From the NCBI GenBank assembly GCA_026993525.1, contig JALWSS010000209.1, forward strand, positions 1 through 36,919: a stretch of 36,919 nucleotides of DNA, written 5' to 3'. The notes under the pieces are model-generated. The model searched no databases and had not been told where the DNA came from. It saw nothing but the letters and a program-made list of their open reading frames with translations. Shown one piece after another: positions 1-36,919 of the stretch. The position numbers and the translations under genes are program-made. The DNA comes from Saprospiraceae bacterium (GTDB taxonomy: Bacteria > Bacteroidota > Bacteroidia > Chitinophagales > Saprospiraceae). Numbering within the stretch: the first letter of the stretch is position 1; every line of letters starts with the position of its first letter.

Positions 1-1775
1 GTGTACAGGGAACGACGCCAATTGAGGGTGTACTCGTTTCCGGCAGCCACAATGTGGCCCATATCCAGTGTCAGTTGGTCACCAAGGTCGTACAGTTCAG
101 CAGCCTGGTTGTCAGGCGGGCCAATGGCCTTTTCGGCAAAAGTGACACCCGACTCAGAAACGACGGCTCCGGCATAGAGCAGTCCGTTGCAATCCGGATC
201 GTCACAATCGGTCAATCCGTCGTTGTCATCGTCCAGGCCGTTTCCACAGATTTCAGGTGGGTAGATGGTGATGGTCACATTGTCGAATGCCGTCCGGTTA
301 CCGCACCCGTCGGTTACGAGCACCGTAATGACACATTCTGTCTCTTCAGAAACTTCAGGAGCTGTAAAAGAAGTGTTGGCCGATTGGCTGTTGGAGAAGG
401 AACCGCCACAAGAACTGCTCCACTCAAATTGATAGCTGCCACTGCCTCCCGTTGCTGATGCAGACAAAGAATATGTTTGCCCGCTCTCCTGTGACTCCGG
501 AACCACGCTGAGGGGCACGATGGCCTTGCCCGCAGCCGCCATCAGACTGAAATTGAAGAAGGCCCTGATGGCTGCAATGTTTTCCGGGTCATATTTCTTA
601 TTGAGTTTGTGCCCCGCCTCATAACAAATATAACCCCGGTTTTCGTCGCCGAAAGCGGGGCCGAAAACGATGATTCCTGCCGGGCCAGGCGAGAGTCCGG
701 GCACATTGTTTTGCGCAGGATCCCATACGCCAATCAATGTAGATGAACGCCATCCGTCGTGTGGCAAATAGACTTCTTCAGCCCCATTTTCATGGGCCCC
801 ATCCACTGCTCCGATGAATTGCATGATGGGATGGTCAAAATGATCGTAGTCATAGGGAAGCGTAGCGTCGTCGTGGTCATCTGCCCAAACGGCCGGGTAA
901 TCACCCGGATTGGCCGGAGTCTCCATGAGGAAATTCAACCGCTCGTTTGAATTATTCGGGTTGACAATGTTTTCGAGTTCTGAAACTGCCTTGCAGCCGG
1001 CCCAGATAGAACCTGAACAACCACCGTTGGCCTCGGTATCATTCCAGGTCAGAAGCGCTGAATGGGAATTCCAATCGGGTTCTGCGTGTGGCATTACGAA
1101 AATGTCGTGGCAACAGTCCAGATCCTGGGGCAGGGTCCAATCGTATGCCGATGGAGGGATCAGGGCTTTTTTCAGGTATTCCTCGGCAATTTTTCCGTTT
1201 TTCTGATCCAGGGTCCACCGGACTGAGTGATTCAATACTTGCGTAATGGGTGCTGTAAAATCCGTGTTGGTAGTAATCCCGACCACTCCTTCATTTTCCC
1301 AGTCCGAGATGGTCGTATTCACTGCCTCAGTCCGCTGGCTGGCCGTGACAATGAAAGGCCCTCCTTTAAAATCGGTTCCGTTGTAATTGAAATCGGCTTC
1401 GTCTTTTGCTTTTCCATCCTTAATGGCCCACAATATGGTCACGTGATGGTTTTGAAGAAGGTCCCAGATGAGTCCGTAGGGTTTCAGACCATTGTCAATG
1501 GTTTGGGGCTCCACCCCCATGTCAATGATGTAAGACCCCGCTGGAATCAGGGTGTTGGTTGCGGCTGGAGGAAGAGGTGGTGGTGATTCGTCAAAAACTG
1601 CCTTTCCGAATTTGGAAAACGAAAGGTCATTAATTGCCAGCCTGATCTGATGGGTGATTTTTTGCTCAAATGCTGAACGCTGAACATTGGCAAAAAGAAA
1701 AGTTGTGACACTTGCCAGCAGTAGCAAGCTCACAAACAGATAAGCGGATTTAACAGCAGTGTTTGTGATTCTCAT
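1..1775 (-). CDS. Truncated secreted multidomain surface protein (3' end outside window)
   Basis: An open frame runs from an ATG at 1775 off the left edge, giving about 591 residues with no stop. Residues 1-30 (MRITNTAVKSAYLFVSLLLL, then SVTTFLFAN) form a signal peptide or signal anchor. A long N-terminal region of roughly 350-400 residues follows; I cannot assign it to a family. It contains GGPFIVTASQR, DCCHDIFVMPHAEPDW and GYICYEAGHKL. Next comes a PKD/Ig-like stretch (SLSASATGGSGSYQFEWSS...TECVITVLVTDGCG), then an acidic EF-hand-like motif (GNGLDDDNDGLTDCDDPDC) and the beginning of another beta-rich domain. From family knowledge, this architecture is common in large exported proteins of Saprospiria, often ending in a type IX secretion signal. 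That C-terminus is not visible here, so surface location is inferred. The gene is divergent from the one at 2398. Confidence 0.8.
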   Translation of the reverse strand, partial: MRITNTAVKSAYLFVSLLLLASVTTFLFANVQRSAFEQKITHQIRLAINDLSFSKFGKAVFDESPPPLPPAATNTLIPAGSYIIDMGVEPQTIDNGLKPYGLIWDLLQNHHVTILWAIKDGKAKDEADFNYNGTDFKGGPFIVTASQRTEAVNTTISDWENEGVVGITTNTDFTAPITQVLNHSVRWTLDQKNGKIAEEYLKKALIPPSAYDWTLPQDLDCCHDIFVMPHAEPDWNSHSALLTWNDTEANGGCSGSIWAGCKAVSELENIVNPNNSNERLNFLMETPANPGDYPAVWADDHDDATLPYDYDHFDHPIMQFIGAVDGAHENGAEEVYLPHDGWRSSTLIGVWDPAQNNVPGLSPGPAGIIVFGPAFGDENRGYICYEAGHKLNKKYDPENIAAIRAFFNFSLMAAAGKAIVPLSVVPESQESGQTYSLSASATGGSGSYQFEWSSSCGGSFSNSQSANTSFTAPEVSEETECVITVLVTDGCGNRTAFDNVTITIYPPEICGNGLDDDNDGLTDCDDPDCNGLLYAGAVVSESGVTFAEKAIGPPDNQAAELYDLGDQLTLDMGHIVAAGNEYTLNWRRSLY

Positions 1776-2187
1776 TGTCCGGACTTGTTGGAGCGGGGGG
1801 AGTTTCCGGGGGGACGGGTTATGAAATAGGGCCTTGCAAGAAACCTGCCATTACATTTTTCAGTGCAAAGGCCTGAAGTACCTGACTGGCAGGTAGCTCC
1901 GGTAAATCTTTTGAGAAGGAGAGAAAAATGAGAATGGACTAACCTGTAATACATCATGAGCCAAAAAGCATGCCGTACGGAGTGATGTCACAGCATTGGC
2001 GTAAGTTTATTGTTGAGTGAAGGAAAGCAGGGGATTCCGGGTGCAACCATGGCGCTTTTTTTTATGTAAAATGCTGATTTTCATGTCACAAATGGCAGTC
2101 CGGCCCGATGCTTGTTTAGCTCTTTTTGCCTTCGGATAGGAAAAAATGTTGAAGGCGGGTAGTTTTTCGGGGAAAAAAGTTAGTGTA
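1776..2187. other. Intergenic region, divergent gap, left part
   Basis: This is the upstream region of the leftward secreted-protein gene. I see no convincing gene, tRNA or insertion sequence. The short palindrome ACCTG/CAGGT near 1879-1893 and a run of T at 2056-2062 are the only local structures. No TAnnTTTG box points toward the leftward gene. Confidence 0.4.
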
Positions 2188-2222
2188 TTTGAAACTATTT
2201 GTCAGGAATAACGTTACCTTTG
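2188..2222 (+). promoter_or_regulatory. Bacteroidota-type promoter (TTTG / TAnnTTTG)
   Basis: TACCTTTG at 2215-2222 matches the Bacteroidota -7 consensus TAnnTTTG exactly. A TTTG at 2188-2191 lies 23 bp upstream, at the long end of the accepted spacing. It would drive transcription rightward, either of a short RNA ending near 2324 or of the gene at 2398. Confidence 0.5.
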
Positions 2223-2294
2223 CCGATGCTTCAATTTGAACCCAACGTTTGCCAATCAGTGCAATCTCCCATACATCTTGTGGACAATTCATCT

Positions 2295-2324
2295 CACCTC
2301 ATTTCTTCCGAGGTGTATTTTTTT
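2295..2324 (+). terminator. Intrinsic-terminator-like hairpin between promoter and gene
   Basis: CACCTC at 2295-2300 pairs with GAGGTG at 2310-2315 (9-nt loop) and is followed by TATTTTTTT at 2316-2324. It sits about 95 nt after the TACCTTTG box and 73 nt before the ATG at 2398. It could end a small RNA or attenuate the downstream gene. The stem has only six pairs, so termination strength is uncertain. Confidence 0.4.
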
Positions 2325-2397
2325 GTTTGGAAGCCGGTAAAACCATAAGGCACTCCGGGCGTTATGTGATTTGCCAATAAAGTGTAACATCAGCGAA

Positions 2398-2751
2398 ATG
2401 GATCAAAAGTATTTGGATCAGGCCCTGGAATGGGTCAAAAGCAGAGGATTCACCAACATCAAATCAATTCACGATGAGTTTGAGTCTCCTGCTGAGTTTT
2501 CCCGGCAATCAGAGGGTGACGACAGCATGAAGCCCGCCATCACCGCCCTGAGTACCGGAGGGAAGAACTACATTGAAGTAGCGGTTAAATCTGATGACAT
2601 GCAGCGCCAGATCACCAAATGGAAGCTGTTCAGTGTGATGGCCGCACGAAAAGGAGGCAAATTTTATTTGCTGACACCGCGTGGTTTTAAAGCTTATGCA
2701 GAAGGCATCGTGAAAGACCACAACCTCAACGCAGTAATAAAAAGCATCTGA
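2398..2751 (+). CDS. Small conserved-looking protein of unknown function
   Basis: The protein is 117 residues and soluble, with no signal peptide. I chose the ATG at 2398 (MDQKYLDQALEWVKSRGF) over an in-frame TTG at 2371, because the extra nine residues look unstructured. The N-terminal half appears helical. The C-terminal half alternates predicted strands and a helix (NYIEVAVKSDD, KWKLFSVMAARKGGKFYLLTPRGF), an alpha/beta pattern that faintly recalls PD-(D/E)XK folds. I cannot point to a complete catalytic set and do not assign a function. It lies 64 bp upstream of a sigma factor gene on the same strand, with a strong hairpin between them, so the two may be co-transcribed or separately controlled. 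Confidence 0.75.
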   Translation: MDQKYLDQALEWVKSRGFTNIKSIHDEFESPAEFSRQSEGDDSMKPAITALSTGGKNYIEVAVKSDDMQRQITKWKLFSVMAARKGGKFYLLTPRGFKAYAEGIVKDHNLNAVIKSI

Positions 2752-2755
2752 TCGA

Positions 2756-2789
2756 GCCTTCAATCCTCAAGTTATTGGGGATTGAAGGC
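2756..2789 (+). terminator. Strong hairpin between the small protein and the sigma factor gene
   Basis: GCCTTCAATCCTCAA at 2756-2770 pairs with TTGGGGATTGAAGGC at 2775-2789, giving a 15-bp stem (one G-T pair) with a GTTA loop. It starts 4 nt after the upstream stop codon. There is no T-run after it, so it may be an mRNA 3'-end stabiliser or processing site rather than a classical terminator. Confidence 0.55.
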
Positions 2790-2815
2790 CTCCAACTAAA
2801 CTTTCAACATTTGAT

Positions 2816-3682
2816 ATGCGCGCATTAGTTATTACTAACTCCATTACCCGCAGGGATGCCAAGTCACTTGAAAAGTACATGACCGAGGTATCCCGGTATG
2901 AAGTATTGACCCCTGAGCAAGAGGTGGACTTGTTCCGCCGTTACCGGGAAGGTGATGAAGACGCTTTTCAGTTGATTATCAACAGCAACCTTCGTTTCGT
3001 CATTTCGGTAGCAAAGCAGTACCAGCACTGTGGCCTCACGCTTGGTGACCTCATCAATGAAGGCAACCTGGGTCTGCTTAAAGCCGCTCGTCGTTTTGAC
3101 GAAACACGTGGTTTTAAATTCATCTCCTATGCCGTATGGTGGATCCGTCAGAGTATCCTCCAGGCCATCGGGGAAAAGAGCCGTAAGATTCGCGTACCCT
3201 TCAACCACCAATCAGATCTCATCAAGGTATTGCGTACCCGTGACATGCTGCTCCAGATTTACGAAAGGGAGCCGACGAACGAGGAAATCGCTGCCGAACT
3301 TGAGATGACTGTTGAAGCTGTTGAGAAATGTCTCGAGACAAATAACAAATGTAGCTCGTTGGACGAGCCGCTCCAGGAAGGAGAGGACGCAACACTGAGC
3401 AACTTCCTCGAAGACAAAGACACGCCGACGCCTGATTCGAAAGTGGTTGAGATCGAGTCTTTGCAGAAAGAAATCCAAATGCTGCTCAAAGGACTCAGCC
3501 CGAAAGAATCAACGGTCATTTCGATGTACTACGGCATCGGTACCGAGCGCACCTTTGGACTGAGCGAGATCAGTGACCATCTGGGCGTCGGTAAAGAACG
3601 CGTACGTCAGATCAAGTACAAAGGGCTGCGTAAGTTGCAAGCCAAACTGGCTCGCCACAACATCAACTTCAGCCTGAACTGA
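2816..3682 (+). CDS. RNA polymerase sigma factor, RpoD/sigma-70 family, divergent paralog
   Basis: This 288-residue sigma-70 factor has regions 1.2, 2, 3 and 4 and lacks region 1.1, as usual in Bacteroidota. Region 2 is nearly canonical ([52 protein letters not shown]), so core binding and -10 melting should be intact. Region 3 is unusual: KIRVPFNHQSDLIKVLRTRD replaces the typical RIVRLPxNxxGSLNK. The region 4.2 helix is GVGKERVRQIKYKGLRKLQ instead of [18 protein letters not shown], and the C-terminus HNINFSLN lacks the usual KSYLG ending. These differences suggest a group 2 (alternative) factor rather than the primary one. A second, more canonical paralog lies at 17247. A rho-independent terminator follows at 3715-3750. 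Confidence 0.93.
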   Translation: MRALVITNSITRRDAKSLEKYMTEVSRYEVLTPEQEVDLFRRYREGDEDAFQLIINSNLRFVISVAKQYQHCGLTLGDLINEGNLGLLKAARRFDETRGFKFISYAVWWIRQSILQAIGEKSRKIRVPFNHQSDLIKVLRTRDMLLQIYEREPTNEEIAAELEMTVEAVEKCLETNNKCSSLDEPLQEGEDATLSNFLEDKDTPTPDSKVVEIESLQKEIQMLLKGLSPKESTVISMYYGIGTERTFGLSEISDHLGVGKERVRQIKYKGLRKLQAKLARHNINFSLN

Positions 3683-3714
3683 GACTGAATTGCCCGACAG
3701 GGCTACGAAAATAC

Positions 3715-3750
3715 AAGCGCAGATCGCATCCGGTGGTCTGCGCTTTTTTT
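3715..3750 (+). terminator. Rho-independent terminator after the sigma factor gene
   Basis: AAGCGCAGA at 3715-3723 pairs with TCTGCGCTT at 3737-3745, and the T-run continues to 3750. It begins 32 nt after the sigma factor stop codon and precedes the aspartokinase promoter. Confidence 0.85.
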
Positions 3751-3764
3751 GTGCCTCGCAAGGT

Positions 3765-3799
3765 TTTGTGAAGGCATTTGTCCGGGGCTGGTATCTTTG
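3765..3799 (+). promoter_or_regulatory. Promoter of the aspartokinase gene
   Basis: TATCTTTG at 3792-3799 is a perfect Bacteroidota -7 box, with TTTG at 3765-3768 as a possible -33 element (23-bp spacing). It lies 40 bp before the ATG at 3840 and just after a terminator, which supports that ATG over upstream in-frame starts. Confidence 0.6.
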
Positions 3800-3839
3800 C
3801 AGCCATTTTCCAATCATCAACCCGATCATCAGTCAAGAA

Positions 3840-5153
3840 ATGAGCAATCGAATTCGCGTTTTCAAGTTTGGCGGGGCCTCCGTCAAGAATGCCGATGGCG
3901 TAAAAAACCTGTCTTCCATTGTTGAAAAGTTCAATGGGTCGCCCCTGGCGATCGTCGTTTCCGCCATGGGAAAAACCACCGATGCACTGGAGAAGGTAGT
4001 TGCTGCCCATGCCGCCCGGAGCGGAACGGCAAAACAACTCCTTGACGGAGTCAGAGAGGCCCACCATCAGATCATGGACGCACTGTTTGAGAATGGCGAC
4101 CCGGTCTATGACATTGTCAACGACCACTTCGTAGCCGCCGAATGGATTCTGGACGATGAGCCGCACCCGAACTACGACTTCATGTACGATCAGCTGGTGC
4201 CCACGGGCGAACTGGTTGCCACCGCCATTGTTGCTGCGTACCTGAACAAGTCCGGCCTTAAAACCCGGTGGGTTGATGCCAGAGATGTAATCATTACGGA
4301 TGATATTTTCAGGGAGGGCTGGGTCCAATGGGATGAAACCAGGGCCAATGTTGAAAAACGGGTGAGGCCGGTAATTGAAAAGGGCGAGTACGTACTCACT
4401 CAGGGCTTCATTGGCAGCACAAAAGAAAATTACACCACTACCCTCGGCAGGGAAGGATCCGACTATACGGCAGCCATTCTTTCTTATTGCCTGGATGCGG
4501 AAGACATGACCATCTGGAAAGATGTACCCGGGGTTTTGACAGCGGATCCAAGGCTGTTTGACAACGTGACCAAGCTGGATCGGCTCAGCTACCGGGAGGC
4601 CATCGAGATGACCTATTACGGCGCCAAAGTCATCCACCCAAAAACCATCAAGCCACTCCAGAACAAAAGCATTCCGTTGTATGTAAAGTCCTTTGTCAAT
4701 CCTGAAAATGACGGCACCTTCATCGGGCCGGACGTGGAAGATCATTACCCGCCAATGGTGGCCATCGAGCGCAACCAGGCGCTGCTGAATATCTCCACCC
4801 GTGATTTTTCATTCGTGGCTGAGCATCACATGCGTTACCTGTTCAATCAAATTGCCGAACATCGCTTGCAGGTCAACCTGATGCAAAACACTGCCATCAG
4901 CTTTGCCATCTGCGTCAACCACATAGATGACCGTATTTTCCGCTTTGCCGAAAGCATTGAAAAGGACTTCAAGGTGATACTGGATTACGAAGGGCTGGAA
5001 CTGATAACTGTACGGCACTATACGCCGCAGGTCATCGAAATGCTTCGCAATGGCAAGATCGTCATGGTAGAGGAACGCACGAAAAATACCATTCAGATGG
5101 TGGCCAAAGAGGTGCCCCTGATGAAGCGAAAAACCGAGCTTGCAAGCGCTTAA
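3840..5153 (+). CDS. lysC: Aspartate kinase (aspartokinase), monofunctional
   Basis: Phosphorylates L-aspartate with ATP, the first step toward lysine/diaminopimelate, threonine and methionine. The protein has 437 residues. The kinase signature KFGGASV is at residues 9-15, followed by IVVSAMGKTTD. The amino-acid kinase core includes TTLGREGSDYTAAIL and DVPGVLTADPRL, then AIEMTYYGAKVIHP. The last 130 or so residues form ACT-type regulatory domains. No homoserine dehydrogenase domain is attached, so it is the monofunctional form. The frame extends 50 codons upstream of 3840, but that part is low-complexity and overlaps the preceding terminator and promoter, so I use the ATG at 3840. Feedback control by lysine or threonine is plausible from the ACT domains but cannot be read from the sequence. 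Confidence 0.95.
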   Translation: MSNRIRVFKFGGASVKNADGVKNLSSIVEKFNGSPLAIVVSAMGKTTDALEKVVAAHAARSGTAKQLLDGVREAHHQIMDALFENGDPVYDIVNDHFVAAEWILDDEPHPNYDFMYDQLVPTGELVATAIVAAYLNKSGLKTRWVDARDVIITDDIFREGWVQWDETRANVEKRVRPVIEKGEYVLTQGFIGSTKENYTTTLGREGSDYTAAILSYCLDAEDMTIWKDVPGVLTADPRLFDNVTKLDRLSYREAIEMTYYGAKVIHPKTIKPLQNKSIPLYVKSFVNPENDGTFIGPDVEDHYPPMVAIERNQALLNISTRDFSFVAEHHMRYLFNQIAEHRLQVNLMQNTAISFAICVNHIDDRIFRFAESIEKDFKVILDYEGLELITVRHYTPQVIEMLRNGKIVMVEERTKNTIQMVAKEVPLMKRKTELASA

Positions 5154-5171
5154 AGCACCCGGTACGCAAAA

Positions 5172-5208
5172 GAAAAAGAGCCATTCCGTTGATTGGGATG
5201 GCTCTTTT
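5172..5208. terminator. Bidirectional terminator between aspartokinase and prfB
   Basis: AAAAGAGCCAT at 5174-5184 pairs with ATGGCTCTTTT at 5198-5208, and the stem can extend inward by three more pairs. A-rich and T-rich flanks make it able to terminate on both strands, as expected between two convergent genes. Confidence 0.85.
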
Positions 5209-5230
5209 CATTCTGAAACACCTGGACTCG

Positions 5231-6332
5231 TCAATCCTTTTCATCTGTTACGTCAACGGATTGGCTCATCAGGTAGGCTTTGATGAATTCATCCAGATTA
5301 CCGTCGAGGACGGCTTCAGGCTGGGTGGTTTTGTAGCCCGTGCGCAGGTCTTTTACCCACCGGTCATCCAGAACGTAGCTCCGTATCTGGCTGCCCCATT
5401 CGTTTTTCATCTTGCCGGCTTCCAGTTTTTCCTTTTCCGACATTTTCTTTTCCAACTCCAGTTCATACAAACGGGAGCGGAGCATCTGCAGGGCCTTGTC
5501 GCGGTTTTGGTGCTGGGAGCGCTGCTCCTGGCATTCCACGACCACACCGGAAGGGATGTGGCGAACGCGCACAGCCGATTCGGTCTTGTTCACGTGCTGG
5601 CCACCGGCGCCGCTTGACCGGAAGGTGTCCCATTCGAGGTCGGCCGGGTTGATGTCCACTTCAATGCGGTCGTCTATCATGGGATGGACGAAGACGGCGG
5701 CAAAGGATGTCTGGCGCTTGCCCTGCGCATTGAAAGGGCTCTTGCGCACCAGCCGGTGCACACCCGATTCTCCTTTGAGCAAGCCGTAGGCATAGTCACC
5801 TTCTATCTCCAGTCCAACGGACTTGATGCCTGCGGTGTCACCCGGTGTGAGCCAAAGTTGTGAAGTTTTAAAACCGTTTTTCTCCGCCCACATCACGTAC
5901 ATGCGGAGCAGCATCTGGGCCCAGTCGCATGCTTCTGTTCCTCCTGCGCCGGCGTTGATCTCCAGCACGGCGCTCATTTCGTCTTCTTCCTTGTTGAGCG
6001 TAGAGCGGACCTCGAGGTCTTCGAGCCGGGAAAGGGCAACATTGTACTGCTTTTCCACTTCTTCCTCGCTGGCTTCACCGGCTTTCTGAAATTCGTGGAG
6101 GACTTCCAGGTCGCCAATGGCTTCTTCCACTTCCCGGTATTTTTGAACCCAGCTTTTGTGGAGTTTGATTTCTTTGCGAATGGCAGTGGCCCGCTCCTGA
6201 TCCGACCAGAAATCGGGGTCCGCTGTCAGTTGTTCTTTTTCTTCTATCGTAAGAATGCGGTTGTCGACGTCAAAGATACCTCCGTAAGGAAGCCAACCGC
6301 TCCTTCAGCGAGAGGAGTTGATCGTTGGTCAT
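5231..6332 (-). CDS. prfB: Peptide chain release factor 2, with programmed +1 frameshift
   Basis: RF2 releases finished peptides at UGA and UAA. The zero frame starts at ATG 6332 (MTNDQLLSLKERLASLRRYL) and meets TGA at 6272-6270. Translation must skip one base (T at 6272) and resume with GAC at 6271-6269, continuing to the TGA at 5233-5231. The result is 366 residues, matching the family's usual length near 365. The slip site CTTTGAC is preceded by CGGAGGTAT, an SD-like stimulator, as in the classical prfB autoregulation site. The recoded part reads DVDNRILTIEEKEQL. The anticodon-mimic SPF is near residues 198-200 (RKSPFNAQGKRQTSF). The catalytic GGQ is near 243-245 (SSGAGGQHVNKTESAVR). The gene lies downstream of the FKBP lipoprotein gene and is probably co-transcribed with it. 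Confidence 0.96.
6269..6284 (-). promoter_or_regulatory. prfB: prfB programmed +1 frameshift site
   Basis: On the minus strand the sequence reads CGGAGGTATCTTTGAC. The P-site CTT, in-frame TGA and following C form the canonical slip. GGAGG just upstream can pair with the 16S anti-SD to promote slippage. RF2 scarcity increases frameshifting, so the enzyme regulates its own synthesis. Confidence 0.95.
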
Positions 6333-6463
6333 AGCAAGTTTTTTTATGGTTAAACAATCATGCATCAAGTTGCAGCGTCGCTACTGCTGCGCCTTGCGCA
6401 AGGGCCTTGTGGCCGGTTGTTGTTTTGCGAAGCGAAACCAAAACACCTCCGAAACCAGAAGGT

Positions 6464-7369
6464 TTACGGGTACACTTTTTCGATTTCGACGTAAAAGATC
6501 ATTTCGGCGCCGCCCGGCACCCTACCTGAGCCACGGTCGCCATAGCCCAGCTCTGAAGGAATAAAAAGCACGGCTTTGTCGCCTTCTTTGAGTTGTGCAA
6601 TGCCAATGTCCCAACCCTGGATGACCTCGCCCTGGCCGAGGGTGAATCCGTAGGGTCTTCCCCGTTTGAAAGAATTGTCAAACTCGCTGCCGTCGGTGAG
6701 CACCCCGTAATACTGCACATCCACCCGTTTGCCATTTTCTGCTTTGGGGCCTGTTCCTTCTTCCAGAACGAGGTACTTGAGGGAGGTGGGCGATGCCACC
6801 TTAATCCGGTCATTCAACCGGCCGCTCTTGTAATTGTCCACAATGTCATCGAGCAGGGCTTTCACTTCCGATTCCCGGGCTTTGGAAGCTTCAATGCGTT
6901 CGTTGATGATGCGACGTTCTTCTTCGAGGGCAGCCTGGTATTCCTCCTGGTTTTTGACTTCAGCCAACACAATGTCGTAGCGAAGTTCCTTTACATCTTT
7001 CAGGTCAGGAGCTTTTGCTGTCATTTCGGGCGTTACGGGAACGAAAACCGAAACGCTGTCGCCCACTGACATCATGCCTACTACGTCGGCAATGGGGTTG
7101 GCACGTCCGGGGCCTCGTTCGCTTTCTTTGAGAGCATCCAGGTCGGGAATGGTGACCGGCACGGTTCGGCCCTGGTTGCGGGAGGTGTTTACGAGGCTGT
7201 CATCTTCATAAATGTAAACGTGGACGTAGGCGTACTCGCCCACTTTTCCTTTTTCACCGTCGAGGTTGGTGTAGTTGATGTATTTGTACCCGTTGGGGGT
7301 GGTGTCATCATTGCTGCAAGCGAAAAGAAAAAAGCTGAAAAGCAAGGACAATGCAAGGAAGAATCTCAT
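6464..7369 (-). CDS. FKBP-type peptidyl-prolyl isomerase lipoprotein
   Basis: The 301-residue protein begins MRFFLALSLLFSFFLFACSN, a lipoprotein signal with the acylated cysteine at position 18. A first beta-rich region (about 25-130) resembles a degenerate FKBP domain (GYKYINYTNLDGEKGKVGEY...VGMMSVGDSVSVFVP). A charged helical linker follows (about 135-195: ALEEERRIINERIEASKARE), then a C-terminal FKBP domain (about 200-301: VQYYGVLTDGSEFDNSFKRG, VIQGWDIGIAQLKEGDKA, FIPSELGYGDRGS, YVEIEKVYP). It likely acts as a periplasmic or envelope folding catalyst. It lies 35 bp after nrnA and 131 bp before prfB on the same strand, so an operon is likely. Confidence 0.9.
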   Translation of the reverse strand: MRFFLALSLLFSFFLFACSNDDTTPNGYKYINYTNLDGEKGKVGEYAYVHVYIYEDDSLVNTSRNQGRTVPVTIPDLDALKESERGPGRANPIADVVGMMSVGDSVSVFVPVTPEMTAKAPDLKDVKELRYDIVLAEVKNQEEYQAALEEERRIINERIEASKARESEVKALLDDIVDNYKSGRLNDRIKVASPTSLKYLVLEEGTGPKAENGKRVDVQYYGVLTDGSEFDNSFKRGRPYGFTLGQGEVIQGWDIGIAQLKEGDKAVLFIPSELGYGDRGSGRVPGGAEMIFYVEIEKVYP

Positions 7370-7404
7370 GATAAGCAGGTTGAAATATGATGCTTGAAAA
7401 TGGT

Positions 7405-8418
7405 TTACAACTGTGTGTTCAACAAGGCTTCTTTGTAGTGTGGCAAGGCCTCTTTGAATTTTCTCACCGTTGGCCGGAGGCCGATGAAAGAATAACCGCC
7501 GGAGGCATTCCGGTGGCCACCGCCTTTGAAATATTTCTTCGCAATTTCCTGCACCGAAAAATCGCCTTTTGACCGAAGGGAAATCTTGGTAATTTTTGGT
7601 TGTTCATGAATGAATGCGGCCAGAACCACATCCTTCATCATCAGCAAATAGTTGACGAGCCCTTCGGTATCTCCCCGGCTGATGTTGAAGTCTTCGTAGT
7701 CATTTTTGGTCAGGGTGATGATGGCTGTCCGGTACTCAGGCAGCACTTCCATTCGGTTGTGCAGCACATGCCCCAGCAAACGCAGGTGTTTTTCCTCGAG
7801 GCTGTTGAATACGAGGTTTTGGATGCGCACGTCGTCAACACCTTTTTCCAGCAGATCGCCAACCATGCGGAACAGCTTCGGCGAGGTGGAGTACTTGAAA
7901 GAGCCCGTATCAGTCAGAATTCCGGTGAACAGGCATTCAGCCACATCTTTATTGACCAGTTTTTCCTTGCCGAGCAGCTTGATGAAGTCGTACACCAATT
8001 CGCTGGTTGAGCTGGCCAGGGTGCTGTGCAGGTCGAAGTCTGCAATGGGTTCGGGCAGGAGGTGGTGGTCAATGAGTACTTTCGGCACATTCATCCGGCC
8101 TGTGATCTCGCCCATCTTGTCAATGCGCTCCAGCGAGTTGAAATCCAGGTAGAAGACCATGCCCATGCGCTCCATCATTTTACCAATTTCTTCGGGGTCA
8201 TTGTCGTAAATGAGTACCTCAGGGGCGCCGGGCATCCAGTTGAGAAAATGCGGAAAATCAGAGGGTACCACCACTTTTACGGTGTGGCCTTCCTGCTCGA
8301 GGAACGACTTGAGGCCCAGGGAAGAACCGATGGCATCCCCGTCCGGATTGCGGTGCGAAGTGATGAGGATGTCCCTCGGACGGGCCAGTATTGATTTCAG
8401 CTCAGTGATGTTTTCCAT
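7405..8418 (-). CDS. nrnA: DHH/DHHA1 phosphoesterase, NrnA-like nanoRNase / pAp phosphatase
   Basis: The protein has 337 residues, starting at ATG 8418 (MENITELKSILARPRDILIT). Metal-binding motifs are visible: SHRNPDGDAIGSSLGL, DFNSLERID, LIDHHLLPEP (the DHH motif) and TGILTDTGSFKYS. The C-terminal DHHA1 substrate-binding motif is GGGHRNASGGYS. The family degrades short oligonucleotides (2-5 nt) and dephosphorylates 3'-phosphoadenosine 5'-phosphate; which activity dominates here cannot be read. In organisms with c-di-AMP, as cdaA at 14735 implies, NrnA-like enzymes can also clear pApA. The frame is open far upstream across the antisense strand of ndk, but that part is not coding. It heads the likely nrnA-FKBP-prfB operon. 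Confidence 0.92.
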   Translation of the reverse strand: MENITELKSILARPRDILITSHRNPDGDAIGSSLGLKSFLEQEGHTVKVVVPSDFPHFLNWMPGAPEVLIYDNDPEEIGKMMERMGMVFYLDFNSLERIDKMGEITGRMNVPKVLIDHHLLPEPIADFDLHSTLASSTSELVYDFIKLLGKEKLVNKDVAECLFTGILTDTGSFKYSTSPKLFRMVGDLLEKGVDDVRIQNLVFNSLEEKHLRLLGHVLHNRMEVLPEYRTAIITLTKNDYEDFNISRGDTEGLVNYLLMMKDVVLAAFIHEQPKITKISLRSKGDFSVQEIAKKYFKGGGHRNASGGYSFIGLRPTVRKFKEALPHYKEALLNTQL

Positions 8419-8583
8419 GAAGTCTCTCAATTGGCGGGCGAAGTTCCCAAAATTTGAACGGATATAAAAATTGTGGAGCCGCAGTGCAAGCCCCTCAAAA
8501 CAGTGTACTTGCAAATGCGCTGCCCGGTTTCGCCAATCCCGTTCAATTCCGATCCAAAACTGCGCTACAATCCCGCGTTCTGT

Positions 8584-8591
8584 TACCTTTG
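8584..8591 (+). promoter_or_regulatory. -7 box upstream of ndk
   Basis: TACCTTTG is a perfect TAnnTTTG match, 82 bp before the ndk ATG. I find no TTTG at the usual -33 distance, so the assignment rests on the -7 box alone. Confidence 0.5.
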
Positions 8592-8673
8592 CGCCTCTTT
8601 TGAAAAACCGGTTGGAATGTTGGCAAGCCCCGGGGCTCTCTGTCAACCTGAAAACCATAAAAACAATAGCACA

Positions 8674-9093
8674 ATGGCTGGAAACAGAACTTTTACCATG
8701 ATCAAGCCCGACGCCGTTAAAGCCGGGCACATCGGTGCCATCCTCGAAAAGATCAATGCTGCAGGCTTCCGCATCGTGGCCATGAAAATGACCCAACTGA
8801 CCACACAAAAGGCCGGTGAATTTTACGCCGTACACAAAGAGCGTCCGTTCTATGGTGAACTTGTTGAGTTCATGTCTTCGGGCCCAATCGTGGCTGCCAT
8901 TCTGGAAAAAGACAATGCAGTGGCTGATTTCCGTGAGCTGATCGGTGCTACCAACCCTGCCGATGCCAGGCCCGGAACCATCCGTGCCCTGTACGCCAAA
9001 AGTGTTGGTGAGAACGCCATCCACGGTTCCGATTCCGACGAGAATGCCGCCATCGAGTGCGCCTTCCACTTTGCCGGAACGGAGACGTTTTGA
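8674..9093 (+). CDS. ndk: Nucleoside diphosphate kinase
   Basis: Transfers the gamma-phosphate between nucleoside tri- and diphosphates through a phosphohistidine, balancing NTP pools in the cytoplasm. The protein has 139 residues, the normal family length, starting [20 protein letters not shown]. The nucleotide-binding [14 protein letters not shown], the [18 protein letters not shown] segment and the signature NAIHGSDS are visible. The active-site histidine is residue 117. The frame is open upstream to about 8473, but homology begins at 8674, so I use that ATG. It is divergent from nrnA. Confidence 0.97.
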
Positions 9094-9107
9094 GCTGCCA
9101 CCGGCAA

Positions 9108-9180
9108 ATGTTGGTTTAGAGGGGTTGAGCCCGACTTTCGTCGGGATCAACCCCTTTTAACCCCTCTAAACCCTATCCAT
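9108..9180. repeat. Intergenic repeat island A, left part
   Basis: Just after ndk lie a GGTTTAGAGGGGTTGAG word, the hairpin CCCGACTTTCGTCGGG (9130-9145) and a run of AACCCCTCTAAA-type units. The same words recur in the islands after miaE and msrB. No gene is visible. Confidence 0.7.
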
Positions 9181-9619
9181 TACCCACAAATCCATCATTC
9201 CGGTTCTGAGAGCTTTGACTCATAAAGTAACCGAGACTTGAAAAAGCATTCTCCACCCCCATCAAACATCTTGAAACCCCTTGTTTCCTGTCCGGCGGCC
9301 AGACGGGCAACAAGGGGTTGGCGGATAACCCCCAATCACATCAAACATCTTTACAGAGCATCAGCATCAATTTCAATTCACATCCCGAATTTGGTGCTAA
9401 AGCTATTCCTGATGTGATGTTTTGAATAGAAGTTGGATGTGTGTAGGGGTACTGGCAAGATTCCCGCCGTTGAAACAGCGGGTTACAAGATGGCTGATGT
9501 CGCCACGGTTTTTTGCCACAGCTAAGACAACAGGGTATAAAATGTTTCTTTTCACAATCAATGAAGTCGGGTTGCAGAGGCACTTCCCAATGGGGTTGGG
9601 ATTTGTGGGTAATGGATAG
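9173..9619. repeat. 447-bp element with perfect 21-bp terminal inverted repeats
   Basis: The 21 bp at 9173-9193 are the exact reverse complement of 9599-9619. Outside them, both flanks start with a CCCTCTAA-type word (left flank near 9161-9172, right flank 9620-9629), which could be a target duplication or just the surrounding repeat. Inside, an 11-bp hairpin (AACCCCTTGTT at 9275-9285 with AACAAGGGGTT at 9309-9319) encloses a 22-bp word at 9287-9308 that is found again at 35615-35636. No protein-like reading frame is present. It resembles a non-autonomous MITE-like element, but no related transposase is in the window, so mobility is an inference. Confidence 0.5.
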
Positions 9620-9679
9620 CCCTCTAACCCCCTCTGAACTCCTCTCTCAACCCCTCTAAACCCCTCTGAACCACCCCAC

Positions 9680-11668
9680 CTACTTCACCTCCACAATTTC
9701 CACACGGCGTTCCCGGGAGGCTTCCACACTGTAAATAGAATTGCGTTCGTCCTTCAGGTCATCGCTGACCGGAGCGGAGACCATTGTTTCACCGAAGGGA
9801 GCTTCAGAAATGATGAGCTGGCCACTGTCAAGGTAGTTCTCGAAGGCCCCGGCTTTCCAGGTCTGGAACTGATTCCTGACACAAGAGATGCGGCGTTGAG
9901 CCAGCCGGTCGTTGTAATCCGTTTCGGCCCTGGGGCTGGTAAATCCTTTCAGGACGATTTCCACGGTGTCGCCGGCCTGGAGGCGCCGGAGCAGGATTTC
10001 ACTGAAGCGCTCGAGGTGATCCATCCCTTTTTTCAGCTCTTCGTCAAAAAATGTCTCGATGGCGAGGGTGGCATCTGAGGCGGCATCGTCCTCCATGCCT
10101 TTGGTGTACCTGCGGACGTATTCGGCCTTGCGGTTGTAGTATTTGCCGAAGGTGGAGACGTAGGTCTTGCGGGTGGTGCGGCGGCGGGTGCGGCGGTCGG
10201 GTTCGTCGTTGTCGAAGTACAACTTCAGAGGCAGGAACTCTTCCAAAGTCGTTGGCAGTTCAGGTTCTTCTGTCACCGCAGGTGTTGGCGGCGGCGGGGG
10301 TTCAGCGGTGCTGCTGTCTTTTTTCTCTTCGTAAAACACACGCCACAGGTCGTAGCAACAGGCCTTGTTGCCGGCATCCAGGTAAAAAGAGCCCGGGCGG
10401 TTGGAGGCCAGCCATGCAGTTTTTCCATTTTCCGAAGGGGCATAATACAGGTCATTGAAAGAAGAGTTTACCGGTGGCCCCAGGTTTTCAATGGCTGACC
10501 ATTTTTCGCCTCCCGGGGTATCGGGAAAGGTTGCGGCAATTTTGAAAATGTCGTAACCGCCCAGTCCGGGGTGCCTGTCGGAGCTGAAATAAAGCACCTG
10601 CGCCCTGTCGTCGAAAAAGGGGGTAATTTCGTTTTGCGGGGTGTTCACCGCTTCCAGGTTTTGCGGTTCGGCAAACTTGCTTTCTTCCAAAACCGTGTAC
10701 CAGATGTCCAGTTTTCCTTTGCCGCCGGGCCTGTCGGACACGAAGTAAAGCACCTGCTTTTGCAGCACTGAGTCGAAGCCTATGCTGGGTTGGGTGGCGG
10801 TGTAACCGGGCACATTGATGTTGCTCTCCATGGGCCTGGGCGTTCGTTTCCACCTGCCTCTGCGGTCTTTTTCCCGATAGAATATCCGGCACCTGATATC
10901 GCTGTCGCTCACATAGTCGCAAACGGTGAAGTAAAACCTTTGCCCATCGGGGCTGATGGTGGCGTGAGCCGTGTGTTTTTCAGCAATGTTGAAGCCCCTG
11001 GGCACCAGGCGCCCCCGGCTGAGGTTTTTCGACATGAGCACTTTTGCGAGCTTGCGTTTGGGGCGGTGCTTGTCTTCGGAGAATTGGTAGCGGTAGCTGG
11101 AATAGAAGAGCGTGTCGCCTACCGGCAGCGGCCCAAATTCGGAATACCGGGTGTTGATGCGTTTGTCCAGGTGTTCCACCCGGATGATCTTGTCTTCCGG
11201 TGGAGCGGCTGATTTGGCCCACCGGCAGGTTCCTGTTTCCTCTTTGGCCCATGCACTCATGTAGTTGTCTTCCGGTTGCGAAGCGAGGAAAGCAGAAAAA
11301 GCGGCAATGGCTCCATCGTAGTTGCCGGCCACCTTTCTGAGCTGCCCCAGGCGAAACCAGGCCGCCGCAAAACGACGGGCGGTATCGGCTTCGGCCACTT
11401 TTTCAAAAAGGCCTTCGGCCAATCCATAGGCGTTGAAATTCCGGGCAGCATCGGCCTGTTTGTACCAAAGCCGGATTTCTTCGGGGGCCTTCTGAGCAGC
11501 ATTGAAATAATAGCTGTAGGCGGTGTAATAGTCTTTGGCGGCAAAGGCCTTGTCGCCAGCTTTTTCGAAGGCCTTGAGGGACTGGGCCTGCACCGCAGAA
11601 TTTCCTGCTGCAAACAACATTGCGGCAGCGAGAAAAAAAGCATGTAAAAACCTGGAAGTGTGCAACAT
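9680..11668 (-). CDS. PorE/OmpA-like envelope protein: TPR, PD40 propeller, OmpA domain
   Basis: The protein has 662 residues with an N-terminal signal peptide (to about residue 29, ...SAVQAQ). TPR-like helices span about 30-150 (AGDKAFAAKDYYTAYSYYFNAAQ). A beta-propeller of PD40/WD40-like repeats spans about 165-440 (ATISPDGQRFYFTV, QVLYFVSDRPGGKGKLDIW, QVLYFSSDRHPGLGGYDIF). A proline-rich linker (EPPPPPTPAV) leads to an OmpA-like domain beginning LKLYFDNDEPD and continuing through DTVEIVLKGFTSPRAETDYN to RERRVEIVEVK at the end. This order matches PorE of the type IX secretion system and related Bacteroidota OmpA proteins that bind peptidoglycan. I do not see PorE's extra carboxypeptidase-regulatory-like domain. 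It is the last gene of a four-gene operon, and repeat island A lies at its 3' end. Confidence 0.85.
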   Translation of the reverse strand: MLHTSRFLHAFFLAAAMLFAAGNSAVQAQSLKAFEKAGDKAFAAKDYYTAYSYYFNAAQKAPEEIRLWYKQADAARNFNAYGLAEGLFEKVAEADTARRFAAAWFRLGQLRKVAGNYDGAIAAFSAFLASQPEDNYMSAWAKEETGTCRWAKSAAPPEDKIIRVEHLDKRINTRYSEFGPLPVGDTLFYSSYRYQFSEDKHRPKRKLAKVLMSKNLSRGRLVPRGFNIAEKHTAHATISPDGQRFYFTVCDYVSDSDIRCRIFYREKDRRGRWKRTPRPMESNINVPGYTATQPSIGFDSVLQKQVLYFVSDRPGGKGKLDIWYTVLEESKFAEPQNLEAVNTPQNEITPFFDDRAQVLYFSSDRHPGLGGYDIFKIAATFPDTPGGEKWSAIENLGPPVNSSFNDLYYAPSENGKTAWLASNRPGSFYLDAGNKACCYDLWRVFYEEKKDSSTAEPPPPPTPAVTEEPELPTTLEEFLPLKLYFDNDEPDRRTRRRTTRKTYVSTFGKYYNRKAEYVRRYTKGMEDDAASDATLAIETFFDEELKKGMDHLERFSEILLRRLQAGDTVEIVLKGFTSPRAETDYNDRLAQRRISCVRNQFQTWKAGAFENYLDSGQLIISEAPFGETMVSAPVSDDLKDERNSIYSVEASRERRVEIVEVK

Positions 11669-11695
11669 CGGCCGATTAGCTTGTGGATTTCAGGT

Positions 11696-12610
11696 TCAGT
11701 GTTTTTTGAATGAAAATTGGAAGACATCCGGGCGGTTATAGTGCCCTGCAACATCGAACATTCGTTTGGAAGCTAAGATTTCCAAAAGGTCGATTTCTGC
11801 AATGACAAACTGCTTTTGACCTTCTACGGGGCCTGCCATAACATTTCCTTTTGGCCCAATAATGCAACTGTTTCCCGTGTTGATCCATTCCCGGCCGGCG
11901 GGGTACAATTCCTTGAAAGCAAGGCGATCCGGAATGTCGTTCATGTTCAAGGCCATGCAACAGCTGATCACAAAAAGGCCGCCTTCCCTGGCTGTATGCT
12001 TCATGGCTGTTAGCCACTGCGGGCTTTTGTCCCAGGTAGGTGCCGCCAATATTTGAGTGCCAAGCTGATACATGGCCATTCGTGCCAACGGCATCAGGTT
12101 CTCCCAACAGATCAGTCCGGCAATTTTTCCTGCTGAAGTAGCATACGACCTCAACGTGGAGCCATCGCCCTGTGCCCAAACGAGCCTTTCTCCTCCGGTG
12201 GGCATCAGTTTCCGGTGTTTGCCCAATAGCTCACCGGTGTCGCTGATGAATATTATGGAATTGAAAATGCTGCCCGATGAGTGTTCGGAATTTTTTTCAT
12301 GACAACCGATCACCACATTCACCCCGGCCCTGGCAGCAGCTTTGCAAAGCAATTCTGTTTCGGGGCCCGGGACATCCAGCGCGTTGTCTATTAGTTCAGC
12401 ATAGAGTGGATTCAGTTCTGCGCCTTTGCTGTTGGGTATCAACCACACCCAATCCGGATAACCTGCAATGAAAACTTCCGGGAAAACGAGCAACTGAATG
12501 CCCTCCTCTCCTGCCTTGCCGATCAAGCGGCAGGCCTTTTCCGTGGTGGCCTTTTTGTCGAGGTAAACCGGTGAGTCCTGTACTGCGGCAACTTTCACAA
12601 TCTTTCTCAT
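11696..12610 (-). CDS. Nitrilase-superfamily carbon-nitrogen hydrolase
   Basis: The 304-residue enzyme has the complete catalytic triad: Glu45 (LVFPEVFIAGYPDW), Lys134 (GKHRKLMPT) and Cys168 (LICWENLMPLARMAMY). The CWEN context and the terminal HYNRPDVF motif are typical of branch-1 nitrilases (aliphatic or aryl nitriles, cyanide hydratase group) rather than of omega-amidase or carbamoylputrescine branches. It would hydrolyse R-CN to acid and ammonia; the true substrate is unknown. It is cytoplasmic, with no signal peptide, which contrasts with its exported operon neighbours. Gaps are 27 bp to the PorE-like gene and 20 bp from the upstream lipoprotein gene. Confidence 0.9.
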   Translation of the reverse strand: MRKIVKVAAVQDSPVYLDKKATTEKACRLIGKAGEEGIQLLVFPEVFIAGYPDWVWLIPNSKGAELNPLYAELIDNALDVPGPETELLCKAAARAGVNVVIGCHEKNSEHSSGSIFNSIIFISDTGELLGKHRKLMPTGGERLVWAQGDGSTLRSYATSAGKIAGLICWENLMPLARMAMYQLGTQILAAPTWDKSPQWLTAMKHTAREGGLFVISCCMALNMNDIPDRLAFKELYPAGREWINTGNSCIIGPKGNVMAGPVEGQKQFVIAEIDLLEILASKRMFDVAGHYNRPDVFQFSFKKH

Positions 12611-12630
12611 GGCTGCTGATATGTGGTGGT

Positions 12631-13392
12631 TTAAAATTGGTGAAATAAACTGCCGGGCAGGTTTTCCGGTGCATCTATCTCCGTCAATGACCGTTTTCCC
12701 CGGTTGCCGCTGAGCAGGATTTTGCCGTGGCGCCGGTAGTCATCCCAGGGGGTGATGAAGTCCGGATTGCGGTTTTCATTTTTGCTGAAGTAGGCCCACT
12801 GGCTCACCAGTCTGGAAGATTTATCCACCCAGATGTGGTATTTGTTTTCGGGGGTTACCCCCACGGATTCAAAGGTGAGTTGCAGGATGTCGGCATCAGC
12901 GCCTTGCGCTGTTTTTCCTTCGCCAATGTATTTGAGGGTCACCCCGGAGTCTTTGAGTTTAAAAGGCATCAGCAGCCAGTAGCTGTCGTTGATCCAGTAA
13001 GCCATGGCCTTTTCCATGAGGGAATCAAGGGTGGCCGGGTCTTTCACTTCGGCTGCGCCAATGCGGGCCCTTCCTTTTCCGGTGTGTATGTTCAATAGAT
13101 AAGTTGCGCTGTCGGACAGTGATTCAATTCTGGCATCGCCGGTGCATTTGTTCCAATAATGTTTGCGGCGGCCAAAGAAATTCCAGGTGAGGTAGCAGGT
13201 TTCGTCCCAGGCTTTGCGGCCGCCCATGGCCTGCATCACCTCATCGGCAATGGCGATGGCCTGCGGGTCGGAGCCGGCTGCGTTGAAGCCCGGTGCGGGA
13301 GGATTGCCCACTTCTTTGGCTCCGAAGCAAGCAGCAAGACCCCATGCGATGGCAAGTGTCAAGGCCAGGTTGATGTTGTTTTTCAGCTTCAT
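12631..13392 (-). CDS. Putative lipoprotein of unknown function
   Basis: The 253-residue protein starts MKLKNNINLALTLAIAWGLAACFG, a lipoprotein signal with cysteine 22. The mature part contains IADEVMQAMGGRKAWDET, WINDSYWLLMPFKLKDSGV, a GEGKTAQGADADILQLTFE segment and WVDKSSRLVSQW. This pattern recalls LolA/LolB-like or outer-membrane-lipoprotein-sorting-like beta folds found in uncharacterised Bacteroidota lipoproteins, but I cannot name the family with certainty. It starts only 2 bp after the stop of the phosphodiesterase gene, implying translational coupling. Confidence 0.8.
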   Translation of the reverse strand: MKLKNNINLALTLAIAWGLAACFGAKEVGNPPAPGFNAAGSDPQAIAIADEVMQAMGGRKAWDETCYLTWNFFGRRKHYWNKCTGDARIESLSDSATYLLNIHTGKGRARIGAAEVKDPATLDSLMEKAMAYWINDSYWLLMPFKLKDSGVTLKYIGEGKTAQGADADILQLTFESVGVTPENKYHIWVDKSSRLVSQWAYFSKNENRNPDFITPWDDYRRHGKILLSGNRGKRSLTEIDAPENLPGSLFHQF

Positions 13393-13394
13393 AC

Positions 13395-14303
13395 TTATTG
13401 GTGTTTTTCAACTTCTTCAATGAGGTTGGGATAATCGGTGATGATGCCGTCAACGCCTTTTTTGCGGAGGCGCTTCATGGCTTTGGTACTGTTCACGGTC
13501 CAGGGTATGACGGCAATGCCCATTTTGTGAAGCTTGCGGATGTGCCTTCTGCGCAGCAATTTGTAATAGGGGCTGTAAACATCCGGCTGGAAACCCAGTT
13601 TGTTCAGATTCGATTTGATGCCGTCGAGGTTCTCTATCAACAGGGCAATTTTGATGTCGGGATTCTTTTCGTGGATAATCTGCAAAGGGCGCACATCGAA
13701 AGACTGGATGCAAACCTGCTGCTGTATGCCCAGGTACTCTATTTCTTTCAGAAGCAGGTCAACGAAGACCTCCGGTGCAGGGGTGTAAACGTTGTCCCAG
13801 GCCGGTTTGCTCTTGATTTCGATGTTGAATTGGGGCATCGGCCTGGACCGGGCGAGCGCCCCTTCCTTTACCGCCTCCACCATGTCCCGGAAGCCGGGCT
13901 TGAACACCCTCATGGGTTGCTGTTGCGGAAAGCGGGGGTTGCCACGGCTGCCGCAGTCGTAGCCCATGATCTCCTCGTAAGTCATTTCGAAGAGCTTCAA
14001 TTGCTTCGCCTCAGACTTTGTCACCGGATCGCCGTTGGGTTTGCTGCAAATGCCTTCGTGCATCCAGGGGTCGTGACTGATGATCAACTGCCGGTCTTTA
14101 GAAACGGCCAGGTCCAGTTCCAGGGTGGTCACCGGATATTCCAATGCTTTGAGAAAGGCTGGAATGGAGTTTTCCGGGAGCAGCCCCCTGCAGCCCCGGT
14201 GCCCTTGCCAGTCAAAATCCGGCAGGATGGGTTTCTGAGCATCAATCGGGTTTGCGAAGAAAAACATAGCGAGCGATAACAGGATTGAAAATCTGGCATT
14301 CAT
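13395..14303 (-). CDS. Exported glycerophosphodiester phosphodiesterase
   Basis: The family hydrolyses glycerophosphodiesters to glycerol-3-phosphate and an alcohol. The protein has 302 residues from ATG 14303 (MNARFSILLSLAMFFFANPI, a signal peptide). GDPD motifs are clear: WQGHRGCRGLLPENSIPAF, TLELDLAVSKDRQLIISHDP, FNIEIKS, QSFDVRPL, and VIPWTVNSTKAM near the C-terminus with GVDGIITDYPNL. The catalytic histidines (HRG and HDP) and the metal ligands E and D are all present. The frame is open upstream to 14411, but that extension crosses a terminator and lacks a signal peptide. It is the first gene of the operon running down to the PorE-like gene. Confidence 0.93.
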   Translation of the reverse strand: MNARFSILLSLAMFFFANPIDAQKPILPDFDWQGHRGCRGLLPENSIPAFLKALEYPVTTLELDLAVSKDRQLIISHDPWMHEGICSKPNGDPVTKSEAKQLKLFEMTYEEIMGYDCGSRGNPRFPQQQPMRVFKPGFRDMVEAVKEGALARSRPMPQFNIEIKSKPAWDNVYTPAPEVFVDLLLKEIEYLGIQQQVCIQSFDVRPLQIIHEKNPDIKIALLIENLDGIKSNLNKLGFQPDVYSPYYKLLRRRHIRKLHKMGIAVIPWTVNSTKAMKRLRKKGVDGIITDYPNLIEEVEKHQ

Positions 14304-14348
14304 AACACGGCAGTGGTTTTTGCTGGTCACCGGAGGTAAATTTGAAAA

Positions 14349-14382
14349 TAAAAACCGGGCAACAAAACTGCTGCCCGGTTTT
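14349..14382 (-). terminator. Rho-independent terminator, 3' of cdaA
   Basis: AAAACCGGGCA at 14351-14361 pairs with TGCCCGGTTTT at 14372-14382. On the minus strand it is followed by TTTTTATTTT, so it fits the end of the cdaA transcript; A-rich flanks allow function in both directions. It lies after the heptamer array relative to cdaA. Confidence 0.8.
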
Positions 14383-14473
14383 TTGTCCCGACACATCAAT
14401 TGGACCGGCATGTCCGGTTCTTCATGTCGTAGCCCTTAAACGAATGGTGGATCCAGGGGCTTCGCCCGGGATC

Positions 14474-14578
14474 AGTGGACAGTGGACAGTGGACAGTGGA
14501 CAGTGGACAGTGGACAGTGGACAGTAGGCAGTGGGCAGTGGACAGTGGGCAGTGGACACTGGGCAGTGGACAGTGGGC
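14474..14578. repeat. Heptanucleotide tandem array (15 x 7 bp)
   Basis: There are fifteen consecutive 7-bp units. The first seven are perfect AGTGGAC. The rest are AGTAGGC, AGTGGGC, AGTGGAC or ACTGGGC, alternating mainly at the sixth base. It lies in the 3' region of cdaA. A flanking word GGGGCTTCGCCCGGG at 14458-14472 recurs inverted near 22916-22930. Confidence 0.95.
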
Positions 14579-14734
14579 CACCTGAAGTGCAAGCAACGAC
14601 GCATCTCAATTCCGGGAAAAGCTCGGGATAAAAACCCATCAAAAACCTTAAAAACCTTAAAAAACCTCCAAAAACCTCCAAAAACCTCCAATCCCGAGCT
14701 TGCCTCGGGACCAAAAACATCCAAACTCCAATCA
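14579..14734. repeat. Intergenic repeat island B, right part
   Basis: This stretch directly follows the cdaA stop codon on the transcript. It holds tandem AAAACCTT and AAAACCTCCA units (about 14640-14690) and the hairpin CCCGAGCTTGCCTCGGG (about 14693-14709). No gene is visible. Confidence 0.7.
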
Positions 14735-15556
14735 TCACAGCTCATAATGTTGGTTGATCAACTCCGTCAGCCTGCTTTCTGACAGGGCCATTTCGATGCT
14801 GCCTTGTTCTGCAAAGCTGATGGCGCCTGTTTCTTCGGAAACGACAAAAGCGACGGCGATGGTTCGTTCGGTGATGCCTACAGCCGCCCGGTGCCGCAAG
14901 CCGGCGGAAGGGGGCAATGCCATGCTTTCGGAAACGGGCAGGATGCACCCGGCAGCCAGTATTCTGCCTTTTCCAATCACTACGGCACCATCGTGGATGG
15001 GGCTTTCTTTGTTGAAGATGCTCTCGAGAAGCTCGGCACTGAGTCTGGCATCGAGGTTTACAAAGGTGTTGCTGATGCTTTGAAGCGCCAGACTTTTGGA
15101 AAAAACGATCAAGGCTCCGGTCTTGTCCTTGCTCAGGCGGAGCAATGCCGTTTTGATTTCCACCACATGGGTTTGACGCTCTTCGGAAGCGTCAAAATTC
15201 TTGTCCAGCCACCTTCGGAGAAAATTTGACCGGCCACGCAAAGTGGTATTCCCAAGCAAGAGCAGGAAACGTCTCACTTCCGGCTGGAAGATGATGATGA
15301 TAATGATGAACCCAACACTGACGAACTCACCCAGGATGACGGATAGCATTTCCATCTTGAGGGCATTCACAAGCCCATAGACCAGGTAAAGCATGAGCAC
15401 GCCAATGAATATATTAAAAGCAATGCTGCCCCTGAGCAACATGTAGATGCGGTACATGAGATAAGCCACTATGCTTATGTCCAGCACATCCCAGAAGCTC
15501 ACTTCCAGAAATCCGATCCGGAAAAGAAATACGGCATTGAAGTAGGTTGGGTCCAT
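14735..15556 (-). CDS. cdaA: Diadenylate cyclase (c-di-AMP synthase), membrane-bound CdaA type
   Basis: Condenses two ATP into the second messenger c-di-AMP. The protein has 273 residues with three N-terminal membrane helices (about 23-42, 45-66 and 72-90, the last rich in isoleucine) and a cytoplasmic DAC domain. The signatures are HDGAVVIGKGRILAAGCILP with DGA at 189-191, and GLRHRAAVGITE with RHR at 221-223. Length and topology match the CdaA/DacA family. In Firmicutes cdaA sits beside ybbR and glmM; here it stands alone, divergent from miaE, with a heptamer array and terminator in its 3' region. Implied downstream effects on cell wall or osmotic control come from other taxa only. Confidence 0.96.
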   Translation of the reverse strand: MDPTYFNAVFLFRIGFLEVSFWDVLDISIVAYLMYRIYMLLRGSIAFNIFIGVLMLYLVYGLVNALKMEMLSVILGEFVSVGFIIIIIIFQPEVRRFLLLLGNTTLRGRSNFLRRWLDKNFDASEERQTHVVEIKTALLRLSKDKTGALIVFSKSLALQSISNTFVNLDARLSAELLESIFNKESPIHDGAVVIGKGRILAAGCILPVSESMALPPSAGLRHRAAVGITERTIAVAFVVSEETGAISFAEQGSIEMALSESRLTELINQHYEL

Positions 15557-15677
15557 TGCCTGGCAGATTGGCGGTAAAGATGATTGTTTTTACGCTTTAA
15601 AGGGAGGTCAGATTCAAATTGGGCCGCTCCGATGTGTACTTCACAAAAGTCATTATCGGGTCTTCTTCCTTTCTGAA

Positions 15678-15685
15678 TACCTTTG
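15678..15685 (+). promoter_or_regulatory. -7 box upstream of miaE
   Basis: TACCTTTG matches TAnnTTTG perfectly and lies 27 bp before the ATG at 15713. This position would exclude the in-frame upstream start at 15683 from the transcript. Confidence 0.55.
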
Positions 15686-15712
15686 CAGGCCATCATACAA
15701 AAATGTAAAACC

Positions 15713-16294
15713 ATGTTAGGCCTTAAACTACCAACGGACCCCCGGTGGGTCAACCTGGCAGAGAAAGATCTTGAAGAAATACTCACCGATCACGCCTTTT
15801 GTGAACAGAAGGCTGCCACTTCCTGTATTTCACTCATTCAGCAATACCCCGACAAGAAAGAACTGGTCAAACAGGTGGCACCTGTCGTTACCGAAGAATG
15901 GGGCCACTTCAGACAGGTCCTTCTGGAAATGGAAAAGCGGGGCCTCAGCCTGGGCCGCCAACGAAAGGACGAATACGTGAACGAGCTGCTCAAATTTGAA
16001 AAGAAAGGCATAGGCCGTGAGGAACGCCTCCTGGAAAAACTCCTGATCTGCGCCCTCATCGAAGCCCGCAGCTGTGAGCGTTTCAGGTTGCTGTCGCTGC
16101 ACATTGCCGAAGAAGACCTCAAAGACTTCTACCACAAGTTCATGGTCTCTGAGGCCGGGCATTACCGCCTGTTCCTGGACCTGGCAATGCGCTATTTTGA
16201 CGAAGAAAAGGTGAAAAAACGCTGGCAGGAATACCTCGACTTTGAAGCCGGAGTGATGAAAAAACTGGAGCTGAGAGGCGACCGAATGCATTGA
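15713..16294 (+). CDS. miaE: tRNA-(ms2io6A)-hydroxylase, MiaE family
   Basis: The 193-residue non-haem diiron protein has a ferritin-like four-helix pattern. The likely iron ligands are in DHAFCEQKAA, TEEWGHFRQVL, ALIEARSCERF and VSEAGHYRLFL, a double E...ExxH arrangement. MiaE hydroxylates the isopentenyl group of 2-methylthio-N6-isopentenyladenosine at tRNA position 37, using oxygen. The start MLGLKLPTDPRWVNLAEKDL agrees with the family. The three 176-bp repeats lie directly downstream. Confidence 0.93.
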   Translation: MLGLKLPTDPRWVNLAEKDLEEILTDHAFCEQKAATSCISLIQQYPDKKELVKQVAPVVTEEWGHFRQVLLEMEKRGLSLGRQRKDEYVNELLKFEKKGIGREERLLEKLLICALIEARSCERFRLLSLHIAEEDLKDFYHKFMVSEAGHYRLFLDLAMRYFDEEKVKKRWQEYLDFEAGVMKKLELRGDRMH

Positions 16295-16410
16295 TCCCGA
16301 TCCCGAATCAAGTTCGGGATCGGGAGGTTGAGAGGGGTTGATCCCGAAACAAGTTAGGGAGGTTTAGAGAAGTTTAGAGAAGTTTAGTGGGGTTGAGAGG
16401 GGTTTAGAGG
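16295..16410. repeat. Intergenic repeat island C, left part
   Basis: It starts right after the miaE stop codon. A hairpin word (GATCCCGA...TCGGGATC) is followed by tandem purine-rich units of the AGGTTTAGAGAAGTTTAGAG and GGGGTTGAGAGG type, period about 10. No gene is visible. Confidence 0.7.
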
Positions 16411-16586
16411 AGTTGATACCGAAATAAGCCCGGGAGGTTCCGCATCAGGTTGCAACTTTCAGTTGCGGCCTCGATTGCAAACGCTGGCAGTGGTTCCAAA
16501 CCCTGCCAGCGTTGGGCTCCCAAAAACCCAGAGAAAAACCTCCGTGGGCTCAGTGGCCTCCGTGAGAGGCAATAAAAGTTGAGAGG
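16411..16586. repeat. 176-bp interspersed repeat, copy 1 of 3
   Basis: The unit runs from AGTTGATACCGAAATAAGCC to AATAAAAGTTGAGAGG. It contains two hairpins: GCAACT/AGTTGC and CGCTGGCAG/CTGCCAGCG (12-nt loop). It is almost identical to copy 3. Confidence 0.9.
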
Positions 16587-16620
16587 GGTTGATCCCGACT
16601 TTCGTCGGGAGGTTGAGAGG

Positions 16621-16796
16621 AGTTGATACCGAAATAAGCCCGGGAGGTTCCGCATCAGGTTGCAACTTTCAGTTGCGGCCTCGATTACAAACGCTGGCAG
16701 TGGTTCCAAACCCTGCCAGCGTTGGGCTCCCAAAAACCCAGAGAAAAACCTCTGTGGGCACCGTGGTCTCCGTGAGAGGCAATAAAAGTTGAGAGG
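16621..16796. repeat. 176-bp interspersed repeat, copy 2 of 3
   Basis: Starts 210 bp after copy 1; the gap holds the hairpin TCCCGACTTTCGTCGGGA (16593-16610). It differs from copies 1 and 3 in GATTACAAACG versus GATTGCAAACG and in a cluster near 16752-16769 (TCTGTGGGCACCGTGGTC). Both hairpin stems are conserved. Confidence 0.9.
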
Positions 16797-16806
16797 GGTT
16801 GAGAGG

Positions 16807-16982
16807 AGTTGATACCGAAATAAGCCCGGGAGGTTCCGCATCAGGTTGCAACTTTCAGTTGCGGCCTCGATTGCAAACGCTGGCAGTGGTTCCAAACCCT
16901 GCCAGCGTTGGGCTCCCAAAAACCCAGAGAAAAACCTCCGTGGGCTCAGTGGCCTCCGTGAGAGGCAATAAAAGTTGAGAGA
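16807..16982. repeat. 176-bp interspersed repeat, copy 3 of 3
   Basis: Starts 186 bp after copy 2. It matches copy 1 in the cluster where copy 2 differs. It is followed by a GATCCCGATCCCGAATCAAG hairpin word and AGTTGAGAGA tandem units up to about 17048. The remaining stretch to the sigma gene at 17247 shows no further repeat and no clear TAnnTTTG box. Confidence 0.9.
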
Positions 16983-17246
16983 GGTTGATCCCGATCCCGA
17001 ATCAAGTTCGGGACGGGAGGTTGAGAGAAGTTGAGAGAAGTTGAGAGGATACGACTGGTTTCGCATCATTTTTTGATTTCAAGTGAAATCAGTGGGATTC
17101 CGGCCTAACGGTGTGGCAGCTTTTTTGATTAACTTGGCTTGACATTTCAGATGTGGCTTCATTCAGTGAGTGTCCGACCTCAAAGTGCTTATCCAACAAT
17201 TCCTGTTTCATCAGCACCTTGAACCCAATTTCAAAACGACCTGACT

Positions 17247-18113
17247 ATGCGCCAGCTCAAAATCAGCAACCGAATCACCTCCAGGGAAAGCCGTGCCCTT
17301 GAGCAATACCTCAATGACATTGGCAAGATTGACCTGCTGACGGTGGACCAGGAAGCCGAGCTGGCACGCAGGATCAAAGAGGGGGACAAGGAAGCGCTGG
17401 AACAACTTTGCAATGCCAATCTCAGATTTGTCGTCTCCGTTGCGAAGCAATACCAAAACCAGGGCCTTTCACTCAGCGACCTCATTAACGAAGGCAATGT
17501 AGGCCTGCTGAAAGCCGCCAGGCGATTTGATGAAACCAAAGGCTTCAAATTCATCTCTTATGCGGTTTGGTGGATCCGGCAAAGCATCCTGCAGGCCATC
17601 GTCGAGCATTCCAGGATCGTCAGATTGCCGGTCAGCAAGCTGGGCTCTTACAACAAAGTCAATGAGGCCTATATGTCCTTTGTGCAGGAGTTTGAACGGG
17701 AACCAACCGTTGAAGAACTGGCGGAAATCCTCGACATACCTTCAAGGGATGTCAAAAACATGCTTCGCAGCAACCTGCGCCACAACTCACTGGACGCTCC
17801 CATTGGCGGTGAAGACAGCGATGCCACCATGCTGGACATGCTGGCCGATGCCGATGGCAGCAAACCGGATGACGAATTGATGGAACAGTCGCTACGGGAA
17901 GAAGTAAAAGCGGGAATGAGCTTTCTTTCACCCCGCGAAAAAGAAGTGATCTCTTGTTACTTCGGTCTCAACGGCCGCCAGCCGCTCAACCTCGAGGAAA
18001 TTGGAGAGTTGTACGGATTGACCCGGGAGCGGGTACGCCAAATCAAAGAGCGGGCTATTCGTCGCTTGCGCAAATCCATCAACCGAAGTGACCTGCGCTC
18101 TTACCTGGGATAA
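17247..18113 (+). CDS. rpoD: RNA polymerase sigma factor RpoD (canonical Bacteroidota type)
   Basis: The 288-residue sigma-70 lacks region 1.1. It begins [20 protein letters not shown] and ends DLRSYLG, both close to the primary sigma factor of Bacteroidota. Region 2 is canonical ([40 protein letters not shown]). Region 3 has [20 protein letters not shown]. Region 4.2 has [20 protein letters not shown]. It is closer to the primary RpoD than the paralog at 2816, but differs from textbook sequences ([14 protein letters not shown] instead of VGSLNKISKAFS). It could therefore be the primary factor or a close group 2 relative; the window cannot decide. It is convergent with the dipeptide epimerase gene. 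Confidence 0.92.
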
Positions 18114-18190
18114 ATTCACTTGCCTTTTGCCGAAACCATTTAATGGCTCCCGCCCCCCCGGGATGAGTGCTGCAATGCCACGGGTGGATA

Positions 18191-19213
18191 CTAACCCAAT
18201 CCGGGTAATGCAAGCCCAAATCCAGGCCGGTCATTGAGATGAACATTTCCATGCCCGTCCAGTCTCGCCCCTGAGGCAGGGTCATTTTTCAGCAGTAGCG
18301 GGCCGTCAATGTCCAGGTAATCGAGGGCCGGAGCCAGGTGCGCCATGGCCGATATGGCCACGCTGCTTTCCACCATGCAGCCCCCCATGATCCTGAGATC
18401 GAGTGACCGGGCCAGTCGGATCATTTTCAGTGCCGGAGTTACCCCACCGCATTTCACCAGCTTGATGTTGATGCCGTCAAACACTTCTGCACAAGGCTCT
18501 ACCTCTTCCGGCGTGCGGCAGGATTCATCGGCAATGAGCGGCAAAGCGCTGTGTTTCGACAGCTCTTCCATGCCTCCCCAATCGTCGTGGCGGAGCGGTT
18601 GCTCGATGAATTCCACCTTCAGCTCCGCCAATTTTTCGGACAACTCAATGGCCTCCCGAACCGTCCATGCGCAATTGGCATCCACCCTCAAAACGGCGTC
18701 GGTGTTGTCCCGGAGCATTCTCATCACTTCCAGGTCGTTTTTCCCTCCCAGCTTCACCTTGTAAATGCTGAAATCCGTTTCCCGGAGTTTGCGAAGCATG
18801 GTTTTCGGATCATCAATGGGAAGGGTGTAACAGCTTTTGGGAACCGCATCGGCCTGCCAGCCCCAAAGCTCATGGCAGGGCTTGTCCAACAGCTTGCCGT
18901 AGAGGTCGTGGGCAGCCTCATCCAGTGCAGCCAGGAGGAAGGTGTTGCCGTCGCACAGCGGTTTGATGTACTCGTGAAAATTGGTAGGGTTGTCGAAGGC
19001 ATAATTCTCTATCACCGGCCGCAGCTTTTCGGCTCCGGCCAGCAAGTCTTCCGCCTTCACTCTGTAATACTCGTGCTCGCCGGCCTCACCAAATCCGGTT
19101 TTTCCGGCAGCAGTCAGCTCCAGGAACACAACCCGCCGCTCACTGTATGCCCCACGGGCAATGGTAAAGGTCTCTTTCAGTTTCAGGGTGAAGGGGTGGA
19201 TCGTCAGTTGCAT
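18191..19213 (-). CDS. Dipeptide epimerase (enolase superfamily, L-Ala-D/L-Glu epimerase type)
   Basis: The 340-residue enzyme has the muconate-lactonizing/enolase fold: an N-terminal capping domain, then a TIM barrel. The acid/base KxK is in YKVKLGG. Metal ligands are in RVDANCAW, FIEQPL and IADESC, and the second-face lysine is in NIKLVKCGG. The final segment LDIDGPLLLKNDP matches dipeptide epimerases. These enzymes typically epimerise L-Ala-D-Glu from murein or other hydrophobic dipeptides. Here the S9 peptidase lies upstream on the same strand, so a peptide salvage role is a reasonable inference. The 352-bp gap between the two genes is filled by repeat island D, which may interrupt co-transcription. 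Confidence 0.9.
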   Translation of the reverse strand: MQLTIHPFTLKLKETFTIARGAYSERRVVFLELTAAGKTGFGEAGEHEYYRVKAEDLLAGAEKLRPVIENYAFDNPTNFHEYIKPLCDGNTFLLAALDEAAHDLYGKLLDKPCHELWGWQADAVPKSCYTLPIDDPKTMLRKLRETDFSIYKVKLGGKNDLEVMRMLRDNTDAVLRVDANCAWTVREAIELSEKLAELKVEFIEQPLRHDDWGGMEELSKHSALPLIADESCRTPEEVEPCAEVFDGINIKLVKCGGVTPALKMIRLARSLDLRIMGGCMVESSVAISAMAHLAPALDYLDIDGPLLLKNDPASGARLDGHGNVHLNDRPGFGLALPGLG

Positions 19214-19224
19214 GGGTTGATTGG

Positions 19225-19545
19225 TTTGGGGTTTTTATGGAGGATTATGAGGATTATGACCCCGATATTCATCGGGGATGAAGGATTATGACCCCGATAT
19301 TCATCGGGGATGAAGGGTTATGAAGGATTATGAAGGTTGTTGGTGGTTGTCCCCGATAGCCATGGGGGTCGGTTGGCGGTTGTCGGTTGTCGGTTGGAAG
19401 GAATACGCTGCTCAATTCTGTTTTTAACGCTCATTTCTATGTGGTTAAGAAGTTTAGGGTGTAGGGTGTAGGGTTTAGTGATGGAGGTGCTAGCTCTTTG
19501 ATCCCTCAATTCCTCAAATCCTCGATTCTTCCCTGCCTGTCGGCA
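19225..19545. repeat. Intergenic repeat island D (composite hairpins and tandem arrays)
   Basis: From left to right it contains: GGATTATGA units (period 9); the hairpin CCCCGATATTCATCGGGG twice; GGTTGTC heptamers (about 19370-19396); a unique core near 19411-19440; AGGGTGT heptamers; and TCCTCAA-type units with a CCTGCCTGTCGGCAGACAGG palindrome near 19532-19551. The block 19241-19291 is an exact inverted copy of 35846-35896, and 19440-19471 matches inverted 35645-35676 with one mismatch. No gene is visible. Confidence 0.9.
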
Positions 19546-19565
19546 GACAGGGATTCTTCAGTTCT

Positions 19566-21980
19566 TCACTCCCTCAACGTTTTATCAAACAGCCGGTAGA
19601 TCCTTTTGTACTCATCGGCCCAGCTGGCGGGCTCCACAAAGCCGTGGCTTTCCACGGGGAAGACGGCCATTTCCCAGTTGTCCTTGCCGAGTTCGATGAG
19701 TCGTTGCGAAAGGCGTACCACATCCTGAAACTGCACGTTCACGTCCACCATTCCGTGGAGGATGAGCAGGTGTCCTTTCAGCCCTTCGGCAAAATAAATG
19801 GGTGACGAACGCCGGTAGGCAATGCTGTCTTCCACCGGCGTGTTGAGGATGTTGGAGGTGTAAGCGTGGTTGTAATGAGCCCAGTCGGTAACGGAGCGGA
19901 GTGCTGCCCCGCTTTTGAACACACCCGGCGCCGTGAACTGCGCCATCAGGGTGATAAAGCCACCGTAACTGCCACCGTAGATTCCGATCCGGCCTGCATC
20001 GATGCCGTGCTCCTCCACCAGGTATCGGGCGCCGTCCACCTGGTCGGAGAGGTCCTTGCCGCCCATGTGCCGGTAGATGGCGGTGCGCCAGTCACGGCCA
20101 TAGCCGCTGCTGGCCCGGTAGTCTATGTCCAGTACGGTGTAGCCATTGTCAGCCAGGAAATTGTGGAACATGTACTCCCTGAAATAGCTGCTCCACCAGC
20201 GGTGCACGTTTTGGAGGTAACCGGCACCGTGTACGAAGATCACCGCAGCGCCATTTCGCCTGGGCGCCTCCGGGCGGTACAGCCGGGCCGGCACTTGCAC
20301 CCCGTCAGAGGCCTTGAACCACACCAACTCGGGCTCCCGCCAGGGGTAAGCCTCAAATTCATTGGTGGTGGACCGGGTGAGCTGCACGGCCTCAGCGCCG
20401 GGCTCATTGGGCATCAGGTACAGTTCCCAGGGCTTGTTGCTGTAAGAATAGCGCACGGCGATCCGGCGCTCATCGGGCGAGAGCCGGGTCTGGTGATTTC
20501 CCGGAAGGGAAGTTATTTTTTTCATTTCGCCTCCGGCAACGGGCAGGCTGTACAGGTGCTGCTCAAAGGGGCTCTCCCGGTTGCTGCGCAGGTAAAACAG
20601 CTCGCCGTCCCTGGAGAGTTGCACATCCAGAATTTCAAAGTCACCGGAAGTCAGTTGCTTCTTCTTTTTCGTCTCGGTGTCGAACAGGTAGAGGTGTGAA
20701 AAACCGCTCTGTTCCGACTGAAAATAGAGGGTCTTGCCGTCCGGCAGCCAACCCAGCGTTCCGGTGGAAAAATTCCAACCGCTGATGCCGGGGCCGCCCA
20801 CCCAGGCTTCGTCACGCTGCCGGTCAACCGGTTCCAAGGCACCCGTTTCCAGGTTGAGCAGCATGATCCAGCGGTCTTTGTTGTCGAGGCTGCGAATCAC
20901 CACAACAGCCTTTCCCCCTTCGGAAAATACCGGGCCGTTGAAAATCACTTTCCGGGGTTTGTCGTATCTGGGGCTGAACTCCGTTGTGTCATTGTGGTAT
21001 TCACGCAGGAATTCCGGTTTGTCGTAAATGCCCTCGATCTGCTCCACATTCACCAGGTACACTGTATCCCGCTGGCGGTCGTAGATGCCCAGTTCCGTCC
21101 ATCCCTGGGGGCTGCCCACCCTGGGCCGTGAGCGGAGCATTTCCACCCGGCCGGATTCGGTGACGTAATTGGGCACTTCGGTGCCTTTGGCGCCACCTTC
21201 GTGATACAGCCTGAAGGTGACATAATGAAGGTCAGGTGAGACCTTCAGGTTGCCGATAGTGGCATCGCCATAGCGATAGGTGAAGGGGCGTTCCGGTTGC
21301 AGGGCTTTTCGCCGTTGCCTGCGGGCTTCCCTTTTTTGTTTGCGTTCCGCCAATGCTTCAAACAGTTCCATGTTGTCGGCTTCCAGCCAGGCCTCATGAG
21401 GTGGTTTCGGCCGCTGGCCCCGCTCTTTTCCGGAACGGAAGTCAGTCAGTTGGGTCAACACATTTCCACTGAGATCCCAGCTGAACAGGTTATCGCCATT
21501 CTGGAAAATGACCTGCTGCCCGTCGGCACTGAAACGGGGATTGCTTTCACGCGCCAGGGTATTGGTCAGTTGCCGCACCGTCCATTGGCCGGAGGCCGAC
21601 AAAGAAGCCAGAAAAATATCGCCGTTTTTGCTGTACACCAGGGCGTTCCGGGCCTTGTTGTAGTCGCCCGTCCCGGGCAATGCTTTCAGCTCTTCGGGGT
21701 CCACTTTCAGGGGCTCCCCTGCCCTGCCGTTTTCATCCAGGCTTATTTTGTAGTCGCTGCGCAATGTATCCCCATCCGGATTCCATGAGAAGTAGATGGT
21801 CTTGCTGTCGGGCGACCAGCGGATGTCCTCCGGAAGAAAGCCGACGAAGCGCTCCCCCTGCATGAACTTCGTTATCGTCAACGGGCTTTGATTGACGGGT
21901 TTGCTCAGACTGCTCAGTTGGCCGAAGGCCGAAGGGAATAGAATAACGGATGAAACGAATAGGGTGAAAAGGAACTTCAT
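19566..21980 (-). CDS. Exported S9-family prolyl oligopeptidase (DPP IV-like)
   Basis: The 804-residue protein has a signal peptide (MKFLFTLFVSSVILFPSAFG). A beta-propeller with DPP IV/PD40-type blades extends to about residue 560 (DIRWSPDSKTIYFSWNPDG, SGWNFSTGTLGWLPDGKTLY). The C-terminal alpha/beta-hydrolase domain follows. The catalytic triad is visible: Ser671 in GIYGGSYGGFITL, Asp746 in LHGMVDVNVQF and His779 in FPVESHGF. An insertion rich in basic residues (AERKQKREARRQRRKALQPE) lies near residues 210-230. It probably removes dipeptides from oligopeptides in the periplasm. I chose ATG 21980 over 22001 because a -7 box sits at 22006-21999 and the signal peptide starts at 21980. Confidence 0.95.
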   Translation of the reverse strand: MKFLFTLFVSSVILFPSAFGQLSSLSKPVNQSPLTITKFMQGERFVGFLPEDIRWSPDSKTIYFSWNPDGDTLRSDYKISLDENGRAGEPLKVDPEELKALPGTGDYNKARNALVYSKNGDIFLASLSASGQWTVRQLTNTLARESNPRFSADGQQVIFQNGDNLFSWDLSGNVLTQLTDFRSGKERGQRPKPPHEAWLEADNMELFEALAERKQKREARRQRRKALQPERPFTYRYGDATIGNLKVSPDLHYVTFRLYHEGGAKGTEVPNYVTESGRVEMLRSRPRVGSPQGWTELGIYDRQRDTVYLVNVEQIEGIYDKPEFLREYHNDTTEFSPRYDKPRKVIFNGPVFSEGGKAVVVIRSLDNKDRWIMLLNLETGALEPVDRQRDEAWVGGPGISGWNFSTGTLGWLPDGKTLYFQSEQSGFSHLYLFDTETKKKKQLTSGDFEILDVQLSRDGELFYLRSNRESPFEQHLYSLPVAGGEMKKITSLPGNHQTRLSPDERRIAVRYSYSNKPWELYLMPNEPGAEAVQLTRSTTNEFEAYPWREPELVWFKASDGVQVPARLYRPEAPRRNGAAVIFVHGAGYLQNVHRWWSSYFREYMFHNFLADNGYTVLDIDYRASSGYGRDWRTAIYRHMGGKDLSDQVDGARYLVEEHGIDAGRIGIYGGSYGGFITLMAQFTAPGVFKSGAALRSVTDWAHYNHAYTSNILNTPVEDSIAYRRSSPIYFAEGLKGHLLILHGMVDVNVQFQDVVRLSQRLIELGKDNWEMAVFPVESHGFVEPASWADEYKRIYRLFDKTLRE

Positions 21981-21998
21981 GGTGTTTTGATTTGGCGC

Positions 21999-22006
21999 CA
22001 AAGATA
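21999..22006 (-). promoter_or_regulatory. -7 box of the S9 peptidase gene
   Basis: On the minus strand it reads TATCTTTG, a perfect TAnnTTTG, 18 bp before the ATG at 21980. The short leader supports that start. Confidence 0.5.
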
Positions 22007-22118
22007 ATCGCCTCCTGGTTCCTGTTCCCGAAGTCCTGCTAAAAGCCTGTTAATTCCCCCGCCATCGCCTACGGCAAATGCTCTTGCCGGATAGCTTTAC
22101 AGCAAAACAGCTGAGTCT

Positions 22119-22679
22119 ATGAAGTATTTTTTCTTCGCAATTGCAATTCTGACCCTGACCCCTTCCTGCCAAAAAGACGAAAGCCCCGCCCCCACCGGTG
22201 ACAATGTGCTGCATTACGACGGCGACAATTTCTCCGGCCCACTGCTGGCAGCCGGCACCCACGAGCTGGCTGTCAGGTTCCCCGCCGCTGACCTGGCCGC
22301 CCACAAGGGCAAGCGGATCAAAACCGTCAGTTTTTTTGCCGGCAACAAACCGGCAGATTGCAAGGTGTGTATCCTTGGCCAGGGCACTGCCACCTCACCC
22401 GGCCCCGTCATTTACCAGGCCACCGTCACCAACGACCTGTCAACCCCCGCCTGGAACACCCACATCATCGGCCCCAACCTCGTCATCGGCGATGAGGACA
22501 TTTGGGTTGCCATCCAGGTGCAACACCTGGCAGAGCAGCAGTCCATCGGCTGCGACGCCGGCCCCCGCAAAAACAACGGCGACTGGCTCTTCCTCAGCAC
22601 CGATGGCCAATGGAAGACCTTTGAGGAAAGAACCGGCCAAAGCGTGAACTGGAACATCAGATTGGTGTTGGAGGAATGA
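22119..22679 (+). CDS. Putative lipoprotein, beta-sandwich-like, function unknown
   Basis: The 186-residue protein starts MKYFFFAIAILTLTPSCQKD, a lipoprotein signal with cysteine 17. The mature part is rich in short beta segments (LHYDGDNFSGPLLAAGTHEL, KTVSFFAGN, PGPVIYQATV, DIWVAIQVQH, GDWLFLSTDGQWKTF) and ends WNIRLVLEE. This pattern recalls exported Bacteroidota carbohydrate- or ligand-binding sandwich modules, but I recognise no specific family. The stop codon overlaps the first unit of a 16-bp tandem array. It is divergent from the S9 peptidase. Confidence 0.8.
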   Translation: MKYFFFAIAILTLTPSCQKDESPAPTGDNVLHYDGDNFSGPLLAAGTHELAVRFPAADLAAHKGKRIKTVSFFAGNKPADCKVCILGQGTATSPGPVIYQATVTNDLSTPAWNTHIIGPNLVIGDEDIWVAIQVQHLAEQQSIGCDAGPRKNNGDWLFLSTDGQWKTFEERTGQSVNWNIRLVLEE

Positions 22680-22789
22680 GGAACTGAGGATGTGAGGAAC
22701 TGAGGATGTGAGGAACTGAGGATGTGAGGAACTGAGGATGTGAGGAACTGAGGATGTGAGGAACTGAGGATGTGAGGAACTGAGGATGT
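22678..22789. repeat. 16-bp perfect tandem array (7 copies)
   Basis: There are seven identical copies of GAGGAACTGAGGATGT. The first copy overlaps the lipoprotein stop codon (22677-22679). The unit is itself two related octamers (GAGGAACT, GAGGATGT). Confidence 0.95.
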
Positions 22790-22983
22790 GAGTCCCGACA
22801 TTCGTCGGGAGAGGATTTGAGGAACTGAAGAACTGAGCCCCGTGCCGATAATAATCGGCATCGGGGGAGGAACCGAGCCCCAGCCCAACCGTAAACCGCC
22901 AACCGCCAACTGATCCCGGGCGAAGCCCCGGGAACAACTGACAACTGACAACAACCTCCATAATCCTCTAAAATCCACAAACC
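22790..22983. repeat. Intergenic repeat island E, right part
   Basis: It contains the hairpin TCCCGACATTCGTCGGGA (22793-22810), the hairpin GTGCCGATAATAATCGGCAT, AACCGCC and GACAACT heptamers, and a CCCGGGCGAAGCCCC word that is the inverse of one at 14458. Its right end (about 22938-22975) parallels the segment at 35822-35850. No gene is visible; msrB starts right after it. Confidence 0.8.
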
Positions 22984-23508
22984 ATGCACCGAATCTTAAA
23001 CTACCTGCCATTCTTGCTCCTGCTGTTGGGCCCTGGTTGCAACCAGGCTCAACAGGCACACAGCAGCGCCGCTGATGCCAGCCCCATCCTTACACCGGAA
23101 GGGGATACCATTCAAAAAGTGATCAAAAGCGAAGAGGAATGGAAGAAAGAGTTGGCCCCGCTCGAGTATTATGTACTCCGGGAGGCCGGTACCGAAAGGG
23201 CCTTCACGGGCGAGTACTGGAACAACCACGAGGGCGGAATATACACCTGCCGGGCCTGCGGGTTCCCGCTGTTTTCCTCAGAAACGAAATTTGAAAGCGG
23301 AACCGGATGGCCCAGCTACTACCAACCGCTCAACGACTACTGCATCGAGGAGGTGAAAGACACCAGTTTTGGCATGGTGCGCACCGAAGTGCGCTGTGCC
23401 CGCTGCGGGGGTCACCTGGGCCACGTTTTCGAAGACGGCCCCAAACCCACCGGCCTGCGCTACTGCATCAATTCTGTATCCTTGAAATTTGAGCCGGAGG
23501 AGGAGTAG
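22984..23508 (+). CDS. msrB: Peptide-methionine (R)-S-oxide reductase, lipoprotein form
   Basis: Reduces methionine-R-sulfoxide in proteins. The 174-residue protein starts with a lipoprotein signal ([11 protein letters not shown], cysteine 19), so it likely repairs envelope proteins. The MsrB domain spans about 50-170. Zinc-binding pairs are CRACG and CARCG, the substrate motif is [32 protein letters not shown] follows, and the catalytic cysteine lies in [11 protein letters not shown]. There is no fused MsrA domain. The recycling reductant in the envelope is not evident from the neighbours. Confidence 0.95.
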
Positions 23509-23726
23509 CAGTCCTTGTTTTGAGTCCCCCGATCCCAAAGCTGATGCCGATAGGTGTCGGCATCGGATTTCAGGATATCGGGGCAAAAAGTCATTTTCGA
23601 TTGGAGTTGTCTCCAGGTCCCGTTGTTTGGGAGAGGTCGAGATCAGCCTGTCTAAACCACTCTAAACCCCTCTAAACCTCTCCTAACCTCTCTCTCAACC
23701 TTTCCAAACTGCTGTGCGCTCTGTTG
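23509..23726. repeat. Intergenic repeat island F between convergent msrB and ftsE
   Basis: It holds the hairpin GATGCCGATAGGTGTCGGCATC (near 23541-23562) and a run of CTCTAAACCCCTCTAAACC-type units (about 23651-23705). These are the same words as in island A. No gene is visible. It may provide termination for both flanking genes. Confidence 0.7.
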
Positions 23727-24404
23727 TCAAATCGACACTTCGTCATCGTCGAAAACCCGGCGGTCGTGACATCGGAGGATGCGTGCGGGGAAGCTTTCCA
23801 GAATCCGGTAATCGTGGGTAGCAAACAGTACGGCGGTGTTGTTCTCGTTGCCCAGTTTGCGAAGCAGCAGCAGGATGTCGTCGCTGGTTTCGGGGTCCAG
23901 GTTTCCGGTGGGCTCATCGGCAATGATGAGTTCGGGATCGTTGAGCAGCGCCCTGGCAATGACCACCCGCTGCTGTTCACCGCCGGAGATGGTGTGCGGC
24001 ATGTGCCGGTTTTTTCCTTCCAGCCCCACCTTTTTCAACAACTCATCTATCCGCTGCTGCATCTTGCTGCGGTCGGTCCAGCCACTGGCCTTCAGGGCAA
24101 AGAGCAGGTTGTCTTCCACGCTGCGGTCGTCCAGCAGGTTGAAATCCTGGAAGACGATGCCGAGTTTTCTTCGCAAGAGGGGAATGGTCTTGCGGTTGAG
24201 CTTTGCAAGGTCAAAACCCGCCACAGTTCCCCTTCCCTTCCCGAGTGGCAGGGCTGCGTAAAGGGTCTTTAACAGGCTGCTTTTCCCGCTGCCCGTTTTG
24301 CCTATGAGGTAAACGAATTCGCCTTTGCTGATCTGCAAATTCACCTTTTCGAGAATGAGCTTTCCGCCCTGAAAAATATCAACTTCTTTTAGATCTACGA
24401 CCAC
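23727..24404 (-). CDS. ftsE: Cell-division ABC transporter ATPase FtsE
   Basis: The 225-residue ABC ATPase has Walker A GKTGSGKSSLL, Q-loop VFQDFNLLDD, signature SGGEQQRVVIARALLNDP, Walker B LIIADEPTGNLDP and switch ATHDYRIL. The start, FVYLIGKTGSGKSSLLKTLY and the KLGIVFQDF segment match Bacteroidota FtsE. With the membrane partner FtsX it would couple ATP hydrolysis to periplasmic peptidoglycan hydrolases at the septum. No ftsX is in the window. The only reasonable start is GTG at 24404; an in-frame stop lies seven codons upstream and no ATG lies between. It is preceded by island G, after recF on the same strand. Confidence 0.92.
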   Translation of the reverse strand: MVVDLKEVDIFQGGKLILEKVNLQISKGEFVYLIGKTGSGKSSLLKTLYAALPLGKGRGTVAGFDLAKLNRKTIPLLRRKLGIVFQDFNLLDDRSVEDNLLFALKASGWTDRSKMQQRIDELLKKVGLEGKNRHMPHTISGGEQQRVVIARALLNDPELIIADEPTGNLDPETSDDILLLLRKLGNENNTAVLFATHDYRILESFPARILRCHDRRVFDDDEVSI

Positions 24405-24419
24405 GGATGTTATGATTGA

Positions 24420-24694
24420 TTAATGGTTTTTGTGTTGTGTTTCCTCGATTCCTCTCCCGACGAAAGTCGGGATCAGTTCTTCGATTCCTCGATTCTTCAT
24501 ATTCCAGGAGGCGGCCAGAGGCCGCAACTTAGGTGCGTCAACGAGCAAAGCAAGTGACGAGCCCAGGATTTTCAATGGCAACAACACTGGATTCATTCTT
24601 CAGTTCCTCTCCCGATCCCGAATTATTTCGGGACGGGGCTCAATTCTTCAGTTCCTCATTCCTCTCCCGATCCCGAATTTTTTCGGGACAGGAC
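24420..24694. repeat. Intergenic repeat island G between recF and ftsE
   Basis: It contains TTCCTCGATTCCTC-type units (period 8-9), the hairpin TCCCGACGAAAGTCGGGA (24455-24472), and two TCCCGATCCCGAATTNTTTC words near 24607 and 24667. A GGCCAGAGGCCGCAACTT segment near 24514 shares the GCCGCAAC word with the 176-bp repeats. No gene is visible. Confidence 0.75.
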
Positions 24695-25816
24695 TCAATT
24701 CCTCAATTCCTCCCCCATCACCGCCACTTTTCCAGCCTCCACCACAAATTTCCGGTATTCACCACCGAAATTCCGGGCGATGGCTTCGGCTTTTTCGGGG
24801 TGGGTGTCGGTGATGAATACCTGGCCAAAATCCCCTTCTACGAGCAGCCGGATGAGATGGTTCACCCTTTCGTCATCCAGTTTATCGAAGAGGTCATCCA
24901 GCAGGAGGATGGGTTTTACTTTTTTTTGTTGTTTCAGCAACTCGTACTGGGCCAGTTTGAGTGCAAGGACGAAGGATTTGAGCTGTCCTTGCGAAGCGAA
25001 GCGTTTGAGCGGCATGCCGTTGAGCAGGAATTCCAGGTCGTCTTTGTGAATGCCGCCGGTGGTTCGTTGCAGCACCCGGTCTTTTTCCCGGTTGGCCTCC
25101 ATCAGGCTGATAAAGCCGGTATCCTGCAATTGGGATTTGTATTTCAATTGCACCTCCTCCCGCCCCCCGCTGATAACCGTGAACTGCCGGTTGAACACCG
25201 GTTCAAAATTCCGGACAAAAGCCTGACGACACTGCAGGATGTACTCTGCCGGCACCTTCATTTTTTCGTCGTAAACCTGGAGCAAAGTCTGATCCCACTG
25301 GCGCTGTTCTGCCATCTGTTTGAGGGCAGCGTTCCGGCGTTGCAGCAGGCGGTTGTACGCCATCAACTCAGTGAGGTAACGGGCGTCCAGTTGGCAAAGG
25401 GTATTGTCAACAAAGCGGCGGCGCTCCTCGCTCCCTTCCAGTGCCAGGGCGGTGTCGTCAGGCGCTTTGAACACCACCGGAAAATGGCCGACGTGGTCGC
25501 TCAGCCTGTTGTGCGCTTTGCCGTCAATTTCCAGTTGCTTCAGCTGGCCGGGTACCACTTTGGCTACCACTTTCTGCGCTCCGCCATTTTTTTGAAAATA
25601 TCCCTCCAGGCGGAAAAAATCAGCACCGTTCCGGCGCACATTTCTGTCGTTGCCACTGAACCGGCTCTTGCCCATACAGAGGTAATAAACCGCATCCAGC
25701 AGGTTGGTTTTTCCCATGCCGTTGAGGCCCACTACCAGGTTGAGCCTGGGAGCAAATTCCAGTGATTGATATTCGTAATTTCGGAAATGGGTAATTATGA
25801 ACTTCTTTAAATGCAA
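24695..25816 (-). CDS. recF: DNA replication and repair protein RecF, TTG start
   Basis: RecF loads RecA with RecO and RecR at single-strand gaps. The protein has 373 residues, close to the usual 360-370. Walker A is VVGLNGMGKTNLLDAVYYLC. The ABC/SMC-type signature is RFASQGQLKSFVLALKLAQY, and Walker B is PILLLDDLFDKLDDERV. I place the start at TTG 25816 (then HLKKFIITHFRNYEYQSLEF) for two reasons: homology begins exactly there, and a perfect -7 box lies at 25847-25840. The frame continues upstream to an ATG at 25876, but that region includes the promoter and a terminator hairpin. Confidence 0.93.
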   Translation of the reverse strand: MHLKKFIITHFRNYEYQSLEFAPRLNLVVGLNGMGKTNLLDAVYYLCMGKSRFSGNDRNVRRNGADFFRLEGYFQKNGGAQKVVAKVVPGQLKQLEIDGKAHNRLSDHVGHFPVVFKAPDDTALALEGSEERRRFVDNTLCQLDARYLTELMAYNRLLQRRNAALKQMAEQRQWDQTLLQVYDEKMKVPAEYILQCRQAFVRNFEPVFNRQFTVISGGREEVQLKYKSQLQDTGFISLMEANREKDRVLQRTTGGIHKDDLEFLLNGMPLKRFASQGQLKSFVLALKLAQYELLKQQKKVKPILLLDDLFDKLDDERVNHLIRLLVEGDFGQVFITDTHPEKAEAIARNFGGEYRKFVVEAGKVAVMGEELRN

Positions 25817-25839
25817 GCGTTGCCGGCTTTGGTGCCTGG

Positions 25840-25847
25840 CAAAGATA
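25840..25847 (-). promoter_or_regulatory. -7 box of recF
   Basis: On the minus strand it reads TATCTTTG, 23 bp before the TTG start. It directly follows a GC-rich hairpin that ends the upstream transcript. Confidence 0.55.
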
Positions 25848-25850
25848 CAA

Positions 25851-25882
25851 GCCCCGGTGGGGACAGGGAACTCCACCGGGGC
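25851..25882 (-). terminator. GC-rich hairpin after the TPR/DUF3857 gene
   Basis: GCCCCGGTGG at 25851-25860 pairs with CCACCGGGGC at 25873-25882. It begins 7 nt after the stop codon of the large gene. The following minus-strand bases are TTGTATC rather than a long T-run, so it is a probable, not perfect, terminator. Confidence 0.6.
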
Positions 25883-25889
25883 CCGAATA

Positions 25890-28800
25890 TTATCTGAAAA
25901 CGATGTGCTGCTCTTCAGCTTCCAGAATTTTCTGGGCTGTTTCTTTCAGCTTCTCAAATTCCGAAGCCGGCAAGGTGCTCCTGTTGGTTTTCACCTTTCG
26001 CAAAACCCTGATCAGTCCGTCATCGGTTTTTTCAAAAGTGAGCTGATATTCTATCAAATTATTCTGGACGGAAAAATCGGCAGGCATTTCAGTCACTTCA
26101 ACTCCTTCGGGCAAATGAACAAGCACCTCTGTGGTGTATTCATCGGCAGTTTCATAACTCCAATAAGTGAAAGGCCATTTGCGATCGGTCAGGGCAAATG
26201 TCTTACTGTCAACGATATTGACCAGATATGGCACCTTGAATGCGTACATGCCGCCCAGTTTGAGTACTGCACCGCTAACATCAAAATTGGCCGTCAACGA
26301 AAAGGTGTCGGTATTGGAATCGAGGTTTTCAATATGGTATTCATTCAGAACGATCGGATTGTTAAAATACCTCGCCATCAATCCTGTAACTTCCTCTTTT
26401 TCCCGGTCTTGCGTCAGGCCAGACATAAAATTGCGGTAAACACCGGCTTCACTGCCTACGGCGTGCATCTGATTCCGGACCTTCAATTTGGTTCCATCCA
26501 CCGAGACCGAAACAGAATTGTAGTCAACAGGCTTTATCCACCCATGCGCCGGCAAGTTGACCAGCGAAAAATCCTGGTCGAGTTCTCCATCGTTGGGAAT
26601 GACCAGGGCCTGGGCATTGACCAGAGAATTTGGCATGGCTCCGAAGGGCAATTTTGCATCTGTCAGCTCCTGATACAGGCGCCCTTCCGGCAGGTCTATG
26701 GCAATGATCGCATGGTTGAACTGGTCAGTTGGCAGCAGCATGTTTTTCTCGCCGTTGTCGCGTGTAGTGACCAAAACCAGGTGTGTTTCCAGCCCGGCTT
26801 TTTTTGCCAATACGTGGTAAAGGGTTGCAAGGTCCTTGCAGTCTCCCAACTGTGTGGTCAAGGTCTGTGAAGGAATTTGAGGTATCTGCCCGCTCTGCCT
26901 GAAATCAACGTAACTATAGCGAATATTGTCACACAAATAGTTGTAAATAGCTTTTGCACGCTGCACAGGCGCATCCAATTCTTTTTCTCCAAATATTGCG
27001 TCATAAGCATCCTCGACAAAAACATCTTCTACCGCACTTGACAACCCGACGTAGTGGTACCATTCAGCTATTTCATCCCAACCTTCTACCGTAGATACCT
27101 GTACCTGTTTTGCCAACTCAGAAAATGCCGGCGTGTATGGTTCGTCTTTTACCACCTCAGGATCAGTTAGCACCCATTCGAATTTCGTGAAATCGTCAAC
27201 GTCCTCTTTGAGGTAATTCTCATCAAAGTTTTTGGTGACTATCTGAGGCTCCTGACCCTGCGGTACCATCAACCTGAAAACCGATCTTTTGAGCGGAACG
27301 AAAGAATTGGCATACCACTCCTCCCAAAACTCATTGCTCAAACGACCGGAGGCATAGCCGTCAATTTTATAAATCAAATAAACGGCATCGCCAATTTCCA
27401 ATGAGGGAAACACAACCTTATTGCCTCTCACTTCCGCCCGGATTTTTTCACCGTTTTTCTTTATTACTTCTGCTTTGTCAATGCTCAAAGCTTCGTTACC
27501 CCTGTACCCCACTGAACTTTCCTTCCAGTAATCAAGCCCGGACTGGTTGAAAATACGGGCACAGAGCGTACCGTATTTGTTGTATGCGCCTCCCGGATAG
27601 ACCACATAATTATCTTCGTAAAAAACAAATTCAAAATTGTAATTGTCATTTACCGGCTCTTCAAGGGCTTTGGATATTACGCCGTAAGCATTCGTTTTCT
27701 CAAAGTATTCATAAATGGAATTCTTGCCTTCGAGCTCTCGCAATTTGGCCCGTTCGTCAAACAAATTAGGGTTTATCTGCAACGCCCTTTTATAGGACCT
27801 GATGGCCTCGCTTTCTTCGCCCATGGCCTCATAAACCCTCCCTTTGTCCACCCAAACCCCCGACATGTACGGGTTCAGCAAAAATAATTCCTTGCAAACA
27901 TCCAGGGCTTTGTCGTAATCCTTTTTGTTGTAATAGAAATTAATGAGTTCACCCTTTGTGTTGTAATCATCGGGGGAAATTGAAATTCGTTTTTCAATCC
28001 ATTTCCGGGCTCCCTTCATATTGCCCACCGATTTTTTCTCTTCAATAAGCAATTGACTAAGGTTGCTGTTGTATCGCTTATCCAGGTAATTTTCCAGAAT
28101 GCTGCTGGCGTAGCTGACATTGTTGGTCAGGTTTTTCTGAACCAGGTACCATAGCCTGACGAAAAACGGATTTTTCGGAAACTTTCTGAACCCCAATTCA
28201 ATGGCCTTCAGGAGTTTCTCATTTTCTTCCCTGGCAGCCATCAGATTTATTCTCATCTCGTGAATTTCCTCCCGATCTTCACCGATGAATTCTGCGAGTT
28301 TATCAACTTGCCGTTCAGCTTTTTGATACTCATCATTATCCAGGGCCTCTTTAAAATCGTAATAGAAAAAAACGGGAATCTCAGGAGACAATGTCCGTAA
28401 TTTCTCCAATTGCCGCAATGTTTCCGTCCGGTTTCCAAAATCCTGGTAAGTCATTACCAGTTCGTAATTCAGCAAAGGGTTGTTCGGATAAGATTCCAGT
28501 CCCTTTCTCAACACTTTGATGGCGTTGTCAAAATCGTCGCTTCGCAAATATGTTTTTGCCAGCAAGATGTAATTCTGTACGCCATCCGGATCATTTTCCA
28601 GTTTTTTCCGGAAATATTCTTCTGCGAAATGAGGCCGGACAGCCCCAAGATCAGCCGCAGTGCCTTTTGGATAATCAGCATAGGCAGCCCGGTGCTCGAG
28701 GCCCGGAATCAATTTGTAATGCTCATCCAGGAGACGGACAATAAAATTGGGATACCTGACATTATTTGTAAAACTGACCTGCACCAGTATTCTGTTGTAC

Positions 28801-29639
28801 CCTTTTTTCAGGTTCACTTCACGGACAAAGACATCCATATCAGTTTTTCGTTCCTTGTCCATTACAATGGCCGGTACATCGTTCAGCCAGACTTTCATTT
28901 GGCCATACCCCCCCAGAGAGAGCAAGACTTTCTGCTCCGATGGGCTTTTTACAAAGGTTTGAAAATAGGCAGTGCCTGTCCGTTCCAAAAAAAGTTCATC
29001 CACGATTGTCCAGCCCTGGTTCATGGTCCATTTTGGTGTAAACCAGGTAATTCTCAATCCTGAACGGGTATAAAAACTGGCATTTCGTTCCGGATGATGG
29101 ATGGGCGGATAATCCGAAACATGGCCGCTGCCATTGGTATTGTCAAATGGCCCCGTGACCTGCCAGTTTTCCAGGGCGCCAATCTGTTCAAACAATGGGA
29201 GCGCCTTTTTTTCCTTCCAGGTCAACAGGTTTGACATCCCCAAAGAATAATAACCGGAGTTTCTCACCGATTCGTGCACCCTGGCATCCTGAATTATCTT
29301 TTGCAGGAACCGGACCCTGGCAGACTCGTACGCCACCGGCGAGCCCAATACGGGATCATCCAGCCAGTGGGTATAGAGGTAGGGTGAGGGGTCGGGCAAC
29401 TTGCTGTACCAGTTCCGGAACAATTCCCCGGAACTTTCATTGCCTTCCAACTCGTTGAGATACAACAGGGTAACCATTGCATCCACACCATACTGCGGAT
29501 CCGACAGCGCCTCGTTCAACAATTTCCGGGCGAGTGCCCTGTCCTGGTTTTCGAGGGCATCCCAGACGGGCTTCAGTGGATTTTCTGAAAAAAGAAATAA
29601 GGGTAAAAGCAGAAAAAAGAGGAGGGTCTTTTTTTTCAT
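25890..29639 (-). CDS. Large exported TPR / DUF3857 / transglutaminase-like protein
   Basis: The 1249-residue protein begins with a signal peptide (MKKKTLLFFLLLPLFLFSEN). Residues about 20-330 hold helical repeats and a beta-sandwich-like segment (WQVTGPFDNTNGSGHVSDYP, VLLSLGGYGQMKVWLNDVPA). TPRs fill about 335-640 (NYILLAKTYLRSDDFDNAIK, AIRSYKRALQINPNLFD). A DUF3857 domain (about 665-850: YGTLCARIFNQSGLDYWKES) is followed by a transglutaminase-like core with Cys in LGDCKDLATLYHVLAKKAGL and His in DQFNHAIIAIDLPEG. A C-terminal beta domain ends EEQHIVFR. The DUF3857-transglutaminase pair is common in Bacteroidota exported proteins and its activity is unproven. The preceding glycosidase-like lipoprotein gene is 48 bp upstream, so they are probably co-transcribed. 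Confidence 0.9.
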   Translation of the reverse strand: MKKKTLLFFLLLPLFLFSENPLKPVWDALENQDRALARKLLNEALSDPQYGVDAMVTLLYLNELEGNESSGELFRNWYSKLPDPSPYLYTHWLDDPVLGSPVAYESARVRFLQKIIQDARVHESVRNSGYYSLGMSNLLTWKEKKALPLFEQIGALENWQVTGPFDNTNGSGHVSDYPPIHHPERNASFYTRSGLRITWFTPKWTMNQGWTIVDELFLERTGTAYFQTFVKSPSEQKVLLSLGGYGQMKVWLNDVPAIVMDKERKTDMDVFVREVNLKKGYNRILVQVSFTNNVRYPNFIVRLLDEHYKLIPGLEHRAAYADYPKGTAADLGAVRPHFAEEYFRKKLENDPDGVQNYILLAKTYLRSDDFDNAIKVLRKGLESYPNNPLLNYELVMTYQDFGNRTETLRQLEKLRTLSPEIPVFFYYDFKEALDNDEYQKAERQVDKLAEFIGEDREEIHEMRINLMAAREENEKLLKAIELGFRKFPKNPFFVRLWYLVQKNLTNNVSYASSILENYLDKRYNSNLSQLLIEEKKSVGNMKGARKWIEKRISISPDDYNTKGELINFYYNKKDYDKALDVCKELFLLNPYMSGVWVDKGRVYEAMGEESEAIRSYKRALQINPNLFDERAKLRELEGKNSIYEYFEKTNAYGVISKALEEPVNDNYNFEFVFYEDNYVVYPGGAYNKYGTLCARIFNQSGLDYWKESSVGYRGNEALSIDKAEVIKKNGEKIRAEVRGNKVVFPSLEIGDAVYLIYKIDGYASGRLSNEFWEEWYANSFVPLKRSVFRLMVPQGQEPQIVTKNFDENYLKEDVDDFTKFEWVLTDPEVVKDEPYTPAFSELAKQVQVSTVEGWDEIAEWYHYVGLSSAVEDVFVEDAYDAIFGEKELDAPVQRAKAIYNYLCDNIRYSYVDFRQSGQIPQIPSQTLTTQLGDCKDLATLYHVLAKKAGLETHLVLVTTRDNGEKNMLLPTDQFNHAIIAIDLPEGRLYQELTDAKLPFGAMPNSLVNAQALVIPNDGELDQDFSLVNLPAHGWIKPVDYNSVSVSVDGTKLKVRNQMHAVGSEAGVYRNFMSGLTQDREKEEVTGLMARYFNNPIVLNEYHIENLDSNTDTFSLTANFDVSGAVLKLGGMYAFKVPYLVNIVDSKTFALTDRKWPFTYWSYETADEYTTEVLVHLPEGVEVTEMPADFSVQNNLIEYQLTFEKTDDGLIRVLRKVKTNRSTLPASEFEKLKETAQKILEAEEQHIVFR

Positions 29640-29687
29640 CAGATTGCGTTTTGGTTGGTGTATAAACTGAAGCTTATTGCTTCCGAT

Positions 29688-31136
29688 TCATGGTCGTTTC
29701 GGGTACAGTACAAGAACTGCCCAACTGTTTTTAATTGCAGGAACCGTAAGTTTAAGGATGTTGTTTCCCTTCCCGGCGTGCATCTCCTTCCTCACCAATA
29801 ATGAAGAATAATCCTTGTTCTTCTGTGCCAATTCATGTTCCGACTCCACATATTCTTTAGGAACCAACAGCTCTATTCTTCCAATTCCTTTTTTAAAAAA
29901 GGCTTTATCCTTGAAAAAAATCTCAAAAGGCTCAGTCAGCACTTCCCAATCAACCAGGTGTATGATGACAGGGGCGTTACTCTCTCCCGGTCTGGCCCGG
30001 ACGAATGCATGAACTTGCCGGCGGTAATTTCCGAAAAAAACCGGAAGTTTTCGAACATCCGTGTAACGGAATTCATCCTGGGTGTTGGCATAAAAAGCAT
30101 CTTCGTAACCGTCGAGCCAGGGCTCTATGGCACGGGCAAAGCCGAACAAGGGAGCAAAATCTTCCGGCTTTCCGTAGTACCGGTCTTTGCCGCTGCCCAT
30201 CCACACATCCCAGGGAACCAGGGGGTTACCCCCACAGGCATATACCGTTGCAATGACTTTTTCGACGAGGAAAGTACGGTCATTGGCGAAGGAAAAAACC
30301 TGTGCCTTGCCCAGCCGCCTCGTTTCCCGAAGGGAGGCATAAATGTATTCGGAATTGGCTCGCCGTTCCGGCAATTCAGCCACCCCGCAATCAAACTCTG
30401 CAAAGGGGAACAACTCCCACTCACCCCGGAAATTGTTGCAGGAAAAAGGCACCACCCGCCCGGCGTATGTTGTGGCCTCGGCTTTGGCCCACCGGTGAAA
30501 ATCGAGCACCGATTGCGCCTGAATTTCCGGAGGAGCCATTCCCAGGCTGTCCGCTTTTGCCTTACAGTAGTCACAATAGCACACATCCTCCCATTTGTTG
30601 CGAAGAAAAATCTGACTGAAAGCGGGGTCATCCACCTGAAAACCGTGAGCCCCTGCATCGAGGGCGTTCCGGATGTAAGTGAGCCACAGCCTGCGAAAAG
30701 CAGGATGGTTGACACAACCCCACCAGTATTGCCAGCCTTTCATCCAGGGTACGCTCACTTTTTTTCCGTCGGAATTGAGGATGCGCCCGGTGTTCCGTTT
30801 TGGTGGTTCAGAAGAAGGATCGGGCAGGGTCGGAGACAGGGTTATCTGCACTTTGAGCCCCTGAGCGCCGGCCTGGTGGATGAAATCAGCATCTGTGGTG
30901 TAAACCCAGTTGAGGAAAGTGGCGTGGAACTGCGCTGCTGCCCGAAAGGTATCCAGGGTGTCGGCGCTGTCTTTCGGATGGGGTACCCGGCTGGAAAAAC
31001 ACACATCACTGTATCGAGGGGCACCGGGCGGGTGCTGTGCTTTTTCAGCCATGTCACATAGGCGCTTTACCGGAGCGCAACCCAGCCAAAGGAGGGCTGA
31101 GCTGAACATTGCGAAGCGAAGAAAAGCCTGGAACAT
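29688..31136 (-). CDS. Glycoside-hydrolase-like lipoprotein (TIM barrel), substrate unknown
   Basis: The 482-residue protein starts at ATG 31136 (MFQAFLRFAMFSSALLWLGC), a lipoprotein signal with cysteine 20. Motifs fit a (beta/alpha)8 glycosidase-like fold: FHATFLNWVYTTDADFIHQA, GLKVQITLSPTL, a domain-defining GAHGFQVDDPAFSQ with paired aspartates, FAEFDCGVAELPER with an acidic candidate, and GGNPLVPWDVW. The CYCDYCKAKADSLG segment after the DD motif recalls families where CxxC precedes a helix in putative glycosidases. I cannot assign a CAZy family. A further in-frame ATG lies 10 codons upstream, but the signal peptide fits 31136. A terminator lies just upstream of the gene. Confidence 0.8.
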   Translation of the reverse strand: MFQAFLRFAMFSSALLWLGCAPVKRLCDMAEKAQHPPGAPRYSDVCFSSRVPHPKDSADTLDTFRAAAQFHATFLNWVYTTDADFIHQAGAQGLKVQITLSPTLPDPSSEPPKRNTGRILNSDGKKVSVPWMKGWQYWWGCVNHPAFRRLWLTYIRNALDAGAHGFQVDDPAFSQIFLRNKWEDVCYCDYCKAKADSLGMAPPEIQAQSVLDFHRWAKAEATTYAGRVVPFSCNNFRGEWELFPFAEFDCGVAELPERRANSEYIYASLRETRRLGKAQVFSFANDRTFLVEKVIATVYACGGNPLVPWDVWMGSGKDRYYGKPEDFAPLFGFARAIEPWLDGYEDAFYANTQDEFRYTDVRKLPVFFGNYRRQVHAFVRARPGESNAPVIIHLVDWEVLTEPFEIFFKDKAFFKKGIGRIELLVPKEYVESEHELAQKNKDYSSLLVRKEMHAGKGNNILKLTVPAIKNSWAVLVLYPKRP

Positions 31137-31169
31137 GCAGTGCACCGAGGTTGATTCAGACGGCAAGAT

Positions 31170-31198
31170 AAAAAAAGGCAGCAGCCGAAGCTACTGCC
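31170..31198 (-). terminator. Rho-independent terminator of the coiled-coil protein gene
   Basis: On the minus strand GGCAGTAGC and GCTGCTGCC (31198-31177) form a stem around a TTCG loop with one internal mismatch, followed by TTTTTTT to 31170. It starts 63 nt after the stop codon of the gene at 31262 and separates it from the glycosidase-like gene. Confidence 0.85.
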
Positions 31199-31261
31199 CA
31201 AAAACAACTTCTATTGAGATAAAGGCTTTCCGAATCTGGTGGCCGGAGGGGTCCGGCGGAT

Positions 31262-32299
31262 TTACCTGGTGACTACTTTTCCACGCTCGATGATCTTGAC
31301 CCGGTTGTTTCGCAACTGGTAGATCATTCCGTCTTTGTAGTAGTACAGGCGCAATTCATAATTCTTGCTTTCTTTTTTCTGGCTGTTGAAATACCTGATG
31401 CCTACCGGCTGCCCCCGGTAAACGAAAGCAAAACCTTTGTTGCCCACCGGGCTGTCGGGGTATTCCGGATTGAACTCGTTGAAAGGCACCACTTTGTGCT
31501 GGTCGAGGTCGTAAACCTGAACGAGGAACTCCTCGCCTACCAGCACTTCCGGGTCCTGGTGATTCAATACGAAATTGAGTAGTACATATTGCCAGTTGTT
31601 GCCTGCCCGCTTCAGGGCCGGGCCGTTCTGGTCTTCTTTCACCACGATCTCACCAAATTGCACTTCGGTAAAACCGAGAATGGAAGCCAGTTTTTTCTGG
31701 GGTGCGTGTTCAACTTTTTCGTCCTCAATGCCGGTCATTGGCGCTGCCGGTTCTTCATTGAGGCTTTGTTTGGTTTCGTTGAGTTCAGCAGCCTGCTCGT
31801 TGGTCATTCCCAACTCACCTCTCAGTTTGCTGATTTGCTGCTGCATCTTCATGCGCTCCTTGTCGGCGGTTTCCATTGAAATCAGCAGTTGGTTGCGCTC
31901 CTGTTCCAACCGGGCCACCCGGGCGTCTTTGGCAACGTTTTCTGACTTGAGCCTGTTGATGGCGGCTGTGAGCTGCTTTACTTTGTCTTCCTGCTGTTGT
32001 ATTCTTCCGCTAAGCTTCTGCACCTTCGACTTCAGGCGGTTGATCTCGACTTTGAAATCTTCAATCCTGGCATTGAGCAGGACGATGGAGTCGCTCAGGA
32101 TGAACACCTGGCCTTCCAGCTCTTCGTTTCTCTGAACTTCACGGTCCAACAGATCGCGGGTCTGTAAAAGTTTTTCATTGGTCGTCTGGAGCAGGTTTCT
32201 GAGGTCATTGATAACATCCGATTGATAAACGACCAGGCAAGCCAGGGTCAGCGCACTGGTCAAACTGACAATCAACGGAAGTCTTTTTGTCAATAGCAT
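31262..32299 (-). CDS. Membrane-anchored coiled-coil protein, function unknown
   Basis: The 345-residue protein has a single N-terminal membrane helix (about 8-25: LPLIVSLTSALTLACLVVYQ). A long heptad-repeat coiled coil follows (about 28-185: DLRNLLQTTNEKLLQTRDLL through LNARIEDFKVEINRLKSKVQ to LRGELGMTNEQAAELNETKQ). After a short acidic linker comes a beta-rich C-terminal domain (about 215-345: VQFGEIVVKEDQNGP, YVLLNFVLNHQDPEVLVGEE, GFAFVYRGQPVGIRYFN, LRLYYYKDGMIYQLRNNRVK). Topology suggests a periplasmic rod with a distal domain. I recognise no family. It has its own terminator and is divergent from the region to the right. Confidence 0.8.
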   Translation of the reverse strand: MLLTKRLPLIVSLTSALTLACLVVYQSDVINDLRNLLQTTNEKLLQTRDLLDREVQRNEELEGQVFILSDSIVLLNARIEDFKVEINRLKSKVQKLSGRIQQQEDKVKQLTAAINRLKSENVAKDARVARLEQERNQLLISMETADKERMKMQQQISKLRGELGMTNEQAAELNETKQSLNEEPAAPMTGIEDEKVEHAPQKKLASILGFTEVQFGEIVVKEDQNGPALKRAGNNWQYVLLNFVLNHQDPEVLVGEEFLVQVYDLDQHKVVPFNEFNPEYPDSPVGNKGFAFVYRGQPVGIRYFNSQKKESKNYELRLYYYKDGMIYQLRNNRVKIIERGKVVTR

Positions 32300-32502
32300 G
32301 GGATAATAATTTGAATGTTCACGGGCTACCCCCTGCCATTGGGTACTGTTAATAACGTTGCAGGGGATGGGTTAGGTTGTTCACAGGTGTTGTTTATTTT
32401 AACAAAATTTCAATCTGTAACTATTTGTCCTTCATTTCAAAACAGGAACACATGAGAGAATTTCAAATATTGTTCCAACTTTGAATTTGTACTCCTGTAA
32501 AT
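32300..32502. other. Intergenic region, AT-rich part of a divergent gap
   Basis: No gene or repeat is seen. The stretch is more AT-rich than the flanks (for example TTTATTTTAACAAAATTTC near 32392-32410). It probably contains the promoter of the leftward coiled-coil gene, but I find no exact TAnnTTTG on that strand. Confidence 0.35.
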
Positions 32503-32655
32503 ATGAGTGAACAAGGTGCAGTGTCCGTCAGTAGTGTTTGGGAGAGAAGAAAAAAGAAATTGGTTGAAGGATTATTAGGAAAGAAGAGAAGAAATCAGAA
32601 ATTTGCGATTCCGGTTACGTTACGACCTTCAAACAAGAGTTTTTCTTCCTGCTGA
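32503..32655 (+). CDS. Possible small basic protein (50 residues)
   Basis: An ATG at 32503 opens a 50-codon frame ending in TGA at 32655. The peptide starts MSEQGAVSVSSVWERRKKKL, is strongly basic in the middle (GKKRRNQK) and ends SFSSC. A near-consensus -7 box CAACTTTG lies upstream near 32475-32482 (one mismatch to TAnnTTTG). It fills an otherwise gene-free gap. It could be a real small nucleic-acid-binding or ribosome-associated peptide, or a chance frame; the evidence is weak. From 32656 to 32832 I see nothing else. Confidence 0.3.
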   Translation: MSEQGAVSVSSVWERRKKKLVEGLLGKKRRNQKFAIPVTLRPSNKSFSSC

Positions 32656-32832
32656 GGTGTACGCAACTTTTCCAACTTGGTTACCTGTTTCGTTTTCCTT
32701 GTGATCTACCCTGTCCAGAACTCCTGTTCTGTTCTCAATGCTTGAATAAAAACTGACTGGTTGTCAGCTATGGCAACAACGGCAGCACCAATTTTCCCAT
32801 TTGGAAGTGTGCAATCCAGAAAACCGGCTGCA

Positions 32833-33492
32833 ATGCAAATCATAATTACACAAGACGGATCGCCAACCATCCGGCTGGAGGATGAAGGTGTCACCTACCA
32901 CTCCAGGTACGGTGCAGTACAGGAGAGCCAGCACGTTTTCATCGAAGCGGGGCTTTATTACAAGGCCGTCACGAACAAAGACCTGAACATCCTGGAGGTA
33001 GGTTTCGGAACCGGGCTTAACACTTTTCTTACATGCCTCGAAGTGGACCGGCTCAACCTGAACGTTCACTACACCGCACTGGATACCAATCCCTTGACCG
33101 AAGAGCTTTTCACCATGCTCAATTATGCCACATTCCTGCAGGAGCCTTCAACCAATGAGCTGTTTCTCAAGCTTCACCGATGCGATTGGGAAAAGGAAAA
33201 CCTCATTGGCAAGGGATTCAAGCTGCTGAAGAAAAACTTCAAAGCCGAAGAATGGCGCTCGGAAAACAGCTATGACCTCATTTACTACGATGCCTTTGCC
33301 CCCGGTAGCCAGCCGGAATTGTGGACACCGCAAGTGATGCAAAACATGTATGACTCTTTGAAGGAAGGCGGCGTACTGGTAACCTACAGTGCAAAAAGTG
33401 CTTTCAAACGAACTTTGAAAAACGCCGGTTTCGAGGTGGAAGCCCTGCCCGGACCTCCCGGCAAAAGAGAAATGACCAGGGCCATAAAATGA
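32833..33492 (+). CDS. mnmD: MnmD-like tRNA mnm5(s2)U34 methyltransferase
   Basis: The 219-residue SAM-dependent methyltransferase starts at ATG 32833 (MQIIITQDGSPTIRLEDEGV). It shows the DUF752/MnmC2 pattern: YHSRYGAVQESQHVFIEAGL, motif I LNILEVGFGTGLNTFLT, YTALDTNPLTEE, the catalytic DLIYYDAFAPGSQPELWTPQ, and GGVLVTYSAKSAFKRTLKNA. It lacks the FAD-dependent MnmC1 domain, so it corresponds to the stand-alone enzyme MnmD, which methylates the aminomethyl group at wobble uridine 34. Its start is distinct from a TTG 24 codons upstream (32761) whose extension does not resemble the family. A DinB-family gene follows 52 bp later. Confidence 0.9.
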   Translation: MQIIITQDGSPTIRLEDEGVTYHSRYGAVQESQHVFIEAGLYYKAVTNKDLNILEVGFGTGLNTFLTCLEVDRLNLNVHYTALDTNPLTEELFTMLNYATFLQEPSTNELFLKLHRCDWEKENLIGKGFKLLKKNFKAEEWRSENSYDLIYYDAFAPGSQPELWTPQVMQNMYDSLKEGGVLVTYSAKSAFKRTLKNAGFEVEALPGPPGKREMTRAIK

Positions 33493-33544
33493 GAACCGGG
33501 TTTTGAAGAGTACATTTGCTGCCACAACCAGAAAATGCCCTCTC

Positions 33545-34093
33545 ATGTCGAAGTATCAATCAACACTGGAAAAACTCAACCGGGAACTCGAATCCCTGCT
33601 CACACACCTTTCTTCATTCCCTTCGGAAAAACTACAGGAGAGACCCGCCCCCGGCGCCTGGTCGGTGGTGGAAGTGATGCAACACCTGATGCTGGCCGAG
33701 CGGCTCTCGGTGGGCTATGTGAGAAAGAAAATCCAGTACCCGCATGGACTGAAGAAGCCCGGCCTGGAAAACAGGATCCGGCTGCTTATGCTTCGTTTTT
33801 TCCTGGAAGTACCCATCAAATTCAAAGCACCCGCTATTGTTTCGGAACAAAAGTTCAGCAATGATGTGGACTTTGACACGCTGGCAAAAAAGTGGCGTGA
33901 AATCAGGGTGGAGCTGGGCAAGCTGCTGGATGAGATTCCACCGGAACTGGAAAAGACCAACATCTACAAACACGCCGTGGCCGGGCGGCTTACCCTGGCT
34001 GGGATGTTCCGGTTCTTCACCGGCCATTTCAGACGGCACCGAAAACAAATTGAAAGGACCCTCAAAGCCGTGGGTGCCGGTCAAACCGTCTAA
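33545..34093 (+). CDS. DinB-family (YfiT/DinB_2-like) protein
   Basis: The 182-residue protein is predicted to be a four-helix bundle. It begins MSKYQSTLEKLNRELESLLT, and PAPGAWSVVEVMQHLMLAER is the typical DinB_2 segment carrying the first metal-binding histidine. The second site is FTGHFRRHRKQIERTLKAVG, with the terminal histidines. The family includes thiol-dependent and other metal enzymes, and function cannot be predicted. It probably forms an operon with mnmD. Its TAA stop overlaps the stop of convergent nupC by 4 bp in total. Confidence 0.85.
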   Translation: MSKYQSTLEKLNRELESLLTHLSSFPSEKLQERPAPGAWSVVEVMQHLMLAERLSVGYVRKKIQYPHGLKKPGLENRIRLLMLRFFLEVPIKFKAPAIVSEQKFSNDVDFDTLAKKWREIRVELGKLLDEIPPELEKTNIYKHAVAGRLTLAGMFRFFTGHFRRHRKQIERTLKAVGAGQTV

Positions 34094-35391
34094 ACGAGCA
34101 GGCTGGCGAAAATGGCGGTAAAGAAGGCCGCTATGGTACCGCCGATCATGGCCTTGAAGCTCAGCTCCGTGAGGTTTTGCCGCTGGCCGGGAGCCAGGGC
34201 ACTGATGCCACCGATCTGTATTCCGATGGAAGCAAAATTGGCGAAGCCGCAAAGGGCATAAGTAGCAATCAAAACGGATTTTTCCTGAAGTACCGGTGCC
34301 ACTCCGGGTATTTGGGCGTAAGCGTAAAACTCATTGATAGCTGTTTTCATACCCAGCAACTGACCCACCACGGTGCAATCCTCCCAGGGCACACCCAGCA
34401 ACCAGGCCACCGGTGCAAACACAACTCCCAGCACATACTCGATGGTAAAGCCGGAAAACCGGCCATCCGTACTTTTTACAATGGCTTCGTTCCAGCCGAA
34501 CCAGTCGCCAAAACCGTGTTCCAGGCCGTAATTGACCATGCTGATAAAAGCCGTGAACACCAGCAACATGATGCCCACATTGACCGCCAGGCGGAAGCCA
34601 TCGGTGCTGCCCCGGGTGATGGCATCGAGCACGTTGTTGCCGGATTTCTCTTTGGGTACGTCCAGTTTTTGGGCCTCGAGGGGTATCTCGCCTTTCAACG
34701 GGTACAGAATCTTGGCCGCAACGATGGCCGCCGGAGCCGACATGATGGAGGCATTGAGCAGGTGGCGGGCAAACAACTGCTGCTCCACCGGATCATCACC
34801 ACCCAGGAAACCCACATAGGCCGCGAACACACTGCCGGCGATGGTGGCAAAGCCCCCGGTCATCAGGCACATGATCTCAGAGCGGGACATGCCCTCCAGG
34901 TAAGGCCGTATCACCAGCGGAGCCTCCGTCTGGCCGATGAACACATTGGCAGCAGCAGCCAGGCTTTCAGCGCCGGTCAGTTTCATGGTTTTGCTCATCA
35001 CCCAGGCAATGCCCTTTGTGATGAGTTGCAGAATGCCGAAGTAGTACAACATGGAAGAAACCGCCGAGAAGAACACGATGGTCGGTAGGATTTTGAACAC
35101 GAAATTGTTAAGTGCGGTATCCACTTCGGCTGCGCCAAACGGCGTGAGCAGAAAGTCCGTACCGGCATGGGTAAAGTCCAGCACCTTCACAAAGAAATGG
35201 GCGATCCCGTCAAAAACGTGGGTAATAACGTCCACTTTCAGCACCAACACCCCCATAACAAGCTGCAGCAACAGGCCGGCCCCCACCAGCCGCCAGTTGA
35301 TGGATTTCCGGTCGTAACTAAGGGCATACAGAAATGCGATCATTACCGCCAACCCAAACAACGCTCTTACCAGGGTAATCAAAAAGTCCAT
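34090..35391 (-). CDS. nupC: Concentrative nucleoside transporter, NupC/CNT family
   Basis: The 433-residue inner-membrane protein has about ten hydrophobic segments, starting MDFLITLVRALFGLAVMIAF. Family motifs are visible: FVFKILPTIVFFSAVSSMLY, NVFIGQTEAPLVIRPYLEGM, MTGGFATIAGSVFAAYVGFL and TYALCGFANFASIGIQIGG. It imports nucleosides with protons or sodium. The frame continues 55 codons upstream of 35391 into the heptamer array, but that stretch merely reflects the repeat (RVTCHASRVTRHVLRVT), and a -7 box at 35428-35421 supports the ATG at 35391. Confidence 0.95.
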   Translation of the reverse strand: MDFLITLVRALFGLAVMIAFLYALSYDRKSINWRLVGAGLLLQLVMGVLVLKVDVITHVFDGIAHFFVKVLDFTHAGTDFLLTPFGAAEVDTALNNFVFKILPTIVFFSAVSSMLYYFGILQLITKGIAWVMSKTMKLTGAESLAAAANVFIGQTEAPLVIRPYLEGMSRSEIMCLMTGGFATIAGSVFAAYVGFLGGDDPVEQQLFARHLLNASIMSAPAAIVAAKILYPLKGEIPLEAQKLDVPKEKSGNNVLDAITRGSTDGFRLAVNVGIMLLVFTAFISMVNYGLEHGFGDWFGWNEAIVKSTDGRFSGFTIEYVLGVVFAPVAWLLGVPWEDCTVVGQLLGMKTAINEFYAYAQIPGVAPVLQEKSVLIATYALCGFANFASIGIQIGGISALAPGQRQNLTELSFKAMIGGTIAAFFTAIFASLLV

Positions 35392-35420
35392 GCTCAAAGT
35401 GGTTTTCGTGAAAAGACGGC

Positions 35421-35428
35421 CAAATGTA
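35421..35428 (-). promoter_or_regulatory. -7 box of nupC
   Basis: On the minus strand it reads TACATTTG, a perfect TAnnTTTG match, 29 bp before the ATG at 35391 and 22 bp from the edge of the heptamer array. Confidence 0.5.
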
Positions 35429-35449
35429 GGGAATTTGATTTTTAGGATA

Positions 35450-35526
35450 GCGTGACACGTGATGCGTGACGCGTAACACGTGACGCGTAACACGTGACGC
35501 GTAACACGTGACGCGTGACACGTGAC
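35450..35526. repeat. Heptanucleotide tandem array (11 x 7 bp)
   Basis: There are eleven consecutive 7-bp units of the type GCGTGAC, ACGTGAC and GCGTAAC, alternating so that the true period is partly 14 bp. It is full of ACGCGT and CACGTG palindromes. It lies just upstream of the nupC promoter. Confidence 0.95.
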
Positions 35527-35919
35527 GCGTTGGCTTGGTCTGAAATAAGGTGCCAAACCCTACACCCTACACCCTACACTTTAAACTCTAAACCCCCGTC
35601 TGGCCTGGCGCCAGCCTGTCCGGCGGCCAGACGGGCCGGACAGGCTACACCCTACACCCTAAACTCCTTAACCACAGCGTAATCGGAGTTGAAAACAGAG
35701 TTGAATCCCGAGACAAGCTCGGGACCAACCGGCAACCGACCCCGATGCCGATAATTATCGGCACGGGGACAACCGACAACCGACAACCGACCCCGATGCC
35801 GATAATTATCGGCACGGGGACAACCGACAACAACCCTCATAATCCTCATAATCCTTCATCCCCGATGAATATCGGGGTCATAATCCTCATAATCCTTATA
35901 ATCCCCAACCCAGCAACCA
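35527..35919. repeat. Intergenic repeat island H (composite), 3' of lptE
   Basis: From left to right it contains: ACCCTAC heptamers (about 35556-35580); GC-rich nested palindromes (35599-35646) including the 22-bp word shared with 9287-9308; more CCTACAC heptamers; a core at about 35660-35710; the hairpin GATGCCGATAATTATCGGCA twice; CGACAAC heptamers; and the period-9 TCATAATCC units around CCCCGATGAATATCGGGG. It is the inverted counterpart of island D. No gene is visible. Confidence 0.9.
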
Positions 35920-36417
35920 TTACCAATTCGTAAAAGCCCGGTTGAAGATCTGATCGATGAGTTCCTTGTTGATGGTTTCGAGCAGTTGGTCCTGCACATC
36001 GAGGAGGTTCTGGTCGGGTTCGAAGAACTCTTCGTAGCTGAACTGCTGTTTCCAGTTGGCCTTTTCGTTTTTGTTGTTGATGAACTCCACCCGGACGGTG
36101 ACGGTGAGTTTGTTGAAGCCGATCTGCTGGTCGGCTTTTGGTGCTTCGGCAGCCACCCGGAAGCCGGTAATGGCCCCGTGGAATTCAATGTCCGGTTCCA
36201 CATCGTTGTAGCTCAGGCGGGTTTCCCGTCGGATTTTGTCCTTTAGCTGTTCCGTAAAATCACGGGGCAAAGTCGGTATGGAGGCTTGGCTCTGGTCTTC
36301 GAAAAGATCCACATAAAAGGTGTTCACGTCGGGTGGGATGCTGATGCCCTTGAAGGAATAGCAGCCCGCCATTGCGACGAAAAAAAGAAGAGAAATAAAA
36401 AACTGAATTCTTTTCAC
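35920..36417 (-). CDS. lptE: LPS-assembly lipoprotein LptE (Bacteroidota type)
   Basis: The 165-residue lipoprotein has a signal ending AMAGCYS (cysteine 19). Mature motifs are YSFKGISIPPDVNTFYVDLF, TEQLKDKIRRETRLSYND, IEFHGAITGFRVAAEAPKAD, KLTVTVRVEFINNKNEKANW and QFSYEEFFEPDQNLLD, ending in a helix QLLETINKELIDQIFNRAF. This matches the Bacteroidota LptE family, the plug/partner of LptD that helps insert LPS into the outer membrane. It stands alone here, with no lptD, and repeat island H follows its stop codon. Confidence 0.88.
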   Translation of the reverse strand: MKRIQFFISLLFFVAMAGCYSFKGISIPPDVNTFYVDLFEDQSQASIPTLPRDFTEQLKDKIRRETRLSYNDVEPDIEFHGAITGFRVAAEAPKADQQIGFNKLTVTVRVEFINNKNEKANWKQQFSYEEFFEPDQNLLDVQDQLLETINKELIDQIFNRAFTNW

Positions 36418-36474
36418 GAATCGGTGATTTAAAGCGATTACTTACATTGCGCAGCGACAAAGAAAACAAGCCCC

Positions 36475-36919
36475 ATGCTGTTAGTGAAGATTTTTGGGAT
36501 ATTCATTCTGGCCTACCTGCTCGGTTTGGCCATTGTACCAAAAGGCATATTTCTGTACGAGGTTCTGCGAATACCCCTCTGGCTACCAAAACTCTACACC
36601 GCCCCCCGGCAGCCCATGCCGGAGCAACGCCACCGCTACGGTCCGCACCGCCGGCAGTACATTCTGGAGTTTGCCCCGCCGGAAGGCCACCCTGCCAAAG
36701 AACTGGTCATTGTTTACATCCACGGCGGTGGGTGGCAGTTTGGCAGCCCGGAGATGTTCCGGGCCAACGCCTACCGGCTCACGCAGGCAGGCTACCGGGT
36801 GTTCTTGCCCTCTCACCGTCGGCTGCCCTTTTACCGCATCCGCCACCAACGGCATGACGTGGTCAGGATCATGAGCAGCATCCGCAAACTGATGGAAGCG
36901 GAGGGCATCGGTCATTGGC
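36475..36919 (+). CDS. Alpha/beta hydrolase, N-terminal part (truncated by window end)
   Basis: The frame opens at ATG 36475 (MLLVKIFGIFILAYLLGLAI) and runs off the right edge with 148 codons and no stop. The first 22 or so residues form a hydrophobic signal or membrane anchor. LVIVYIHGGGWQFGSPEMFR is the oxyanion-hole HGGGW motif of the hormone-sensitive-lipase/esterase type, followed by AYRLTQAGYRVFLPSHR. The catalytic serine would lie beyond the window. It is divergent from lptE with a 57-bp gap. Confidence 0.8.
   Translation, partial: MLLVKIFGIFILAYLLGLAIVPKGIFLYEVLRIPLWLPKLYTAPRQPMPEQRHRYGPHRRQYILEFAPPEGHPAKELVIVYIHGGGWQFGSPEMFRANAYRLTQAGYRVFLPSHRRLPFYRIRHQRHDVVRIMSSIRKLMEAEGIGHW

Follow-up and report, generated by a model that had tools for sequence, protein, structure and literature searches.

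Heterocystous cyanobacteria carry STRR sequences, heptamers repeated in tandem at scattered genomic sites, which in this resemble the repeats described here. The GGGNATC repeats, G-rich heptamers of Xanthomonas and Nostoc, are mostly intergenic and under-represented between divergent genes. They lie on the sense strand within 50 bp of stops, some overlapping the stop, and on the antisense strand near starts; Xanthomonas has paired sites in convergent orientation, and in a comparison of two species the repeat type was usually the same (Rehm et al. 2015, PMC4692102). TAACTGA heptamers, found in Beggiatoaceae, Cyanobacteria and five Bacteroidetes, are a single word placed mostly just upstream of starts in the main genome described (MacGregor 2015, PMC4679880). 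Among REPs (GTAG and CGTC families), those of the GTAG family often supply the TAG stop of the adjacent ORF (PMC3733652).

The islands that we describe here share features with each of these systems. Like the repeats of Rehm et al., they are built of short G-rich tandem units at many intergenic loci, in sense just past stops and in antisense just before starts, and they are scarce in divergent gaps. Unlike those repeats, which have one word type per genome, they use about ten families, have independent words at their two edges and carry hairpins phase-locked into the arrays; their words differ where stops are conserved, and most docked ends have no intrinsic terminator. With TAACTGA they share heptamer direct repeats, stops in three frames, sporadic occurrence and some overlap with upstream stop codons, whereas the excerpted account of TAACTGA reports no hairpin islands (PMC4679880). 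Small palindromes with alternative complementary stems, placed mostly in co-directional or convergent gaps near 3' ends, recall REPs (PMC3733652), but our islands lack a GTAG/CGTC foot, their hairpins do not flank the Y1 genes, and it is the arrays rather than a palindrome foot that supply the stop.

Our searches of the open-licence literature on Saprospiraceae, Bacteroidetes, Bacteroidota or stop-sited repeats showed, among the papers listed, no report on these islands. Similar repeats are known from other bacteria; the many-word, swappable version looks new. Xanthomonas, Nostoc and now, with unrelated words, a Saprospirales-related genome all have G-rich repeats on the sense strand close to stops. 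With many words in one genome, the placement rule (docking on the stop, facing inward) can be told apart from any particular word. Two related species whose words differ where the stops correspond allow insertion bias to be tested against selection on transcript ends.

Repeat islands and their distribution among intergenic gaps

The window is the whole 36,919-nt stretch analysed, from the genome of a Saprospiraceae bacterium (GCA_026993525.1, contig JALWSS010000209.1). The initial annotation had claimed eight islands sharing one repeat vocabulary; all eight are present where it placed them (Table 1), and the same words and hairpins recur across the genome. The 18-mer TCCCGACTTTCGTCGGGA, for example, occurs 28 times in this genome and in 0 of 39 relatives, 13 of them of the same genus. 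Perfect hairpins in the window (arm of at least 6, loop of 3–8, at least 4 GC per arm) numbered 41, of which 23 fell inside the 3,171 island bases. Islands 4 and 8 have a common module order in inverted orientation, and in island 7 the TGA stop of the adjacent gene is part of the array. The gap holding island 3 measures 952 bp here versus 253 bp in the congener G004, a site read by eye; a three-sequence alignment misplaced the left island edge.

Table 1. Islands of the window with their arrays, hairpins and longer repeats
Feature	Position	Strand	Description
Island 1	9110-9675	-	3' of minus-strand gene 9680-11668
Island 1 array	9619-9672		10-nt, CCTCTAAACC type
Island 1 hairpin	9130-9145		CCCGACTTTCGTCGGG
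Island 1 MITE-like element	9173-9619	.	about 447 bp, perfect 21-bp terminal inverted repeats, inside array
Island 2	14450-14720	-	3' of c-di-AMP cyclase-like gene (DAC, 14735-15556, minus)
Island 2 arrays	14473-14576; 14631-14691		CAGTGGA; CAAAAACCTC
Island 2 hairpin	14692-14710		TCCCGAGCTTGCCTCGGGA
Island 3	16295-17050	+	starts directly past TGA stop of MiaE-like gene
Island 3 hairpins	16295-16325; 16593-16610		first one nested
Island 3 arrays			10-nt
Island 3 core	16392-16994		about 186-210 bp, three copies
Island 4	19225-19545	-	9/10-nt array GGATTATGA
Island 4 hairpins	19260-19277; 19292-19309		CCCCGATATTCATCGGGG
Island 4 7-nt arrays			GGTTGTC and TAGGGTG type
Island 5	22677-22975	+	array TGAGGAACTGAGGATG begins on TGA stop of gene 22119-22679
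Island 5 hairpins	22793-22810; 22843-22860; 22914-22933
Island 6	23509-23726	.	convergent gap
Island 6 hairpin	23543-23564
Island 6 array	23647-23693		10-nt, G-rich on sense strand of minus gene
Island 7	24420-24712	-	8-nt TTCCTCAA-type array runs into 3' end of gene 24695-25816
Island 7 hairpins	24455-24472; 24616-24633; 24671-24688
Island 8	35450-35915	-	3' of LptE-like gene (35920-36372, minus)
Island 8 arrays			GGATTATGA, GGTTGTC, TAGGGTG and GCGTGAC types
Island 8 hairpins	35706-35724; 35746-35763; 35797-35814; 35860-35877

Among window gaps of at least 100 bp, islands occupied 0 of 5 divergent gaps and 8 of the 12 others (Fisher p = 0.03). Six divergent gaps had been listed as island-free; this holds for five, but the sixth (8419-8673) sits within a 554-aa DHH/DHHA1 (RecJ-like) gene (7405-9069, minus) and is therefore not a divergent gap. 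In 990 kb of the genome, with arrays, hairpins and interspersed repeats mixed in one repeat class, at least 20 bp of repeat was present in 22 of 87 divergent, 126 of 221 co-directional and 47 of 57 convergent gaps of at least 100 bp (divergent versus rest, p = 1.6e-9). The proposed 3'-end bias is thus supported in both the window and the larger sample, and the equal occurrence across gap classes that had been named as speaking against it was not seen, divergent gaps being poorer. Avoidance of promoter gaps is a strong genome-wide tendency but not an absolute one, given the repeat-bearing divergent gaps.

Arrays covered 0.35% of coding bp versus 5.6–11% of gap bp. Hairpins with arms of at least 7 in the larger sample reached 1.8–2.55 per kb in non-divergent gaps, compared to 0.51 in divergent and 0.14–0.18 in shuffled gaps, densities that are inflated because stretches were chosen by the TCCCGACTTTCGTCGGGA word: of 60 extra stretches of this genome, about 20 were picked for a contig match to it, another 7 continue those contigs and 2 carry the Y1 genes. 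Genes were called with a purpose-made dicodon ORF caller, so start positions are uncertain. We made the comparisons of gap class and orientation in G004 as well, on stretches picked by contig number and length except for contigs C16 and C63, taken for a word match.

Tandem arrays dock on stop codons and point inward

The strict placement rule, absent from the initial annotation, concerns the tandem arrays, which are docked on stops and G-rich inward from both genes. Their words form about ten families of 7–10 nt (dominant noncoding periods 7, 10, 8 and 9), G-rich on one strand, several with only GG runs. The first repeat base lay at most 3 nt from the stop in 75 of 241 repeat-bearing downstream gaps versus 9 of 187 start sides. 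Array-contacted stops were TGA or TAG and seldom TAA (TAA in 2/67 versus 153/527 of other stops, p = 2e-7), though stop and word did not agree throughout, the repeat unit itself containing the contacted stop in 40 of 56 contacts (TGA 24/33, TAG 15/21, TAA 1/2). When the outermost array lay within 3 nt of a stop, it was G-rich on the sense strand in 59/61 cases in the window's genome and 50/58 in G004; when it lay 4–20 nt before a start, it was G-rich on the antisense strand in 17/19 and 25/28 cases, respectively. Array counts differ slightly between tests because the TRF settings differ (score of at least 40 for stop-contact and same-genus counts, at least 30 for edge-orientation and terminator counts).

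The G-rich order in the 194 gaps with at least two arrays was inward in 136, outward in 9 and mixed in 49. Edge words within a gap were no more similar than random pairs (0.11 versus 0.13; 47 gaps, window's genome only). With left and right words unrelated, the islands are not simple palindromic insertions, and we rejected palindromic insertion with array arms on this ground.

We put at about even the chance that the islands grow by accretion, short repeats settling at the 3' ends of genes and purifying selection trimming them. Array tracts would spread between islands via short-homology template switching, with a shared TGA or TAG as the likely foothold, and would lengthen through slippage. 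A tract touching an ORF end would survive if it supplied an in-frame stop, and tracts rich in GAGG and ATG/GTG/TTG would be removed from leaders, where the C-rich orientation would remain. A pure translation filter covers contact arrays, yet the sense G-rich bias persists 4–60 nt past the stop (50/59 in the window's genome, 52/61 in G004). Gaps with both outermost arrays more than 60 nt from genes still showed the inward order more often (13 inward, 5 outward, 9 mixed), which leaves room for an edge-based mechanism.

One such layout would arise if G-rich words were added at broken 3' ends by an enzyme or a strand-switching polymerase and the ends joined like fused telomeres. The prevailing inward order, the independent edge words and the foothold on TGA/TAG are consistent with such addition, and bacterial reverse transcriptases making tandem-repeat DNA exist (DRT10, PMC12632851). 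Yet many words would demand many templates, and the bias fades away from genes. The window's genome gave no RVT_1 reverse transcriptase match (G004 gave one), on which we rejected a telomerase-like enzyme, and a Ku match was found in 0 of 14 genus members, on which we rejected NHEJ. We regard repeat addition as very improbable.

The pattern might also be a gene-calling by-product, with neutral microsatellites placed by chance and stop-rich arrays creating ORF ends. Where an array was docked, C-termini were shifted in 7 of 24 orthologue pairs, versus 10 of 94 where none was, as this account would have it, but were collinear in the other 17/24 and 84/94 of these few pairs. This is consistent with docking on pre-existing stops. 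In one distant genus (L188) an array begins a few codons ahead of a long ORF's stop, which also fits created ends. The start-side rule, the genome-wide words, the phase-locked hairpins and the conservation of position are unexpected for neutral microsatellites, which as a full account are already contradicted and to which we give hardly any credence.

Hairpins and interspersed elements

Stems had been described as kept while loops vary, and complementary pairs around a fixed CCGA-N6-TCGG core bear this out. Counting copies, which are not independent events, the first and second outer pairs and the first inner pair were complementary in 121, 121 and 120 of 125 noncoding cores, with several pair types in use, compared to 3, 3 and 4 of 10 in coding DNA; the third outer pair was at chance level (27/125 noncoding). 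Under the accretion reading, selection, or template switching that corrects palindromes, may keep the hairpin arms perfectly matched. Hairpins and longer cores are embedded in arrays. Two of the hairpin types keep a constant phase and, in 39/39 and 13/13 copies, a constant orientation relative to the array word; the orientation lock is weaker for type D (8/11).

A mobile repeat that spares promoters had been suggested. The cores and the element of about 447 bp in island 1 are indeed interspersed repeats, but the strict rule belongs to the stop-docked arrays. This element is MITE-like in having inverted repeats at its termini and numerous similar copies; a 19-letter terminus pattern gave 35 genome-wide matches, and repeat depth in the sample was 14. 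A transposase, REP/RAYT-like or other, might insert hairpins or whole islands at TGA-like targets, with arrays as a by-product. The flanks of types A and B do resemble short target duplications: most type A copies stand after NTGA or TGAG and before GAGG, and those of type B lie between ATGA (9/13) and ATGA/ATGG (13/13). The genome also has two Y1 transposase (PF01797) genes. Both are, however, flanked by palindromes other than types A–D (CCGTTCC-GGAACGG type and CGATCTCCGATCG type), on which we rejected a RAYT/REP origin of the hairpins. The feet of types A, B and D were NTGA/TGAG, ATGA, TTTG and similar rather than GTAG/CGTC; at type A, GTAG followed in 1/39 copies, and GTAG or CGTC preceded in 0 of the 37 shown. 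The dissimilar edge words also speak against a mobile origin, and the orientation lock needs no per-copy insertion if hairpin and array travel together. We consider the mobile-element explanation improbable.

Transcript ends and comparison with relatives

The suggestion that the hairpins terminate transcription by themselves was not supported. Counting both strands for hairpins in convergent and divergent gaps, a T-run followed vocabulary hairpins in 0 of 196 strand readings versus 42 of 184 for other hairpins, and we rejected them as intrinsic (Rho-independent) terminators. Rfam 15 structured RNA families gave 0 matches above gathering score in the window.

The islands might nevertheless be selected RNA elements that form functional transcript ends. 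The sense RNA would run from a stop-laden G-rich array through hairpins to a C-rich, G-poor array, the fold protecting the 3' end and the C-rich arm loading Rho, in both directions in convergent gaps. Several results argue for this, besides the stem covariation. Intrinsic-terminator-like sites were present at 9/66 docked versus 46/112 array-free convergent ends (p = 1e-4) and at 8/100 versus 72/398 co-directional ends (this genome and G004 pooled). In gaps where arrays come later, 23 of 26 and 12 of 16 terminators stood ahead of the first array. Predicted folding of island RNA was strong (median z –3.58 versus –1.06 for plain gaps, 40 gaps each; z < –3 in 22/40 versus 5/40), and a Rho gene is present. 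C-rich sense stretches of 60 nt were more frequent in array gaps than in other gaps (0.32 versus 0.07 convergent, 0.46 versus 0.15 co-directional), an excess that is in part due to composition and length, since array gaps exceed the others in length and already score 0.16–0.19 when shuffled; the folding, too, is explained in part by base composition and by the inward G-to-C layout. The frequency of array-free ends (the 398 co-directional and 112 convergent ends above) means that islands are not required, and the lack of T-runs and the scarcity of the vocabulary outside two species also weigh against selected RNA elements, which we hold as a possible but rather unlikely explanation. Our literature search on Rho and intergenic repeats returned no relevant report.

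The vocabulary is common to this genome and G004; in our samples from other congeners and from the family it is scarce. Across 215 kb from ten other species of the genus, noncoding arrays numbered only 13, so the words spread, by whatever means, within a limited lineage. The family samples hold two genus members, neither of them G004, and AGGGATG-type matches appeared in their control columns for G012. One array word, searched for an independent docking test, was found in 1 of 395 genomes of the phylum, the window's own.

In G004 the docking rule is repeated and many island positions are kept while the words change, as selected RNA elements would also predict. Among 82 non-divergent orthologous gaps, arrays were present in one species or the other in 22 and in both species in 13, and kept sites p50, p56, p63 and p95 carried different words. 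Within the accretion reading, a docked island would tend to occupy the place of an intrinsic terminator, and its C-rich, G-poor far arm may be a putative Rho loading site; judging from sequence, islands perhaps took over termination as a secondary step. A stronger version makes stops the docking sites for exchangeable transcript-end cassettes. G-to-C islands would have replaced intrinsic terminators at many ends, with the first repeat triplet as the stop and words swapped between loci, while site, orientation and a putative bidirectional, probably Rho-type, termination were kept. We offer this version as distinctly doubtful. In a bolder form, G-rich words would have been added independently at each gene-facing 3' end, as at a telomere, before the ends were joined.

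The orthologue comparison of terminators, like that of C-termini, involved few pairs. There were 14 pairs with docking in just one of the two species, and in 3 of these a terminator-like site stood at the undocked gene. In one of the three, L063 gene 1 and L154, a clear hairpin and T-run in the window's genome corresponds to an array in G004, as replacement of a terminator by a selected RNA element would have it. The scarcity of terminators at docked ends could also be plain displacement.

Islands and gap classes

The window, contig C209 of the 5.16-Mb genome, contained all eight islands described in the initial annotation, each where it had been placed. They consist of perfect 18–20-nt hairpins, longer cores and tandem arrays of short units, whose period is 7–10 nt in most cases. 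As had been claimed, no island lay in a divergent gap of the window (0/5, compared to 8/12 non-divergent gaps; gaps of at least 100 bp, p = 0.03); a sixth "divergent gap" (8419–8673) proved internal to a RecJ-like DHH gene.

In a genome-wide sample of 61 stretches (990 kb, 657 called genes), perfect hairpins with arms of at least 7 occurred at 2.55/kb in convergent, 1.8/kb in co-directional and 0.51/kb in divergent gaps, against 0.14–0.18/kb in shuffles and 0.29/kb in the coding DNA of 25 stretches. Arrays covered 11.0%, 10.7% and 5.6% of these gap classes, respectively, and 0.35% of coding DNA. Among gaps of at least 100 bp, 47/57 convergent, 126/221 co-directional and 22/87 divergent ones held at least 20 repeat bases. 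Counting arrays alone, the corresponding numbers were 35/57, 90/221 and 14/87 here, 31/49, 77/263 and 13/113 in the array-rich congener G004, the closest relative found, and 1/8, 8/61 and 1/16 in ten other, array-poor congeners. Neither array-rich genome showed the equal occurrence among gap classes that was to refute the annotation; repeats were still present in some divergent gaps, and the proposed exclusion stands genome-wide only in part.

Docking on stop codons and inward order

Docking together with inward order is a stronger rule than divergent-gap avoidance. Repeats were present in 241/413 downstream gaps of at least 60 bp. In 75 of these 241 the stop codon was no more than 3 nt from the first repeat base, and in 42 of these 75 the repeat overlapped the codon; the figure for equally close repeats on the start side was 9/187. 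The stops touched by arrays were TGA (42), TAG (23) and TAA (2), and those of other genes TGA (299), TAA (153) and TAG (75). In the 60 of 101 cases viewed, TGA stops often began TGAGGAAC, TGAGGGA or TGACTCG arrays, and TAG stops TAGGGTG, TAGGGAG or TAGCTCG arrays; the array unit contained the same triplet as the contacted stop in 40/56 contacts.

Read in the direction leading away from the gene, the outermost array was G-rich in 59/61 cases within 3 nt of a stop here (50/58 in G004) and in 17/19 cases 4–20 nt before a start (25/28 in G004). When a gap held at least two arrays (two genomes, n = 194), both sides were G-rich inward in 136, mixed in 49 and outward in 9. This bias faded with distance (13 inward, 5 outward, 9 mixed with both outermost arrays >60 nt from genes). 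Edge words within a gap were no more alike than random pairs (median similarity 0.11 vs 0.13; 47 gaps of the window's genome), which rules out an island as one palindromic insertion.

Hairpins and transcript ends

Among 125 noncoding copies of the CCGA-N6-TCGG core, outer pairs 1 and 2 were each complementary in 121 and inner pair 1 in 120, with three pair types at each of these positions; the third outer pair was at chance (27/125). Such covariation among copies can stem from structural selection or from palindrome-correcting template switching. Hairpin orientation followed the G-rich strand of the flanks in 39/39 copies of type A (TCCCGAC-NTTC-GTCGGGA) and 13/13 of type B, but only 8/11 of type D; usual surroundings were NTGA-hairpin-GAGG and ATGA-hairpin-ATGA. 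No T-run followed these vocabulary hairpins in 196 strand readings, compared to 42/184 for other hairpins; they are therefore not intrinsic terminators.

We pooled the window's genome and G004 and compared docked ends (array at most 10 nt from the stop) with array-free ends. Intrinsic-terminator-like sites were found at 9/66 docked vs 46/112 array-free convergent ends (p = 1e-4) and at 8/100 vs 72/398 co-directional ends (p = 0.014), with 1–5% in shuffled controls (first 300 nt). Ends with an array 11–60 nt from the stop had such sites in 3/37 and 7/47; for arrays farther into the gap, the terminator preceded the array in 23/26 and 12/16 (same two classes). In one orthologous pair, a docked array of G004 corresponds to a terminator in the window's genome. 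Fourteen pairs were docked in just one of the two species, and in 11 of them neither partner had a terminator-like site. C-rich 60-nt stretches on the sense strand were more frequent in array than in array-free gaps (convergent 0.32 vs 0.07; co-directional 0.46 vs 0.15), but shuffling the array gaps already gave 0.16–0.19. The genome encodes Rho, and strong folding is predicted for island RNA.

These transcript-end observations are compatible with a Rho-type end; they also fit neutral repeats displacing terminators, or docking where no terminator ever stood. Our preferred reading, to which we would give an even chance, is that repeats accrete and are subject to selection at transcript ends; the main rival, that the islands are functional transcript ends, appears rather unlikely to us. 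For the positional rule, the parts of Rehm et al. 2015 (PMC4692102) and of the REP-element article (PMC3733652) considered here offer clear precedents. In those parts we found no vocabulary of many words with independent gap edges, no hairpins locked in phase, no exchange of words at stops that stay in place and no shortage of terminators at docked ends.

Relatives and other repeat elements

Between the window's genome and G004, 101 orthologous gaps were compared. Arrays occupied 19 of the 82 non-divergent gaps here and 16 in G004 (13 in both), and 4 and 2 of the 19 divergent ones (2 in both). Words differed at several conserved stops: in gap pair p50, TGA with a GAGGAATC array here corresponds in G004 to TAG with a degenerate tract resembling TAGGG that did not count as an array; in p56, a GGTTGTC array here to a GGATTATGG array. 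Among 118 orthologue pairs, one or both members carried a docked array in 24. C-termini were collinear in 17 of these 24 pairs and displaced in the other 7, for the most part by 1–3 residues; of the pairs without docked arrays, 84/94 were collinear.

The gap between the MiaE-like and RpoD-like genes measures 952 bp in the window and 253 bp in G004. The window's island begins directly after the TGA stop, and by eye no island was seen there in ten other congeners either. The island ends before GTGGCAGCTTTTTTGATTAACTTGGC upstream of the RpoD-like gene, a sequence similar in the congeners compared and probably the promoter of that gene. A DAC gene next to an island has an 86%-identical relative in PAAY01000010.1 (Saprospirales bacterium isolate NAT133).

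The same words were rare in other genera of the family (GAGGAAYYG in 3/150 genomes, TAGGGWG in 5/150, own included). In a script check of six such loci, a long ORF stopped inside the first array units at L188, L196 and L197, the array started ~16 nt beyond the stop at L195, and no long ORF ending in the array was found at L190 or L194. G051, from another genus, had 528 GAGGAAYYG array matches, and a reversed control pattern revealed 34 matches to AGGGATG-type arrays in family genome G012.

Positions of repeat elements and of the putative promoter (L, sampled stretches)
Feature	Location	Hallmark
MITE-like element	window 9173-9619	perfect 21-bp inverted repeats CTATCCATTACCCACAAATCC
Putative RpoD-like gene promoter	window 17100-17180	GTGGCAGCTTTTTTGATTAACTTGGC
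Palindromic element	L015 9999-10400	TATACTCAAAACGAAGTGGTT ends
~240-300-bp core	L024 13209-13872; L044 13988-14765; L015 8656-9200	GAGTSCACTGCAAAAA-type ends

Termini of the MITE-like element had 35 matches genome-wide, seven forming inverted pairs that span ~427–490 bp, and a related stretch was present in G004 (L103). The palindromic element, apparently TA-flanked, also occurred in the orthologous G004 gap (p17), at a different position within the same divergent gap. The ~240–300-bp core, with inner CCGGACGGAGTCCGG-type hairpins, was repeated within GAGGAATT arrays. Two Y1/RAYT-like transposase genes (L009, L010) were each bordered by their own palindrome family, of CCGTTCCGTAGGAACGG and GTCGATCTCCGATCGAC type; neither family is related to the hairpins of the islands.
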